From assembly GCA_016288055.1 (NCBI GenBank), contig JAEEXZ010000001.1:1-64000 (forward strand): 64,000 nucleotides of DNA, in the 5' to 3' direction. Below the pieces are notes generated by a model that was not told where the DNA came from, did no database searches, and saw only the letters and a list, made by a program, of their open reading frames with translations. This DNA comes from Bacteroidales bacterium (GTDB lineage: Bacteria > Bacteroidota > Bacteroidia > Bacteroidales > UBA932). Shown piece after piece: positions 1 to 64,000 of the stretch. The position numbers were made by a program, and so were the translations under genes. Position 1 is the first letter of the stretch. Each line of letters starts with the position of its first letter.

Positions 1-2
1 CG

Positions 3-200
3 CTCACGCCCGTAAAGCCCCACACCACCAAAGAGGGCCGCGTAGAGAAGGACGGCTCCCTGCAGCTTTCCATGTTCCAGCTGGACGATCCGCTGCTGGA
101 ATCCCTGCGGGACCGCCTCAAATCGGCTGATATTAACAATATGACGCCTCTTCAGGCCTTCGACCTGCTGCGCGCCATGAAAGATGAATTAGGAATATAA
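3..200 (+). CDS. mutS: DNA mismatch repair protein MutS, C-terminal fragment (5' truncated by window)
   Basis: Open frame from window start ending ...MTPLQAFDLLRAMKDELGI*, which matches the typical MutS C-terminal tail. Confidence 0.7.
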   Translation, partial: LTPVKPHTTKEGRVEKDGSLQLSMFQLDDPLLESLRDRLKSADINNMTPLQAFDLLRAMKDELGI

Positions 201-209
201 CACTGGACT

Positions 210-1253
210 ATGGCTATCAATAAAGAACTCTGGGGCACTGCGCCCGACGGTAAGGAAATTTTCCTCTATACCCTTAAGAATGCCTCCGGCGCTTATGTAC
301 AGTTGTGCAGCATAGGTGCGGGCATTGTTTCCATCGTCGTTCCCGACAAGAACGGCAAACTGGGGGATGTCGCCCTGGGATACAAGGACGCCAAAAGTTA
401 CTTCGGCGACGGTCCCTTTGCCGGAAAGATTCCCGGTCGCTACGCCAACCGCATCGCCGGTGGCAAGTTCACCCTGGATGGCGTTGAATATACGCTTCCC
501 GTCAACAACGGTCCCAATCACCTGCACGGCGGTCCGGAAGGCTTCGCCAATCAGGTTTGGGAAAGCCGTGTCAACGGAGATGCCGTAGAGTTCATGTATT
601 TCTCGGAAGACGGCGAAGCCGGTTATCCCGGCAACCTGAAGGTAATCGCACACTATACCTGGGGAGAGGACAACTCCCTCAAGCTGATCATGACGGCCGA
701 AACAGACAAACCCACCGTCGTAAACCTCACCAACCACGTCTATTTCAACCTGGACGGCGAGGCTGCCGGCTCTGTCCTCAACCATAAACTGGAGCTGAAC
801 GCATCCCAGTGGCTTCCCACCGACGAGACGCTCATCCCCCTGGGCGCTCCGGAAGATGTCGCCGGCACCCCCATGGACTTCGTGGAGGCGAAGCCCATCG
901 GCCAGGACATCCAGGCCGATTTCCCCGCGCTCAAATACGGCAAGGGCTACGACAACTGCTACCTCATCGACGGCGCCATGCCGGGCCAGCTTGAGGAAGC
1001 CGCCCAGCTTTGGGCCGATAAGAGCGGCCGCCATCTGACAATCCTCACCACCCAGCCGGCCGTGCAGGTTTACACGGGCAACTGGCTCAAGGGTTGCCCC
1101 ATGGGAAAAACCCACGCCTATGAAGACTACGACGGCGTAGCCATCGAGTGCCAGCACGCACCGGATTCCCCCAACAAAGCGGAATACCCCTCCACGGTCT
1201 TACGTCCGGGAGAGGTATATGAAGAAGCCATCATCTGGGCGTTTGACGCCTAA
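210..1253 (+). CDS. galM: Aldose 1-epimerase
   Basis: 347 aa ORF with GRYANRI, GPNHLHGG, NLTNHVYFNL and GVAIECQHAPDSPN motifs of galactose mutarotase. Confidence 0.95.
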   Translation: MAINKELWGTAPDGKEIFLYTLKNASGAYVQLCSIGAGIVSIVVPDKNGKLGDVALGYKDAKSYFGDGPFAGKIPGRYANRIAGGKFTLDGVEYTLPVNNGPNHLHGGPEGFANQVWESRVNGDAVEFMYFSEDGEAGYPGNLKVIAHYTWGEDNSLKLIMTAETDKPTVVNLTNHVYFNLDGEAAGSVLNHKLELNASQWLPTDETLIPLGAPEDVAGTPMDFVEAKPIGQDIQADFPALKYGKGYDNCYLIDGAMPGQLEEAAQLWADKSGRHLTILTTQPAVQVYTGNWLKGCPMGKTHAYEDYDGVAIECQHAPDSPNKAEYPSTVLRPGEVYEEAIIWAFDA

Positions 1254-1256
1254 TCT

Positions 1257-2738
1257 TTATTCCAGCAGCTTGTCCATGAGCTGAACGAGCTCGGCGCGGA
1301 AACCGTCGGGGTCGTAGGTGCGGGCACCGTTGACCAGTTCACGGGCCATTTCCACCGTGGAGTCTCCGCGGAAACGGGACCCGGCGAGAAGTTGCGCGAA
1401 TGTTGCGACACCGGCGGCAAAGTAGAAGTTTTCGGAGGGATTCCCGTCCGCGTCCCAGAGAATGTCCTGCTGCAGGGAACGGCTTGTCGCGTTCTTGATG
1501 GCTTGCTTGTAACGCGTTTCGAAGGTGGCGACGGTGGGGGCGGGACCGCCTTCCGGCACCTGAATATCATTGAGGATTACCTCATAGAGGGCAGTCACCG
1601 TCTGGCCGGCGCCGATTTCTCCGGCGTCCTTCTTCTCGTCCTTAAACTCTTCGCCACTGATGATGCGGTTGGTGTATCCGATGAGGCGGTAACTTTCCAC
1701 CGTTTCCGGATTGAAGCGAACCTGGCATTTGGTGTCGTTTGCGACCGTCCAGAAGTGGCTGCGCTCGTTGACGAAGACCTTGATCATTTCCCGTTCGCTG
1801 TCGATATAGGTGTAGGTTCCGTTACCTTTGTTGGAGATGGCCTCCATGCGGCCGTCCTGGTAGTTTCCCACGCCGAATCCCATGATGCTCAGGTAGATGC
1901 CTTTCTTGAGATAGTACTGCACCATTTCCACCAGCGCCGAGGTGGAGGAGACACCCACGTTGAAGTCTCCGTCGGTGCACATGATGATACGGTTGTTGCC
2001 TCCTTCGATATAGTGGGCCGACGCTTCCTCGTATGCCATCTTCATGGCTTCTCCACCATTGGTGGTACCGCTGGCCTGCAGTGAACGGATGGCAGCCTTG
2101 ATGGCGCTGCGGCCTTCCGAAACGAGAGTGGACTCAAGGAGCATCTTCACCTTGCCGGAATAAGTGATGATGGCAATCCGGTCGTCCGGCCGCAGGCAAT
2201 CGACCATGCTGCACAGCCCGGTTTTCACCAGATCGATGCGGTCCGAGCCAGACATTGAGCCGGAGACGTCAACCAGAAGGATAAAGTTGGCTGCAGGAAT
2301 TTCGTTTTCGGGGAGGGACTTTCCCTTCAGGCCCAGCCGGAGGAGCCGATGCTCAGGCGCCCAGGGGCAGGGGCCGATTTCTGCGTTGATTCCCAGCGTC
2401 TCGCCCTCCGCGGGCTCCGGATAACCGAAGGTGAAATAATTGAGGTATTCTTCAATGCGGACCAGGTTGGGAGGGCAGGCAGACCCTATTTCATTTATGC
2501 TGCGGCGCATGATGGCATAAGACGCGCCGTCGGCATCAACGGAAAAGGACGATTCCGGCATCAGAGACGTTTTTACAAAACCGGACTCAAATACGCCGGG
2601 CATCGGCGTCGGGATATACAGGTCCTCTGAACCGGGGTAAGGAGGGAAAGCGTCGAAATCGCCAATACGGCGCGGCGGCAACGAACAGGAATATACCAAC
2701 AAGCCGGCAACCAGAAGCAGTGAACAGATTCTTTTCAT
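1257..2738 (-). CDS. VWA domain-containing lipoprotein (YfbK-like)
   Basis: MIDAS motif DVSGSMSGSDRIDLVK; signal peptide with Cys (LLVYSCSLPP); YfbK-type N-terminus FSVDADGASYAIMRRSIN. Confidence 0.88.
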   Translation of the reverse strand: MKRICSLLLVAGLLVYSCSLPPRRIGDFDAFPPYPGSEDLYIPTPMPGVFESGFVKTSLMPESSFSVDADGASYAIMRRSINEIGSACPPNLVRIEEYLNYFTFGYPEPAEGETLGINAEIGPCPWAPEHRLLRLGLKGKSLPENEIPAANFILLVDVSGSMSGSDRIDLVKTGLCSMVDCLRPDDRIAIITYSGKVKMLLESTLVSEGRSAIKAAIRSLQASGTTNGGEAMKMAYEEASAHYIEGGNNRIIMCTDGDFNVGVSSTSALVEMVQYYLKKGIYLSIMGFGVGNYQDGRMEAISNKGNGTYTYIDSEREMIKVFVNERSHFWTVANDTKCQVRFNPETVESYRLIGYTNRIISGEEFKDEKKDAGEIGAGQTVTALYEVILNDIQVPEGGPAPTVATFETRYKQAIKNATSRSLQQDILWDADGNPSENFYFAAGVATFAQLLAGSRFRGDSTVEMARELVNGARTYDPDGFRAELVQLMDKLLE

Positions 2739-2857
2739 AAGTCAATATTTTTGTGTGTCCGGAAAGAAAAACCCGTCAATCGGCAAATCTTGCGCGAAGT
2801 GGAAATATTTTTCTAAATTCGTGCAAGGTTTCCCGCGCGCGGGATTATAGTATTGTC

Positions 2858-3505
2858 ATGAATCGAATCATCGGAATCCTCATATTGGCGGTCTGCCTGC
2901 TTCCCGGATGCACAAAGAGCGTCAGGAATGCAGAATCCTTGGATCCCTTCTCGCGACAATATACCGCGATCGCAACCGTAAAACGGGACGCCGCCTCCCG
3001 GGTATTCATTCAATTGGATGAAGAAACCATCCTGTATCCCGACAACTATCCGGATCCTTTTGTCCGGGAGTGCCGTATCGTGTGCGCGTTCTCCTGGAAA
3101 ACGGGAACCCAGCGCTGCTGGATGGAATGGATGGATTACATTGAAGAGGGGACCGTACAGGGCGGAGATTTGCCGGAAGGAGATCCCATTGAACCAGAGC
3201 ACGACTGGATGACATCCGTGGAAGACGCTTATCTGACCCTGCATTACTCCGCTTTCTGGGGTGACGGCCGGGTGGCGCACAGCCTGATTCTCGTCACCGG
3301 TGAGAATCCGGAGGATCCTTATGAGGTGCGTCTGGTGCATCTGTGTAACGGAGATCCGGCCATTGAAAAGGGCGACGCCCTGGTGTATTTTGATTTGAGC
3401 AGCCTTCCTCCTACGGGAGAGGGCGGAGAAATACTTACTTTAAAATGGAAAAACAGTGCCGGAGGGTTCGATAGCAGGAGTTACCTTTTCAAGAGCCGGC
3501 AGTGA
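2858..3505 (+). CDS. Hypothetical lipoprotein upstream of an ECF sigma factor
   Basis: ATG at 2858 gives MNRIIGILILAVCLLPGCTKS lipoprotein signal; 3' end overlaps the sigma factor ORF. Confidence 0.7.
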   Translation: MNRIIGILILAVCLLPGCTKSVRNAESLDPFSRQYTAIATVKRDAASRVFIQLDEETILYPDNYPDPFVRECRIVCAFSWKTGTQRCWMEWMDYIEEGTVQGGDLPEGDPIEPEHDWMTSVEDAYLTLHYSAFWGDGRVAHSLILVTGENPEDPYEVRLVHLCNGDPAIEKGDALVYFDLSSLPPTGEGGEILTLKWKNSAGGFDSRSYLFKSRQ

Positions 3506-4046
3506 ACTGACGGAAAGGGAGCTGCTGGAAGCGCTCCGCCGTAAAGATTCCCGGGGAACGCGCGTGTTCTACGATCGTTATGCGGGATATCTGACGGCGG
3601 TGGCCCTGCGTTATGTCCCGGACCGGTCGGCTGTCAAGGACATCCTGCAGGAGTCTTTTCTTCGCATCTTCGACGCTGTGGACCGTTTTGAATACCGGGG
3701 AGAAGGCAGTCTGCGTTCGTGGGCCTGCCGCATTGTGGTCAACGGCGCGCTCAAGAGTCTTCGCGGCCAGGGAAAGCTCCAGTATGTGGAGGACTTGCCG
3801 GATGTCCCGGAAGAAGAGGACGTTCCGGTACAGCAAGTGCCCGCCGCCGTGCTTCAGCGCCTGATCCAGGACCTGCCGGACGGCTACCGTACCGTATTTA
3901 ACCTTTACGTTTTCGAAAAGAAATCCCACCGGGAAATCGCCGGGCTGCTGGGAATCAAGGAGGACTCGTCGGCCTCCCAGTTCTTCCGCGCCCGCGCCTT
4001 GCTTGCCCGGCAAATAAAAACTTATTTGAAGGAACATGAAAGATAA
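3456..4046 (+). CDS. RNA polymerase sigma factor, ECF/sigma-70 family
   Basis: Region 2 (FYDRYAGYLTAVALRYVPDRSAVKDILQESFLRIF) and region 4 (LPDGYRTVFNLYVFEKKSHREIAGLLGIKEDSSASQFFRAR); GTG start. Confidence 0.92.
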   Translation: MPEGSIAGVTFSRAGSELTERELLEALRRKDSRGTRVFYDRYAGYLTAVALRYVPDRSAVKDILQESFLRIFDAVDRFEYRGEGSLRSWACRIVVNGALKSLRGQGKLQYVEDLPDVPEEEDVPVQQVPAAVLQRLIQDLPDGYRTVFNLYVFEKKSHREIAGLLGIKEDSSASQFFRARALLARQIKTYLKEHER

Positions 4047-5211
4047 TTGGACAGACAAACTTCCGTCCCTGATGGAGGGATACCAGGAAGTGCCGCCGGA
4101 AGGGCTGTGGGACGCAGTCCAGGCCGGTGTTGCCAGCCCTATCGTACCCTGGTGGCCCTGGGCTGCCGGGCTTGCCGCTGCTGCCGCCGCCGTCGTGCTG
4201 GCCGTGTTCCTCTGGAGGCCGATGCCGTCGGCCATCCCTGCCGATGCCCCCTTCGGCCTTCTCACCGTCCCCGCAGAGAGACTGGCCGATGTTACCCCCG
4301 CCAAACCGACCTCTCGTGCACCAAAAGGCCCCATTTCGTGCTCGAACCCCTCCGAAATGACCCCTCGTGCACCAGAAGGCCCTGTTTCGTGCTCGAACCC
4401 CTCCGAACCCTCTCAGCCCGAGCCGGTCGCGGAGCCGCAGGCCTGGCCCGAACAACCCCAGCCCCGGCCCGGACAACCCCAGACCTGGCCCGAACCTGAA
4501 CAATCGGCCCGAAAGCCCCGCCGAAAGACCGGCCGTGTAGAGATCACCGTCACATCCGGCGGCATGCTCCTGGCCCAGGCTCCCGGAACCGTCACCAAGA
4601 GCTATGGCGTAGCCTATAATCCCGGCATGGGGAATGCCGCGCCGATGGTCAAGAGCGACATCACCACCCGGATGCTCAGCCGCAACCGGGAGACCACCAC
4701 CGAATCCCAGCACAGACGCCTGCCCCGTATCTCCCTGGGTGTGAGTTATGAATTTATCCCCCGCTGGAGCGTGGGTACGGGTATCACCTACAGCTCCCTC
4801 CGTTCGGACTACACCGCCCTGTCCGGCACCACCGAAACCCGCACGGTGCGTCACCTGCACTATCTGGGCGTTCCGCTGAACATCCAGTACCGGGCGTTGG
4901 AATGGAAGGGATTCTCCCTGTATCTCAGTGGCGGCCCCATGTTGGAAAGCGCCGTGGGAGCCAGCGTGGAAACCAACTCCTACGTGAGCGGGAAACTGGC
5001 CTCAGAACAGAGTGAAAACATTTCCTGCAAGGACTGGTTCTGGTCCCTCAATGCCGGCGCAGGCCTCCAGTTCAAGATTACGCGCAAGGGCGCACTCTAC
5101 GTGCAGCCCGGCCTCAGCTGGCACATGCCCGGCGGAGACCACATCGAATCCAGCTACACAGCCCGTCCCCTCTCCTTCGAGATGGACTTCGGCGCCCGCT
5201 GGACGTTCTAA
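4036..5211 (+). CDS. Predicted dual membrane-spanning anti-sigma / outer-membrane beta-barrel protein
   Basis: Short N-terminal cytoplasmic segment, one TM helix (WWPWAAGLAAAAAAVVLAVFLW), Pro/Gln/Glu-rich linker, then C-terminal beta-barrel ending ...MDFGARWTF*; overlaps the sigma factor stop by 11 nt. Confidence 0.75.
   Translation: MKDNWTDKLPSLMEGYQEVPPEGLWDAVQAGVASPIVPWWPWAAGLAAAAAAVVLAVFLWRPMPSAIPADAPFGLLTVPAERLADVTPAKPTSRAPKGPISCSNPSEMTPRAPEGPVSCSNPSEPSQPEPVAEPQAWPEQPQPRPGQPQTWPEPEQSARKPRRKTGRVEITVTSGGMLLAQAPGTVTKSYGVAYNPGMGNAAPMVKSDITTRMLSRNRETTTESQHRRLPRISLGVSYEFIPRWSVGTGITYSSLRSDYTALSGTTETRTVRHLHYLGVPLNIQYRALEWKGFSLYLSGGPMLESAVGASVETNSYVSGKLASEQSENISCKDWFWSLNAGAGLQFKITRKGALYVQPGLSWHMPGGDHIESSYTARPLSFEMDFGARWTF
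4313..4407 (+). repeat. In-frame tandem repeat, period 51 bp, about 1.9 copies
   Basis: ctcgtgcaccaaaaggccccatttcgtgctcgaacccctccgaa repeated as ctcgtgcaccagaaggccctgtttcgtgctcgaacccctccgaa; encodes RAPKGPISCSNPSE / RAPEGPVSCSNPSE. Confidence 0.9.
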
Positions 5212-5215
5212 AGGA

Positions 5216-5806
5216 TTATTCTACGAAGACACTGTCGGCCCGGTCGGTGTAGAGGATACCGTCCAGGTGGTCGCACTCGTGCTGGAAGATGATGGCCGAA
5301 TAGCCGTCCACCTGCTCGGAGACAGGCGTTCCTTCCGGAGTGAGGTAAGAGATGTGCGCGGTGCTGCTGCGGGGGACGATGCCCCGCATCCCCGGCAGGG
5401 AAAGACAGCCCTCGGGACCGTGTACGATGGGTCCGGTGAGGGAGTCAATATGGATGTTGACATAAGCCTCGAACGGACGGCCGGGCTTGTCATAGCGCAT
5501 GACACAGACGATGCGGCGGTTGATGCCTACCTGCGGAGCCGCGATGCCCACCCCGTCCTGGGACGGATCGGTGACGGTCTTCAACATCTTGGCGATGAGG
5601 GTCTGCAGCTCTGCCGAGCGCAACTCATCGGCACCCAGGTCGATACTGCTGGCGCGGAGGATGGCGCTGTCCACGGGCATGGTGCAGACATACATCACGG
5701 AGTCGCTCTGGCTGATGACGGCCTTCTCCCGGGCCGTCCAGCCGCCCCGGTTGCCGCAACTTGCGGCCAAAACCAGCAGACAAATGATTCTCAGTAACTT
5801 CTTCAT
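5216..5806 (-). CDS. def: Peptide deformylase-like protein with lipoprotein signal peptide
   Basis: GVGIAAPQVG, EGCLSLPG and HECDH motifs all present; N-terminus MKKLLRIICLLVLAASCGN reads as a lipoprotein signal. Confidence 0.85.
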   Translation of the reverse strand: MKKLLRIICLLVLAASCGNRGGWTAREKAVISQSDSVMYVCTMPVDSAILRASSIDLGADELRSAELQTLIAKMLKTVTDPSQDGVGIAAPQVGINRRIVCVMRYDKPGRPFEAYVNIHIDSLTGPIVHGPEGCLSLPGMRGIVPRSSTAHISYLTPEGTPVSEQVDGYSAIIFQHECDHLDGILYTDRADSVFVE

Positions 5807-5810
5807 GCAG

Positions 5811-5818
5811 CAAAGATA
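5811..5818 (-). promoter_or_regulatory. Bacteroidetes -7 box TATCTTTG, 4 nt from the def start codon
   Basis: Reverse complement of caaagata. Confidence 0.6.
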
Positions 5819-5844
5819 GGTATTTTTGCGAGGCCGTCGCATCG

Positions 5845-5862
5845 GACTACGCGAATTTCCGG
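5845..5862 (+). repeat. Left copy of 18-bp direct repeat gactacgcgaatttccgg
   Basis: Exact match to 8262..8279. Confidence 0.9.
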
Positions 5863-5958
5863 GGTTGATGTGTTACTCATTCCAATGAAACGAAACACTG
5901 CGAAACATTTTTTAACTGTGTATTAATGAGATATGATCGTTTTATCCAAAAGAGGATA

Positions 5959-5966
5959 TATATTTG
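5959..5966 (+). promoter_or_regulatory. -7 box TATATTTG upstream of the C10 peptidase
   Basis: TAnnTTTG consensus 24 nt before ATG 5991. Confidence 0.5.
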
Positions 5967-5990
5967 CACAAACAAAGCTTAACCACTGTT

Positions 5991-7352
5991 ATGAAACATT
6001 GTTCTGTAATCATGCACTCATGTGCGCTTGTACTTGCAGTCGCCTGCAGTCGGTATGAACCCTCCCAGGAAATCCTTGATGACGGTCCATCCTCTTCATT
6101 TGTCAGTATGAGTCAGGCGGAGTCAGAAGTTCTCAAACTACTCGCATCTATAGATATAGAAACAAAAGGGTGCTCTTCAAATAGGCGGATTGTGGAGAGA
6201 TTCTCTCTAGGTGGCCCTGATACAAAAACGGGTTTAATGGAAGATCCATTGATTTACGTTTTTAATTTCAATGATGAAAAAGGATTCGCGATTGCTTCTG
6301 GTGACAATAGAATGCCACCGGTGTTCTGCCTAACTGAGAAGGGTAGTCTGTCGGACACAGCATGTCTCCCAGAAGGTGCAATCGCCATGCTATCAAGAAT
6401 CGACACGGATTATAGAATGATTCTAGGGCTCCCTGTCTCCGATTTTAATGGAAACACCATCACACAGGAGCAGTATGGTCAATATGCCGGCCTTAATAAT
6501 ATAAGAGAGGGGGATCCGGTTCCAGAAACAGAGACTGTATACACAAACTGGCAAACAGAAGAAATAATAGGAACAAGTTTAAAGTGTAAATGGGATCAGA
6601 CCTCTCCCTTTAACCAATTTTGTAAAACAACAGAGGGAAAGGAGGCATATGTCGGTTGTGTTCCTGTTGCGGTAGGACAAGTTATGTATTATTGGGGGAA
6701 GAGTTGTACATATGTTGGGTATTCTTATGACTGGAATTTAATAAAAAGAATTATTGCCTCTTATATACCATCGTACCCACATCCTTTGGATGAAGCATGG
6801 GATCAGGTTCAACATCTTCTGTTTGACTTGGGACGAAGAGAAAACCTTAATGTTGAATACGGAGAAGTAGATAACTCAGATGGAAGTTTTGCTTCAAGTA
6901 ATAACATCGAAAGAACTTTTTTGAATTTTGGATATTCAGACGGCGGGACAGAATGTGAATACAATTTATCCGTCTTAAAGAATGAGCTTTTGATGGGGCC
7001 TGTATTGGGTTCGGGATATTCAAAAAAGGTAGAAAAGGTGTTTTTGGGGATAGTCTTTAGTACCGAATACGACGACGGACATTCCTGGGTATATGATCAG
7101 TGTAAAGGACAATATAGGATTCGAAAAGTAATTGACAAAAATACAAGAGAAGTGCTTCGATCATCAAAGGAAGTTAGAATGCTGGTAAGATGTAATTGGG
7201 GATGGGGTGGCATATCTGATGGCTTCTATCTGTCTGGCTCGTTTAATACAAGCGACGATAAGGGATTAATTACAAAGACTACTGAGCTTAGTTCGGAAGA
7301 ACCGGGTTTCTATCAATACGTTCTTAAGATGCGCATAGGTATTCGTCCATAG
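5991..7352 (+). CDS. C10 family (streptopain-type) cysteine peptidase, lipoprotein
   Basis: Spi-type propeptide (GFAIASGDNRMPPVFCLTEKGSL), catalytic Cys GCVPVAVGQVMYYWG, His region GHSWVYDQC, NWGWGG. Confidence 0.9.
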   Translation: MKHCSVIMHSCALVLAVACSRYEPSQEILDDGPSSSFVSMSQAESEVLKLLASIDIETKGCSSNRRIVERFSLGGPDTKTGLMEDPLIYVFNFNDEKGFAIASGDNRMPPVFCLTEKGSLSDTACLPEGAIAMLSRIDTDYRMILGLPVSDFNGNTITQEQYGQYAGLNNIREGDPVPETETVYTNWQTEEIIGTSLKCKWDQTSPFNQFCKTTEGKEAYVGCVPVAVGQVMYYWGKSCTYVGYSYDWNLIKRIIASYIPSYPHPLDEAWDQVQHLLFDLGRRENLNVEYGEVDNSDGSFASSNNIERTFLNFGYSDGGTECEYNLSVLKNELLMGPVLGSGYSKKVEKVFLGIVFSTEYDDGHSWVYDQCKGQYRIRKVIDKNTREVLRSSKEVRMLVRCNWGWGGISDGFYLSGSFNTSDDKGLITKTTELSSEEPGFYQYVLKMRIGIRP

Positions 7353-7354
7353 AT

Positions 7355-8251
7355 ATGGTAAACAACAATAGATTATTTGAGGGGTTGTTTCTTCTCTCAC
7401 TTCTTGTATGCGGATGCAAGGAGGTGACGTATTCTAGGGATACAGAAATAACAGAGGCACAAAGGAATGCATCCAATGTCCTCCTAATTGGTGAAGGAAT
7501 AGTGGATATACTTTCAGATGTACTCTATATCAACAAATGTATTTCGGACTATCCCACCTGTGAACTGAACGAGCATTTGAGAGACTTGTATTTCCCCGAC
7601 GCGGTCATTGAATCCGCGAATCAATCAATAATGGTTGACAGGCAGAGAGGAATGCAGTTTCTGATTAGTACAGGTGGGACAGCGCTGGACAGTGAGGATG
7701 TCTCCTGGACCATTGTGGCAAGTATTGTGAAACCCTGGGGCAATTATTCTCCGGAGTGTTTTGAGTTTGTTGTTTCCCGAAATACCCATTCATATGCTCT
7801 AACTGGTAACGGATTGTTTAATCGCTTGTTTCAGAAAGGATACTATTATACTGAGTTTGAATTATCTTTCACAACAGGTGTGATCCTCATCCCTTATTAT
7901 GACCCTGTTGAATGGACGTCTGTTATTGACCGGGAAGTTCCTGTATTTACTTTTGATGGCAGCATCTCATCTTTCTTTGGTGACAATGGAAAGATTGGAG
8001 AGGATGGACTGAGATACGACATGACGTTGCATGGCTTAAAGGGCTACGATCATAAGGAATACGTCGGGAGCGACCCCATCTACGATGGTACGACGTATTT
8101 TGAGTCCGGGGCCATCAACTGTCTTGTCAGTACGAAAGAGTACACGAACAAGAACCTGATAATTAATGTTAAGAACGAAAGGAATTGGCAATTGACGTTT
8201 GATGGCGAAACGGAATCCTACCGCCCTAACACTATGCCCATCAGATTCTGA
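7355..8251 (+). CDS. Hypothetical lipoprotein encoded 2 bp after the C10 peptidase (candidate cognate inhibitor or partner)
   Basis: Signal LLSLLVCGCKE; tight coupling to the C10 gene. Confidence 0.6.
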   Translation: MVNNNRLFEGLFLLSLLVCGCKEVTYSRDTEITEAQRNASNVLLIGEGIVDILSDVLYINKCISDYPTCELNEHLRDLYFPDAVIESANQSIMVDRQRGMQFLISTGGTALDSEDVSWTIVASIVKPWGNYSPECFEFVVSRNTHSYALTGNGLFNRLFQKGYYYTEFELSFTTGVILIPYYDPVEWTSVIDREVPVFTFDGSISSFFGDNGKIGEDGLRYDMTLHGLKGYDHKEYVGSDPIYDGTTYFESGAINCLVSTKEYTNKNLIINVKNERNWQLTFDGETESYRPNTMPIRF

Positions 8252-8261
8252 TTCCGCACCA

Positions 8262-8279
8262 GACTACGCGAATTTCCGG
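8262..8279 (+). repeat. Right copy of 18-bp direct repeat gactacgcgaatttccgg
   Basis: Exact match to 5845..5862. Confidence 0.9.
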
Positions 8280-8301
8280 ATGGAAACCCGGTAAAAAGTG
8301 C

Positions 8302-8309
8302 TATCTTTG
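8302..8309 (+). promoter_or_regulatory. -7 box TATCTTTG, 7 nt from the glycosyltransferase start codon
   Basis: TAnnTTTG consensus. Confidence 0.6.
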
Positions 8310-8316
8310 TGCGTTT

Positions 8317-9648
8317 ATGAAACGCGTACTGGTCATAGCGTATTACTGGCCGCCGTCCGGAGGATCGGGCGTGCAGCGCTGGGTGAAATTCTGCAAGTAT
8401 CTGCCTGCCGAGGGCTGGGAACCTGTGGTGTTTGCCCCGCTCAATGCCGATTATCCTTCCCTGGATCCTTCGTTCGAGAAGGAACTGCCGGAGAATCTGG
8501 AAGTGCTTCGGGGAAAGATATGGGAACCCTATGCCGCCTACCGGAAACTTACCGGTGCCAGGAGCACCCAGGTGACGGAAATATCCTCCGGGAAAAAGAC
8601 CTGGAAGCAACGGCTTTCCCTGTGGATCCGCGCCAATCTGTTTGTGCCGGACCCTCGCGTGGGCTGGGTGAAGCCCAGCGTGAAGACACTGCGCAAATAC
8701 CTGACGGAACATCCCGTGGACGCCATTGTGACCACCGGGCCGCCGCATTCTGTGCACCTGATCGGCCAGAAACTTCATAAAGCCACGGGCATTCCGTGGA
8801 TTCCGGATTTCCGCGATCCGTGGAGCCGGATGTACTACCTGAAGTATCTTCCCATGACGGCAGGGACCTGGGCCAAACTCCGCGCCCAGGAACAGGCGGT
8901 GCTGGACGACTGCAATACCGTCCTTGCCTGCACGCCGCTGGTCCAGGAGGAATTCCAGGCCCAGACGAAAACCCCCGTTGCCTGCATCACCAACGGTTTT
9001 GATGAAGAGGATTTCACTGGTCCGGCCCCCGAAGGGGACGGCCGCTTCAATATCACGCACACCGGCCTTTTCGCGGCCGATGGCAACCCGTTTACCCTCT
9101 GGAAGGTTCTGAAGGAACTCGCCGCCGAAGACCCCTGGTTCAAGGAGTCCCTCCGCCTGCGCCTTGTAGGAAAAGTGGATCGGGAGGTGCTGGACGCCAT
9201 GGCCGATGCCGGCCTGCAAGCCAACGTAGTGGCGCTCGGCCCGTGCGACCACGCCACCGCCGTTCGGGAACAACGCAGCGCGACGCTGCTGCTGCTGCCG
9301 CTCAGAAACGACGCGCAGTACAGACCCATCCTGCCCGGCAAGCTCTTCGAATACCTGGCGGCCCGCCGTCCGGTGCTTGGAATAGGCCAGGCCGATGGTG
9401 CCATGGCCCGCGTCCTGCACGATGCCCAGGCCGGTGTTACGGCCGAATGGGACGATGCCGCGGCCATGAAGGCATTCATCGCCGCCGCCTGGAAACAGTT
9501 CTGCGAGGGTTCCGTCCCGGCTACGGCCGGGGATATCGGCCCTTATACCCGCCGCGCGACAACCCATGCGCTTGCGGCACTGCTTGACTCTGTCATCCTG
9601 AGCGTGGACTCTGTCATCCTGAGCGAAGCGAAGGATCTCAAAGAATAA
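8317..9648 (+). CDS. Glycosyltransferase, family 4-like
   Basis: MKRVLVIAYYWPPSGGSGVQRWVKFCKYLP N-terminus, VTTGPPHSVHLIG, LPLRNDAQYRPILPGKLFEYLAARRPVL. Confidence 0.88.
   Translation: MKRVLVIAYYWPPSGGSGVQRWVKFCKYLPAEGWEPVVFAPLNADYPSLDPSFEKELPENLEVLRGKIWEPYAAYRKLTGARSTQVTEISSGKKTWKQRLSLWIRANLFVPDPRVGWVKPSVKTLRKYLTEHPVDAIVTTGPPHSVHLIGQKLHKATGIPWIPDFRDPWSRMYYLKYLPMTAGTWAKLRAQEQAVLDDCNTVLACTPLVQEEFQAQTKTPVACITNGFDEEDFTGPAPEGDGRFNITHTGLFAADGNPFTLWKVLKELAAEDPWFKESLRLRLVGKVDREVLDAMADAGLQANVVALGPCDHATAVREQRSATLLLLPLRNDAQYRPILPGKLFEYLAARRPVLGIGQADGAMARVLHDAQAGVTAEWDDAAAMKAFIAAAWKQFCEGSVPATAGDIGPYTRRATTHALAALLDSVILSVDSVILSEAKDLKE
9586..9637 (+). repeat. Dispersed-type repeat TGTCATCCTGAGCG..GAAGGATCT in the 3' end of the glycosyltransferase gene, with a 19-bp direct duplication
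   Basis: gactctgtcatcctgagcg at 9586-9604 and 9607-9625, then aagcgaaggatct. Confidence 0.85.
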
Positions 9649-12254
9649 TGAAAATGAAAGACATTTGGAAGAAAATAGCCCTTGTGGCCGGCGTCGTGGC
9701 ACTGTTCCTGGCGCTCAGCTATGGCTTTGTGCCGCAGGTGCTGGACGGAAAGATCGTGAACCAGAGCGATATCTCCGGCTACGTGGGCATGTCCCACGAA
9801 ATGAATGAGTGGAACAAGGCCCACCCCGACAACCCCACCTACTGGACGGATTCCATGTTCGGCGGCATGCCCACCACCACCATTTCCACCCAGAACAGCG
9901 GCGACTACACCCAGTGGATCTATGATACGCTCCTTACCGGGAAGCGTCCGGCGACGTATCTGTTCATCGCGCTGCTGGGTGCCTTCCTGCTGTTTCTGGC
10001 CATGGGCGTGAGCATTCCTGTCGCCGTCGGCGGCGCCATTGCCGTGGCATTCTGCAGTTACAACTTCCAGATTATCCAGGTGGGGCACAACACCAAGATG
10101 CAGGCCATCGCCTTCATGCCCTGGGTCCTGGCCGCACTGATCTATACGTACCGGAGCGCTACCGGCAGGGGGAAGGCCCTCTGCGGAGCATTTGCCCGGA
10201 CAGGGTCGCGAAGCGACGCTCCGCAGGGGGCCTTCTCCCTGCCGGGAACCCTGCTGGGAGCCGTTCTCTTCGGGCTGGCGCTGAGCATGCAGATTAAGGC
10301 CAATCATCAGCAGATTACTTACTACCTGGCCATCATGGTGCTGCTGTACGGCATCTCGGAGCTTATCCACGCCATCCGGACGAAGGAGTGGAAGCCGTTC
10401 CTGGTGGCATCGGCCCTCCTTCTGGTGATGGGCGGCGCCGGCATTGCGACCAATGTGAACAAGCTCCTTCCCCTGGCCAAATATACGCCCCACACCATGC
10501 GCGGCGGCTCCGAACTCTCCAAAGACGGCGCTTCCGCCAAGGGCCTGGACCTGGATTACGCAACGTCCTGGAGCTACGGTTGGGAGGAACTCCCCAACCT
10601 CATGATTCCGGACTTCAACGGCGGCGCATCATCGGGTGCCGTGAACCCCGACAAGAGCGAGACCATCAAACTCCTCAAGCGCGCCGGCCAGAAGAATCTA
10701 AGGGAAACCGCCAAAAGCCTGCCGCTCTACTGGGGCCCGCAGCCGTTCACGGCCGGTCCCATGTATATGGGCGCCATCACGATTTTCCTCTTCGTGCTGG
10801 GCCTCGGCCTTTATAAAGGGCGGGAGAAATGGTGGCTGGTGGCAGCTACCCTTATCGCCGTGCTCATGGCGGTGGGAAGCCATTTCATGGTGTTCACCAA
10901 ACTGTGCTACGACTACCTGCCCCTGTACAACAAGTTCCGCACGGTGTCCATGGCACTGGTGGTGCTGCAGGTGGCCCTGCCGCTGCTGGGCTTCGTAACC
11001 CTGGACCGCATTACCAAAGAAGAATACGACCGTAAGCGCTTCATGAAGGCCTTCTGGTGGGCTCTCGGCATCACCGGCGGCTTCAGCCTCATAGCCTGGC
11101 TGGCCCCCGGCCTCTTCGGCTCCTTCTCCGGAGCCTCCGACGCGCAGATGCAGGATGTGCTGGTAGATGCGCTGGTCAAAGACCGTATCGCCCTCTTCAA
11201 GGCCGATGCCGGTGTTTCCCTGCTGCTGATCCTGGCCTCGGCCGGCCTTCTTTTCTGGGCATACATGCCCAAGGGACGCAAGCAGCTGGCCGCCGTCGCC
11301 ATCTGCGTCCTGTCGCTGGTGAACCTCTTCGCCGTGGGAAAGCGCTATCTCAACGCCGACCATTTCACCACCCCGAAGGACTTCAACAAGCCCTTCGCCG
11401 AGCGCCCCGTGGACAAGATGATCAAGGCCGATGAAGACCCGCAGTACCGTGTCCTGGACCTCACTGTGAACGTGTTCAATTCATCTATCCCCAGCTATCA
11501 TCACAAGAGCGTGGGAGGTTATTCCCCTGCCAAGCTGCAGCGTTACCAGGATCTTATCGAGCATTACCTGTCGGCAGAAATCAACGCCTTGTACAAACAG
11601 CTGGGAGAGGCTGAAGATATCATGGATGCCGCAGACTGGATGGCTTCCGGAACGCCGGTCCTGAATGCCTTGAATACCCGTTACGTCATTCTGGACGGGA
11701 ACTATCCGCCGCTGGTGAATGAAGGCGCTTTCGGTGCCGCCTGGTTCGTGGACTCTGTCGTTGAGGCCGCAACCCCCGACGAGGAGATTGCCCTGCTGGG
11801 GAAGGTGGACCTCCGCCGTACGGCGGTGGTAGATCCTTCGCTGGCGCTCAGGATGACAGAAGGAGCGCTCAGGATGACAGAGGGGGAGCTCAGGGCTTGT
11901 CATTCTGAGGAGCAAAGCGACGAAGAATCTATCGGCCTTACGTCCTACGCCCCCAACGAACTGCATTACAAGTACAGCGCCGCCTGCGACCGGTTGGCCG
12001 TCTTCAGCGAAATTTACTACCCGGACGGCTGGCATGCCACCGTGGACGGGCAGCCCGTGGACCTTTTCCGCGCCGACTGGACCCTTCGCGCCGCGCTTCT
12101 GCCGGCCGGCAAGCACGAGGTCGTGATGACCTTCCTCCCGTCGAGCTACAGCATTGGCGCGACGGTGTCGGCCATCGCTTCCATCGGCCTGCTTCTGCTG
12201 CTTCTGCTGGCCGTCGGGAAAGCCTTTATCCGCAAATCATTAACAAGTAAATAG
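9648..12254 (+). CDS. YfhO family multi-pass membrane protein
   Basis: Long polytopic ORF with YfhO-type motifs (SDISGYVGMSHEMNEWNK, YWTDSMFGGMPTTTIS, YFNLxxx-type TM array, YPDGWHATVDGQPVDLFRADWTLRAALLPAGKHEVVMTF). Confidence 0.88.
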   Translation: MKMKDIWKKIALVAGVVALFLALSYGFVPQVLDGKIVNQSDISGYVGMSHEMNEWNKAHPDNPTYWTDSMFGGMPTTTISTQNSGDYTQWIYDTLLTGKRPATYLFIALLGAFLLFLAMGVSIPVAVGGAIAVAFCSYNFQIIQVGHNTKMQAIAFMPWVLAALIYTYRSATGRGKALCGAFARTGSRSDAPQGAFSLPGTLLGAVLFGLALSMQIKANHQQITYYLAIMVLLYGISELIHAIRTKEWKPFLVASALLLVMGGAGIATNVNKLLPLAKYTPHTMRGGSELSKDGASAKGLDLDYATSWSYGWEELPNLMIPDFNGGASSGAVNPDKSETIKLLKRAGQKNLRETAKSLPLYWGPQPFTAGPMYMGAITIFLFVLGLGLYKGREKWWLVAATLIAVLMAVGSHFMVFTKLCYDYLPLYNKFRTVSMALVVLQVALPLLGFVTLDRITKEEYDRKRFMKAFWWALGITGGFSLIAWLAPGLFGSFSGASDAQMQDVLVDALVKDRIALFKADAGVSLLLILASAGLLFWAYMPKGRKQLAAVAICVLSLVNLFAVGKRYLNADHFTTPKDFNKPFAERPVDKMIKADEDPQYRVLDLTVNVFNSSIPSYHHKSVGGYSPAKLQRYQDLIEHYLSAEINALYKQLGEAEDIMDAADWMASGTPVLNALNTRYVILDGNYPPLVNEGAFGAAWFVDSVVEAATPDEEIALLGKVDLRRTAVVDPSLALRMTEGALRMTEGELRACHSEEQSDEESIGLTSYAPNELHYKYSAACDRLAVFSEIYYPDGWHATVDGQPVDLFRADWTLRAALLPAGKHEVVMTFLPSSYSIGATVSAIASIGLLLLLLLAVGKAFIRKSLTSK
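10162..10245. repeat. 84-bp in-frame palindromic element inside the YfhO gene
   Basis: 28-nt arms 10162-10189 and 10218-10245 complementary with 2 mismatches; inner gtcgc-gaa-gcgac hairpin; length divisible by 3. Confidence 0.9.
11831..11930. repeat. In-frame repeat cluster: inverted plus direct copies of the TGTCATyCTGAG..GAyCT element inside the YfhO gene
   Basis: agatccttcgctggcgctcaggatgaca (reverse copy), second gcgctcaggatgacag, then tgtcattctgaggagcaaagcgacgaagaatct (forward copy). Confidence 0.88.
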
Positions 12255-12261
12255 CATCGCT

Positions 12262-13320
12262 TTGAACAACAACGAAATATTGGAGTGGCTGCGTGAAGTG
12301 CAGCACCCCGCGAAGGGCGACCAGAGTGTCGTGGCGCTGGGGATGGTGGATGAGATCAAGTGCGAAGAAGGCCGCATCCATGTGACGCTGGCTTTCCCCA
12401 AGCGGCCGGACCCCCTCAAGAACTACCTTGTGGGAGCCGTACAGGCCTGCCTGTACCGCAACGCCCCCGGCGGGACCGAGATTGAGGTGGATACCGTGGT
12501 AAAAGACCCCGCCAAGCCCAAGAAAGGCATCGAGTTTAATCTGGAACAGCTGCGGGAAGTGAGCCATATCATCGGTGTGGCTTCCGGCAAGGGCGGCGTG
12601 GGCAAGAGCACCGTCGCCGTGAACCTGGCTGTCGCGCTGGCCCGCCTGGGCTATCGCGTGGGAGTGGCCGATGCCGATGTCTATGGCCCCTCCATTCCCA
12701 CCATGACCGGCACCGAGGGTGTCACCATTGAAATGTACGGGGAAGACGAGAACGACAACCTCTTCGTCCCCGTAGAAAAATACGGCGTGAAGTGGCTTTC
12801 CGTGGGCCACGTATCCAATGCCGGGCAGGCGCTCATCTGGCGCGGCCCCATGGCCTCCACGGCGCTCAAGCAGATTATTCTGCAAACCCAGTGGGGCCCG
12901 CTGGATTTCCTGCTCATCGACATGCCTCCGGGAACCGGAGACATCCACATTTCCCTGATCGGTGACGTGCCCATGAGCGGCGCCGTCATCGTAACCACTC
13001 CCCAGAACGTGGCCCTGGCCGACGTCCTTCGCGGCGTGAACATGTTCCGGAACCCTCAGGTGAACAAGCCCATCTTCGGTCTCATCGAAAACATGTCCTG
13101 GTTCACCCCAGAAGCCCATCCGGAAGAGAAGTACTACCTCTTCGGAAAGGACGGCGGCACCAAGATGGCCAAGGATCTGGATATTCCCCTTCTGGGCCAG
13201 ATTCCACTGGTACAGGGCATCCGCGAAGGCGGAGACAGCGGCGAACCCGTCGCGCTGGGTTCCCGCCCGGACTCCCTGGCCTTCCTGGAACTCGCCAGAA
13301 AAATTGCAGAGTCTGTATAA
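12262..13320 (+). CDS. mrp: Mrp/NBP35 family ATP-binding Fe-S carrier protein
   Basis: IIGVASGKGGVGKSTVAVNLAVALA, DADVYGPSIP, DMPPGTGD; N-terminal DUF59-like domain; TTG start. Confidence 0.93.
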   Translation: MNNNEILEWLREVQHPAKGDQSVVALGMVDEIKCEEGRIHVTLAFPKRPDPLKNYLVGAVQACLYRNAPGGTEIEVDTVVKDPAKPKKGIEFNLEQLREVSHIIGVASGKGGVGKSTVAVNLAVALARLGYRVGVADADVYGPSIPTMTGTEGVTIEMYGEDENDNLFVPVEKYGVKWLSVGHVSNAGQALIWRGPMASTALKQIILQTQWGPLDFLLIDMPPGTGDIHISLIGDVPMSGAVIVTTPQNVALADVLRGVNMFRNPQVNKPIFGLIENMSWFTPEAHPEEKYYLFGKDGGTKMAKDLDIPLLGQIPLVQGIREGGDSGEPVALGSRPDSLAFLELARKIAESV

Positions 13321-13321
13321 A

Positions 13322-13350
13322 AAAAGGTCCCGAGTTCTTCGGGACCTTTT
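13322..13350. terminator. Bidirectional intrinsic terminator between mrp and the S46 peptidase gene
   Basis: aaaaggtcccga-gttct-tcgggacctttt hairpin with T tract between convergent genes. Confidence 0.85.
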
Positions 13351-13353
13351 CTT

Positions 13354-15444
13354 TTATTTGACGTAGGTGAGTTCTGCGATGATATTGTCGGCCTTGCCGT
13401 ACTTCTCGACCAGCCACAGCACGTAGCGGATATCTACGCAGATGCAGCGCTGAAGGGCCGGTTCGAACATGACGTCGGAGCTCATGCTCTCCCAGTTGCC
13501 GTCGAAGGCCAGGCCGATGAGATTGCCCTTGGCGTCCAGAACGGGAGAACCGGAGTTGCCGCCGGTGATGTCGTTGTTGGTGAGGAAGCAGGTGTGCAGG
13601 CTGCCGTCTTTGTCGGCCCAGCGGCCGTAGTCCTTGGCAACAAGGAGCTCCTTGATGCCGGCGGGCAGGATGAACTCGGGATCCTCGGGGTTTTCTTTCT
13701 CCAGCAGGCCCTGGGCCGTGGTGAAGTATTCGTACTTGAGGGCGTCCTTGGGGCTGTAGGGAAGCACGTGGCCGTAGGTGAGGCGCATGGTGGAGTTGGC
13801 GTCCGGATACATGGCCTGGCCCTTCTGCCACTCCATGAGGGCGGCGGCGAAGTTCTTGCGGGCCTTCTGGAAAGAGGTGGCCGGACCGCCGGCGTTGTAG
13901 TGCTTCATGATTTCGGCGAGAATGACCGAGAACAGTTTGGTGGCCGGATCGCTCTTGATTTCTTCGATGGAGCTGATGGTTTCCACCTTTTCAAGGGACG
14001 TGAATTTGGAACCGGCAAACAGCTCCTCCACGTAGGCGGGAATGTCCAGGGAGGCGAAGTCCGTTTCGAAACCGGAGAGGTAGTTCTCGGGCTTGGCGTT
14101 TTTGCGGTAGAATTCCAGCAGGGCAACGGCTTCCTTCTTGTCCAGGGCCTCCACATAGTCCTTGTATTCGCCCTGGATTGCGCTCTTGGCCTGAGCCAGG
14201 GCGGCTGCCGTATCTTTTCCTTCCTGAATGGCCTCGCCGACGAGTTCCACAAAGTCCGATGCAAGGCCTACGAGTTCAATGCGGTAGGGAGCCTCGGTAA
14301 GGAGGGTGAAGGCGTGGTTGGATTCGGCGTTCTTGCCTACGTAATCGGCAATCTCCGTGAAGGGGTCTCCGTACTTGGCCTTGCGCTGGGGATCGGCCTC
14401 GATCCAGGCCTTGAGGGCGGCTTCCTTCTGCTCCTCGCGGCCGATGATGTTGAGGTTCTTGAAGGCGAGCTCCTCACCCTGCCACTTCTTCCAGCCGTTG
14501 GCGCTGCCTGCATATTTGTCGGCGTACTTCAGCTGGACGGACGGGTCTGCGCACATGGCTTCCCACATCAGGTCCTGGCGTACGGTGCGGGCATCGATGC
14601 GGATGCGGTTGGTGGCGATCATCTCGTTCAGCTCGGCGGCCGTCTGGAAACGCTGGGTGCGGCCCGGGTAGCCCATGACCATGGCGTAGTCTCCTTCCTT
14701 CACGCCCTTGAGGGAAATCTTCAGGGATTTGGCGGGCTTGTAAGGAACGTTCTCTTCGCTGTATTCGGCGGGCATGTTGTCCTTGCCGGCATAAACGCGG
14801 AACATGGAGAAGTCGCAGGTATGGCGGGGCCACATCCAGTTGTCGGCCTCACCGCCGAACTTGCCCATGTCCTCCGGGGGCGTACCCACGAAGCGGACGT
14901 CGGTGTAGGTGCGGTAGATGATCAGGTAGTGGACATTGTCGTTATAGAAACCGGTGACGCGGGCGGTGCAGCCGGGATTGTTCTTCCGGGCTTCTTCCAT
15001 GATCTCCTGGGCCTTGGTCTTACCCAGGGCGCCGGCGGCCTCGATAACGCCGGTCACGTCTTCCATGGAGACCAGGAAGGTGACGGAAAGGCCCGGACAG
15101 GGGATTTCCTCGGCGAAATTCTTTGCCCAGAAACCGTCCATGAGGTAGTTGTGCTCGTCGGAGGACAGGGCCTGGATGCTGCTGTAGCCGCAGTGGTGGT
15201 TGGTGACCAGCAGACCCTGGTCGCTGATGATTTCACCGGTGCAGCCGCCGCCGAAGTGCACGATGGCGTCTTTCAGGGAAGTCTTGTTGATGGAGTAGAT
15301 TTCTTCCGGAGTGAGTTTGCATCCGGCAGCCTTCAGGTCTTTTCCGTTCAGCTGTTTCAGGAGGGGCAGGAGCCACATTCCTTCATCTGCCACGGCGGTC
15401 AGGGACACGGTGAGGGCAGTCAGTAGGGTAAGAACACGTTTCAT
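13354..15444 (-). CDS. S46 family dipeptidyl-peptidase (DPP7/DPP11 family)
   Basis: DEGMWLLPLL, LLVTNHHCGYSSIQ (His), GGNSGSPVLDAKGNLIGLAFDGNWE (Ser); signal peptide MKRVLTLLTALTVSLTAVA. Confidence 0.95.
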   Translation of the reverse strand: MKRVLTLLTALTVSLTAVADEGMWLLPLLKQLNGKDLKAAGCKLTPEEIYSINKTSLKDAIVHFGGGCTGEIISDQGLLVTNHHCGYSSIQALSSDEHNYLMDGFWAKNFAEEIPCPGLSVTFLVSMEDVTGVIEAAGALGKTKAQEIMEEARKNNPGCTARVTGFYNDNVHYLIIYRTYTDVRFVGTPPEDMGKFGGEADNWMWPRHTCDFSMFRVYAGKDNMPAEYSEENVPYKPAKSLKISLKGVKEGDYAMVMGYPGRTQRFQTAAELNEMIATNRIRIDARTVRQDLMWEAMCADPSVQLKYADKYAGSANGWKKWQGEELAFKNLNIIGREEQKEAALKAWIEADPQRKAKYGDPFTEIADYVGKNAESNHAFTLLTEAPYRIELVGLASDFVELVGEAIQEGKDTAAALAQAKSAIQGEYKDYVEALDKKEAVALLEFYRKNAKPENYLSGFETDFASLDIPAYVEELFAGSKFTSLEKVETISSIEEIKSDPATKLFSVILAEIMKHYNAGGPATSFQKARKNFAAALMEWQKGQAMYPDANSTMRLTYGHVLPYSPKDALKYEYFTTAQGLLEKENPEDPEFILPAGIKELLVAKDYGRWADKDGSLHTCFLTNNDITGGNSGSPVLDAKGNLIGLAFDGNWESMSSDVMFEPALQRCICVDIRYVLWLVEKYGKADNIIAELTYVK

Positions 15445-15471
15445 ATACGATAAGAATTTGCACAAAGATAG

Positions 15472-16062
15472 TTAAAAGAGTGTAGGTTCCAACTCTTTTA
15501 CGTGAAAACTCATCCGGTGCCAGGGCGTATATCCGAAGCGGCGGATGGCCTCGATATGTTCGGGGGTGGGGTATCCCATGTTGCGCTCCCAGCCATACTG
15601 GGGATACTCCAGGGCCAGTTTTCTCATAAAGTCGTCCCGGTAGGTTTTTGCCAGGACGGAAGCCGCGGCGATGGAGGCGAAGGTGGCGTCCCCGTGCACC
15701 ACGGTGCGGTAGTGCTGCGCGGAATACGGGCCGAAGGGGCGGAACTTGTTGCCGTCGATAAGGAGGAACTCCGGGGCGGGGTTTAGCCGGAGAACGGCGC
15801 GCTGCATCCCCGTGACGGACGCCCAGAGGATGTTGAGCTGGTCGATCTCCCGGGCCGATACCGCCTCTACCGCCCAGGCGACGGCCTCCCGTTCGATGAT
15901 GGGCCGAAGCTCCTCGCGGGCCTTTTCGCTCATTTGTTTGGAGTCGTTCAGGAGGGGGTGGTAGAAATCCGCCGGCAAAATGACGGCGGCAGCATAAACG
16001 GGGCCGGCCAGGGGACCCCTGCCGGCCTCGTCACAACCGGCCTCGAGCCGGTCTTTTTCCAT
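15472..16062 (-). CDS. rnhB: Ribonuclease HII
   Basis: [46 protein letters not shown] can extend to 16122. Confidence 0.95.
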
Positions 16063-16134
16063 ATATGCCTGAAGATTCGGTTTCAATTGGTTTGCGGGAT
16101 TTGTCCACGCAAATTTAAACAAAAAAGCCTAGAA

Positions 16135-17220
16135 TCAGTGCTTCAGGTGTAGATCGTAAACATCGTACCAATTGTGAATATCGCAGTCGTAAGTACCAAG
16201 AACATACGGAGCGCGAGTGACGGAGCGGACGGTCACCAGTCCCATCCCGCCTTCCACATTTCCCGGAAGGACCATGTCTTCCGAGAACAGGTCATCCACT
16301 ATGGAGACTCCGCTGAGGTTAAAATGATCCATCTCCAGCATCCGGCTATGCATGAAGTCTTCGCGGGAGAGGCTTTGAATGTCGAAATAGGCCGTGATGG
16401 TGTATTGGTATTGAATACCACTGGACATGGCGAAACGGGCCCCTTTGGTATAGTCGTACGGACTTGCTTCCAGGATAAACTCATTGCTGCCGTCTTCGAA
16501 CAGTTCGTCCGTGAAGAAGTGATGGGGATTGGACAGGTAATCTTCCACGTAACGGTCCTTAGACTCGCGGCCGTCCGGGTTCAGGACAGGGTCTTTCGTG
16601 TTGCTATGTCGAATCGCAAGGGTGTTTTCCTCCTGCGTACTCCAGCCCGTTGGATTCCAGGGGTCTCTCTCGTGTGCCTCTTCTGACACGTACATCCTTA
16701 CAATCGTGTGGCATGTAGTATTGATTCTATACCAGTTCCGCTCCTGGGGAATATCGTGGACCGGGATATGGAAACGGAACCGCGTTTCTACATTGCCCTT
16801 GTCGTTGTAGATGGTCAATTCTTCCGCTGTTACATCCGGGATGGCGGGAAGGGCCTCCGGCGCCTTGATCCGCGCGACGGCACGATTGTCCGGGCCGATG
16901 GCCTCGATGCGCACGGAATCTCCAGGCTGGATGGTGGCCTGGAACTGGTAGGCGGCCTCCCGGTACTGGCCCAAGCGGACGTCTTCCGAGGTGACGGCCA
17001 CCAACTGCCCGTTCACATAGCAGGAAACAGTAATGTCCCCGGCCGCTTCGCATTTATCGTGGAAGCTGTAGGAGGCATAGACGGTATGCAGATCGTCGCT
17101 TGTGAGTAGACGGGCCTGCAGGACCAGCTCCTTTTCCGGGCCGACGGGATCAAGGAATACAGGCGTTTCGCAGGAAACGGCCAGACAGAGGACAGATAAG
17201 GACAGAAAGGTATTTTTCAT
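16135..17220 (-). CDS. DUF4249-type lipoprotein
   Basis: MKNTFLSLSVLCLAVSCETPVFLDPVGPEKELVLQARLL; position downstream of a TonB receptor is typical of DUF4249. Confidence 0.75.
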   Translation of the reverse strand: MKNTFLSLSVLCLAVSCETPVFLDPVGPEKELVLQARLLTSDDLHTVYASYSFHDKCEAAGDITVSCYVNGQLVAVTSEDVRLGQYREAAYQFQATIQPGDSVRIEAIGPDNRAVARIKAPEALPAIPDVTAEELTIYNDKGNVETRFRFHIPVHDIPQERNWYRINTTCHTIVRMYVSEEAHERDPWNPTGWSTQEENTLAIRHSNTKDPVLNPDGRESKDRYVEDYLSNPHHFFTDELFEDGSNEFILEASPYDYTKGARFAMSSGIQYQYTITAYFDIQSLSREDFMHSRMLEMDHFNLSGVSIVDDLFSEDMVLPGNVEGGMGLVTVRSVTRAPYVLGTYDCDIHNWYDVYDLHLKH

Positions 17221-17224
17221 ATTA

Positions 17225-19840
17225 TCAGAAAGATCGGGTATAACTGAAGGAAGGGAGGAAAACAAGGGCGGTCACCTTGTTCAGATAAATACGTCCTTCC
17301 GGAATCTGGTCATAATCCAGATACTCGACGCCGTCGTTGGTCCTGTGTTTATTGTTCGTCAGCGCCACGAGATAGTCCGGATTGCGTGCGCCATACAGAT
17401 TGTAGAAGCCGATACTCCAGACGCGTTCCCCGCGCGGTTTTTTCTTGCGGAAGTTCACGCTTACATCCAGCCTGTGGGAAGGCGGAGCCGTCCAGTTGTT
17501 GCGGGACGGAATATAGAGCCGCTCCTGAGGACCGTTCTCTCCCATGACAATGGTGTGTCGGGTAGGGATCGTCATCCGGTTGCCGCTGGCAAACTGCCAG
17601 GAAGCACAGAAGTCAATCCGGTTATTCAAGGCGTAGGCGGCATAGAGGGATATTTTGTGCCGCCGGTCATTGCTGAAAGGGAACCAGGCCCCATTGTCGA
17701 TGGTGCCGTCGGGGGTACGCCGTTCGCTTCGGGAAAGGGTATAGGAGAGCCAGCCGGTGAGCCGGCCGGTCGTTTTCTCCACCAGCCATTCGATACCGTA
17801 GGCGCGGCCGACCCCCATGACGATGGTATTCTCCCACTGGTCGGCGCCCACGAATGCCAGCCGGTCACTCTTGCGTTCCACTATGTTCTGCAGGTCCTTG
17901 TAATAGGCTTCTGCGGAGAAATCCCAGCCGGGAAGCCCCGTGTAATACAAACCCAGGGACCATTGATCGGCCGTCTGGGGTGCAATCTTGTCGGTAATGG
18001 GTACCCAGACATCCGTAGGCAGGCTGATACGGGTAAAGGGCAGCAGGTGTACATACTGTGCCATGCGGGAATACCCGGCTTTCAGCGCCACTGCATCCGA
18101 GATGTCCCATCGGACAGAGAAACGGGGCTGCAGGGAGGTGTATGTTTTCCCCATGGAAGAGAACAGGGCCACATGGAGGCCGGGATTCACCGTTACCATC
18201 GAGCCCAGCGCGATTTCATCTTCCACGTAGGCCGAGGCCTCCAGACCGGGCATATATGTTCCGCTGTAGTGGCTCAGGACCGTGTCGCGAACGACGACCT
18301 CATTGGCCATCTCCTTCTCCGAGAGCGTTTGCCCGTCCGGGACAAAGACGTGGCGGGTAAGGGCCGCGCCGAACTTTACGGCATGGGAGGGACTCGGCGT
18401 GTACTCAAAGTTGGTCTGAAGGGTAAAGTCGCTGATGTTGGAAAAATAACGGAAGTCGCTCTCTTTATAGGAGCTTTGCTCATAATCCCGTATCTTATCC
18501 CCGTTGCCGGTCTGCATGCCGGAGCGGAATCCTGTCCAGGAAAGGGTGGTATTGGAGAACAGCCGTCCGTTGAATACGTGGTTCCAGCGGAGGCCGACAA
18601 CCGTATTTCCCCAGTCCATGCGGTAGGTTCTCAGGTCATCGACATAGCGGTCGTATGGAGCGTAGTTCTCGTCATAATAGCGGTAAACGTTGTATCGGCT
18701 CTCTCCCTGGCGGAAACGGTCCCTGCCGTGATAGAAACTGGCGGTCAGGATATCTTTCGGACTCAGCTTGTGGGAAACCTTGGCATGGACGTCGTAGAAG
18801 AAGTAGTTCGCGGGCAGGCCCATCGGCCGGCCGATGAGTTCCACCAGGCCCGTATGCAGGACACGGCCGGTGAGGGAGAAGGTGGTCTTCCCTCCGATCG
18901 GCCCTTCCAGGTGTGCCTTGTCCGTGAGCAGTCCTACGGTAAAGCCACCGTGAAGCTCTTCCGCATTTCCGTCGTTCATCCGGACATCCACGACACTGGC
19001 GGTCCTGCCGCCGAAACGGGCGGGGAAGGAACTCTTGTAGAGTGTGACTTTTTTCACGGATTCCGGGGCGAACACGGAAAACAGGCCCAGCAGATGTTCC
19101 CCGTTATAGATGGGGATTCCGTCCAGAAGGAGCAGGTTCTCGTCCGGACCTCCTCCGCGGATATTGATCCCCGACGAGCCGGAATAACCCGCCTGCACAC
19201 CGGGTAGCAGTTGGAGGGATTTGAGCACATCGGCCTCCCCGAACAGCATGGGGGCACGCTGGATGACGGCCTGGGGGATTTCCTGGGCGCCCAGGCCCAC
19301 GGCTCCGATTCCGGCTTCCTTCCAGCCGGTCACTTCGGCGGCCGTGATGGTGGCATCCGGCGTAAGCGCCATGTCCAGGGAAAGGTCTTTATCCAGCGAC
19401 AGGATTTCGGTCCGGGGGGCATAGCCCACGTAAGAGAAGGACAGACGAATCTTCCCTTCCGGCAGCGTCAGGGAGTAGAAACCGTAGTTGTTTGTCACCA
19501 CGCCCTTGTCCCCGGAGAAGACGCCGGCGCCAATCAGGGTCTCTCCCGTAGAAGCATCGGTTATGGTACCGCTGACGGTGAACCGGCGGGCTTTTCTAAG
19601 GACGACATAGCTGCCTTTGATGTCATATTGTATTTCGCTGTTCGCGAACAACTGGGACAGGGCTTCGGTCAGCGAGGTAGCTTTCTGAGTAGCCGGAACG
19701 CCGAGATTCAGCGAGGCGTCGTAGATAAAACGGACACCATATTGTTTCTCCACGCGGGCCATTTCGTCTTTGAGGGTGGATTGGGCCCAGGAAAGGGCAC
19801 TCACAAAAAGGAGAGCCAGCAAAACTATCGTTTTTCTCAT
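17225..19840 (-). CDS. TonB-dependent receptor with STN and carboxypeptidase-regulatory-like N-terminal domains
   Basis: STN-type N-terminus, GTITDASTGETLIGAGVF, plug GGGPDENLLLLDGIPIYNGEHLLGLFSVF, C-terminal Phe. Confidence 0.92.
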   Translation of the reverse strand: MRKTIVLLALLFVSALSWAQSTLKDEMARVEKQYGVRFIYDASLNLGVPATQKATSLTEALSQLFANSEIQYDIKGSYVVLRKARRFTVSGTITDASTGETLIGAGVFSGDKGVVTNNYGFYSLTLPEGKIRLSFSYVGYAPRTEILSLDKDLSLDMALTPDATITAAEVTGWKEAGIGAVGLGAQEIPQAVIQRAPMLFGEADVLKSLQLLPGVQAGYSGSSGINIRGGGPDENLLLLDGIPIYNGEHLLGLFSVFAPESVKKVTLYKSSFPARFGGRTASVVDVRMNDGNAEELHGGFTVGLLTDKAHLEGPIGGKTTFSLTGRVLHTGLVELIGRPMGLPANYFFYDVHAKVSHKLSPKDILTASFYHGRDRFRQGESRYNVYRYYDENYAPYDRYVDDLRTYRMDWGNTVVGLRWNHVFNGRLFSNTTLSWTGFRSGMQTGNGDKIRDYEQSSYKESDFRYFSNISDFTLQTNFEYTPSPSHAVKFGAALTRHVFVPDGQTLSEKEMANEVVVRDTVLSHYSGTYMPGLEASAYVEDEIALGSMVTVNPGLHVALFSSMGKTYTSLQPRFSVRWDISDAVALKAGYSRMAQYVHLLPFTRISLPTDVWVPITDKIAPQTADQWSLGLYYTGLPGWDFSAEAYYKDLQNIVERKSDRLAFVGADQWENTIVMGVGRAYGIEWLVEKTTGRLTGWLSYTLSRSERRTPDGTIDNGAWFPFSNDRRHKISLYAAYALNNRIDFCASWQFASGNRMTIPTRHTIVMGENGPQERLYIPSRNNWTAPPSHRLDVSVNFRKKKPRGERVWSIGFYNLYGARNPDYLVALTNNKHRTNDGVEYLDYDQIPEGRIYLNKVTALVFLPSFSYTRSF

Positions 19841-20463
19841 CGCTGTTTCTTTTCTTTGGTGGAGATGCAGTGATAACGGAAGGTTGCACGCCCTTCCGTG
19901 TGTCTTTGCGTCAGAAAATTATAGAAGCCCGTCTGGCCGGAAACGATAAAGTCTCCATCTGCTTCCCATTTTATGGAAACATTCTGAATCTGGTCATGCT
20001 CATGTTCCCCGGCCGTTCTTAGATATACAAACTGGTCTTGTATCGTCAGAAGGCCGTCATCATCAATCTTATAGTATACATCTATCCCCTCACAGGTGTA
20101 GAGAGGGATGGAGAAGCGCAGATCCGACTCGGAATAACACCCCTTGAAAAAAGGGAATGATACCGATGTTAAACTCTTGCTGTAAAAACAGGGGTTGACC
20201 CTCGTAGTTAATCTTGAAGAATCATACTGGGTTCCAAGATAAGGACCGTCCAGCAGCTCTTCCAGGAAAGACTCTTTGGCAACCCCGTCATTGTTCACGT
20301 CCAGCGGTTCGCCATCCCAGGTGGCTTCCACCGCCTGGTAAATGCCGCAGACCTTGTCGGCCGTCAACTGGGCCGCCTCGGTCATGTTCCGCTCGTATTT
20401 TATCTCGCACCCGGCCAGCATGAAGAACACCGGCAGCAGGCAAAGCCAATTCTGTTTTCTCAT
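19837..20463 (-). CDS. Hypothetical lipoprotein between fecR-like and TonB-receptor genes
   Basis: MRKQNWLCLLPVFFMLAGCEIKYERN lipoprotein signal; 4-nt overlap with the receptor gene. Confidence 0.7.
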   Translation of the reverse strand: MRKQNWLCLLPVFFMLAGCEIKYERNMTEAAQLTADKVCGIYQAVEATWDGEPLDVNNDGVAKESFLEELLDGPYLGTQYDSSRLTTRVNPCFYSKSLTSVSFPFFKGCYSESDLRFSIPLYTCEGIDVYYKIDDDGLLTIQDQFVYLRTAGEHEHDQIQNVSIKWEADGDFIVSGQTGFYNFLTQRHTEGRATFRYHCISTKEKKQR

Positions 20464-20464
20464 A

Positions 20465-21226
20465 TTATTCTGATTGACGGTCGATCCGGACATCCAGGGC
20501 CTGCTCTACCAGTTCCAGGATTTCATCCAGGCTATCCGTAGTGAAGTCACCCGTAAGGCATTTTCCTTCGGCCGGGGCCGAGAGCGAAACCCCATAGTAG
20601 GCCGACAACTCTTCCAGCACCACCTCCAACGGCGTGGAGTCGTAGTGGAAGCGGCCGGTCGCCCAGGCCGCCGCGTTCGGGAGGGCCGATGCTTCCATCA
20701 CCGGAACCGATCCGGAAAGGGAAGCCGACTGCCCCGCCGCGAGCAGGATTCCGTCCCCTTCCGTTCCCGAAAAACGGACAAGGCCGGAAACGACATTCAC
20801 CGACACGGTGCTGTCGCTTTCAAAAACCTGGAAGCTGGTTCCCAGCACCTGGACACGGGCCGATTCCAGCGTGACGGTGAAGGGATGCGACTCGTCCCGG
20901 GCCACTTCGTAGAAAACCTTTCCGCTCATGGCTACGGTTCTGGGATTCCTGTGCGGCTGGTAGCGCAGGGAGGCCTGAGGGGCCAGGGTAATGCGAGTGC
21001 CGTCCACAAGCGCGAAGGATTGCGGAACGTCGTAGCTACGGTATTCCGTCCAGACGTTCTGCCGGCGGATGAAGACAAAAAGAAGGATTGCCGCCGCGGC
21101 CGGGACAAGCCAGAAATAGTGTGGAATCCGCGGCCCGGCTATCTTCTTCCAGGCACGCTGCGGATCAAACTTCCCCCGGCGAAAGAACCGGAGAACGAAG
21201 TTCAGTTGAGGATCGATGTTGTTCAT
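20465..21226 (-). CDS. FecR family anti-sigma protein
   Basis: TM followed by FecR-type SFALVDGTRITLAPQASLRY, GKVFYEVARDESHPFTV, and C-terminal SLDEILELVEQAL. Confidence 0.9.
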   Translation of the reverse strand: MNNIDPQLNFVLRFFRRGKFDPQRAWKKIAGPRIPHYFWLVPAAAAILLFVFIRRQNVWTEYRSYDVPQSFALVDGTRITLAPQASLRYQPHRNPRTVAMSGKVFYEVARDESHPFTVTLESARVQVLGTSFQVFESDSTVSVNVVSGLVRFSGTEGDGILLAAGQSASLSGSVPVMEASALPNAAAWATGRFHYDSTPLEVVLEELSAYYGVSLSAPAEGKCLTGDFTTDSLDEILELVEQALDVRIDRQSE

Positions 21227-21261
21227 ACACCCCTAAGACGCAGCTTTGGGGAAAAGTACCA

Positions 21262-21765
21262 TCAGAAAAATAAAAAAATGAGGTCGCTGATCTGGTGGCG
21301 GTTTTCGCGGAGCGTTTCCAGGGCACGGGCGATGTGATTGCGGACGGTATTTTCCTTGAGGCCCAGTTCATCGGCAATCTCCCGGTAGCTCATGCCGTCG
21401 CGCTTGGCCATGACAAGGCACTGGCGGCGCTTCTCTGGAAGGGCCTCCACGGCGGCCCAGAGGCGGGCTTCCAGGGAGGAACGGTCGAAGGCTTCCTCGT
21501 CGCTTATCGGCCCCTCCAGGTCGCAGGGCAGCGGAAGCTCCTTCTTGTTGCCGCGCCGGAGCTGGTCGATGCAGCGGTTGCGGACGGCCGTATGCAGCCA
21601 CGCCTTCACGTTCCCTATCGGCCCGTCCTGGTTCCAAAGGGAAATGAAGACCTCCTGCACGACATCCTCCGCGGCGTCGGGATCTCCCAGATAATGCAGC
21701 GCATACAGGCACATGGGACGGTACCACGCCTGGAAGATGGGCTTTATTACGGCTGTTTTCGGCAT
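21262..21765 (-). CDS. RNA polymerase sigma-70 factor, ECF subfamily
   Basis: DAAEDVVQEVFISLW and LPEKRRQCLVMAKRDGMSYREIADELGLKENTVRNHIARALETLRE. Confidence 0.93.
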   Translation of the reverse strand: MPKTAVIKPIFQAWYRPMCLYALHYLGDPDAAEDVVQEVFISLWNQDGPIGNVKAWLHTAVRNRCIDQLRRGNKKELPLPCDLEGPISDEEAFDRSSLEARLWAAVEALPEKRRQCLVMAKRDGMSYREIADELGLKENTVRNHIARALETLRENRHQISDLIFLFF

Positions 21766-21870
21766 AACGGGGTTGCAAAGTTAGATATTTTTGCCGGAAT
21801 CTTGCTTTTGAATGAAAAGTCGCTATATTTGTATTCCGCATAAACCGCACGACTAATAATTAATATACAC

Positions 21871-24009
21871 ATGAAAACTTACACTACTAAAAGCATTCGC
21901 AACATTGTCCTTATCGGTGCCCCGCGCTCCGGTAAAACCACCCTCTCTGAAGCTATGCTCTTCGAGGGTAAGGTAATCGACCGCAGAGGCACCGTAGAAG
22001 ATAAGAACACCCTTTCCGACAGCTCCGAATTCGAGCAGAACAACCAGAAATCCATCAACGCCACCCCGCTGTACGGTGAGATCAACGGCTGCAAGATCAA
22101 CTTCATCGACGCCCCCGGTTCCGACGACTTCCAGGGCGGCGCCCTGTCGGCTTTCAAGGTAGTGGATGCTGCCATCATGGTGATGAACGGTACCGCAGGT
22201 ATCGAGGTAGGAACCTCCCTGTATGCCCGTTACGCCGACAATTACAAGATTCCGATCGTGATCGCCGTCAACCAGATGGATCACGAAAAGGCCAACTGGG
22301 AAGGCGTTCTGAATGCCGTGAACGAAGAGTTCGGCAAGAAGGCCGTCGTGTGCCAGTTCCCCGTGAACCCCGGTCCCGGCCTGGAAGGCTTCGTGGATGT
22401 CATCACCATGAAGTACTACAATAAGAACAACGAAGAACTCGATATTCCCGCCGCCTATGCAGACCAGGCGGAAGAACTCCGCTCGGCCCTCATGGAAAAG
22501 GCGGCCGAAGGCTCCGACGCCCTCATGGAGAAATTCTTCGAGACCATGGAACTTTCCACCGACGAAATCCGCGGCGGCCTGCGTGACGGCATCCTCAAGA
22601 GAGACGCCATCCCCGTGTTCTGCATCTCCGCAAAGGAGAATATCGGCGTCAAGCGCCTCATGGAATTCACGGTGAACGTGGTTCCTTCCCCGGAAGGAAA
22701 GGAAGAGCCTACCATCGACGGCGGCACCGTCAAGTGCGACCCTGCCGGCCCCGTTTCCCTGTTCATTTTCAAGACTACCGTGGAGCAGCACCTCGGTGAA
22801 GTATCCTACTTCAAGGTGATGAGCGGTACCCTCAACGAAGGAGCAGACCTTGTGAATCCCGAAACCGGCAATACGGAGCGCCTCAGCGCCATCTACGCCG
22901 TGGCCGGTTCCAAGAAGGAGAAGGTTTCCCAGATCTGCGCCGGCGACATCGGCTGCGTCATGAAACTCAAGGCCGGCAAGACGGACGTCACCCTGGCCGC
23001 TCCCGGTCAGGAAGCCATCAGCCACATGGTATTCCCGGACGCCAAGTACCGCTGCGCCGTGAAGGCCGTTGACAAGAACGACGAAGCCAAGGTAGGCGAC
23101 GCCCTCAACAAGATTGCCGCCCAGGATCCTACCATCGGCGTGGAGTATTCCAAAGAACTGCGCCAGACCATCCTCACCGGTATGGGCGAGCAGCATATCA
23201 ACTACGTCAAGTGGAGAGTCACCAACGAGTTCAAGCTCCAGATCGAGCTCTATGCTCCCAAGGTGCCTTACCGCGAGACCATCACCAAGATTGCCACGGC
23301 CCAGTACCGTCACAAGAAGCAGTCCGGCGGCGCCGGCCAGTTCGGTGAAGTGCATCTGCTGGTCTGCCCCTACGTGGAAGGCCAGGAAGCCCCGAAGAAC
23401 TTCAAGATCGACGGCAAGGATACCGTATTCAATTTCAAGAGCCAGGATATCACGGACCTCGAATGGGGCGGCAAACTGGAATTCTACAACTGCGTCGTGG
23501 GCGGTTCCATCGACCTCAGCTTCATGCCCGCCATCCTCAAGGGTATCAAGTCCAAGATGGAGGAAGGCCCTCTCACCGGCTCCTATGCCCGCGACATCCG
23601 CGTCTATGTCTATGACGGTAAGATGCACCCGGTGGATTCCAAGGAAATCGCCTTCATCATCGCCGGCCGCAACGCCTTCAAGGAGGCTTTCCGCAATGCC
23701 GGTCCCAAGATTCTCGAGCCCATCTACAACGTAGATATCATCACCCCGAACGAGTATGTCGGCCCTTGTATGAGTGACCTGAACACCCGTCGCGGCATGA
23801 TCATGAACCAGGATATGGAGAAAGGCTTCACCGTGCTGCACGCCCGCGTTCCCCTGGCCGAGCTTTACCGCTATTCTACCGTCCTGAGCTCTCTCACCGG
23901 TGGCAGCGCCACCTTCTCGATGAAGTTTGCCGAATATGTCCAGGTTCCTGCCGACGTCCAGACCAAACTTCTGGCCGAATACGCCGCCCAGGAAACTGAA
24001 GAAGAATAG
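21871..24009 (+). CDS. Elongation factor G paralogue (EF-G2-like)
   Basis: EF-G domain organisation; P-loop GAPRSGKTTL; G3 reads DAPGSDDF instead of DTPGHVDF; G4 NQMD; domain IV KQSGGAGQFGEVHL. Confidence 0.9.
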   Translation: MKTYTTKSIRNIVLIGAPRSGKTTLSEAMLFEGKVIDRRGTVEDKNTLSDSSEFEQNNQKSINATPLYGEINGCKINFIDAPGSDDFQGGALSAFKVVDAAIMVMNGTAGIEVGTSLYARYADNYKIPIVIAVNQMDHEKANWEGVLNAVNEEFGKKAVVCQFPVNPGPGLEGFVDVITMKYYNKNNEELDIPAAYADQAEELRSALMEKAAEGSDALMEKFFETMELSTDEIRGGLRDGILKRDAIPVFCISAKENIGVKRLMEFTVNVVPSPEGKEEPTIDGGTVKCDPAGPVSLFIFKTTVEQHLGEVSYFKVMSGTLNEGADLVNPETGNTERLSAIYAVAGSKKEKVSQICAGDIGCVMKLKAGKTDVTLAAPGQEAISHMVFPDAKYRCAVKAVDKNDEAKVGDALNKIAAQDPTIGVEYSKELRQTILTGMGEQHINYVKWRVTNEFKLQIELYAPKVPYRETITKIATAQYRHKKQSGGAGQFGEVHLLVCPYVEGQEAPKNFKIDGKDTVFNFKSQDITDLEWGGKLEFYNCVVGGSIDLSFMPAILKGIKSKMEEGPLTGSYARDIRVYVYDGKMHPVDSKEIAFIIAGRNAFKEAFRNAGPKILEPIYNVDIITPNEYVGPCMSDLNTRRGMIMNQDMEKGFTVLHARVPLAELYRYSTVLSSLTGGSATFSMKFAEYVQVPADVQTKLLAEYAAQETEEE

Positions 24010-24014
24010 TCCGC

Positions 24015-24167
24015 ATGAAACCGTACCATTCCCCGTCCGCCGAAGTAGTGGAATACTACCCTTCAGACGGCGTGCTTAACAATGCCAGCAATGAGGGTTA
24101 TAGCGTAGATCCGTTTAATCCTGGCTTCTCCTCTCCGGCTTTAGACGACTTTTCATCCATTCTTTAA
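24015..24167 (+). CDS. Small hypothetical peptide (50 aa) upstream of the M64 peptidase
   Basis: ATG-to-TAA frame: MKPYHSPSAEVVEYYPSDGVLNNASNEGYSVDPFNPGFSSPALDDFSSIL*; below the ORF-track length cutoff; same strand, 13 bp before the next ATG (24181). Confidence 0.5.
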   Translation: MKPYHSPSAEVVEYYPSDGVLNNASNEGYSVDPFNPGFSSPALDDFSSIL

Positions 24168-24180
24168 TTCTGTGAACGCC

Positions 24181-26289
24181 ATGAAAAGAATCGTTTATGC
24201 GTTGGCGGTTTTACCGTTTGTCTTCTCCTGCGCAAAGCAGAATATGTTGGAAACGCAGCCGGCGGGAAGTTCCACTCGCCTGAATCCCTGGGCTTATATC
24301 CCGCAGGAAACAGTGCAGGGGAAGGGTGGTCCGGCGACCATTCAGGCGGAAATCCTTCTCCCGGAAGAGGATGCCGCCTCCAAGTCGCAGCTTGCCATGA
24401 ACGGCGCGGGGACCTTCGCCAGTGTGGTATGGACGGCCGGGGACAACTTCCGCCTGCTGGGCTTTACCAGCGGAGAAAGCTCCATGTCGTCCGGAATCTA
24501 CACTACCGCAAGCGGTGGAAGCAGTGCGGAATTCTCCACGACGTCCGGTCCGGATGCATCCAAGGCGAAGTTCTATGCCGTGTATCCAAATGCTGCGTAC
24601 GTGGCCTGGACTTCCTACAGCGGAAATGAGGCCGGGTTCCTGATGGGTATCAACTTCCCCGGGGAGCAGACGGCTACGGCCGGAAATGTGGCCGAAGGGG
24701 CGAACATTGCGTTTGCCCAGGCCGCTTCGGTGTCGGAGAGCCTGCATTTCAAGAATGTTGGTGCCGTGATCAAGTTCAACCTCTCCGGTGCTGCCGTCTC
24801 GGATGTCAAGAAGGTGATCTTCAAGGGATCCGACTATGTCTCCGGCTGTATGCTCGTAGAGCCGAACGGCACCGGCGGAGCAGACCTGGTTCCCTCCCTC
24901 TATTTCCCGTCGCATCCCCGTTCCCATGAGGTTTCGCTGGTGGGAGATTTCGTGGCCGGGACGGATTACTACATGGTGGTTGCCCCGTCTGTCCAGGATA
25001 CCTTCATGATGGTCTTTGAAAATGCAGACGGATCCCGTGAGATCAAGAAAATGTCTGGCCGGACGCTTACCCTGAACCAGGGCCGGATTACCGACTTCGG
25101 CACCATCGCCCTGGGAGACGAATTCCCCGTCAAGGAGACGCTCACCCCTTATATCGAGCACACGGAGAGCAAGTATGCTACCATTGCCGTCATTCCGGAC
25201 GGATATACTGCGCAAGAGATGGACCAGTACGAGATTGATGCCCAGTCCGGCATCGACGCCCTGTTCAATACGGAACCCTACAAGTCCTACAAAGGCTATT
25301 TCAATGTATGGATCCTGAAGGTGGCTTCGAACGAATCCGGGGCAAGAATCTCGGACGGAACGCCGGAAGAACGGGCTCGGGACTGTTTCTTTGAATCCAG
25401 CTGGGGAGGATCCAGCTATGACAGCATGAAGGCCAACTCAAACCGTGTGTTCGCTTTCGTGGAGAATAACTGTCCGGACATCGTGGACGGTGTTCACCAG
25501 ATTGAGGATGTCCCCATCCTTGTCATCATCAATGACGACCGCTATGGCGGTATCGCCTGGAACTATGGCAACGGACAGACCTACTGCATGGTTCCCCACT
25601 CCTATGACGGTGACGTTATAGGCTGGAACTATCCCAGCGTAGAGGCGGCCGGAGTAAACGCCGAGGAAGGGGATACGCATACGGTAACTGCCGCGGAGCG
25701 AACGGAACTGGGTTGGACGTCTGCGAAGGGTTATACCAACGCCGGCACCTGGCGCAACACGCTTGTGCACGAGTTCGGCGGTCACAGTATCGGCAAACTG
25801 TCGGACGAATACTGGTACAGCGACAGCGAACCTGCCGTCGACGCCATCGAAGAACATAGCTGGCCCATTCCCATGGGGTTGAACGTGTCGGCCAAGCCGG
25901 ACCAGAACCTCGTCCCCTGGCATGAACTGTTCGACTCTGCAATTCAAGCGGAAATGGCCACGAAGAGCCCTCTTTACGCGCAAAGAGTCAGTGTTTTCCA
26001 GGGTGCGGATGTGTCCATGTTCAACCGCTGGCGCAGTGAGAAGATCAGTTGCATGATTGACAACCGTTTCTATTTCTCCACCTGGCAGCGTTACATCATC
26101 GTGAACCGTATCATGACCCTTGCCGGACTTCCGTCCCTGACCGTTGACGAGTTCCTGGACAATGACGTTCCCACGGATCCCGTGCGCGACGAAGGCGGAT
26201 CTCCGGTCATGCGTCCTGCCGGCGTCAATACTGCAGCCGTCCCCGTTCACGAAGGAGGCATGCTCCCGCCGCCGGTGTACGTGCGATAA
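24181..26289 (+). CDS. M64 (IgA peptidase-like) metallopeptidase lipoprotein with fimbrillin-like N-terminal region
   Basis: HEFGGHSIGKLSDEY zinc motif; MKRIVYALAVLPFVFSCAKQ signal; FYAVYPNAAY...SLHFKNVGAVIKFNLSG resembles Mfa/fimbrillin-type domains. Confidence 0.85.
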   Translation: MKRIVYALAVLPFVFSCAKQNMLETQPAGSSTRLNPWAYIPQETVQGKGGPATIQAEILLPEEDAASKSQLAMNGAGTFASVVWTAGDNFRLLGFTSGESSMSSGIYTTASGGSSAEFSTTSGPDASKAKFYAVYPNAAYVAWTSYSGNEAGFLMGINFPGEQTATAGNVAEGANIAFAQAASVSESLHFKNVGAVIKFNLSGAAVSDVKKVIFKGSDYVSGCMLVEPNGTGGADLVPSLYFPSHPRSHEVSLVGDFVAGTDYYMVVAPSVQDTFMMVFENADGSREIKKMSGRTLTLNQGRITDFGTIALGDEFPVKETLTPYIEHTESKYATIAVIPDGYTAQEMDQYEIDAQSGIDALFNTEPYKSYKGYFNVWILKVASNESGARISDGTPEERARDCFFESSWGGSSYDSMKANSNRVFAFVENNCPDIVDGVHQIEDVPILVIINDDRYGGIAWNYGNGQTYCMVPHSYDGDVIGWNYPSVEAAGVNAEEGDTHTVTAAERTELGWTSAKGYTNAGTWRNTLVHEFGGHSIGKLSDEYWYSDSEPAVDAIEEHSWPIPMGLNVSAKPDQNLVPWHELFDSAIQAEMATKSPLYAQRVSVFQGADVSMFNRWRSEKISCMIDNRFYFSTWQRYIIVNRIMTLAGLPSLTVDEFLDNDVPTDPVRDEGGSPVMRPAGVNTAAVPVHEGGMLPPPVYVR

Positions 26290-26293
26290 TAAC

Positions 26294-26329
26294 AAAAAAT
26301 AGAGTGACCGAACGGCCACTCTATTTTTT
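26294..26329. terminator. Bidirectional intrinsic terminator between convergent M64 and nagB genes
   Basis: aaaaaatagagtg...cactctatttttt perfect 13-nt stem. Confidence 0.88.
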
Positions 26330-26349
26330 TACTGTGTTTGCAGAGAGAA

Positions 26350-27144
26350 CTATTTGTTCTCGGCTGCTTCGACTGCCTTGAAGTAGCGGTAGCTGCTGAC
26401 TTTGACCTCGGAGATGGAGTTCTCGTCGCAGACGATGGTGCCGGCGGGATGGTTCTGCAGACCGCTGAGGGTGCAGTAGTGGGACATGGGGCCCTCTACG
26501 GCGTCCTTGATGGCGCGGGCCTTCTTGGAACCGAAGGCCAGGATGACCACTTCCTTGGCGCTGAGCACGGTGGCTACGCCAACGGTAAGTGCCTGGGCCG
26601 GAACGGCGGAAGGATCGTTGTCGAAGAAGCGGGCGTTCACTTCGCGGGTGTCCTGGGTGAGGGTGACCACACGGGTGCGGCTGCTCAGGGAGGAGAAGGG
26701 CTCGTTGAAGGCGATATGACCGTCCTCGCCTACGCCGCCGAGGAACAGGTCGAAGCCGCCGGCGTCCACGATGGCTTTCTCGTAGGCGGCGCACTCGGCC
26801 TCCACGTCCTTGGCATTGCCGTTGAGGATGTGGATGTTTTCCGGCTTCTCGTCAATCTGGTCGAACAGGTACTTGTGCATGAAGCTGTGGTAGCTCTCCG
26901 GATGGCTCTCCGGCAGACCTACGTACTCGTCCATATTGAAGGAAATCACGTTCTTGAAAGAGACCTCGCCGGCTTTGACCATGCGGATAAGCTCGGCGTA
27001 GGTGTCGATGGGCGTGGAACCCGTGCAGAGACCGATGACGAAGGGCTTGTCGGTCTTGGCGGCCTTCTCTTTGATGCGCTGTGCAATGTAATGGGCTGCC
27101 CACAGGGAGCCGGCCTTGGCATTGTCGCGGATGATAATTTTCAT
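26350..27144 (-). CDS. nagB: Glucosamine-6-phosphate deaminase
   Basis: LCTGSTPIDTYAEL, NMDEYVGLPESHPESYHSFMH, GGVGEDGHIAFNEP catalytic motif. Confidence 0.95.
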   Translation of the reverse strand: MKIIIRDNAKAGSLWAAHYIAQRIKEKAAKTDKPFVIGLCTGSTPIDTYAELIRMVKAGEVSFKNVISFNMDEYVGLPESHPESYHSFMHKYLFDQIDEKPENIHILNGNAKDVEAECAAYEKAIVDAGGFDLFLGGVGEDGHIAFNEPFSSLSSRTRVVTLTQDTREVNARFFDNDPSAVPAQALTVGVATVLSAKEVVILAFGSKKARAIKDAVEGPMSHYCTLSGLQNHPAGTIVCDENSISEVKVSSYRYFKAVEAAENK

Positions 27145-27146
27145 GA

Positions 27147-29075
27147 TTAGTAAAGTTTTAAGAATACTTCCATAGCCTGATATTCTGCCATGCCCAGTTC
27201 ATCGTAGAGCTTGGCGGTATTCTGGGTGCGCTCCTCGGCGCGCTGCCAGAACTCGCGGGGATCTTCGCCCGGGAACGGAACGATGTCTTTCTGGGAGAGG
27301 TGGCGGAAGATGGCGTGACGCTTCATCACGACTTCTTCCGGGCTCAGCGGAACGGCCATATCTACGCGGCCCAGTTCCCACTCCATCCAGGCGCCGCGGT
27401 ACAGCCAGACGTGGGTCTCTGCCATCCAGGGATTGTTGCCCTCTTCCTTGAGCTGCTCCATGGCTTCCAGGGCGGCCTCGGTGCACACGCGGTGTGTGCC
27501 GTGAGGGTCTGCCAGATCACCGGCCATGAAGATCATGTGGGGCTTGAGTTTCTTGATGAGGTCCTTGATGATATCAACATCGGCCTGGGTGCGCGGGTTC
27601 TTCTTGATGCCGCCACTCTCGTAGAAGGGCAGGTTCAGGAAGTGGACGTTGGTGTTGTCGTTGAGGCCGAAGCTGCGTACGGCACCGCGGGCTTCGCTGC
27701 GGCGGATGGCACCCTTCATTTCCAGCAGGGCGCGGGGCTCCGGCTGGCCGGGAACTTTGCTTTCGATGATTTTCTTCACCTCGTCGAACTTGTCGGCAAA
27801 GCCCAGCTGGAAGGCGCAGTCCATGTGCTGGAGCACAACATCGTCATGCACGGCGACGTTACCGGAGGTTTCGTAGGCGACGTGCACGTCATGCCCCTGC
27901 TTGGCCAGGCGGATGAAGGTGCCGCCCATGGAGATGACGTCGTCGTCCGGGTGCGGGGAGAAGATGAGGACAGTCTTGGGGAACGGCTTGGCGGAGACGG
28001 GACGGGTGCTGTCGTCGGCGTTGGGCTTGCCGCCCGGCCAGCCCGTGATGGTGTGCTGCAGGTCGTTGAAGACGTCGATGTTGATTTTATCGAAGGCCCC
28101 TACGGTCTCCAGCAGCTGGCTGAGGCCGTTGTTCAGGTAGTCTTTTTCGGAGAGTTTGAGAATGGGCTTGCCGGTCACCTGGCACAGCCACACCACGGCC
28201 TTGCGGACGAACTTGGGCGTCCAGTCGCAGGGGCCTACAAGCCAGGGAGCCTCGCTGCGGGTGAGCAGGCTGGCAGCGGTCTCGTCCACGTAGAAGGAGA
28301 CATTGTCGTGAGCCTGCAGCAGGGAAGCCGGGCAGTCTGCGCTTTCGGGTCCTTCGACGATGGCCTTTACGGCAGGAGCCTTGTCCTCGCCCCAGGCCAT
28401 GAGGATGATCTGCTTGGCGCTGAGCATGGTGCTGATGCCGATGGTGATAGCCTTGTCGGGGGTGGCGGAGATATCATGGTTGAAGTTGCCGGCCTGGCGC
28501 TTGCGGGAAGCGTAGGAGAGGCGTACCACGCGGGTGTGGGTCTTCTCGTTGGAGCCGGCTTCGTTGAAGCCTACCTGGCCCTGTTCGCCGATACCGATGA
28601 CCAGCAGGTCCACCCCGCGGGCAATCTTGTCATATTGGGCGCAGTACTCGGACAGCTTTTCCGGGGAAACGGAACCGTCCGGGATGTGGATGTTTTCCTT
28701 TTTGATGTCCACCAGGTCCAGCAGGGCCTTGTGAAGACGGTTGTTGCGGCTCTGGGCTTCCTTCTGGGAGGAAGGGTAGTACTCGTCGATGGAGACGATT
28801 TCCACGTTCTTGAAGGAAACGAGGCCGGCCTCATAGCGGCGGGCCAGCTCATTGTACAGGGAGATGGGGGTGGAACCCGTGGTGAGACCCAGGCGGAACA
28901 GACCGTCCTTGTGGGCGTTGATGGCTTCTACGATGACGTCTGCGATGGCGTAGGATGCCGGTCTTGATTCCGGATACACGTGCGCCCAGATCTTTTCGTA
29001 GGTGTGGAGGATGTCGGCGGGGAGATTCTTCTCGATGAGTCCGCCGTCATAAGGCAGTGTGAAATGCTTTCCCAT
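27147..29075 (-). CDS. NagB-like domain fused to PIG-L/LmbE deacetylase domain
   Basis: N-terminal GLTTGSTPISLYNEL...SIDEYYP...GIGEQGQVGFNEAG; C-terminal VLIFSPHPDDDVISMGGTFIRL and DPHGTHRVC. Confidence 0.92.
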   Translation of the reverse strand: MGKHFTLPYDGGLIEKNLPADILHTYEKIWAHVYPESRPASYAIADVIVEAINAHKDGLFRLGLTTGSTPISLYNELARRYEAGLVSFKNVEIVSIDEYYPSSQKEAQSRNNRLHKALLDLVDIKKENIHIPDGSVSPEKLSEYCAQYDKIARGVDLLVIGIGEQGQVGFNEAGSNEKTHTRVVRLSYASRKRQAGNFNHDISATPDKAITIGISTMLSAKQIILMAWGEDKAPAVKAIVEGPESADCPASLLQAHDNVSFYVDETAASLLTRSEAPWLVGPCDWTPKFVRKAVVWLCQVTGKPILKLSEKDYLNNGLSQLLETVGAFDKINIDVFNDLQHTITGWPGGKPNADDSTRPVSAKPFPKTVLIFSPHPDDDVISMGGTFIRLAKQGHDVHVAYETSGNVAVHDDVVLQHMDCAFQLGFADKFDEVKKIIESKVPGQPEPRALLEMKGAIRRSEARGAVRSFGLNDNTNVHFLNLPFYESGGIKKNPRTQADVDIIKDLIKKLKPHMIFMAGDLADPHGTHRVCTEAALEAMEQLKEEGNNPWMAETHVWLYRGAWMEWELGRVDMAVPLSPEEVVMKRHAIFRHLSQKDIVPFPGEDPREFWQRAEERTQNTAKLYDELGMAEYQAMEVFLKLY

Positions 29076-29078
29076 AGG

Positions 29079-30296
29079 TTATTTAAGTATTTTGTGTATT
29101 CTTTCCAGTTTCCCGTCCGTCTGGGCGGGCTTGATCCCCAGCAGTTCGCACAGCAGGGGGTAGATGTCCACATTGTGGAAGGCCGACTGTTCCCCTTCGG
29201 TGAACGGGGCTTCGTAGCCGATCTTGAAGTCCGGGCCGATGGCGCGGAAAACCACCATCATGTCCAGTTCCTTGGGGCTGTATCCGTGCGCGCCTTTCTT
29301 GGTGCCGGGCTTCTCGGCGAACTGCCAGCCCAGATCCGGGGCGACGATGAGGTCTCCCAGGCGGGGGGAAGTGCCATAATTGAGTTCTTCGGGAACCTCG
29401 CCATGCTTCCATACGCTCAGGTGCTCTACCTGGGACAGTTTGTTGTACAGGCTGTCGGCATAGCCCTCTTTGGCGAAGATGCTGGTAGGGGAGGTGGCGA
29501 TGACGCGTTCCACCCATTCCTCGGGAATGACATCCCACCAGCGGATGAAACGCTCTGCGGAGACATCCTCCATGCCGTGGTCCGACAGGATGATGAGGTT
29601 AATCCGGTCTCCATGCGGAAGGGCCTTCAGGCGAAGGTACAGGGAGTTCATGAGGCTGTCCATGTATTCCACCATTCCCTGGGTTTCCGGGGAGACGGGG
29701 CCATAGACGTGTCCGTTATGGTCCGGCTCGTCGAAGTAGCCCATGACCAGGCGGGGACGCTCCTCTTCCGGCAGGCTGACGAGACGTACGATTTCATCGA
29801 CGCGCTCTTCGAAGTTCCAGTGCGGATCTTCGTCCCAGGCGCGGTAATATGTGGGATATTCGCCCAGGATGGGGATGTCGGAACCGACCCAGTAAACATT
29901 GCCGGTCTTGACGCCCTGGCGCTGGGCGGTGATCCAGATGGGTTCTCCGCCATAGTAGTGAGGGTCGTAGCGGCAGACCGAGTCTCCCATGGAGTAGGTG
30001 TACTCCCGTTCGGGCTCCCAGAAGCTGTTGTTCACAAGGCCGTGATGATCCGGGACAAGGCCCGTGGCCAGCGTATAGTGATTGGGGAAGGTGGATGCGG
30101 GGAAGGAAGGCTCCATCCGGGCCGATACGCCAACCGCGGCGAGCGAATCGAAAAATTCAGTATGGTAAAGGGTGGGATAATCCCAGCGGTTTCCGTCCAG
30201 GGAAATAACGACGGTATAATTGTCTCTGACAGGTTTGCAGGCGGCGCTGACTAACCACAGCAGGCCGAATAGCAGAAATAAACGAAAGTTCCGCAT
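29079..30296 (-). CDS. ENPP-type alkaline phosphatase superfamily phosphodiesterase (lipoprotein)
   Basis: VVISLDGNRWDYP, FPASTFPNHYTLATGLVPDHHG, YFDEPDHNGHVYGP, ILSDHGMED. Confidence 0.9.
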   Translation of the reverse strand: MRNFRLFLLFGLLWLVSAACKPVRDNYTVVISLDGNRWDYPTLYHTEFFDSLAAVGVSARMEPSFPASTFPNHYTLATGLVPDHHGLVNNSFWEPEREYTYSMGDSVCRYDPHYYGGEPIWITAQRQGVKTGNVYWVGSDIPILGEYPTYYRAWDEDPHWNFEERVDEIVRLVSLPEEERPRLVMGYFDEPDHNGHVYGPVSPETQGMVEYMDSLMNSLYLRLKALPHGDRINLIILSDHGMEDVSAERFIRWWDVIPEEWVERVIATSPTSIFAKEGYADSLYNKLSQVEHLSVWKHGEVPEELNYGTSPRLGDLIVAPDLGWQFAEKPGTKKGAHGYSPKELDMMVVFRAIGPDFKIGYEAPFTEGEQSAFHNVDIYPLLCELLGIKPAQTDGKLERIHKILK

Positions 30297-30369
30297 ATGT
30301 GCTTTGTAAAATCGTACAAAGGTAATAAAAAATGCCTACTTTTGCATCACAACTAATGACTATTTCTGC

Positions 30370-32427
30370 ATGAAACGCATTATCGCACTTGCCACTTTCT
30401 CCTTTCTGCTGCTGTCCTGCGGCCAGAATGTCGTCCGCAGCACTGGCGGTTCCCTTGCCCCCGACCAGGGTTGGCTTTTCCTTGAAAAAGGGGCCTACAC
30501 CCTTGCCACCCGTGTGGAAGCGGCGCCCGGTCCCGCCACCTTCGAACTGGTGAAGGACCTCTCGCTTATGGCCGACGAGCCGGAAGTCGTTTTCCGGGCC
30601 GATGTGGAGGTGGCCCCCGACAGCACCCTCGAGGTGGCTCTCGGCAAGCTCGACCCCGGCTTTTACCAGGTGCGCCTGCGGGACTCCGTGCGCTGGAATA
30701 TCGGCGTGCGTCCGGACGAGGTGGTGAGCCCCTCCGATGCCCCGGAAGACTTCGATGCGTTTTGGAGCTCCACGCTGGAGGAACTGTCCCAAGTGCCCCT
30801 GGAACCGGTCTATACGAAGATTCCCGAGTATTCCAATGAACTGCGTACCACTTACGAGGTGCGTTACGCCTCTCTGGACGGCGCGGTTTCCGGCGGCATC
30901 CTGTGCGTCCCCAATGCGCCCGGCAAATATCCCGTCGTCGTCAACTACATGGGCTACGGCGCGGAGCCTTTCTGCGAAGACCCCTCTTCCCATCCGGACA
31001 GAATCAACTATCTGGTGAGTGTCCGTGACCAGGGAATCTTCAAGGGGGACCAGTCCCGCTGGATAGACCGCGGCATCACCTCCCGTGAGACCTTCTACTA
31101 CCGGGGTGCCTTCTGCGACGTCAAGCGTGCCGTGGATTTTGTCGCGTCCCTCGAAAAGGCCGACACCACCCGTATCGTCGCCTGGGGAGAGAGCCAGGGC
31201 GGTGCCTTCACCTGCGTATCGGCCGCGCTGGACAGCCGCGTCAAGGCCATTTCGGCCGGCGTGCCCTTCCTGGGAGACTTCCGGGATTACGCCCGCATCG
31301 TGTGGTGGCCCGTGCATGAGGTCTTCGAGGAGGCGGACGCCATCGGCCTTCCCCGCGAGGAACTGCTGGAGATGCTGCGCTATTTTGACGTGAAGAATTT
31401 CGCTCCGCGCATCCATGTGCCCACCTTTATGGCCTTCGGCCTGCAGGACGAGACCTGCCCGCCGCACACCAACTTTGCCATCTACAACAACCTAGGTACG
31501 GGAGACAGGGAGTTCGTGTGCCTTCAGAACAGCGGCCACGGCATTTGGCGCTATCCCGAGTGGGAGGCCTGCCGGGAAACGTTCCTCGAGAAATTCATCG
31601 CAGCCGCAGAGCTTCCCCTGAGGGCGGGGTCTTACAACCTCCGCTTCGCCAACCTGGACAGAAACAGTGAAGAGAATAACTGGACGCTGCGGGAGCCCCG
31701 GCTCCTGCAGTCGTTCCTTGCCTGCGACATGGATCTTTGCGGCGTGCAGGAAATCGGCCTGGAGGAGCAGGAGTCCCTGCCCCGCGAGCTGGCGGCGAAG
31801 GGGCTGTCCTACGATGCCTTTTTCTTCGACCCTTATTCCGATGACGGAAAGGGAACCCGGGCCCACGGCCTTCTGTGGAAGAAGGACCGCTTTGCGCTCA
31901 AGGGAGAGCCGCACTTTTTCTGGCTCTCGAACCCGCCTGAGCTGCGCCAGTCAAACGATACCGTTCCTGCCTGGAAAGCGAATTACACGCGCGGCGGCTT
32001 CTGCCTTACCCTGCAGGAAAAGGGCGGACGTGAGGTTTTTGTTATGGTCACCCACGCTCCGCTGAACAAGGAGCAGCATGCGCAGAACGCCCACATCTAC
32101 GCCCAGATGGAGGCCCGCTTCAACCCCCGGGGCCTTCCCTCTTTCTTCCTGGGGGACTTCAATGCCAGCGAGGCCGATGCCTGCAGCGCCGTCCACCGTT
32201 CTCACTGGAAAGACGTCTTCCTGGCGCTTCCCGCCGGGAAGCGTACAGGCCCGGAGGGGACCTTCAATGCCTGGCAATGGGAGACGCCCTCGAAGGAACA
32301 TCGCATTGACTTTATTTATTATAGGGGAGAGGGCGTCGAACCGGTTTCCTATCGCTGCGACAATACCCTCTACGGGGGCTATCCCTCGGACCATTTCCCG
32401 ATTTACGCGGACTTTCTTCTCAGATAA
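30370..32427 (+). CDS. Fusion lipoprotein: acetylxylan esterase (AXE1)-like domain + endonuclease/exonuclease/phosphatase domain
   Basis: AXE1: GESQGGAFTCVSAAL, GLQDETCPPHT, SGHGIW; EEP: SYNLRFAN, GVQEIG, VTHAPLN, LGDFNASE, HRIDFIYY, PSDHFPI. Confidence 0.87.
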   Translation: MKRIIALATFSFLLLSCGQNVVRSTGGSLAPDQGWLFLEKGAYTLATRVEAAPGPATFELVKDLSLMADEPEVVFRADVEVAPDSTLEVALGKLDPGFYQVRLRDSVRWNIGVRPDEVVSPSDAPEDFDAFWSSTLEELSQVPLEPVYTKIPEYSNELRTTYEVRYASLDGAVSGGILCVPNAPGKYPVVVNYMGYGAEPFCEDPSSHPDRINYLVSVRDQGIFKGDQSRWIDRGITSRETFYYRGAFCDVKRAVDFVASLEKADTTRIVAWGESQGGAFTCVSAALDSRVKAISAGVPFLGDFRDYARIVWWPVHEVFEEADAIGLPREELLEMLRYFDVKNFAPRIHVPTFMAFGLQDETCPPHTNFAIYNNLGTGDREFVCLQNSGHGIWRYPEWEACRETFLEKFIAAAELPLRAGSYNLRFANLDRNSEENNWTLREPRLLQSFLACDMDLCGVQEIGLEEQESLPRELAAKGLSYDAFFFDPYSDDGKGTRAHGLLWKKDRFALKGEPHFFWLSNPPELRQSNDTVPAWKANYTRGGFCLTLQEKGGREVFVMVTHAPLNKEQHAQNAHIYAQMEARFNPRGLPSFFLGDFNASEADACSAVHRSHWKDVFLALPAGKRTGPEGTFNAWQWETPSKEHRIDFIYYRGEGVEPVSYRCDNTLYGGYPSDHFPIYADFLLR

Positions 32428-32535
32428 TCATTTTCGGTAGCTTTTCTGTCAAGTCCAAAATTTTTAAAAAAAGTTTTGGAAAAAGGAATAATTGTTTTAC
32501 CTTTGCGGTGTACTATTAAACTAATACACACAGAC

Positions 32536-34905
32536 ATGAAAAGACTATTCATTCTTACCTTAATGATTTTCACCACTTTAACCGCCTTTGCGAAGAAGGA
32601 TTGGAAAGGAAAGGTGGTGGATGAGAACGGAGCCCCGATTGCCTATGCCAATGTGGCTGTGCTCTCCAAGGCCGATTCTACCGTCGTCTGCGGTGCCGTT
32701 ACCGATGAAAGCGGTGTTTTCAATATTATTACACAGGAAAATGACGGAATCATGATGGTGGCCATGCTGGGCTACCAGACCCGTTTCGTTACTCCTGTGG
32801 ACGGGATGGTCATTGCACTTAAGAACGACGCCACCATGCTGGAAAGCGCGTCTGTGGCCGCCGTTATGCCCAAGACCAAAGTGACGGGCGAAGGCCTGCA
32901 AACCCATGTGCACGGTTCCGTGCTGGAGAATGCGGGAACGGCCAACGATGTGCTGGCACGGACTCCCGGTGTCATCAAGGGGCAGAACGGACTGGAAGTG
33001 ATTGGAAAGGGTGCGCCGCTGGTGTACATCAACGGACGCAAGGTTTCCGACATCTCTGAACTGAACCGTCTGGCCAGCAACGAGATCCAGAGCATCGAGG
33101 TTATCAACAATCCCGGCCCCCAGTACGACGCCACCGTACGTGCCGTCGTGCGCATCCGCACCGTCAAGCATCAGGGGGAAGGCTTCGGCTTTAACTTTGA
33201 CGCTTCGGACGCACAGTCCCTGCGCAGGGAAAAACGCAACGCCCCTGCAGCCGCCCTCAATGCCAACTACCGTATCGGCGGCGTGGATATTTTCGGCGGC
33301 GCCAACTTCTCCCGGAGCGTAAACTTCCAGGAGAGCGACATTACGAAAAAAACCTATGGTATTAATAAAACTATTCTTAACGACGGTTACCTGCTCACGG
33401 AAACTCAGAATTCCCTTGTGCATGGCAACGCCGGTGTGAACTGGCAGATTTCCCCCGCCCATTCCTTAGGCGGAAAGGTGGAGTGGGGCCGTCGGCTCTC
33501 GTACAATGTGGATATGGTGGTGAAGGACCACGTGTTCGTGGACGGTGAGGAGGCCGACAAACTCACCACCACATCCACTTCTACGATGGGTGCGTTCCCT
33601 CGGGAGACACTTAGCGCAAACCTTTATTACAATGGCCTGGTGGGCGGTAAACTGGGTATCGACATAAACCTGGACTACTACGGCACAAAGGAGTCTGAAA
33701 ACACCCTCGCCTCTGAGATCAGCGAGATGACGCACGATGCCGCAGTTTCCAGCGAAAGTGACAACAGCAGCCGCTTGTATGCCGCAAAGGCTGTGCTGTC
33801 CTATCCGGTCTGGGTGGGCCAGCTGCAGGTAGGCACCGAAGATACCTTCTCACGCCGAACGGATCACTACTTTACTGACATAGAGAACGTGACGGATATT
33901 TCCGCATCGTCCGCCACGGTGAAAGAAGACAACGTAGCCGCTTTTGCCAACTACGCCTTTTTCCTGCCCACCTTTGGCCAATTGAGCGCCGGCATCCGCT
34001 ATGAGCATGTAAACTACTCTTACGAGGATGTCCTGAAGCCCTCTGCGAACATGTCCACCCGCTACGACAACTGGTTCCCGACGGTCTCCTATTCGAATGT
34101 GATCGGCCCTGTTCAGATGATGTTCAATTACAGCGTCAAGACGAGCCGTCCCAGCTATACCAACCTGTCCAGTTCCGTGCGCTACAACAGCCGTTACATC
34201 TGGCAGAGCGGCAACGCCCAGCTGCAGCCGGAAATCATCCGGAGCGCAAACCTCACGGCTGTCTGGAAATTCGTGGCCCTGGTGGTGAACTATTCCCGTA
34301 CCAATGATGCCATCATGGTATGGAGCACTCCATACAATGACGAGGGTGTGGTGCTGGTGAAACCGCGCAACATCGAGACGCCCTACCGCACCATGGAGGC
34401 GTTCGTGAACTTCACGCCCACCATCGGCGTCTGGAGCATGAACTATACGTTCGGCATCATGCCGCAGTGGCTCACCATCAACGCCCCTGACGAGCGCGAG
34501 GCCTCCGGGGTGCGCGAGACCAAGTTCAACGGAAAACCTGTCTGCTTTGCCCAGCTGAACAACACGTTCTCCCTGAAGAACGACTGGCAGATCGAGGTGG
34601 GCGGAACCTTCCAGACCAAGGGAAATGTGCAGAACCTCTACTTGACGAACGTGTTTGCCGATGTTTACGCCGCCGTGCAGAAGAAACTCCTCCGGGACGG
34701 CTCGCTGGTACTCCGCCTGGAAGCCGCCGACCTGTTGGGAACGGCTCACTACAATGTAACCACGGACTTCGGTTCGCATACCATCTGGCAGACCAATACG
34801 ATGGATACACAGAAAGTGAGGTTCTCTATCCGCTACAGCTTCAACAAGGCCAAGAGCAAGTATCGTGGCACCGGTGCCGGCGCCAGTGAGAAGGCCCGAA
34901 TGTAA
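32536..34905 (+). CDS. Outer membrane beta-barrel / TonB-dependent receptor-like protein with carboxypeptidase-regulatory-like domain
   Basis: DWKGKVVDENGAPIAYANVAVLSKADSTVVCGAVTDESGVFNI; APLVYINGRKVSDISELNRLASNEIQSIEVINNPGPQYDATVRAVVRIRT. Confidence 0.87.
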   Translation: MKRLFILTLMIFTTLTAFAKKDWKGKVVDENGAPIAYANVAVLSKADSTVVCGAVTDESGVFNIITQENDGIMMVAMLGYQTRFVTPVDGMVIALKNDATMLESASVAAVMPKTKVTGEGLQTHVHGSVLENAGTANDVLARTPGVIKGQNGLEVIGKGAPLVYINGRKVSDISELNRLASNEIQSIEVINNPGPQYDATVRAVVRIRTVKHQGEGFGFNFDASDAQSLRREKRNAPAAALNANYRIGGVDIFGGANFSRSVNFQESDITKKTYGINKTILNDGYLLTETQNSLVHGNAGVNWQISPAHSLGGKVEWGRRLSYNVDMVVKDHVFVDGEEADKLTTTSTSTMGAFPRETLSANLYYNGLVGGKLGIDINLDYYGTKESENTLASEISEMTHDAAVSSESDNSSRLYAAKAVLSYPVWVGQLQVGTEDTFSRRTDHYFTDIENVTDISASSATVKEDNVAAFANYAFFLPTFGQLSAGIRYEHVNYSYEDVLKPSANMSTRYDNWFPTVSYSNVIGPVQMMFNYSVKTSRPSYTNLSSSVRYNSRYIWQSGNAQLQPEIIRSANLTAVWKFVALVVNYSRTNDAIMVWSTPYNDEGVVLVKPRNIETPYRTMEAFVNFTPTIGVWSMNYTFGIMPQWLTINAPDEREASGVRETKFNGKPVCFAQLNNTFSLKNDWQIEVGGTFQTKGNVQNLYLTNVFADVYAAVQKKLLRDGSLVLRLEAADLLGTAHYNVTTDFGSHTIWQTNTMDTQKVRFSIRYSFNKAKSKYRGTGAGASEKARM

Positions 34906-34916
34906 GGATTCCTACA

Positions 34917-35810
34917 TCAGCGGAAAACGCTGCGGAAGGAGTTGTTTTCCGTCAGGATGCGTATGAAGGCGTCTGTCGCGCGTTTGCGATAGGCGCCTTT
35001 CATGAAGTGGTAGCAGCCGTACATCCGGCCTTCCGGATGGTGGATGGGAACAGCTCTCAGTTCGGGAATGCCGTGCGCCACTTCTCCGGAAAGGATGGTG
35101 AAGATGGAACCCGACTTGACCAGGTCCAGGATGGCGTGGATACTGTTGAGTTCCAGGCGGATATCCAGTTCTACATTTTTGGCGAACAGGACGGACTCGA
35201 GGGTGTCACGCGCCTGCAGGCCTTTGATGGGAAGCGCCAGCGGATAGCGGCTGAGCGTCTGGACCTCGACGTGCTGCCGGCACTCTTTCATGGCGTCCCG
35301 CCGGCCAATCAGGCAGAGGGAGTTCTCAAACAGCAGGCAGGAGTCGATGCGGTCGTCGTCCATGGGGGACTTATAGGTGAGGGCAACGTCCAGCTCCCGG
35401 TCCAGCAGCATCTGTTTGAGCGTGCTAGTGGAGGTATTGAAAACGTTGAGTTTGACATGGGGGTACTGCCGGTGGAAATCCAGGATGGTCTGCATGAGAA
35501 GCGGGCCGAACGAATAGGTAGCTCCGACCGAGAGCGTACCTGTCTGCAGGTCTTTGACGTCCATGATTTTGTCGGCACAGACCTGCGCTTCCTCCAGGAT
35601 CCTGACGGCGTGCGGATAGAATTCCCGGCCGTAATCGCTCAGGGAAACGTGACGGGTGTCGCGGGTGAGCAGCTCCACCCCCAGCTCCTCTTCCAGCTTC
35701 CCGATTTGCTGGGAAATGGTGCTCTGGGTGATGTAGAGGGACTTGGATGCCGCCGAGAAGCTCTTCAGGCGGCTCACTTCTACAAAATATCGGAGTTGGC
35801 GTAATTCCAT
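34917..35810 (-). CDS. LysR family transcriptional regulator
   Basis: MELRQLRYFVEVSRLKSFSAASKSLYITQSTISQQIGKLEEELGVELLTR winged-HTH. Confidence 0.95.
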   Translation of the reverse strand: MELRQLRYFVEVSRLKSFSAASKSLYITQSTISQQIGKLEEELGVELLTRDTRHVSLSDYGREFYPHAVRILEEAQVCADKIMDVKDLQTGTLSVGATYSFGPLLMQTILDFHRQYPHVKLNVFNTSTSTLKQMLLDRELDVALTYKSPMDDDRIDSCLLFENSLCLIGRRDAMKECRQHVEVQTLSRYPLALPIKGLQARDTLESVLFAKNVELDIRLELNSIHAILDLVKSGSIFTILSGEVAHGIPELRAVPIHHPEGRMYGCYHFMKGAYRKRATDAFIRILTENNSFRSVFR

Positions 35811-35846
35811 GGTAATAAGTGCTTTTCGTGCAAATATACGTCGATT

Positions 35847-35879
35847 TATCGAAATTATCTAAAAAATCTATCGAAATTA
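35847..35879 (+). promoter_or_regulatory. Two direct copies of TATCGAAATTA spaced 22 bp, divergent LysR / M49-like intergenic region
   Basis: 35847-35857 and 35869-35879 identical 11-mers. Confidence 0.5.
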
Positions 35880-35916
35880 ACCTTATCCATCTATAAAAAA
35901 CCTGCGTTCTTCTTCC

Positions 35917-35924
35917 TACTTTTG
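35917..35924 (+). promoter_or_regulatory. -7 box TACTTTTG, 6 nt from the M49-like start codon
   Basis: TAnnTTTG consensus. Confidence 0.55.
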
Positions 35925-35930
35925 CGCGCA

Positions 35931-37538
35931 ATGCAAAAGAATTTTCTCAAATCATTTCTTATTCTGCTGGTTGCCACCGCCTGCAGCAACGCCCCTAAGT
36001 CGCCGTTGAACAGAGAGGTGGCCAATTATGCCGTCGTCACGGTCAAGGCACCCGACCTGAGCGGTATTACCGACAATGGAAAAGAGGTGCTCAATCTCTA
36101 TCGCTTCGCCGCCGACGAGGTGGACGCTATCTACTGGGAACAGTATTTCGGAGACAAGCATGCCCTGCTGGACAGCATCTCCGACCCGGTGGAGAAAACC
36201 TATGCCGAGATTAACTACGGTCCCTGGGACCGTATGGACGGGAAATCCTTCGTGGAAGGTTATGCCGACCGTCTCCCGGGCGTGGGCTTCTACCCGGCCG
36301 ACATGACCCTGGAGGAATTCGAGGCCTGGGACAATCCGGACAAGATGAGTCCCTACACCCTGGTCCGCCGCGCCGCGGACGGCTCCCTGCAGACGGTCTG
36401 GTACCACGACGCTTACAAGGAGCACATCGGCAAGATTTCCAGCTATCTGCTGGCAGCGGCCGACATCACCATCAAGCCCAGCGTCCGGAAGTATCTGCTG
36501 GCCAAGATCCAGGCCCTGCAGAGCGACAATTTCTACGAAAGCGGCATCGCCTGGCTGGAGATGGACGACAGCAAGATGGACCTGGTGATCGGCCCCAACG
36601 AGGCGGCTGACGACCAGCTTCTGGGTGTCAAGCGTTCCTACGAGGCCTTCGTGCTTCTGAAGAAGGAGTCGCACACGGAAGAACTCATGCAGTATGTCTC
36701 CCGTATCGGCGAGTTCCAGCAGGACCTTCCCGGGGACCCTGCCTACAAGACTTTCCAGCCCGGTTCCGGTTCCAACATCTTTGCCTGCGACGCGCTTTAC
36801 TATGCGGGCAAGGCCAACGCCGGCATCAAAGTGATTGCGCTGAACCTGCCCTTCGACCCCGCCGTGCAGCATGACAAGGGCACGCGTACCATCCTGCTGG
36901 ACAATGTCATCTACGCCAAGTTCAACAGCATCGTGGCTCCCACGGGCGAAATCCTTCTCTCTGCCGACGACCGCGAGCATCTTTCTTCCGATGCTTTCTA
37001 CTGGAACGTGGCCATGCGTGAGGTGGCCCACGGTCTGGGAGTCAAGGAGACGGTGAACGGGAAAGGCAGTGTGGAAGAGGCCCTGGGCAGCACCGCCCAG
37101 ACTTTCGAAGAGGTGAAAGCCAACGCGGCCGGCGTGCTGCTGGTCTGCAAGCTGCAGGACCATTTCGACATCCACCATCTGTTCACCAGACAGGATGCCC
37201 TCACCACCTTCTTCGTGTCCCTGCTCCGTTCCGAGCGCTTCGGCGAAGGGTCTGCCCTGGGACGCGCCAATGTTATCATCTATAATTATCTCCGTGAAGC
37301 CGGCGCCTTCCAGCGTGACGCTTCCGGACATTACACCATCGATCCTGCCAGGATGGAAAGCGGCCTCGCCGCCCTCACCGCCCTCGTGCTGGAGACCCAG
37401 GCAACGGGCAACCGTTCCTTTGCCGCCGACTTCGAGGCCCGCTATTCCAAGCGCTGCGAAGACTACCAGGCCGACATCCTGAACCTCGGGCTGGAGAAAA
37501 TCCCCGTGGATATCCGGTTTGACTTCCAAACCCGGTAG
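35931..37538 (+). CDS. M49 (DPP III)-like lipoprotein with substituted zinc motif
   Basis: REVAHGLGVKETVNGKGSVEEALGS...FEEVKANAAG aligns with the HEISHGLG...EEAKAD type M49 signature; MQKNFLKSFLILLVATACSN signal. Confidence 0.75.
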   Translation: MQKNFLKSFLILLVATACSNAPKSPLNREVANYAVVTVKAPDLSGITDNGKEVLNLYRFAADEVDAIYWEQYFGDKHALLDSISDPVEKTYAEINYGPWDRMDGKSFVEGYADRLPGVGFYPADMTLEEFEAWDNPDKMSPYTLVRRAADGSLQTVWYHDAYKEHIGKISSYLLAAADITIKPSVRKYLLAKIQALQSDNFYESGIAWLEMDDSKMDLVIGPNEAADDQLLGVKRSYEAFVLLKKESHTEELMQYVSRIGEFQQDLPGDPAYKTFQPGSGSNIFACDALYYAGKANAGIKVIALNLPFDPAVQHDKGTRTILLDNVIYAKFNSIVAPTGEILLSADDREHLSSDAFYWNVAMREVAHGLGVKETVNGKGSVEEALGSTAQTFEEVKANAAGVLLVCKLQDHFDIHHLFTRQDALTTFFVSLLRSERFGEGSALGRANVIIYNYLREAGAFQRDASGHYTIDPARMESGLAALTALVLETQATGNRSFAADFEARYSKRCEDYQADILNLGLEKIPVDIRFDFQTR

Positions 37539-37567
37539 CAAGTATAATCAACGACAGAAACGATACT

Positions 37568-39073
37568 ATGTTTAAGATCTTTGTAGGTTTCAACCTCGTC
37601 GAGCAGATGCACAAGCTGCGTCACGACAAGCGCTTCAACCCCAACCTGTTCAGAAAGAAGACTGTCGGTTTTCTTTTTGTCGCCATCATCTTCCTGCTTC
37701 TGTGGTTCCTGCCCACCGAGAGCTTCGGTATTGACGGGCTCACCCAGGTGCAGCAGCGTATCATTGCCATCTTTGCCTATGCTACCCTTATGTGGGTGAT
37801 GGAACTGGTTCCGGCCTGGGCTACGTCGGTGTCTATCATCCTGCTGCTTCTGCTGTTCGCGTCGGATTCCGGTGTCAAGTGGCTCTGCAACGCCGCCGAG
37901 GTGGGACAGCTTCTCAGCTACAAGCAGGTGATGGCCAGCTTCGCCGACCCGGTCGTGATGCTGTTCATCGGTGGTTTTATCCTTGCAATTGCCACTACCA
38001 AGACCGGACTGGACGTGCATCTGGCCCGCGTGCTGCTCACGCCCTTCGGCAAGAAGAGTGAGAATATCCTGCTGGGCTTCATGCTGGTGACGGCCCTGTT
38101 CTCCATGTTCATCAGCAACACGGCCACAACGGCCATGATGCTCACCTTCCTTACGCCTGTGTTCAAGCAGCTTCCCGAGGCCGGGAAGGGCCGTATCGGC
38201 ATGGCGCTGAGCATTCCCGTAGCCGCCAACCTGGGCGGTATGGGCACGCCGATCGGCACGCCGCCCAATACCATCGCCCTTAAGTATCTGAACGACCCTG
38301 AGGGCCTGAACCTGGGCATCGGCTTCGGCCAGTGGATGCTGTTCATGGTTCCGCTGGTGATTCTCCTGATCCTGGTGGCCTGGTTCATCCTCAAGAAGCT
38401 GTTCCCCTTCACCCAGAAGACCATCGAGCTCAAGATTGACGGCGGAATGAAGAGCGGCGGCCAGACGACGCTGGTGATCGTCACCATGGTCGTCACCATC
38501 CTGCTGTGGATGATGGATACCCTCACGGGCATCAATACCTATACCGTGGCCCTGATTCCGTTCGCTGTCTTCGCGATGGCGGGCATTATCTCCAAGTACG
38601 ACCTGGAAGAAATCAACTGGTCCGTGATCTGGATGGTGGCCGGCGGTTTCGCTCTTGGTTACGCGATGAACGCTTCCGGACTGGCCGCTCTGATTATCAG
38701 GGCCATTCCCTTCGGCAACTTCTCCCCGATCCTTATCCTGGTGCTCTCGGGCCTGCTCTGCTACGGCCTCTCCAACCTGATTTCCCACTCGGCTACTGCA
38801 GCCCTGCTCATGCCCATCCTGGTGGTGGTCTGCACGGCCATGGGAGACAAGCTTGCCTCTATCGGCGGCGCCACCACGGTCCTGATCGGCGTGGCTATCG
38901 CCTCCTCCAGCGCCATGATCCTCCCCATTTCCACCCCGCCGAATGCCCTTGCCTACGCCACCAACCTGGTCCAGCAGAAGGACATGGCTAAAGTGGGAAT
39001 TATCATGGGAACCCTTAGCATTCTGCTTGGCTACGCGGCCCTGATGACCGCCCGCGCCCTCCAGATTGTCTAA
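37568..39073 (+). CDS. SLC13/DASS family (CitT-like) sodium-coupled anion transporter
   Basis: Polytopic; SNTATTAMMLTFLTPV, IPVAANLGGMGTPIGTPPN, LISHSATAALLMPI, ISTPPNALAYATNLVQQKDMAKVG. Confidence 0.93.
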   Translation: MFKIFVGFNLVEQMHKLRHDKRFNPNLFRKKTVGFLFVAIIFLLLWFLPTESFGIDGLTQVQQRIIAIFAYATLMWVMELVPAWATSVSIILLLLLFASDSGVKWLCNAAEVGQLLSYKQVMASFADPVVMLFIGGFILAIATTKTGLDVHLARVLLTPFGKKSENILLGFMLVTALFSMFISNTATTAMMLTFLTPVFKQLPEAGKGRIGMALSIPVAANLGGMGTPIGTPPNTIALKYLNDPEGLNLGIGFGQWMLFMVPLVILLILVAWFILKKLFPFTQKTIELKIDGGMKSGGQTTLVIVTMVVTILLWMMDTLTGINTYTVALIPFAVFAMAGIISKYDLEEINWSVIWMVAGGFALGYAMNASGLAALIIRAIPFGNFSPILILVLSGLLCYGLSNLISHSATAALLMPILVVVCTAMGDKLASIGGATTVLIGVAIASSSAMILPISTPPNALAYATNLVQQKDMAKVGIIMGTLSILLGYAALMTARALQIV

Positions 39074-39093
39074 TTACAAAAACCAACAAGTGC

Positions 39094-39131
39094 AAAAAAA
39101 AGACGGCCGCAAAAAATGGTCGTCTTTTTTT
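39094..39131. terminator. Bidirectional intrinsic terminator between SLC13 gene and tRNA-Leu
   Basis: aaaaaaagacggcc...ggtcgtcttttttt hairpin with A/T tracts on both sides. Confidence 0.8.
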
Positions 39132-39132
39132 G

Positions 39133-39216
39133 TGCCCAGAGCGGGAATCGAACCCGCACGATATTGCTATCACAGGATTTTGAGTCCAGCGCGTCTACCA
39201 ATTCCGCCATCCGGGC
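39133..39216 (-). tRNA. tRNA-Leu (anticodon CAA)
   Basis: Reverse complement GCCCGGATGGCGGAATTGGTAGACGCGCTGGACTCAAAATCC...GTGCGGGTTCGATTCCCGCTCTGGGCA; matching acceptor stem, long variable arm, TTCGATTC loop; CCA not encoded. Confidence 0.95.
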
Positions 39217-39281
39217 AGGGGCGTCTTTGAAGACGGACTGCAAATTTAAGCGAAAAAGCGGAAACTGCAAAAATAAACCAC

Positions 39282-39289
39282 TATCTTTG
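39282..39289 (+). promoter_or_regulatory. -7 box TATCTTTG, 6 nt from the aroB start codon
   Basis: TAnnTTTG consensus. Confidence 0.6.
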
Positions 39290-39295
39290 CATTCT

Positions 39296-40270
39296 ATGCT
39301 GAAGGAACTCTCCCATATCACGGACATTGCGGCCATTCTGTCGCAGGAATCCGAATTGTACGTGGTTTACGACAAGAATGTCGCATGGGTGGCGGACCAA
39401 CTGCCTGCCGGATGGCCTCGCCTGGAACTGGAGACCTCCGAGGAGGCTAAAACGCTGGAAACGGTAGCCCGTATTGAGCGCTGGCTCATGGCGTGCGGCG
39501 CCACGCGGGGCAGCCTGGTCCTGGCCGTGGGCGGCGGCATCACCACCGACATGGTGGGCTTCGCCGCCGGCATCTACAAGCGCGGCGTCCGTTATGCGAA
39601 CTTTCCCACCACCCTCCTGGCGCAGGTGGACGCAGCTCTCGGCGGCAAAACCGGCGTGAACCTGGACGGGTACAAGAACATGCTCGGCGCCTTCCGCATG
39701 CCGGAGTACACCTTCCTTTCGGCCGATGTCCTCCGCACCCTTCCGTCGCGCGCCCTCCTGTCGGGCGTGGCGGAAATGCTCAAGACCTTCCTCCTCTCTG
39801 ACGGAGAGGCCTACGAAAAGGCGCTCCGGAGTGGCCCCACGCAGGAGATGATCCGCCGCGCGGCCGTCGTCAAGGAGGACATCGTGGCGCGGGATCCCTA
39901 TGAGCGGGGCGAGCGTGCCAAACTCAACCTGGGCCATACCTTCGGCCATGCCATCGAGCACGAGGCCCGTATGCGGGCCGATGATATCACTCACGGGGAG
40001 GCCGTTGCCATCGGCATTATCCTTTCGGCACAGGCGGGAGAGTCTATCGGCCTTTCTGAAAAGGGGCTCGCGCAGCGGCTTGCGCGGGATTTCGCACAGG
40101 TGGGACTTCCCACGCAGTGCCCTTATCCCCTGCAGTCCCTGCAGGAAGCGATGGCCCGGGACAAGAAGGCCCTCGCCGGCGGCCTCGTGCGCTTCGTGAT
40201 TCCCGTACGCCCCGGAGAGGTCGTATTCCATGAAATGAACCCCTATGATCTGCACTTCGATACAAAATAA
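39296..40270 (+). CDS. aroB: 3-dehydroquinate synthase
   Basis: VLAVGGGITTDMVGFAAGIYKRGVRYANFPTTLLAQVDAALGGKTGVNLDGYKNMLGAF, LNLGHTFGHAIEHE, HGEAVAIG. Confidence 0.96.
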   Translation: MLKELSHITDIAAILSQESELYVVYDKNVAWVADQLPAGWPRLELETSEEAKTLETVARIERWLMACGATRGSLVLAVGGGITTDMVGFAAGIYKRGVRYANFPTTLLAQVDAALGGKTGVNLDGYKNMLGAFRMPEYTFLSADVLRTLPSRALLSGVAEMLKTFLLSDGEAYEKALRSGPTQEMIRRAAVVKEDIVARDPYERGERAKLNLGHTFGHAIEHEARMRADDITHGEAVAIGIILSAQAGESIGLSEKGLAQRLARDFAQVGLPTQCPYPLQSLQEAMARDKKALAGGLVRFVIPVRPGEVVFHEMNPYDLHFDTK

Positions 40271-42227
40271 AGAGCTCGCCGAAATCCAGGAGCTCCTGCA
40301 AACACTTGAGATGGCGGAAATCCGCCTGGACCGCTGTGCCCTGGAAGACGAGGACATCGATACGCTGTTCAGTGAGTCGGACGTGCCGCTGGTGGCAACC
40401 TGCCGGCTGAGCGAAGAACCCGCGGCTCCCCAGATTCTGGAGAGGGCCATCCAGGCGGGCGCCAAGTACGTGGACCTGGAAATGGAAGCCCCCGCAGCGG
40501 TGGGCCGTCGTATCCGCGAAGCCTGCAGCGAGTACGGAACCGTACTCATCCGTTCGTATCACAACTTCGAAGAGACGCCTTCCCGCGAGGTGCTGCTGTC
40601 CCTGCTGGACCGTGCCCGCAGCTTCGGCGGGGAAGTGGTCAAGATTGTCACGACCGCCCATTCCCAGGCCGATTGTGACACGGTGCTCAGTCTCTATGAT
40701 GCCGTGGAGCCCGGAACGCTCGTGGCGTTCTGCATGGGAGAGGAAGGACGCCAGTCCCGGCTGGAAGCCCTGAAACTGGGGGCACCTTATACTTACGCAT
40801 GTGTAACCCCCGGGGATGCTACCGCATCCGGTCAGTGGACCACGGAAGAAATGCGTGCCGCCGTTTACGGGGATTTCCGCTTCGTGGCATCCCCGCAGCT
40901 GCCCATGCCTTCTTCCAAAAGCTTCGCCCAGCGCGCCATTGTGGCCGCCTCCCTCGCCTTCGGGACGTCGCATCTTCAGGGATACTCCCCTTGTGGGGAT
41001 AACGAGAGCGCAATTGCGGCCTGCAGGGCCCTGGGAGCCACAATTTCGGTAGAAGGTAACACAATTGTTATACAAGGAACGGGCGCTTCGCCCGCATGCC
41101 TGAAACTGGATGAAATCCATACGGGTGAATCCGGTTTTCTCACCCGTTTTCTCATCCCTCTCGTGGCGGTCATTTCCCCCGACCGGGTACGTGTCAGTGG
41201 AGAAAAAACCCTGCTAGAGCGCCCTCTGTCCGATGCTCACGACATCATGGCCGCTTACGGAGTGCGCCTCTATCCGGAGGGTAACAAAAATGTTAACGAG
41301 GAGAGAAAGGCCGATTGCTACCTCCCTTTGAAGGTCGCCGGCCCGCTCATCCCCGGAAGGGCCGATATTTCCGGCAAGGGAGGCTCGCAACTTATCTCCG
41401 GACTGCTCGCGGCCCTGCCGCTTGCGGAGGGAAAATCGACCGTCTATGTCCACGACCCGCGCAGCATCCCGTACCTGTTCATCACCGTCGATGTGCTCAA
41501 GAAGTTCGGTATCCGGATGAGCTCCGAGATGGAAGGGGATGACGAATTCCTGGAAACCCAGGACTGGAACCTGTGCACCGGACTCAACTTCCATATCAAG
41601 GGCGGACAGCGATATCAGGCGGCGGACTTCGCCATCGAGGCCGACTGGTCGTCGGCCGCACCTTTCCTGACGGCGGGCGCCATCTTCGGCGATGTAGAGG
41701 TCACGGGCCTCGATACCACCAGCCTGCAGGCCGATATCTCCATCCTGGACATCCTCATGCAGGCCGGCGCCAGCATGTCCCAGCTGGATGAACCCACTGG
41801 CAGCATCCACATCAAGCGCGCCCCGCTGAGTCCTTTTGAAGCAGACCTCAACAACTGTCCGGACCTCTTTCCCGTGGTGGCGGTCCTGGCGGCATTCTGC
41901 CCCGGGGAAAGCCGCATCCGCGGCGTACAGCGGCTGCGCCACAAGGAGACGGACCGTGCATCGGCCATCTGCGGGATGCTGGAGAAGATGGGTGTCCCGG
42001 TCTCGGTGGACGACGACGAAATGACCATCACGGGAATGGGCCTTACCCAGAGGCTGGCTACCGGAGCGCTCCTGAAGGGTGGCTCTTACAGCTCGCACGC
42101 CGACCATCGCATGGTCATGGCCCTGAAAGTGGCCTCCCTGGGAGCCTCGTCTCCCATTGTGATTGACGACGAAGCCTGTGTTGCCAAGTCGTTCCCGCAC
42201 TTCAACGAATTATTTGAAAGACTATGA
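40245..42227 (+). CDS. Fusion: type I 3-dehydroquinate dehydratase + EPSP synthase
   Basis: aroD-like part: AEIRLDRC, VDLEME, RSYHNFEETP, VVKIVTTAHS; aroA-like part: SPQLPMPSSKSFAQRAIVAASLA, GNTIVIQGTG, GESGFLTRFL, RLRHKETDRASAI, DHRMVMALKVAS. Confidence 0.93.
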   Translation: MICTSIQNKELAEIQELLQTLEMAEIRLDRCALEDEDIDTLFSESDVPLVATCRLSEEPAAPQILERAIQAGAKYVDLEMEAPAAVGRRIREACSEYGTVLIRSYHNFEETPSREVLLSLLDRARSFGGEVVKIVTTAHSQADCDTVLSLYDAVEPGTLVAFCMGEEGRQSRLEALKLGAPYTYACVTPGDATASGQWTTEEMRAAVYGDFRFVASPQLPMPSSKSFAQRAIVAASLAFGTSHLQGYSPCGDNESAIAACRALGATISVEGNTIVIQGTGASPACLKLDEIHTGESGFLTRFLIPLVAVISPDRVRVSGEKTLLERPLSDAHDIMAAYGVRLYPEGNKNVNEERKADCYLPLKVAGPLIPGRADISGKGGSQLISGLLAALPLAEGKSTVYVHDPRSIPYLFITVDVLKKFGIRMSSEMEGDDEFLETQDWNLCTGLNFHIKGGQRYQAADFAIEADWSSAAPFLTAGAIFGDVEVTGLDTTSLQADISILDILMQAGASMSQLDEPTGSIHIKRAPLSPFEADLNNCPDLFPVVAVLAAFCPGESRIRGVQRLRHKETDRASAICGMLEKMGVPVSVDDDEMTITGMGLTQRLATGALLKGGSYSSHADHRMVMALKVASLGASSPIVIDDEACVAKSFPHFNELFERL

Positions 42228-43297
42228 ATACATTTGGAAACAGATTCAGAATCAGCATTTTCGGCGAGTCTCACGGCCCGCGTATCGGCGTTACCGTTGA
42301 CGGCGTCCTGCCGGGCGTTCCGCTGAGCGAAGAGGATTTCGCCACGGACCTGGCCCGTCGCAAGGCCGGCGCCCTGGGTACTACCCCCCGCGTGGAGGAC
42401 GACTTCCCTCAGATTGTTTCCGGTGTTTATGACGGTCATACGACAGGCGCGCCGCTTACCATCCTGTTCCGCAATGAAAACACCCGCAGCGAGGACTACG
42501 AGGGCTTCCGCGAGCATCCCCGCCCGGGTCATGCGGACTTCACCGCCAATCTCAAGTTCGGCGGGTTCAACGATCCCCGCGGCGGCGGCCACTTCAGCGG
42601 CCGCATCACGCTGGGTGTCGTGGCGGCCGGCGTCATCGCCAAGAAGATGCTCTATTTCGCCAAGTTCGGAGCTCGTCTGGTAGAGGTGGGCGGTCTGGCC
42701 GATGCCTCTGCCTGGCCCGATGCGCTGAAGGCCGCCGAGGCCGAAGGTGACTCCCTGGGCGGCGTGGTGGAATGCACCGTAGAGGGGCTTCCCATCGGCC
42801 TGGGCGAACCTTTTTGGGACAGCGTCGAATCCCTGGTTTCCCATGCCATCTTCGCCATTCCCGGCGTGCGCGGCATCGAATTCGGCGACGGCTTCGCCGC
42901 CTCTCGCATGAAAGGCTCCGAGCACAACGACCCCTTCCCGGAGCACAAGTGCTGCGGCGGGCACCACGAGGAAGGTGAGGAGCACCAGTGCTGCCACGGC
43001 GGTGAGCACGAAGAGGGACACCAATGTAATTGTCATTCTGAGCAAAGCGAAGAATCTCACGAGCACCACTGCTGCGGCCGTCACAAGCACCCGCAGCCTC
43101 CTGTTACCAATCATGCCGGCGGCGTGAACGGCGGCATCACCAATGGCAACCCGCTGGTCTTCCGCGTGGCCTTCAAGCCCACGGCCAGCATCGCCAAAGC
43201 CGGCATTCCCGGCCGTCACGACGTGTGCTTCGCCCTTCGCACCCCCGTCATCGTAGAGGCCATGGCCGCCATCGTCCTCGCAGACCTGGCATTATAA
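42224..43297 (+). CDS. aroC: Chorismate synthase with internal Cys/His-rich insertion
   Basis: FRISIFGESHGPRIGVTVDGVLPGVPL, RPGHADFTANLKFGGFNDPRGGGHFSGRITLGVVAAG, NHAGGVNGGITNGNPLVFRVAFKPTASI. Confidence 0.95.
   Translation: MNTFGNRFRISIFGESHGPRIGVTVDGVLPGVPLSEEDFATDLARRKAGALGTTPRVEDDFPQIVSGVYDGHTTGAPLTILFRNENTRSEDYEGFREHPRPGHADFTANLKFGGFNDPRGGGHFSGRITLGVVAAGVIAKKMLYFAKFGARLVEVGGLADASAWPDALKAAEAEGDSLGGVVECTVEGLPIGLGEPFWDSVESLVSHAIFAIPGVRGIEFGDGFAASRMKGSEHNDPFPEHKCCGGHHEEGEEHQCCHGGEHEEGHQCNCHSEQSEESHEHHCCGRHKHPQPPVTNHAGGVNGGITNGNPLVFRVAFKPTASIAKAGIPGRHDVCFALRTPVIVEAMAAIVLADLAL
43031..43057 (+). repeat. In-frame copy of tgtcattctgagcaaagcgaagaatct inside aroC
   Basis: Same element family as 9586-9637 and 11831-11930; encodes CHSEQSEES. 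Confidence 0.88.
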
Positions 43298-43344
43298 AAT
43301 AATCCCCATTCCAACCTCGCAATTCTGTGCGTTAGGTTTGCGAT

Positions 43345-43401
43345 GGCCGAAGGAAATTTGGTTTTTCGGGCCCCGTCCCGAAAAATAAATTTCCTTCGGC
43401 C
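43345..43401. repeat. 57-bp intergenic palindrome downstream of aroC
   Basis: Perfect 15-nt arms ggccgaaggaaattt/aaatttccttcggcc plus inner 9-nt arms tttttcggg/cccgaaaaa. Confidence 0.9.
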
Positions 43402-43416
43402 GTTGGCCTTGTGGGG

Positions 43417-43472
43417 CAATGACAGGAGATGCCCGGTCGGGGCCGGGCATGACGTGTAAAAAGGGCGGGCAT
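43417..43472 (+). repeat. Intergenic GC-rich repeat cluster (gatgcccggtcggggccgggcatgac and gggcgggcatgac)
   Basis: Inverted repeat gcccgg-tcgggg-ccgggc, and gggcatgac occurring twice. Confidence 0.65.
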
Positions 43473-43576
43473 GACGAAATGTATATTTTTCGTTGGGAAT
43501 TTAAAAATATTTAGTAATTTCGCGGCGAAAACGAGTGTATTCCCCTGAATATTACCAAATTATTCAAAAAATATTC

Positions 43577-46500
43577 ATGAAAAAACTATTCTGGGCATCA
43601 CTGGCGGCCGTGTCGCTTGTTGCCACCGCATGCACGCAGGTGTATGACAACTCCGCTCTGGAGGAAAGAGTCGAGAAACTTGAAGCCCGTGTTACCGCGC
43701 TGGAAGCGCTGAACACCACCGTCTCGGGCATCAGTGACATCGTAAACGCACTTAACAAAAAGGATTACGTGACCAGTGTCACGGAACTCGTGGATTCCGA
43801 AAAGAATGTAATCGGTTACGTCATCGCCTTCTCCAGCGGTGATGCCGTGACAGTTTACAGCGGCAAGAAAGGCGAGCAGGGTCCCGTCGGCCCTTCTCCC
43901 TCCATCACCGTCCAGCTGGGCGAAGACGGCCTCTACTACTGGGTTGTCGAGGGCGAACTGCTGAAAAACGCCGACGGTAACCCCGTCGCCTGCACGCAGG
44001 CCGCTCCCAAGTTCAAGATCGAAGAAGGTTCCTGGTGGATATCCTATGACGGAACCAACTGGGAGGAACTGGGACTGGTTTCCAATACCGGCACCGACGT
44101 CGATGTGGACAACAGCCATTCCGACTATGTTCTCCTCACCATCAACGGTACCGAAGTCCGCATCCCCAAGGAAAAACCGTTTGTCCTCAATATCAAATAC
44201 AACGGGGACCTGCATGCCATGGGCGTGAATGCCTACTCCACCCTCAACCTGGAATACGAGGTGGAGGGCGCCATCGGGGCCGATGCCGTATTTGTGGATA
44301 TCATCTGCACCACGCCCGGAATCTCCGCCAAGGTCAACCCGAACGGCAGCACCTCCGGCTCCATCGAAATCACGACGGAAGACGTAACCGAAGGAAAGGT
44401 TGTGGTGTATGCCGACAATAACAACGGCAAGACCAACATCAAGTCCATCGTGCTGGAGAAAGGCGTCGTTTCCTCCATCTCCGAAGTTGCGCAGGCTCCC
44501 GCCGACGGCGGTTCCGTCGAACTGAAGGTGAACACCAACATCGCCCACCACATCGAGGTTCCCGAGTACTACGAATGGGTGCACGTGGAGAAAAAGACCA
44601 AGGCCGATGTCGCCGTCGTCAATACCATCCAGGTGGGAGAGGCTACCAAGGGAACGCGGGAATACGAGTACATCATCACCGTTGACCCGAACGAATACAC
44701 CACCTTCCGTTATGTGGCCATCAACGTCGTCGATGACGCCACCGGATCCTACATCGGAAAGATCGACATCGTGCAGAAGCCGGCTGCCGGCATCACCACG
44801 CTCTATTCCATCGAGCAGCTGCCGGACGAAACGAAGGTAAACGTGAACGGAACCGTCGTGGTGGCTGCTTCCCGGAAGGGCGCCATCGTCTCTGACGGAA
44901 TGGGCACCATCTACCTGGATTACGACAAGCCCCTCGCCGTGGGCGACAGCCTTTCCACCATCATCGGCGTCAAGAAAAAGAACGCCCGTTCCACGGCACC
45001 CTATATTAAGGTAGCTGCCGTGACGAACAGTAAGAAGGCCGAGACCGTCCCGGATACCAGATGGATTTACATCGGATCGGCCGAGAATTACTACATTGCC
45101 AATACCGGCACCACGGCCCTGCTGCAGAAGGACAGTGACGGATACTTTATCATCGCTCCGGAGAATTACCTGATCCGCATCGAAGAACCCCTTGAGAGCC
45201 TGAACCTGGAATCCTATGTGGGTAAATATGTCGTTCTCAAGGGCTATATGAGCGAAGTCGTGTTCATCAGTTTTGACTGGCAAAACTACAAATCCATCAA
45301 CGAGCTCACCATGATTGTCAACTCCGTCAGCGAGGTGACCTTCTCCGAGAACAAGAACTGGAAGCTCAGCTACGACGGGAAGCAGGATACAGGCGCCGAA
45401 GGATTTCCGGAGGTAATCACGAACACGGTTTCCGCCGGCAGCGAGCGTTATTCGATTGCCATCTTCCCGGAGAAGAAATTCGACGAATACCAGGTCAAGG
45501 AAGAAGGACTGGGCATCTATGGCGCCATCCTGGTTGCGGACAACATGCAGTATTCCTTCGCACAGGGCGGCCTGTACTATCCGAAGGACCAGATCTACGA
45601 GGCGGAAACCGCCGTGGATACCAAGTCCAATTTCTACCGTGAGTTCGAGCCCGGCTTCTACTATGCCGTCGCCGCCGGTGTTGACCCGGACGGCAATCCC
45701 ACCGGTTCCTACTCCGCCATTAAATTCGAGGTGATCGACCCCCATGTGAAAGCCGCCTACGAGGACTTCCTGGGCACCTGGTCCTACAAATCGGCCAAGG
45801 GCTACCAGAAGTTTGTGGTAAAAGAGAAGGAGAAGGGCAGCACCTACACCATCGAACTGGGAGACAAACCTCTCCCCGGCGGGGTGAACCCCACCGCCGT
45901 CTATGACAGCGAAGCCGGACTGTTCACGCTTTCCATGCAGGATCTCGGCGAGTGGGAGAACAACGGAACGGTCATGCTTGACCAGCTCACTCCCATCTTC
46001 TATTACTCCGCAGACGAGGTGGCCGACAATACCAGATACATGAACGGAAATACGCTCCTGCTCACCGCCCGCATGTTCGAGGACGGTCTCATCGAACTGA
46101 TTCCCGGCATGGATTCCTATTCTCCCCTCGAAGGCTTTGCCGTAATGGCCGGTGAAAAGGGGGCCGATACCCGGGAATATGTCACGAGCGAGCCTTTTGC
46201 CCTCCCTGCCAACCTGGTGGAATACATTCCCCTGTCCGAAGAATACCTGGCCTGGGTCGGGAACTGGACAGTCTCTACGAAGGACCAGAGCTACACCATC
46301 CAGATTGCTCAGAGAACCCCCAACGACGACTATGTGATTTCCGGCATGAACGGCCTCGCTTCTACCGCCTACATGACGATGACCAACGCCTTCAATGGCA
46401 GCACGGGCGAGCTCTACCTCTATGGAGGCGACAATATCCCGGCAGCCACCAGCCTCACGCTCAGCGTTTCTGATCAGACCTTCACGGCCTACTACATGGG

Positions 46501-46870
46501 TCTCGTCGAGGTGGAGAATGAGCTTCACCCGATTGGGGGCCTCTATACACTGGGCGCCGGCACCATCGGCCCGGACGGAAAGGCTACGTTCCAGCCTGGC
46601 TCCATTCAGTTCGAGGGCGACTCGAAGGTCTATCCCTTCGTCGCACAGGGTGTGTATTTCGTGGGAGACAGTGATTCTTCCGAAATTTACACGCTGGAAG
46701 TAGAGACGGTTACTTACTATCCCTTCACCATGAGCAAGGGAGGCGCTCCCGCCCAGCAGTCCTTCGACGCCGCGAAGCTGAAGAAGGTATCCCCGAGCAG
46801 TATGCTCCACGCCGCGCCTTCTTTCAAGAAGGTGGCGAAAGTGAACCGACAACTTCCCGACAGGAAGTAG
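43577..46870 (+). CDS. Large surface lipoprotein with DUF4988-like N-terminal region
   Basis: MKKLFWASLAAVSLVATACTQ signal; coiled coil EERVEKLEARVTALEALN; GKKGEQGPVGPSPSITVQLGEDGLYYWVVEGELL. Confidence 0.75.
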   Translation: MKKLFWASLAAVSLVATACTQVYDNSALEERVEKLEARVTALEALNTTVSGISDIVNALNKKDYVTSVTELVDSEKNVIGYVIAFSSGDAVTVYSGKKGEQGPVGPSPSITVQLGEDGLYYWVVEGELLKNADGNPVACTQAAPKFKIEEGSWWISYDGTNWEELGLVSNTGTDVDVDNSHSDYVLLTINGTEVRIPKEKPFVLNIKYNGDLHAMGVNAYSTLNLEYEVEGAIGADAVFVDIICTTPGISAKVNPNGSTSGSIEITTEDVTEGKVVVYADNNNGKTNIKSIVLEKGVVSSISEVAQAPADGGSVELKVNTNIAHHIEVPEYYEWVHVEKKTKADVAVVNTIQVGEATKGTREYEYIITVDPNEYTTFRYVAINVVDDATGSYIGKIDIVQKPAAGITTLYSIEQLPDETKVNVNGTVVVAASRKGAIVSDGMGTIYLDYDKPLAVGDSLSTIIGVKKKNARSTAPYIKVAAVTNSKKAETVPDTRWIYIGSAENYYIANTGTTALLQKDSDGYFIIAPENYLIRIEEPLESLNLESYVGKYVVLKGYMSEVVFISFDWQNYKSINELTMIVNSVSEVTFSENKNWKLSYDGKQDTGAEGFPEVITNTVSAGSERYSIAIFPEKKFDEYQVKEEGLGIYGAILVADNMQYSFAQGGLYYPKDQIYEAETAVDTKSNFYREFEPGFYYAVAAGVDPDGNPTGSYSAIKFEVIDPHVKAAYEDFLGTWSYKSAKGYQKFVVKEKEKGSTYTIELGDKPLPGGVNPTAVYDSEAGLFTLSMQDLGEWENNGTVMLDQLTPIFYYSADEVADNTRYMNGNTLLLTARMFEDGLIELIPGMDSYSPLEGFAVMAGEKGADTREYVTSEPFALPANLVEYIPLSEEYLAWVGNWTVSTKDQSYTIQIAQRTPNDDYVISGMNGLASTAYMTMTNAFNGSTGELYLYGGDNIPAATSLTLSVSDQTFTAYYMGLVEVENELHPIGGLYTLGAGTIGPDGKATFQPGSIQFEGDSKVYPFVAQGVYFVGDSDSSEIYTLEVETVTYYPFTMSKGGAPAQQSFDAAKLKKVSPSSMLHAAPSFKKVAKVNRQLPDRK

Positions 46871-46876
46871 ATAATG

Positions 46877-46907
46877 AAAAGGACGGCCGCCGGGCCGTCC
46901 TTTTTTT
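46877..46907 (+). terminator. Intrinsic terminator
   Basis: aaaaggacggcc-gccg-ggccgtccttttttt. Confidence 0.85.
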
Positions 46908-46946
46908 GAAACCCTACGGGATTGTGACTATTCGGGAAAAAACTGC

Positions 46947-46954
46947 TATCTTTG
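46947..46954 (+). promoter_or_regulatory. -7 box TATCTTTG, 4 nt from the sufB start codon
   Basis: TAnnTTTG consensus. Confidence 0.6.
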
Positions 46955-46958
46955 TGGT

Positions 46959-48401
46959 ATGTCCGAAAGTGAGAAGATTATAAAGGAGTTCACAAGCAGT
47001 GAATACAAGGAAGGCTTTGTGACCGACGTGGAGCAGGAGTTCATTCCCAAGGGCTTGAACGAGGATATCGTGCGTATGATATCGGCCATCAAGGAAGAGC
47101 CTCAGTGGCTGCTGGATTTCCGCCTGGACGCCTTCCGGAAGTGGCAGGCCATGCCGCAGCCGGACTGGGCGCATCTGGACATGCCGCACATCGACTATCA
47201 GGACATCATCTACTTCGCCGCTCCCAAGAAAGACAAGGACCGTCCCAAGGAGATTGACCCGAAGCTGGCCGAAACCTTCGACAAGCTGGGCATTCCCCTG
47301 AAGGAACGGGATGTCCTGGCCGGCGTAGTGGCCGTGGACGCCGTATTTGACTCTGTGTCCGTCAAGACCACTTTCCAGAAAACCCTTCAGGAAAAGGGAA
47401 TCATCTTCTGCAGCTTCTCCGAGGCCGTGAAGGAGCATCCGGACCTGGTGCGCAAGTACCTTGCTACCGTGGTGCCGTCCAGTGACAACTACTTCGCCGC
47501 CCTCAACTCGGCCGTCTTCTCCGACGGCTCTTTCTGCTACATTCCCAAGGGCGTACGCTGTCCTATGGACCTGTCCAGTTATTTCCGCATCAACGCGCGG
47601 GGAACCGGCCAGTTCGAGCGCACGCTCATCGTGGCCGATGAAGGCTCCTACGTCTCCTACATGGAGGGCTGCACCGCCCCCATGCGCGACGAGCAGCAGC
47701 TCCACGCCGCCGTGGTGGAAATCATCGTGGAGAAGGATGCCGATGTCAAGTACTCCACCGTGCAGAACTGGTATCCCGGTGACGCCGAGGGGAAAGGCGG
47801 TATCCTGAACCTGGTGACCAAGCGCGGCATCTGCAAAGGGGAGGGCTCCCACCTTTCCTGGACGCAGGTGGAAACCGGCAGCGCCATCACCTGGAAATAT
47901 CCTTCTACGATTTTGAAAGGAGACTACAGCAGTTCGGAATTCTACTCCGTGGCCGTCACCAACAACCATCAGCAGGCCGACACCGGCACCAAGATGGTCC
48001 ATCTGGGACGCGGCACCAGGAGCCGTATCGTCTCTAAAGGCATATCGGCCGGCGTTAGCCAGAACAGCTACCGCGGCCTGGTGCGCATGGGCCGGAATGC
48101 CCAGGGCGCCCGCAACTTCTCCCAGTGCGACAGCCTTCTGATTGGCTCGCGCTGTGGTGCACACACATTCCCTGTCATCCAGTCACAGAACCCCACGGCC
48201 ACCGTGGAGCACGAAGCCACCACCTCCAAGATATCCGAGGACCAGCTGTTCTACTGCAATCAGCGCGGGATCGGCCAGGAGGATGCAGTAGGCCTCATTG
48301 TGAACGGCTATGCCAGGGAAGTCCTGAGCCGCCTCCCCATGGAGTTTGCCGTGGAGGCGCAGAAACTGTTACAAGTATCCCTTGAAGGCTCAGTGGGGTA
48401 A
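46959..48401 (+). CDS. sufB: Fe-S cluster assembly protein SufB
   Basis: [77 protein letters not shown]. Confidence 0.96.
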
Positions 48402-48413
48402 CCGTAAGTTTTT

Positions 48414-49037
48414 ATGTTAGATACCGTTATTTTTGAACTGGCTGGCCGCCCTGTCCTGCTGATAGACCTGGTTTCCAGTATCCTGGGCCTGGGATGCGTG
48501 TTCCTGGCCGGCCGTAACTCCAAGTACAACTTCTGGGTGGGCTACCTTTACACGGCCGCCCTGTTCTTCCTTTTCTGGAACAGAAACCTGTATGCAAGCC
48601 TGCTGCTGCAGCCCATTTCCCTGGCCATCAACATCATGGGTCACTACCGTTGGACCCATCCCCGTGCGCAGGAAGCCAGTTCGCAGGATGCCAATTCCCT
48701 CAAGGTGAGCATGCTCTCCTGGCCGGAGCGCGCCTATGTGGTCATCGCCCTTGTCCTGATTTCCTCCCTGTGGGGCTGGACGCTGGACCATCTCTTCCCG
48801 GCAGACCCCCATCCCTATCTGGATACGGTGGTGACGGTTCTCATCCTGCTGGCCCAGCTGCTGAGCGCCCTCAAGAAGTGGGATTGCTGGGTAATCTGGC
48901 TGCTGGTGAACGTGACCCAACTGGCGCTGCACATCAGCGTTGGAAATGTATTCATGCCCATTGTGAGCGGTCTGTACCTGTTCAACGGCCTGTGGTCGCT
49001 CTACACCTGGACGAAGTTGTATAAAAACAAGGCGTAA
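48414..49037 (+). CDS. pnuC: PnuC family nicotinamide riboside/vitamin transporter
   Basis: Polytopic 207 aa; LQPISLAINIMGHYRW, KKWDCWVIWLLVNVTQLALHI, GLYLFNGLWSLYTW. Confidence 0.85.
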   Translation: MLDTVIFELAGRPVLLIDLVSSILGLGCVFLAGRNSKYNFWVGYLYTAALFFLFWNRNLYASLLLQPISLAINIMGHYRWTHPRAQEASSQDANSLKVSMLSWPERAYVVIALVLISSLWGWTLDHLFPADPHPYLDTVVTVLILLAQLLSALKKWDCWVIWLLVNVTQLALHISVGNVFMPIVSGLYLFNGLWSLYTWTKLYKNKA

Positions 49038-49038
49038 T

Positions 49039-49776
49039 ATGCTGTTAGATATCAAGAACCTGCACGCCAGCGTGGGCGGCAAGGAAATCCTGAAAGGCAT
49101 TGACCTTTCCATCGGAGAAGGCGAGATCCATGCCGTGATGGGCCCTAATGGCGCCGGAAAAAGTACGCTGGGCGCCATTCTCACCGGCCGTCCCGGCTAC
49201 GAAGTGACGGAAGGCACCGTGCTTTTCCGCGGGAAGGACCTTCTGGCCATGGCCCCCGAAGAACGGGCCTGGGCCGGCCTTTTCCTGAGTTTTCAGTACC
49301 CCATCGAAATCCCCGGCGTCACCATCACCGCATTCCTGAAGGCGGCCGTGAACGCCAAACGCAAGGCGGACGGCCTTCCGGAAATGAAGACGGCCGATTT
49401 CCTCAAACTCATGAAGGAGAAGATGGCCTTCGTCAAGATGAAGCCCGAATTCGCCAAGCGCGAGGTGAACGTAGGCTTCTCCGGCGGAGAGAAGAAACGC
49501 AACGAAATCTTCCAGATGGCGCTTCTGGATCCCACCCTCTCCATCCTGGACGAGACCGACTCCGGACTCGACGTGGATGCCCTCAAGATTGTGGCCGACG
49601 GTGTCAACGCGCTCCGCAGCCCCGAGAAGAGCGCCATCATCGTCACGCACTACCACAAGCTGCTGGAATACGTGCAGCCGGATTTCGTCCATGTGCTCAA
49701 AGCGGGCCGCATCGTGAAAACCGGAGGCCGCGAGCTCATCGACGCCATCGAAACCAAGGGCTTTGACCAGTTCTGA
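49039..49776 (+). CDS. sufC: Fe-S cluster assembly ATPase SufC
   Basis: MGPNGAGKSTLGAILTG, FSGGEKKRNEIFQM, SILDETDSGLDVDAL. Confidence 0.96.
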   Translation: MLLDIKNLHASVGGKEILKGIDLSIGEGEIHAVMGPNGAGKSTLGAILTGRPGYEVTEGTVLFRGKDLLAMAPEERAWAGLFLSFQYPIEIPGVTITAFLKAAVNAKRKADGLPEMKTADFLKLMKEKMAFVKMKPEFAKREVNVGFSGGEKKRNEIFQMALLDPTLSILDETDSGLDVDALKIVADGVNALRSPEKSAIIVTHYHKLLEYVQPDFVHVLKAGRIVKTGGRELIDAIETKGFDQF

Positions 49777-49777
49777 T

Positions 49778-50362
49778 ATGGGTCACGGAAAGTACATCGC
49801 TCCTCCTGCCGGAGAGTATCGGGTTCAGGCCGGCGAAAAGCTGGAACTGAGCTTCGTGGTCTTGCCCGGGGAAAGCCGCGACATCACCTACACCGTGGAC
49901 CTGCTTGGTCCGGGCGCCGAGGCGCATATCAAGGGGCTTTATCTGTGCAAGGAGGACGAGAAGGTGAATATCCACGTGGTCATGCACCATGCCGCGGAGG
50001 GATGCCATAGCACGCAGCTCATCAAAGGCATTGCCGGGGGACGGGCCGATGTCCACTTCGGGGGCACCATCGTCGTCGCGCCCGATGCGCAGCAGACGGA
50101 AGCCTTCCAGGAAAACCACAACATCGTGCTCACGGAAACCGCGAAGGTGGAAACCCTGCCCCAGCTAGAAATCTACGCCGACGATGTCAAGTGCTCCCAC
50201 GGTGCCACCGTGGGGCAGTTCAACGAGGACGAACTCTTCTACATGCGTTCCCGAGGCATTCCCGAGGCAGAGGCCCGCACCCTGCAGATGCTCTCCTTCC
50301 TGTCCCCGGTGATTCCCCAGGGGCGTGAAGCCGAAATAGAAGCCGCCGTTCGCGGTCTTTAA
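49778..50362 (+). CDS. sufD: Short SufD-like protein (C-terminal core only)
   Basis: about 194 aa; VETLPQLEIYADDVKCSHGATVGQFNEDELFYMRSRGIPEAEARTLQMLSFL. Confidence 0.87.
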   Translation: MGHGKYIAPPAGEYRVQAGEKLELSFVVLPGESRDITYTVDLLGPGAEAHIKGLYLCKEDEKVNIHVVMHHAAEGCHSTQLIKGIAGGRADVHFGGTIVVAPDAQQTEAFQENHNIVLTETAKVETLPQLEIYADDVKCSHGATVGQFNEDELFYMRSRGIPEAEARTLQMLSFLSPVIPQGREAEIEAAVRGL

Positions 50363-50371
50363 ATCTTTTCC

Positions 50372-50379
50372 TATCTTTG
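50372..50379 (+). promoter_or_regulatory. -7 box TATCTTTG, 4 nt from the DUF6377-like start codon
   Basis: TAnnTTTG consensus. Confidence 0.6.
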
Positions 50380-50383
50380 CACC

Positions 50384-52012
50384 ATGCGCAGTGGCAGGTA
50401 TATCTTATGGATGACGGTTCTTCTGACCGCCGCCTGTGCTGCGCCCCAGCGTTCCGCAGACCGGATGATCCAGCAGCAGCTGGGAGAACTGGACGGATTC
50501 CTGGCCACCAAAGACCTGTATGTGGCCAAGAAAAAGGACCAGCTGAACGCATATCGGCGGCTTATTTCTGCAACCACTGACCCTGCCAGCCGGTACGAAC
50601 TGGAGATGATCGCCGCATCCGATTTCTTCTCCTTCAGTTTTGATTCCACCCAGGTTTATCTCAAGAACGCCCAGGCGCTTGCGCTGCGGCTTGCCGACGG
50701 GGAGCGCTACGACAAAGCCACCATTGAGCTGGGCCACCTTTATGCCAAGGCCGGCAACTATCTGGAAGCCAGCCAGATTCTTTACGGACAGATTGATACT
50801 TCCGCCCTTTCGCCCGCGATGAAGACAGAGTGCTTCTGGGTTATGCATGACTTCAGCAAGGACATGGCCGGAAACTCCGGCATGGTGGAACGCCTGTCCA
50901 TACCTACGGCGTCATTTTTCCGTGCCCGCCTGTTGCAGCTTCTCCCGCCCGAGTCGCCCCGTTACAAGGCACTCCTCAGGGACCGTTTCATTGATGAAGG
51001 GCGCTTTGCCCAGGCAGACAGCGTGAGCCGTCAGCTCCTTTCCATGTACCGGCCCGAGGACCGGGACTATGCCATCCATGCGTTCTTCCAGTCGGAACTC
51101 GAAGAACGGGTAGGCAACCAGGCGGAACGGATGCGGTGGCTGGTGAAGTCGGCCGAGTGCGACGTGGTGAATGCCGTGCGGGACTATGCTTCGCTAACCA
51201 TGGTGGCGCAACTGGTGCTGCCCACGGATGTGGACCGTTCCTTCCGCTATCTGCGAATCGCTCAGGAAGATGCGCTGGAATACAACGCCAAGCTGCGCCC
51301 CTGGCAGATTTCCCGCTTCCTGATGCAGGTGGAGGACGCCTATCAGGAACGTCAGTCCCGCGCCACCGAGAGTCGCCGCGTGTGGCTGTTCCTGCTGGCT
51401 TTCCTCACCGTCGTGCTCACCCTGATGCTTCGTTTCCTTATTGTCCGTTCCCGTAAGCTCACCAGGTTGCGGGCCGAACTGGAACAGAGCAACACCTCCC
51501 TTGCCCTTGCGAACGCCACCCTGAACGATCTTAACCAGCAAATCTCCAAGGCCGACAAGGTCAAGGAAAAATACATCCTGAACTTCCTGCAGGGGCTCTC
51601 CGCGCAGGTCTCCGTCATCCGGGCCGAGGATAACCGCTTCCGCAACCTGCTCAAGCAGGGCAAGGCCGACCAGCTCCTGAAGGAACTGTCCATCAGCGGC
51701 CGCAGTGAAAAAGCGCGTGACGAGTTTTACGAAACCTTCGACACGACCTTCCTGGCCCTTTATCCGGAATTTGTTACCCGCTTCAACGAGCTTCTGAAGG
51801 AGGACGCCCGCGAAGTCGCGCCCGGCGGCCGCCTTACCACCGAACAGCGTATCTTCGCCCTTATCAAGCTGGGCGTGGACGACAGCAAGGCCATCGCAAC
51901 CATGCTGGACTACTCTCTCAGCACCATCTATAATTATAAGGTAGCGGTGAAAAATGCCGCCATCGGAGACCGCGAAGACTTTGAGGAAGCGGTCCGCAAA
52001 ATTGGCAAATAG
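50384..52012 (+). CDS. DUF6377-like membrane-associated PUL regulator with C-terminal HTH-like region
   Basis: Signal/TM, TPR-like periplasmic region, TM (VWLFLLAFLTVVLTLMLRFLIV), coiled coil, C-terminal TTEQRIFALIKLGVDDSKAIATMLDYSLSTIYNYK. Confidence 0.75.
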   Translation: MRSGRYILWMTVLLTAACAAPQRSADRMIQQQLGELDGFLATKDLYVAKKKDQLNAYRRLISATTDPASRYELEMIAASDFFSFSFDSTQVYLKNAQALALRLADGERYDKATIELGHLYAKAGNYLEASQILYGQIDTSALSPAMKTECFWVMHDFSKDMAGNSGMVERLSIPTASFFRARLLQLLPPESPRYKALLRDRFIDEGRFAQADSVSRQLLSMYRPEDRDYAIHAFFQSELEERVGNQAERMRWLVKSAECDVVNAVRDYASLTMVAQLVLPTDVDRSFRYLRIAQEDALEYNAKLRPWQISRFLMQVEDAYQERQSRATESRRVWLFLLAFLTVVLTLMLRFLIVRSRKLTRLRAELEQSNTSLALANATLNDLNQQISKADKVKEKYILNFLQGLSAQVSVIRAEDNRFRNLLKQGKADQLLKELSISGRSEKARDEFYETFDTTFLALYPEFVTRFNELLKEDAREVAPGGRLTTEQRIFALIKLGVDDSKAIATMLDYSLSTIYNYKVAVKNAAIGDREDFEEAVRKIGK

Positions 52013-52073
52013 GATTTTTTCTCACTATTTGTCCACTACTTTTTTCGTATATTAAATTATTTTAATTGCATGG

Positions 52074-52085
52074 ATAGCATGCTAT
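52074..52085. promoter_or_regulatory. 12-bp perfect palindrome atagcatgctat upstream of susC
   Basis: Self-complementary, located in the 216-bp intergenic region before the susC-like gene. Confidence 0.35.
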
Positions 52086-52144
52086 TAGCTTTCTGATGTC
52101 ACTACCGAATTATTACATATAGGTGGGCTGATGGTTTTTGTCAA

Positions 52145-52152
52145 TAATTTTG
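52145..52152 (+). promoter_or_regulatory. Candidate -7 box TAATTTTG for the PUL operon
   Basis: TAnnTTTG consensus, 76 nt before susC-like ATG. Confidence 0.5.
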
Positions 52153-52228
52153 CACCAGACCAAGTGTCCGACAAGCAACACAACCATTATTAACAAATAA
52201 CCAACAAACGCAAACCAACTCTTAGCGT

Positions 52229-55200
52229 ATGAAAAAATTAGCTACCTTAATCCTTTTCCTGGGATTGAGCCTGGTTGCAATGGCGCAGGGGTTTACCTTT
52301 AAAGGTAGGATCCTGGACGAAGCCAACCAGCCTGTCGTGGGTGCTTTCATCGTCGAGCAGGGAACCAACAACGGTGCCATGTCTGATGTGGACGGATCTT
52401 TCTCCCTCCGCGTCAAGCAGGGCGCCCTGGTCGAAGTGACCTGCCTGGGTTATGAGAGCCGTCAGTTCACGATCAATAGCGACCAGACGCTGGATATCGT
52501 CCTCCGCGACGACAGCCAGATGCTCGAGGAAACCGTGGTCATCGGCTACGGCGTCCAGAAGAAATCGGTGGTGACCGCTGCTATTTCCAGCATCACCTCC
52601 GAGGACCTCAAGGCCACCGCCCAGACCCGCGTGGACAATGTCCTGCAGGGTATGACTTCCGGTGTTACGGTCATTCAGAGTTCCGGTGCTCCGGATGCAG
52701 GTACGCAGGTGCGTATCCGCGGTATCGGTACTATCAACAACTCCGAGCCTCTTTACATCGTGGACGGAGTTGCTGCCGGCAGTATCGACTACCTGAACCC
52801 GAACGACATCGAGCGAATCGAGGTGCTCAAGGATGCCGCTTCCGGTGCTGTTTACGGTGCACGTGCCGCCAACGGTGTCGTGCTCATCACTACCAAGAAA
52901 GGAACCAAAGGCAACAGCCAGGTATCCTACAACTTCTCCTACGGTATGCAGAACCCCTGGCGCAAGCCCGCCGTGCTCAATGCTACCGAGTATGCCATCA
53001 TGATGAATGAAGGCCAGCTCAATGCCGGCAACGCCCCCATGTTCGACGATCCCTATTCACTGGGAGAAGGTACCGACTGGGTGGGCGCCATCTTCGACAA
53101 GAACGCGCCCGTGGTGAAGCACGACCTCTCCCTGAGCGGCGGCAACGAAACCATGGATTACGCCATCTCCCTGGGTTATCTTTCCCGCAAGGGTACCATC
53201 GGCGGCCGCTTCGGCCGTTCCTTCCACGACCGTATCACCTACCACCAGAATGTGGGTTTCAAGGTGTTTGATTCATCGGCCTCCCGCAATTTCCTGAACA
53301 GCCTGAATGTACGGACCAACCTTTCCTATGCCAACATCAGCGGCGCCGGAATCTCGGCCAACTCCGAGTACGGCTCCCCGCTGGGCTCCGCCATCGGCAT
53401 GTCTCCGCTGGAGACCATCCTGGCCAGCGAAGAGGACGAGGCCCGCTACCGCACCATGTACGAGAAAGGCTTCCCCTACATCATCCGTGATGCACAGGGC
53501 CGCGCCTACACCATCGCCGATGCCGGTACCTACAACGAGCAGGCAAACCCCATCGCAGACCTGGACCGTCCCACCGGTTCCACCGTCACCAACAAGTTCA
53601 TCGCAGCCGCCACGGCCGACCTGCAGCTGTGGGACAACCTGAAACTGCGCTCTTCCGTCTCCCTGGATCTGGCTTATGTGGATTCCCACAGCTACAGCCC
53701 GCAGTACTTCCTTACCTCCAAGAACTATAAGTACGACACCATCACCGAGACCAAGCAGTACGACAAGGACGGCAACGAATCCATCATCGAAAAGATCAAC
53801 TACGGATCCAGTGCCTCCCAGAGCAACAACAAGTACTTCACCTGGCAGGTGGAAAACGTGCTCACTTATGACAAGACCTTCGGCAAGCACGGCATCAACG
53901 CCGTCGCCGGCCAGACTCTCTATCGTTCTACCAGTGCTTACGTAGGAGCCGAGGCCAACGGCCTGCGCTATCCTTACGATCCCTGGAAGATCTCCGTGGA
54001 CAACACCGTCGGCCAGCGTGTAGACGGTGACCGCAACGGATGGGGCAGCTGGAATTCCATTCCTTACAGCCTCATGTCCTACTTCGGCCGTATCTCCTAT
54101 AACTACGACGAGCGTTATATGGCCGAGGCTACCCTCCGCCGCGACGCTTCCAGCCGCTTCGGCCCGGACAACAAGTGGGGTACCTTCCCTTCCTTCTCCC
54201 TGGGCTGGAACATCAAGAACGAGCAGTTCATGCAGCCCGTCGATTGGGTGTCCACCCTCAAGCTCCGTGCTTCCTGGGGTATCAACGGTAACGACCGCAT
54301 CAGCGATTTTACCTATGCTGTCTATGCCAATGCAGGCAACAACTACGCGTTTGGCAGCGGTGCTACCGCCAGCGAGACCATCAACATCGGCACCAAGCCC
54401 AGCGGCCTGGCCAACCCGAACGTGAAGTGGGAGCAGTCCATCCAGACGGACCTCGGTCTCGAGACCGGCTTCCTCGGAAACCGGATTACCGCTTCCTTTG
54501 ACTTCTATAACAAGCTCACCTCCGGCATGCTCATGGCCATGGCCGTGCCTTCCTATGCCGGCGACTCCGCCCCTCAGGGTAACGTGGGCAATATGGTGAA
54601 CCGCGGTATTGAATTCGACCTGGGTTACCGTGACCATGTGGGCGACTTCTACTATAAGGTGAACGCCAACGCTACTTACAACCGCAACCGGCTCACCTTC
54701 CTGGGTGACGATGCGACTTCCCTGTATGGCTCCAACCACAAGATCGGCCAGCTCACCCGCGGTATCGTAGGCCTTCCTTTCCCTTACTTCTACGGCTACA
54801 AGACCGACGGTATCTTCCAGAATCCGGCCGAGGTGGCTGCCCACGTGAACGCAGACGGTGTCCTGCTGCAGCCCAAGGCCGAGCCCGGTGACGTCCGTTT
54901 CGTGGATGTAAACGCCGACGGTGTCCTTGACGATGCCGACCGTACTTACATCGGTAAAGGCGTTCCGGACTGGAGCTTCGGTATCACCCTTTCCGCCGAG
55001 TACAAGGGCTTTGACTTCTCCATGCTCCTTCAGGGCATGACGGGTGTCCAGGCGTTCCATGTGACCCGCCGTACGGACCTCTATTATATCAATCTTCCCA
55101 AGGAAATCCTGAACCGCTGGACCGGCGAGGGCAGCACCAACACGCATCCCCGCTTTGTGTTCGACAGCGCCAACGAGAACTACCGTGTGTCCGACCTCTG

Positions 55201-55456
55201 GGTTGAGGATGCTTCCTTCCTGCGCGCCCGTAACATCCAGCTGGGTTATACCCTTCCGGCCAGACTCACCCAGAAAGCCCGGATCTCCCGCATGAGAGTC
55301 TATGCCCAGGTGGAGAACGCCTTCACGCTCACCCGTTACACGGGCTGCGACCCTGAGGTGACCGGTGGCAACGGCTTCGGCTCCGATGCCGGTATCGACC
55401 GCGGCGTATATCCGCAGTCCCGTACCGTAACCTTCGGTCTCAACCTTAACTTCTAA
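52229..55456 (+). CDS. SusC/RagA family TonB-linked outer membrane protein
   Basis: FTFKGRILDEANQPVVGAFI, VVIGYGVQKKSVVTAAISSI, RIRGIGTINNSEPLYIVDGV, DIERIEVLKDAASGAVYGARAANGVVLITTKKG. Confidence 0.96.
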   Translation: MKKLATLILFLGLSLVAMAQGFTFKGRILDEANQPVVGAFIVEQGTNNGAMSDVDGSFSLRVKQGALVEVTCLGYESRQFTINSDQTLDIVLRDDSQMLEETVVIGYGVQKKSVVTAAISSITSEDLKATAQTRVDNVLQGMTSGVTVIQSSGAPDAGTQVRIRGIGTINNSEPLYIVDGVAAGSIDYLNPNDIERIEVLKDAASGAVYGARAANGVVLITTKKGTKGNSQVSYNFSYGMQNPWRKPAVLNATEYAIMMNEGQLNAGNAPMFDDPYSLGEGTDWVGAIFDKNAPVVKHDLSLSGGNETMDYAISLGYLSRKGTIGGRFGRSFHDRITYHQNVGFKVFDSSASRNFLNSLNVRTNLSYANISGAGISANSEYGSPLGSAIGMSPLETILASEEDEARYRTMYEKGFPYIIRDAQGRAYTIADAGTYNEQANPIADLDRPTGSTVTNKFIAAATADLQLWDNLKLRSSVSLDLAYVDSHSYSPQYFLTSKNYKYDTITETKQYDKDGNESIIEKINYGSSASQSNNKYFTWQVENVLTYDKTFGKHGINAVAGQTLYRSTSAYVGAEANGLRYPYDPWKISVDNTVGQRVDGDRNGWGSWNSIPYSLMSYFGRISYNYDERYMAEATLRRDASSRFGPDNKWGTFPSFSLGWNIKNEQFMQPVDWVSTLKLRASWGINGNDRISDFTYAVYANAGNNYAFGSGATASETINIGTKPSGLANPNVKWEQSIQTDLGLETGFLGNRITASFDFYNKLTSGMLMAMAVPSYAGDSAPQGNVGNMVNRGIEFDLGYRDHVGDFYYKVNANATYNRNRLTFLGDDATSLYGSNHKIGQLTRGIVGLPFPYFYGYKTDGIFQNPAEVAAHVNADGVLLQPKAEPGDVRFVDVNADGVLDDADRTYIGKGVPDWSFGITLSAEYKGFDFSMLLQGMTGVQAFHVTRRTDLYYINLPKEILNRWTGEGSTNTHPRFVFDSANENYRVSDLWVEDASFLRARNIQLGYTLPARLTQKARISRMRVYAQVENAFTLTRYTGCDPEVTGGNGFGSDAGIDRGVYPQSRTVTFGLNLNF

Positions 55457-55457
55457 A

Positions 55458-56978
55458 ATGAATACAGAGATGAAAAAGATATATCTTGCCCTGAGCGCCG
55501 CCGCGCTGCTCCTTGTCTCTGCCTGCTCTACGGATTTTGTAACTCCCAGGCATAACAGCTCCGAGCCTCTGGAAGACTATTTCAACACCGAGGCCCGCAT
55601 GTTCGAAGGCCTGGTGGCCGCATACGACCCGCTCAACTGGTTCGACTACGCGTTCGGCCAGTATGACGCCCTTCACCTGGTGAATGACATCATGGCCGAC
55701 GACATGTATGCCGGCGGTTCCAACGACGGTGACCAGCCCATCCTGGTGAAGACCCATTATTACACACTCACCCCGACCGAGCAGCCCAACCAGATCTGGA
55801 CCGTGTGTTACTCCGGTATCAACCGCGCCAACACTGTCCTTCAGTATGTGGACAACGTGGCCGGCATGTCCGACGCCAGGAAGACCCTCTTCAAGGCCGA
55901 GGCCATCACCCTCCGCAACCTCTACTACACCCTGCTGTGGAAGTACTGGGGCAACATTCCCTACTATGAAGAGAATCTGAAGGCTCCCTATATCGGCACC
56001 CAGCTGGGCCACGACGAGGTTTATTCCAAGATCGTCGCCAGCCTGGAGAGTGTCATGGAGCTCAACGTCCTTCCCATGAAGGCTGCCGTGGGCAGCGAGG
56101 GCCGTGTGACCAAAGCCATGCTCAACATGCTCTACGCAGAGGTAGTCATGTACCAGAAGGATGAGACCCGTTACGCTTCCGCCCTGGATGCCATGGAGGA
56201 AATCATCGAAAGCCACCAGTACTCCCTGGTGTCCGACTTTGCCTCCATCTGGCTGGAGTCCGGCGAATGGGGCTCCGAGTCCATTTGGGAGATCAACTAC
56301 ATCTCCGAGGGCGGCGTCCGCAGCTGGGGCAACTCCATCGCCCTGGGCGGAGAGGTGTTCTCCGTGCTCTGCGGCATCCCCGCCGAGAAAGGCACTGAGT
56401 TCCAGGAAGGCTGGGGCTTCGGTCCCATCGCCAAATCGGCCTACGACATGTATGACAATACCGACATCCGTCGCGACGGCGGTATCCTGAACTTCGAGGC
56501 TTACGCCGCCGCCCACCCGGGCGCCGAGTACACGCCCCGCTGGCAGGACACCGGCTACTTCAATCTCAAGTATCTGCCTTACAAGGGTGGCAACCACGGT
56601 TACCTGGCCGACGACAACCTCAACTACGGCAATAACTTCCGTTACTACCGTTATGCCGAGACCCTGCTGAACGCCGCCGAACTGTGCAGCCTCCTGAACA
56701 AGGATGGCTCCGCCTACCTGCAGGAGGTGCGCGACCGCGCCCACAGCCAGGACACCGGCACCAGCTATAACGACATCATCGAGGAACGCCACAAAGAGTT
56801 CGTGGGCGAAGGCAAGCGCTACTGGGATCTGGTACGCAGCGGCCTGGCCGCCCAGGTGCTCAAGAGTGAAAACCACGAGTACCGTATCAATGACTGGGAT
56901 GCCTCCAAGAAGTACTGGCCCATTCCCCAGTCCGAGATTGACAAGGACCCCGCCCTTAATCAGAACGACTATAAATAG
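55458..56978 (+). CDS. SusD/RagB family nutrient-binding lipoprotein
   Basis: LVSACSTDFV signal; NTVLQYVDN, FKAEAITLRNLYYTLLWKYWGNIPYYEENL, RYAETLLNAAELC, ERHKEFVGEGKRYWDLVRSG. Confidence 0.94.
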   Translation: MNTEMKKIYLALSAAALLLVSACSTDFVTPRHNSSEPLEDYFNTEARMFEGLVAAYDPLNWFDYAFGQYDALHLVNDIMADDMYAGGSNDGDQPILVKTHYYTLTPTEQPNQIWTVCYSGINRANTVLQYVDNVAGMSDARKTLFKAEAITLRNLYYTLLWKYWGNIPYYEENLKAPYIGTQLGHDEVYSKIVASLESVMELNVLPMKAAVGSEGRVTKAMLNMLYAEVVMYQKDETRYASALDAMEEIIESHQYSLVSDFASIWLESGEWGSESIWEINYISEGGVRSWGNSIALGGEVFSVLCGIPAEKGTEFQEGWGFGPIAKSAYDMYDNTDIRRDGGILNFEAYAAAHPGAEYTPRWQDTGYFNLKYLPYKGGNHGYLADDNLNYGNNFRYYRYAETLLNAAELCSLLNKDGSAYLQEVRDRAHSQDTGTSYNDIIEERHKEFVGEGKRYWDLVRSGLAAQVLKSENHEYRINDWDASKKYWPIPQSEIDKDPALNQNDYK

Positions 56979-56986
56979 CAGATATC

Positions 56987-58357
56987 ATGAAAAACATCTG
57001 GAAATATATTGCCGTTGCAGCTGTTGCAGCCTTAGGCGTCGCATGTGCTCCGCAGTATCCGGAAGTGGTTCCTTCGGCCGTGCCGCAGGCATCCCAGCTG
57101 GACGTGACCATCGACGTGGACCAGGAGACCAACTATGCAACCTTTACCATGAATACCCCCGGCGTGGTTCCCGTGTGGATGTTCGGCGACCAGCTTATTG
57201 ACGGAAAGGTCAGTAAGAAACAAGCCTACACCACGAACGGTCTGCGCCTGCGCTTCCGCGCCGCCGGTGAATACACTGTCGAAGTGAAAGCCTATAACGC
57301 CAACGGCCTTTCCCAGGGCTCCATCATAAGGACCTTCACCATGGAGAACACCTATAAGAGCCCCGATGAGCCGGCCGGCGAAATCGTTGAGCCGCTCATC
57401 CCCGCCGACTTCGACCTCGAAGGCGAGACCAACCTGTGGAGAAGCCATACCGCCGAACTGGAGCTGTGGTACTCTGCGGGCGACTGGAGCGGCGCTCTTA
57501 CGCCCAGTTACCAGGCCCTTGCCGGAAATGGCGTCTCCGTGGTAGTCCCTGACGGGATTGGCGGCAGCGAATGGATGGGCCAGACCAAGATCAAGAGCGG
57601 CGCCGCCTCATCCAGCGAAAAGACCTATGACTTCAGCGTTACCCTCGAGGCCGATGAAGACATGGTGGTTACCGTCAAGCTTACCGGCACTCCCGAAGGG
57701 GACAGCGATTCGCACGCTTTCTTCTATGACGGCCAGGTGAAACTCACCGCCGGCGTGCCGCTGGTTTACCGCAAAGCCGGCATCGCCCAGAAGGAATCTA
57801 CCGAGAACGTGATGCTGGTGCTGGACTTCGGCCGCAGCCCTGCAGGTTCCGAAATCTCCGCTACGGATATCATCTTCCAGGAGCACCGCGAGGCCAACCT
57901 GTGGAACGATGCCGTCATGGAGCTGGAGACCTGGTACTCCGCGGCCGGCTGGGGTGGCGGTATCGAGGCCGATGCTTCGATTACTGACACGAAGGGCCTG
58001 GAAGTCGTCATTCCCGCCGGACTCGGCGGCGATGAGTGGATGGGCCAGAACAAGCTCCGGACCGGAATCGCAACCTCCAGCGAAAAGACCTACGCCTTCA
58101 GCGTGGAACTGGAGGCCGATGAAGACATGACCGTGACCCTCAAGCTTACCGGCTTCCCCGAAGGAGACAATGACTCGCATGCCTTCTTCTATGACGGCCA
58201 GGTGAAACTCACCGCCGGCCAGAAGCTCACCTATGTGAAGAGAGACCTGACGCAGAAGGAATCCTGTGACAACCTGATGCTTGTCATCGACCTGGGCCGC
58301 AGCCCCGCAGGAGCCAGCTTTACCGCCGATGGTATTATCTTCATGGAACAAAAGTAA
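56987..58357 (+). CDS. Surface glycan-binding-type lipoprotein with PKD-like region and two tandem CBM-like domains
   Basis: Signal ALGVACAP; PKD-like YTVEVKAYNANGLSQG; two about 155-aa repeats starting ETNLWRSH and EANLWNDA. Confidence 0.72.
   Translation: MKNIWKYIAVAAVAALGVACAPQYPEVVPSAVPQASQLDVTIDVDQETNYATFTMNTPGVVPVWMFGDQLIDGKVSKKQAYTTNGLRLRFRAAGEYTVEVKAYNANGLSQGSIIRTFTMENTYKSPDEPAGEIVEPLIPADFDLEGETNLWRSHTAELELWYSAGDWSGALTPSYQALAGNGVSVVVPDGIGGSEWMGQTKIKSGAASSSEKTYDFSVTLEADEDMVVTVKLTGTPEGDSDSHAFFYDGQVKLTAGVPLVYRKAGIAQKESTENVMLVLDFGRSPAGSEISATDIIFQEHREANLWNDAVMELETWYSAAGWGGGIEADASITDTKGLEVVIPAGLGGDEWMGQNKLRTGIATSSEKTYAFSVELEADEDMTVTLKLTGFPEGDNDSHAFFYDGQVKLTAGQKLTYVKRDLTQKESCDNLMLVIDLGRSPAGASFTADGIIFMEQK
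57425..58354 (+). repeat. Tandem intragenic domain duplication, period 465 nt
   Basis: 36-nt identical block ttcttctatgacggccaggtgaaactcaccgccggc at 57719-57754 and 58184-58219, exactly 465 nt apart. Confidence 0.92.
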
Positions 58358-58360
58358 ATG

Positions 58361-59482
58361 ATGATTGCTCAACTGAAGAAAGGGCTGCTTTTTCCGGCAG
58401 CGGTGGCAGCCCTTTTAATAACTGCCTGTGGATCCAAACCGGCGCAGCCCGCGCCGGAGGGGTCCCTCGGCGTAAACCCTGCCTCGCTGGAAACCGATGA
58501 AGCCGCCGATGTGCAAATCATCACCGTGACGGCCGACTGCGACTGGGGCGTGGCAGTGTCTGACAAGACGTGGTGCTCCGTGTCGCCCTCCGGCGGCGTG
58601 GCCGGAACAACGCCCGTCACCGTCAAGATTGCCGAAAACGGGACATACGAATCCCGCACCAACACCATTACCTTCCGCTACGGGACTCATAAACTGGAAG
58701 TTCCCGTCGTGCAGACCGGGAGGGAAGCGCCTGTCACGCCGGATCCCCCCTCAGGCGTAGTGGTCCCTGAAGGCTACGTGCTGGACTGGAACGAGGAGTT
58801 CGACACGCCCGGCAAGCCTTCCGTTGCCGACTGGTGGTATGAAACCGGAGGCGGCGGCTGGGGAAACAATGAAATCCAGACCTATGTAGCCAGTGCCAAA
58901 GACGGCCACGACCTGTGCTACATCAAGGACGGAAAGATGATCCTCGAAGCCTCCAAGATAGGCGGGACCGTCTATTCCATCCGCATCAACACCCAGAGAT
59001 CCTGGACCTACGGCTGGTTTGAAGCCCGCCTCAAGGTTAGTGACGTGCCCGGCTCCTGGCCGGCCTTCTGGATGATGCCCAAAAACTTCAAAACCTGGCC
59101 CGGAGACGGAGAAATCGATATCATGGAATACGCCATCTCCACCCAGGGCAAGAACAAATCCTCTTCCAGCATCCACTGCGGCGCCTTCAACTGGCCAGCC
59201 GGTACCCAGAAGACCCACGTCCACCCTGTGAACAACGCGGCTTCCGAGTTCCATGTGTATGCCCTGGAGTGGACGGCCGATTACATGAAATTTTACGTAG
59301 ATGGTGTGCTGCACCTGACCTTCGTCAATGACGGAAAGGGTTACAGTCACTGGCCTTTCGACAATCCCTTCTACCTCAAGTTCAACCTGGCTTACGGTGG
59401 AAACATGGGCGGGGCCACCAATGACAGCCAGCTGCCAGCCCTCTACGAAGTGGATTATGTCCGTGTATTCAGAAAAAAATAG
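58361..59482 (+). CDS. GH16 family glycoside hydrolase (laminarinase-type) with BACON-like N-terminal domain
   Basis: GEIDIMEY catalytic motif, WNEEFDTPGKP, GWGNNEIQTY, SWPAFWMMPKN; ITVTADCDWGVAVSDKTWCSVSPSGGVAGTTPVTVKIAEN. Confidence 0.92.
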   Translation: MIAQLKKGLLFPAAVAALLITACGSKPAQPAPEGSLGVNPASLETDEAADVQIITVTADCDWGVAVSDKTWCSVSPSGGVAGTTPVTVKIAENGTYESRTNTITFRYGTHKLEVPVVQTGREAPVTPDPPSGVVVPEGYVLDWNEEFDTPGKPSVADWWYETGGGGWGNNEIQTYVASAKDGHDLCYIKDGKMILEASKIGGTVYSIRINTQRSWTYGWFEARLKVSDVPGSWPAFWMMPKNFKTWPGDGEIDIMEYAISTQGKNKSSSSIHCGAFNWPAGTQKTHVHPVNNAASEFHVYALEWTADYMKFYVDGVLHLTFVNDGKGYSHWPFDNPFYLKFNLAYGGNMGGATNDSQLPALYEVDYVRVFRKK

Positions 59483-59485
59483 AAG

Positions 59486-61726
59486 ATGAAGTATTTGCTC
59501 AGAATCAGTTTACTCTCGTTTGTACTCATGTTGGGGGCCGCCTGCTCTGGCGACCGGCCTTCCACCGTGGGGACAGACGCCCAGGTGGAAGCCCGCGTGA
59601 ACAAACTGCTGTCGAAGATGACGCTGTCCGAGAAAATCGGCCAGATGAACCAGATCTCCGCCGGCGGCGCCGTGACGGACTACGCCGAGGCCGTGCGAAG
59701 CGGCCAGGTCGGCTCCATTCTGAACGAGGTTGATCCCGTGAAGCTGAACGCCCTGCAGCGCATGGCCGTGGAAGAGTCCCGTCTGGGAATTCCGCTGCTG
59801 GTGGGCCGCGACGTCATTCACGGTTTCCATACTGTTTTCCCCATTCCGCTGGGCCTGGCGGCAACTTTTGATCCCGCCCTTGTGGAAGAGGGCGCCCGTG
59901 TGGCAGCCGTTGAGGCCACTGCACTGGGTGTCCGCTGGACGTTCTCGCCCATGCTGGACATTGCCCGCGATCCCCGTTGGGGCCGCATCGCCGAAGGAAA
60001 CGGTGAAGACCCTTACCTGGACGCCCGCATGGCCGAAGCCATGGTGTACGGCTACCAGGGACGGCAGGCCGATTCCACCTCCATGGCGGCCTGTGTCAAG
60101 CATTTCGTGGGTTACGGAGCTGCCGAAGGCGGCCGTGACTACAACAGTACCTATCTCACCGAGCGTCAGCTGAGGAACGTCTATCTGCCGCCCTTCGAGG
60201 CAGCCGTGAAGGCCGGAGCCATGACGCTGATGACCTCCTTCAACGACAACGACGGCGTTCCCTCCACTGGCAACAGCTTCGTGGTGAAGGATGTCCTTCG
60301 CGGAGAGTGGGGATTTGACGGATTCGTGGTCACCGACTGGAACTCCATGGGCGAAATGATCAACCATGGATTCGGCGTGGACCGCAAGGACGTGGCCGAG
60401 AAGGCAGTGAATGCCGGCGTGGACATGGATATGATGACCTACGGTTTCCTCTCCCATCTGGAAGAGCTCGTCCGCAGCGGCGCCGTGAAGGAGAAAACCA
60501 TCGACAACGCCGTGCGCAATATCCTTCGCGTGAAAGTCCTCCTGGGACTTTTCGAGAACCCTTACGTGGATGTGGCCGCCGGTAAGGCCGTACAATACGC
60601 CCCCGAGCACCTTGAGGCCGCCAGGAAGACGGCCGAGGAGAGCGCCATCCTGCTCAAGAACAACGGCGTGCTGCCCTTGAAGGAGGGCGTGCGCATCCTG
60701 GTCACCGGCCCTATGGCCGATGCCCCCTACGACCAGCTGGGAACCTGGAGCTTCGACGGGGAAAAGTCCCACACGATAACCCCGCTGAAGGCCCTCGAGG
60801 CCCGCTTCCCCGGCAAGGTGGACTATGTCCCCGGCCTGCGTTACAGCCGTGAGAAGAGAAACGGCTTTGCCGATGTGGCCGCCGCCGCCCGCCGCGCCGA
60901 CGTGGTGCTGGCCTTCCTTGGAGAGGAAGCCATCCTCTCCGGTGAAGCCCACTCCCTGGCCGACCTCAACCTCCAGGGCTCCCAGAGCGAACTTCTCGCC
61001 GCCCTGAAGGCTACCGGGAAGCCGGTCGTCGCCACGGTGATCGCCGGACGTCCGCTTACCATCGAGCGCGACCTTCCCAACGTGGAGGCCCTGCTGTACA
61101 GTTTCCATCCCGGCACCATGGGAGGACCGGCGCTTGCGAACATCCTGTTCGGCGACGTGAATCCTTCCGGCAAGACGCCCATTACGTTCCTGCGTACCGT
61201 CGGCCAGGCGCCGATGTACTACAGCCACAATATGACGGGCCGTCCCTACAACGGGGAAACGCTCATCGACAACATTCCGCTGGAGGCTGCCCAGACTTCC
61301 CTGGGCAATACCTCCTACTACCTGGACTACGGCGCCAGTCCGCTGTTCCCCTTCGGCTATGGCCTCAGCTATACCAGCTTCTCGTACTCCGAAGTGGGAC
61401 TGGACAAGTCTTCCTACAAGGCCGACGATACGCTGAAAGTGACCTTTACCCTTACCAATACCGGTTCCTGCGATGGAACGGAAGTGGCCCAGATATATAT
61501 CCGCGACATGGTGGGTTCCATCACCCGTCCCGTCAAGGAACTGAAAGCCTTCGAGCGCGTAAGCCTCAAATCCGGCGAGAGCCGCACCCTCACGGTGGAG
61601 ATTCCTGTCGAGGAACTCGCTTTTGTGGGTTTGGACGGAGTAAAGAAAGTCGAACCTGGAGATTTCCAGGTTTGGGTGGCTGGAGACAGTGCCTCCGGCG
61701 TTCCCGTATTATTTAATGTGTTTTGA
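59486..61726 (+). CDS. GH3 family beta-glucosidase
   Basis: MTLSEKIGQMNQ, DPRWGRIAEGNGEDPYLDA, ACVKHFVGYG, GFDGFVVTDWNSMGEM, FPFGYGLSYTSFSYSE. Confidence 0.96.
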   Translation: MKYLLRISLLSFVLMLGAACSGDRPSTVGTDAQVEARVNKLLSKMTLSEKIGQMNQISAGGAVTDYAEAVRSGQVGSILNEVDPVKLNALQRMAVEESRLGIPLLVGRDVIHGFHTVFPIPLGLAATFDPALVEEGARVAAVEATALGVRWTFSPMLDIARDPRWGRIAEGNGEDPYLDARMAEAMVYGYQGRQADSTSMAACVKHFVGYGAAEGGRDYNSTYLTERQLRNVYLPPFEAAVKAGAMTLMTSFNDNDGVPSTGNSFVVKDVLRGEWGFDGFVVTDWNSMGEMINHGFGVDRKDVAEKAVNAGVDMDMMTYGFLSHLEELVRSGAVKEKTIDNAVRNILRVKVLLGLFENPYVDVAAGKAVQYAPEHLEAARKTAEESAILLKNNGVLPLKEGVRILVTGPMADAPYDQLGTWSFDGEKSHTITPLKALEARFPGKVDYVPGLRYSREKRNGFADVAAAARRADVVLAFLGEEAILSGEAHSLADLNLQGSQSELLAALKATGKPVVATVIAGRPLTIERDLPNVEALLYSFHPGTMGGPALANILFGDVNPSGKTPITFLRTVGQAPMYYSHNMTGRPYNGETLIDNIPLEAAQTSLGNTSYYLDYGASPLFPFGYGLSYTSFSYSEVGLDKSSYKADDTLKVTFTLTNTGSCDGTEVAQIYIRDMVGSITRPVKELKAFERVSLKSGESRTLTVEIPVEELAFVGLDGVKKVEPGDFQVWVAGDSASGVPVLFNVF

Positions 61727-62999
61727 GTGCCAGAAGAAAGTCGGCGCGCTGCTTCTTGCCGTGCTGACGCTGGCGGGCTGCGCGCGGGAGGAAATAGTCC
61801 CTCCGGGGCCGATCGTTCCCCCCGCGCCGCAGTTTCCGCAGCCGAGACTCGAAACAGGCCTCCCCACCGTCTATATCACGGCCGAGGGAAGTGTCAATTC
61901 CAAGGATACCTATGTTCCGGCTACGCTGATGGTCCGGGGTGCCGGCGGGTATAAAGACCTTCCCGTCGCGGCGCCCTGCGAGGTCCGTGGCCGCGGCAAC
62001 ACCACCTGGACCTGGCCCAAGAAACCCTATCAGATCAAGCTGGAGGACCGCATCTCCCTGCTGGGGATGCCGGCCCACAAGCGCTGGGTGCTGCTGGCCA
62101 ACTTCATGGACCGCACGCTCATGCGGAACCTCGTTTCCATGCATGTGGCTTCGATGACGTCCCTGGCCTGGACTCCGCGTTGCGTCCCGGTGGAACTGGT
62201 GCTGAACGGGAAGCACCAGGGAAGCTATCTGCTCATCGAGCAGGTGCGCATTGACGAAAACCGGGTGAACATTTCCGACGAAGGCTATCTGCTGGAGCTG
62301 GATTTCCATTACGACAATGCCTTTCAGTGGATAGACACGCACGGCTCCTGCTGGCAGCGCTGGGATGGGATCCCCTTTTCTGTGAAGCAGCCGGATCCCG
62401 AGACCCTCACTCCCCTCCGGCGGGAATCCATCCGGCAATACGTCGCCGGGGTGGCGTCGGCCCTGTACGGCAGCGGTTTCCGGGACAGCGCAAACGGCTA
62501 TGCACGTTACCTGGACGTGGATTCCTTCATCGATTACTGGATTGTGTACGAGGTTATGTGCAATCACGAATTGGGAAACCCCGGCAGCGTCTTTTTCCAT
62601 AAGGACAAGGGCGGGAAGCTGACGGCCGGTCCTGTCTGGGACTTCGACTGGGGCGTACTGTCCTTCTACACCTCCGGCGGCGACAAAGGACTGGTGAACG
62701 GACAGGCCATCTGGTACAAGAGGCTCATGGAAGACCCGGATTTCCGTGCGCGGCTGCGGGCCCGCTTCGAGGAACTGCTGCCCCGCCTGCGCACCGTCCC
62801 TTCTTATATGGATTCGTGCGAACAGCTGCTGGAGCGTAGCGCCCGGCTGAATTTTGCCATGTGGAACCCCGCAGACGACCGTAGCCAGAACGGGGGAAAC
62901 ATCATCAACGGCGACGAGAATCTATCCTTCCACGACGCAGTCGCCCGTCTCAAGAGCAACTACAACACCCATCTCGAGGTGATTCTTCGCTCGCTCTAA
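61716..62999 (+). CDS. CotH kinase family lipoprotein
   Basis: VRGRGNTTWTWPKKPYQIKLEDRISLLGMPAHKRWVLLANFMDRTLMRN, GSYLLIEQVRIDENRVNI, GPVWDFDWG. Confidence 0.9.
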   Translation: MCFECQKKVGALLLAVLTLAGCAREEIVPPGPIVPPAPQFPQPRLETGLPTVYITAEGSVNSKDTYVPATLMVRGAGGYKDLPVAAPCEVRGRGNTTWTWPKKPYQIKLEDRISLLGMPAHKRWVLLANFMDRTLMRNLVSMHVASMTSLAWTPRCVPVELVLNGKHQGSYLLIEQVRIDENRVNISDEGYLLELDFHYDNAFQWIDTHGSCWQRWDGIPFSVKQPDPETLTPLRRESIRQYVAGVASALYGSGFRDSANGYARYLDVDSFIDYWIVYEVMCNHELGNPGSVFFHKDKGGKLTAGPVWDFDWGVLSFYTSGGDKGLVNGQAIWYKRLMEDPDFRARLRARFEELLPRLRTVPSYMDSCEQLLERSARLNFAMWNPADDRSQNGGNIINGDENLSFHDAVARLKSNYNTHLEVILRSL

Positions 63000-63829
63000 A
63001 CCTTGTAAATTCCGAAGAAGGCACTGCCGCTGCCGGACATGGCGGCGTAAACGGCACCCAGCTCGTATAGCTGGTCCTTGACGAAGGAAAGTGCCGGATA
63101 TTTGGCAAAGACGGTGGCCTCGAAATCGTTCCGGAGGTCTTCTTTCCAAGTGGAAATATCCTGTTTCAACACTTCCCGGAGCGGTTTTTCCGGCAGGGCG
63201 GGGACAATCCCGCGGTAGGCGTCCGCCGTGCGGACGCTCACTCCTTCGGGAATGCATACTTCGAGCCGATACCCTTCCAGTGAAAGGTCGAAGGGTTCGA
63301 GTATCTCTCCGCGGCCGGTGCCGAACATCGGCTTGTTATAGATGAAGAAGGCGCAGTCGCTGCCCAGGCGGGCGGCATAGGCGGCAAGCTGCTCGTCCGT
63401 GAGGTCCAGCGAGCCCAGCTGTGCGATCATCCGCAGGGCGAAGGCGGCGTCGGCGCTGCCTCCGCCGAGTCCGGCGCCCACCGGGGCGCGCTTTTCCAGG
63501 AAGATTTTCATGGGGGGAAGGTCGAAATCGGCCTTCAGGATGGAGTAGGCCCTGGCGGTGAGGTCCTCCAGCGGGTCCCAGTCCACGCCCCCCTCGCGGG
63601 CGATGGTGATGAGGAACTTCCCGTCGGCGGAAACGGCCTGCGCGAGCGGGCCATACTTCTCCCGGAGGCCGGCCAGCGTGCGGGACCAGTCATCTCCGGT
63701 GATGATTTCCAGCGTGTCGGTGATGCCGGTGTACGGGAGGAAGAGGGTTTCCAGGTCGTGAAAACCGTCCTCTCTTTTGCGGAGGACGTTCAATCCCAGG
63801 TTGACTTTGACGTTCGGGTAGCAGATCAT
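62996..63829 (-). CDS. ispE: 4-diphosphocytidyl-2-C-methyl-D-erythritol kinase
   Basis: KVNLGLNVLRKREDGFHDLETLF, EKRAPVGAGLGGGSADAAFALR, MSGSGSAFFGIY. Confidence 0.95.
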   Translation of the reverse strand: MICYPNVKVNLGLNVLRKREDGFHDLETLFLPYTGITDTLEIITGDDWSRTLAGLREKYGPLAQAVSADGKFLITIAREGGVDWDPLEDLTARAYSILKADFDLPPMKIFLEKRAPVGAGLGGGSADAAFALRMIAQLGSLDLTDEQLAAYAARLGSDCAFFIYNKPMFGTGRGEILEPFDLSLEGYRLEVCIPEGVSVRTADAYRGIVPALPEKPLREVLKQDISTWKEDLRNDFEATVFAKYPALSFVKDQLYELGAVYAAMSGSGSAFFGIYKV

Positions 63830-63834
63830 GGACG

Positions 63835-63842
63835 CAAAGATA
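63835..63842 (-). promoter_or_regulatory. -7 box TATCTTTG, 5 nt from the ispE start codon
   Basis: Reverse complement of caaagata. Confidence 0.6.
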
Positions 63843-63870
63843 ATGTACAAATCGGTCAAAACATATAAAA

Positions 63871-63904
63871 AATCGGCTAATACCACTCTTTTTTTTAGCC
63901 GATT
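63871..63904. repeat. Inverted repeat aatcggctaa...ttagccgatt in the divergent ispE intergenic region
   Basis: Perfect 10-nt arms separated by 14 nt. Confidence 0.7.
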
Positions 63905-63960
63905 ATAGGAAATCAGAAATCCATTGCCGACTTTTCTGCCACGAAAAAAAACGACGTGCG

Positions 63961-64000
63961 ATGAAAAAGTTTCTGATTCTGCTGCTGCCGATGGCGCTGC
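63961..64000 (+). CDS. N-terminal fragment of a secreted protein (truncated by window)
   Basis: MKKFLILLLPMAL signal-peptide-like start. Confidence 0.5.
   Translation, partial: MKKFLILLLPMAL

Follow-up and report, generated by a model that had tools for sequence, protein, structure and literature searches.

Two families of dispersed hairpin-forming repeats read in frame within conserved genes of a Bacteroidales genus

Repeats in three conserved genes of the window

The window is the whole 64,000-nt stretch analysed here. It belongs to a metagenome-assembled Bacteroidales genome (2.05 Mb, 90 contigs, 87.5% complete, 5.7% contamination; G000 below). Three of its genes carry short repeats, and Pfam searches upheld the identities proposed for them in a first-pass annotation: a glycosyltransferase, the membrane protein YfhO, and chorismate synthase (AroC). 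That annotation had also claimed that one TGTCAT element is read in frame in all three genes and that a separate 84-bp palindrome lies in frame in YfhO. All copies were present as described, and the palindrome was confirmed at 10162–10245. The point to be amended is that the palindrome forms a family apart from the TGTCAT repeat. We refer to the TGTCAT repeat as element 1 and to the palindrome as element 2. The features are as follows.

8317–9648, + strand: glycosyltransferase ORF (Pfam PF13439/PF13692), C-terminus encoded by element 1
9591–9611, + strand: element 1 half unit recognised by sequence, 21 nt (left arm plus spacer), in tandem with a full copy
9612–9638, + strand: full element 1 copy, TGTCATCCTGAGCGAAGCGAAGGATCT, in-frame reading VILSEAKDL
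9648–12254, + strand: YfhO membrane-protein ORF (Pfam PF09586, orthologue alignment), with element 2 and a cluster of element 1
10162–10245, + strand: element 2, 84-bp coding palindrome, translated GRGKALCGAFARTGSRSDAPQGAFSLPG
10162–10189, + strand: left arm of element 2, sequence unlike other copies
10191–10216, + strand: conserved core of element 2, TTTGCCCGGACAGGGTCGCGAAGCGA, with two small internal hairpins
10218–10245, + strand: right arm of element 2, complement of the left arm
11831–11858, − strand: full element 1 copy with a GCCA loop, antisense in YfhO, reading DPSLALRMTE
11859–11879, − strand: element 1 half unit, 21 nt, antisense
11898–11930, + strand: long form of element 1, TGTCATTCTGAGGAGCAAAGCGACGAAGAATCT, head-to-head with 11831–11858, reading CHSEEQSDEES
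42224–43297, + strand: AroC ORF (Pfam PF01264, E 4.5e-97, alignment), with a His/Cys-rich loop bearing the insert
43031–43057, + strand: full element 1 copy with an AAA loop, in AroC, reading CHSEQSEES
43345–43401, + strand: intergenic palindrome downstream of aroC, with similar sequence after element 1 at many loci
43428–43453, − strand: canonical CGTC-tagged REP, CGTCATGCCCGG-CCCCGA-CCGGGCATC, intergenic

Exact copies of TGTCATYCTGAG were found at 9591 and 9612 (both +) in the glycosyltransferase gene, at 11847 and 11868 (both −) and 11898 (+) in yfhO, and at 43031 (+) in aroC. The translated segments of the three genes were ...LLDSVILSVDSVILSEAKDLKE, ...DPSLALRMTEGALRMTEGELRACHSEEQSDEESIG..., and ...NCHSEQSEESHEH..., respectively. 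When a 12-mer was searched in the window alone with two mismatches, 12 matches were obtained against 8.3 expected, which is not above chance. The 84-bp palindrome consists of two 28-nt arms around 28 nt and is in frame in YfhO. Alignments indicated that glycosyltransferase orthologues in congeners stop short of the DSVILSVDSVILSEAKDL tail. Order-level relatives carried neither of the YfhO segments, indicating that both were inserted rather than being part of the conserved protein.

The AroC loop (window 42930–43100; loci L082 and L084) is rich in His, Cys, and Glu (KCCGGHHEEGEEHQCCHGG...) in G000, G019, and G003, and most congeners lack it. It looks metal-binding. The palindrome downstream of aroC represents a third palindrome family (GGCCGAAGGAAATTTGGTTTTTCGGGCCCCGTCCCGAAAAATAAATTTCCTTCGGCC and relatives), which was found repeatedly after element 1, giving composite intergenic arrays (window 43345–43401, L003, L016, L018, L029, and L043). 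Two further repeats lie within ORF regions of the window: a 51-nt tandem repeat in two copies (4296–4397) and a 216-nt direct repeat, 79% identical (57539–58219).

Element 1: placement, hairpin, and distribution

Element 1 is TGTCATTCTGAGCGNAGCGAAGAATCT, and its copies align unambiguously as (T/C)TGTCATTCTGAGCGNAGCGAAGAATCTA. A loose pattern recovered 59 copies from G000 versus 0 for a reversed control pattern. After long-form variants were added, 63 distinct copies were obtained. Genes were called in the stretches around the copies with a codon-usage caller trained on the window (93% coding), and conserved host genes of both elements were identified by Pfam. Thirty copies were intergenic, 13 overlapped a gene end, and 20 lay inside ORFs. 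At 93% coding, ~59 would be expected inside, so element 1 is depleted from ORFs (p ~7e-35). The copies inside ORFs preserve the reading frame and are located in variable loops or at the termini of conserved proteins. The genome-wide count, with its 20 in-frame intragenic copies, agrees with the first-pass annotation, and the position of these copies supports its suggestion that the lineage tolerates protein-coding palindromes in loops and termini.

The hosts of element 1 include TilS, a 4Fe-4S ferredoxin protein, MetG, an aminotransferase–DapF fusion, GH3, a HAD phosphatase, UvrA, an amidohydrolase, RibF, an M20 peptidase, and CitC–CitG (three copies). A tetrapyrrole-methylase-family (RsmI-like) protein and ClpP carry it at their ends, and the three window genes complete the set. 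In the CitC–CitG fusion (L037:5258–7024), the three copies are all in frame and lie in both orientations. Judging from the sequence, four of the six frames of element 1 are open. All 10 counted sense copies internal to conserved genes used the CHSERSEES frame (p = 0.002), and the VILSEAKNL frame was confined to protein termini. Element 1 also supplies gene boundaries. ATGACA on its antisense strand is the start of dxr and two other genes, its AATCTATG stands before several gene starts, and the stop codons of some genes come from its internal TGA or from a TAG at the junction.

Directly upstream of 14 of the 63 full copies is a 21-nt half unit, made of the left arm and spacer and equal to seven codons. 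Examples are L016 and window 9591–9611, and a similar half-plus-full arrangement was seen in an unrelated GTCAT palindrome in uvrA of G471. Dimers of element 1 were head-to-head in seven cases, head-to-tail in five, and tail-to-tail in none. All head-to-tail pairs join two families.

The d(GCGNAGC) sequence forms a mini-hairpin of exceptional stability, and tandem GA pairs also have a stabilising effect. Element 1 contains both in the order TGTC, ATTCT, tandem GA, GC, GNA loop, GC, tandem GA, AGAAT, CT. Both strands have the same predicted fold, in which five pairs are followed by a GA/GA internal loop, two further pairs, and a loop of three bases. The third stem pair alternates among T-A, C-G, and G-C. 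It was Watson–Crick in 355 of 357 copies in total (55/55 in G000, 138/139 in viral contigs, and 162/163 in other genomes), whereas independence would give 41, 67, and 115 such copies, respectively. Nearly all variation of element 1 is at the middle base of the GNA loop. A GNA loop, with N being any of the four bases, was present in 125 of the 139 viral-contig copies. Variants had whole pairs added (GCC-GAA-GGC) or a second GA module (GAGGAGC..GCGACGA). The nearest-neighbour folding energy of element 1 was no better than that of shuffles, so covariation, mostly at one stem position, is the sole ground for the structure.

The host genus is very species-rich, and at least 200 of its genomes were searched. 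Copy number within the genus ranged from 0 to 60, and an exact 25-mer of element 1 was present in 37 of 395 genomes of the phylum. By record names, an exact 30-mer including the ATG occurred in Bacteroidales, Acidobacteria, Brocadia, Sedimentisphaerales (Planctomycetes), Dehalococcoidia, other Chloroflexi, Omnitrophota, Uhrbacteria, Nitrospina, Deltaproteobacteria, and Gastranaerophilales. Single bins held 56 copies (a 1.2-Mb Dehalococcoidia bin), 49 (Omnitrophota), 41 (Acidobacteria), 39 (Sedimentisphaerales), and 26 (a Deltaproteobacterium). With so many copies in each, contamination is unlikely for many of the bins. A Lachnospiraceae bin with two copies on one contig may be contaminated. 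Element 1 extends beyond the lineage of G000.

Possible carriers were also searched. Element 1 matched 5 of 72,556 plasmids, all cyanobacterial, and 1 of 50,697 phages. Contigs labelled viral contained it in 99 stretches, and none contained element 2. Copies so alike in many phyla pose a testable question, namely which process places a 27-nt hairpin in such unrelated genomes when no transposase for it is known. G000 itself has six Y1/RAYT-like ORFs of 312–361 aa (L341–L346, on C18, C25, C28, C80, C11, and C22), and the flanks of several contain hairpins or inverted repeats that are unrelated in sequence.

Element 2 and the palindromes at shared protein loops

All five copies of element 2 in G000 were in ORFs (yfhO, fmt, wbqC-like, cysS, and atpG). 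Relatives carried it in fmt (same site), uvrA, metG, tyrA, dnaX, and the gene of a DUF6259 protein. The 26-nt core of the YfhO palindrome was common to 19 other distinct copies in related genomes, and the arms, 20–28 bp long, differed at every locus. The core is free of stops in all six frames, which allows element 2 to live inside essential genes. An intergenic variant in G006 has a TAG within the core. Among the copies in ORFs, 13 of 14 used one and the same frame, and those in conserved genes kept the frame without a stop over 76–92 nt. The CysS and AtpG inserts coincided with gaps in alignments to the structures of solved homologues.

The YfhO copy had a predicted RNA fold of −74.8 kcal/mol (z −9.2, 86-nt stretch), and predicted folds of element 2 copies ranged from −54.9 to −74.8 kcal/mol. 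A search of Rfam returned no family at gathering score for element 2 and one weak sRNA match elsewhere. Element 2 matched only miRNA-precursor models, below their gathering scores, and these matches were ascribed to the chance resemblance of a long hairpin.

The arms of element 2 change together. In 14 aligned copies with the standard core, 98.9% of pair cells were paired, and pairing dropped to ~50% in slid controls. Nineteen of 20 arm pairs had changed on both sides. Double-change cells numbered 81 versus 20.5 in shuffles, and the covariation was 0.671 versus 0.204. Orthologous arms differed mostly by pair-keeping double changes, including double transversions, clustered in uvrA. The uvrA core was antisense in G019 and G557 and sense in G558, and the arms were homologous. 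In G550, the uvrA core had decayed and the arms were still complementary; in G571, a short palindromic stub was all that was present.

Template switching between inverted repeats homogenises their arms and inverts the spacer (PMC8604942). Selection on an mRNA hairpin could be another source of the arm covariation. We prefer template switching, because arm homogenisation and spacer inversion are its stated outcomes (PMC8604942). An origin of each pair of arms by inverted duplication of the target at its own locus was rejected, as the arms share a diverged consensus, which favours common descent with arm homogenisation.

Congeners carried different inserts in the same protein loops. The YfhO loop, which is missing from order-level relatives, held other palindrome peptides (VIPGLTGDL, VIPSEASVS, and HVIPSEAWES), in keeping with the first-pass suggestion that such repeats diversify loops. 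At one MetG site, G000 carried TGTCATTCTGAGCGCAGCGAAGAATCT, G005 TGTCATACCGAGCGAAGCGAGTGTATCT, G003 a head-to-head dimer of CGTC-tagged repeats, and G019 element 2. One UvrA loop contained element 1 in G000, other GTCAT palindromes in G446, G571, and G471, and apparent degraded relatives in G564, G550, and G614. Other GTCAT palindromes occupied the element 1 sites of MetG, UvrA, M20, YfhO, and further proteins of congeners. Insertion at these loops was independent or turned over. The loops are either repeated targets or the place of one insertion rewritten again and again, a question that the Rickettsia japonica authors left open for RPE-4/6/7 (PMC3767692). Not every site can be put down to simple insertion, as the net gain in uvrA was only three codons. 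The insertion sites were hypervariable, and clean strain-level empty sites were not obtained.

Interpretation and comparison with known systems

In the reading that we think likely, both families of dispersed hairpin-forming DNA act like selfish insertions, with selection as the filter. Element 1 would be a TGTC-tagged relative of CGTC REPs, usually tolerated only in intergenic DNA, at the ends of genes, or as an in-frame insert in flexible loops, with the hydrophilic CHSERSEES frame dominating inside genes. Element 2 would be the longer of the two, a coding palindrome built around a conserved core of 26 nt, and would live inside essential genes. Its arms would drift yet stay complementary, mainly through replication template switching between them, by which the core would be inverted too. 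Both elements are presumably translated into protein. Two points count against this reading: neither element was seen to move, and no dedicated transposase was found, in line with the published lack of one for CGTC REPs (PMC3733652).

A functional, regulatory structure in mRNA or single-stranded DNA, with element 1 forming leader hairpins ahead of start codons and element 2 an mRNA stem-loop with a conserved apical core, and with pairing kept by selection, would fit several observations: element 1 frequently lies directly against a start codon, either as AATCTATG or, in the opposite orientation, as ATGACA, and element 2 has strongly covarying arms, a conserved core, and strong predicted folds. 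This is unlikely, though worth weighing, since an orientation-specific RNA signal would forbid the core inversion seen between uvrA orthologues. Moreover, the host genes share no common pathway, the G550 arms pair despite a decayed core, and Rfam gave no family at gathering score. It seems improbable that the host exploits the repeats to diversify loops and termini, their presence being favoured by selection. Different palindrome peptides do recur in the same loops of essential proteins across the genus, and the hydrophilic CHSERSEES frame is favoured, but element 1 is strongly depleted from ORFs overall, and the inserts occupy variable loops that most relatives lack, contain no functional site, and look like tolerated spacers.

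Mobilisation in trans by the RAYT/Y1 transposases of the genome would explain the REP-like size, tag, and head-to-head dimers of element 1, and G000 has six Y1_Tnp-like genes. We nevertheless consider it unlikely. Element 1 lacks the GTAG tag of RAYT-mobilised REPs and does not flank RAYT genes at the Y1_Tnp loci checked, which came from G000, its relatives, and element-rich genomes. The RAYT-like loci of G000 are flanked by unrelated hairpins instead, a single locus among all those checked (in an Omnitrophota genome) contained element 1, and the element-rich genomes G622, G637, G283, and G320 gave no Y1_Tnp match. A stem of ~28 bp inside an essential gene would be expected to impede translation or to recruit RNase III, which counts in favour of bypass, splicing, or other removal, so that a segment such as the GAFARTGSRSDA or CHSERSEES peptide would be absent from the mature protein. 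Removal would require neither frame keeping nor freedom from stops, yet element 2 copies in conserved genes show both over 76–92 nt, with a frame bias of 13/14, and we regard it as very improbable. Assembly or binning artefact, an objection already raised in the first-pass annotation, might be suspected from the fragmentation, incompleteness, and contamination of the G000 assembly. It can practically be dismissed, because many other, independent genomes from the genus show the same elements and sites, and bins of other phyla hold 30–60 copies each.

More tentatively than the preferred reading, element 2 may be a new class of intragenic selfish palindrome whose hairpin is kept without its sequence by template switching, and element 1 a hairpin of near-fixed sequence that spreads across phyla. 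If true, element 2 keeps a hairpin, not a sequence, in essential genes of one bacterial genus. A literature search by DNA string or peptide, with incomplete coverage, returned no prior description of either element. Protein-coding palindromes have so far been regarded as largely a peculiarity of Rickettsia; here they occur in a large genus of gut Bacteroidota. The hosts include genes for tRNA synthetases, ATP synthase, UvrA, and DnaX, and the many relatives make gain, turnover, and decay traceable site by site. In its co-evolving arms and flipped core, element 2 would preserve a natural trace of template switching during the replication of coding DNA.

The CGTC-tagged REP superfamily includes Rickettsia RPE-4 and RPE-6 and Neisseria dRS3, and has no dedicated transposase (Di Nocera 2013, PMC3733652). 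The likeness to Rickettsia RPEs suggested in the first-pass annotation therefore proved closer than proposed, as RPE-4 and RPE-6 are CGTC-tagged (PMC3733652) and all 63 copies of element 1 bear this tag in its TGTC form. Like CGTC REPs, element 1 has A-T pairs at stem positions one and two (TGTC-AT...AT-CT), forms mainly head-to-head and no tail-to-tail dimers, and is mostly intergenic with an in-frame intragenic minority (20/63), uvrA included, in several phyla. Its stem of 5 bp, two tandem G.A, and 2 bp has nine positions, seven of them canonical, compared with 8–9 bp in CGTC REPs. Its loop is mostly a 3-nt GNA, in a few copies 4 nt, against 4–5 nt with exceptions allowed (PMC3733652), and its tail is CTA in most copies, against mostly CCA. 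Unlike CGTC REPs, it has tandem G.A mismatches and 21-nt half units upstream, and its exact 30-mers are common to many more phyla. Because loop length and tail depart from those of CGTC REPs despite the agreement in tag, first stem pairs, dimers, and location, element 1 is placed outside families 1–4, as a probable relative or new variant. The second G000 repeat, CGTCATGCCCGG-CCCCGA-CCGGGCATC, carries CGTC in 19 of 21 cases, with stems of AT plus 4–6 bp and loops of ~5–6 nt, and fits the superfamily closely.

Compared by description, element 2 resembles RPE-1 to RPE-3, the Rickettsia protein-coding palindromic elements of Ogata 2000 and 2002 (cited in PMC10969869 and PMC3767692), in being a palindrome in frame inside unrelated housekeeping genes. 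As with the Rickettsia elements, orthologues have inserts at the same locus, and RPE-4/6/7 sites hold different groups in different species (PMC10969869, PMC3767692). Element 2 differs in its Bacteroidota host, unrelated to Rickettsia, in its shorter length (74–92 bp), and in its conserved core with arms that change together, whereas the Rickettsia elements are reported to lose repeat identity over time (PMC6649704). It shares homogenised arms and inverted spacers with the template switching described for inverted repeats of yeast genes (PMC8604942), but its spacer is a dispersed conserved core. The coding palindromes of Nematomorpha mitochondria are likewise near-perfect inverted repeats in functional genes for which template switching has been suggested, but their arms encode conserved residues and no shared core was described (PMC6649704), whereas element 2 is a dispersed insert in variable loops. 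By analogy, element 2 would work like a Rickettsia-type coding palindrome.
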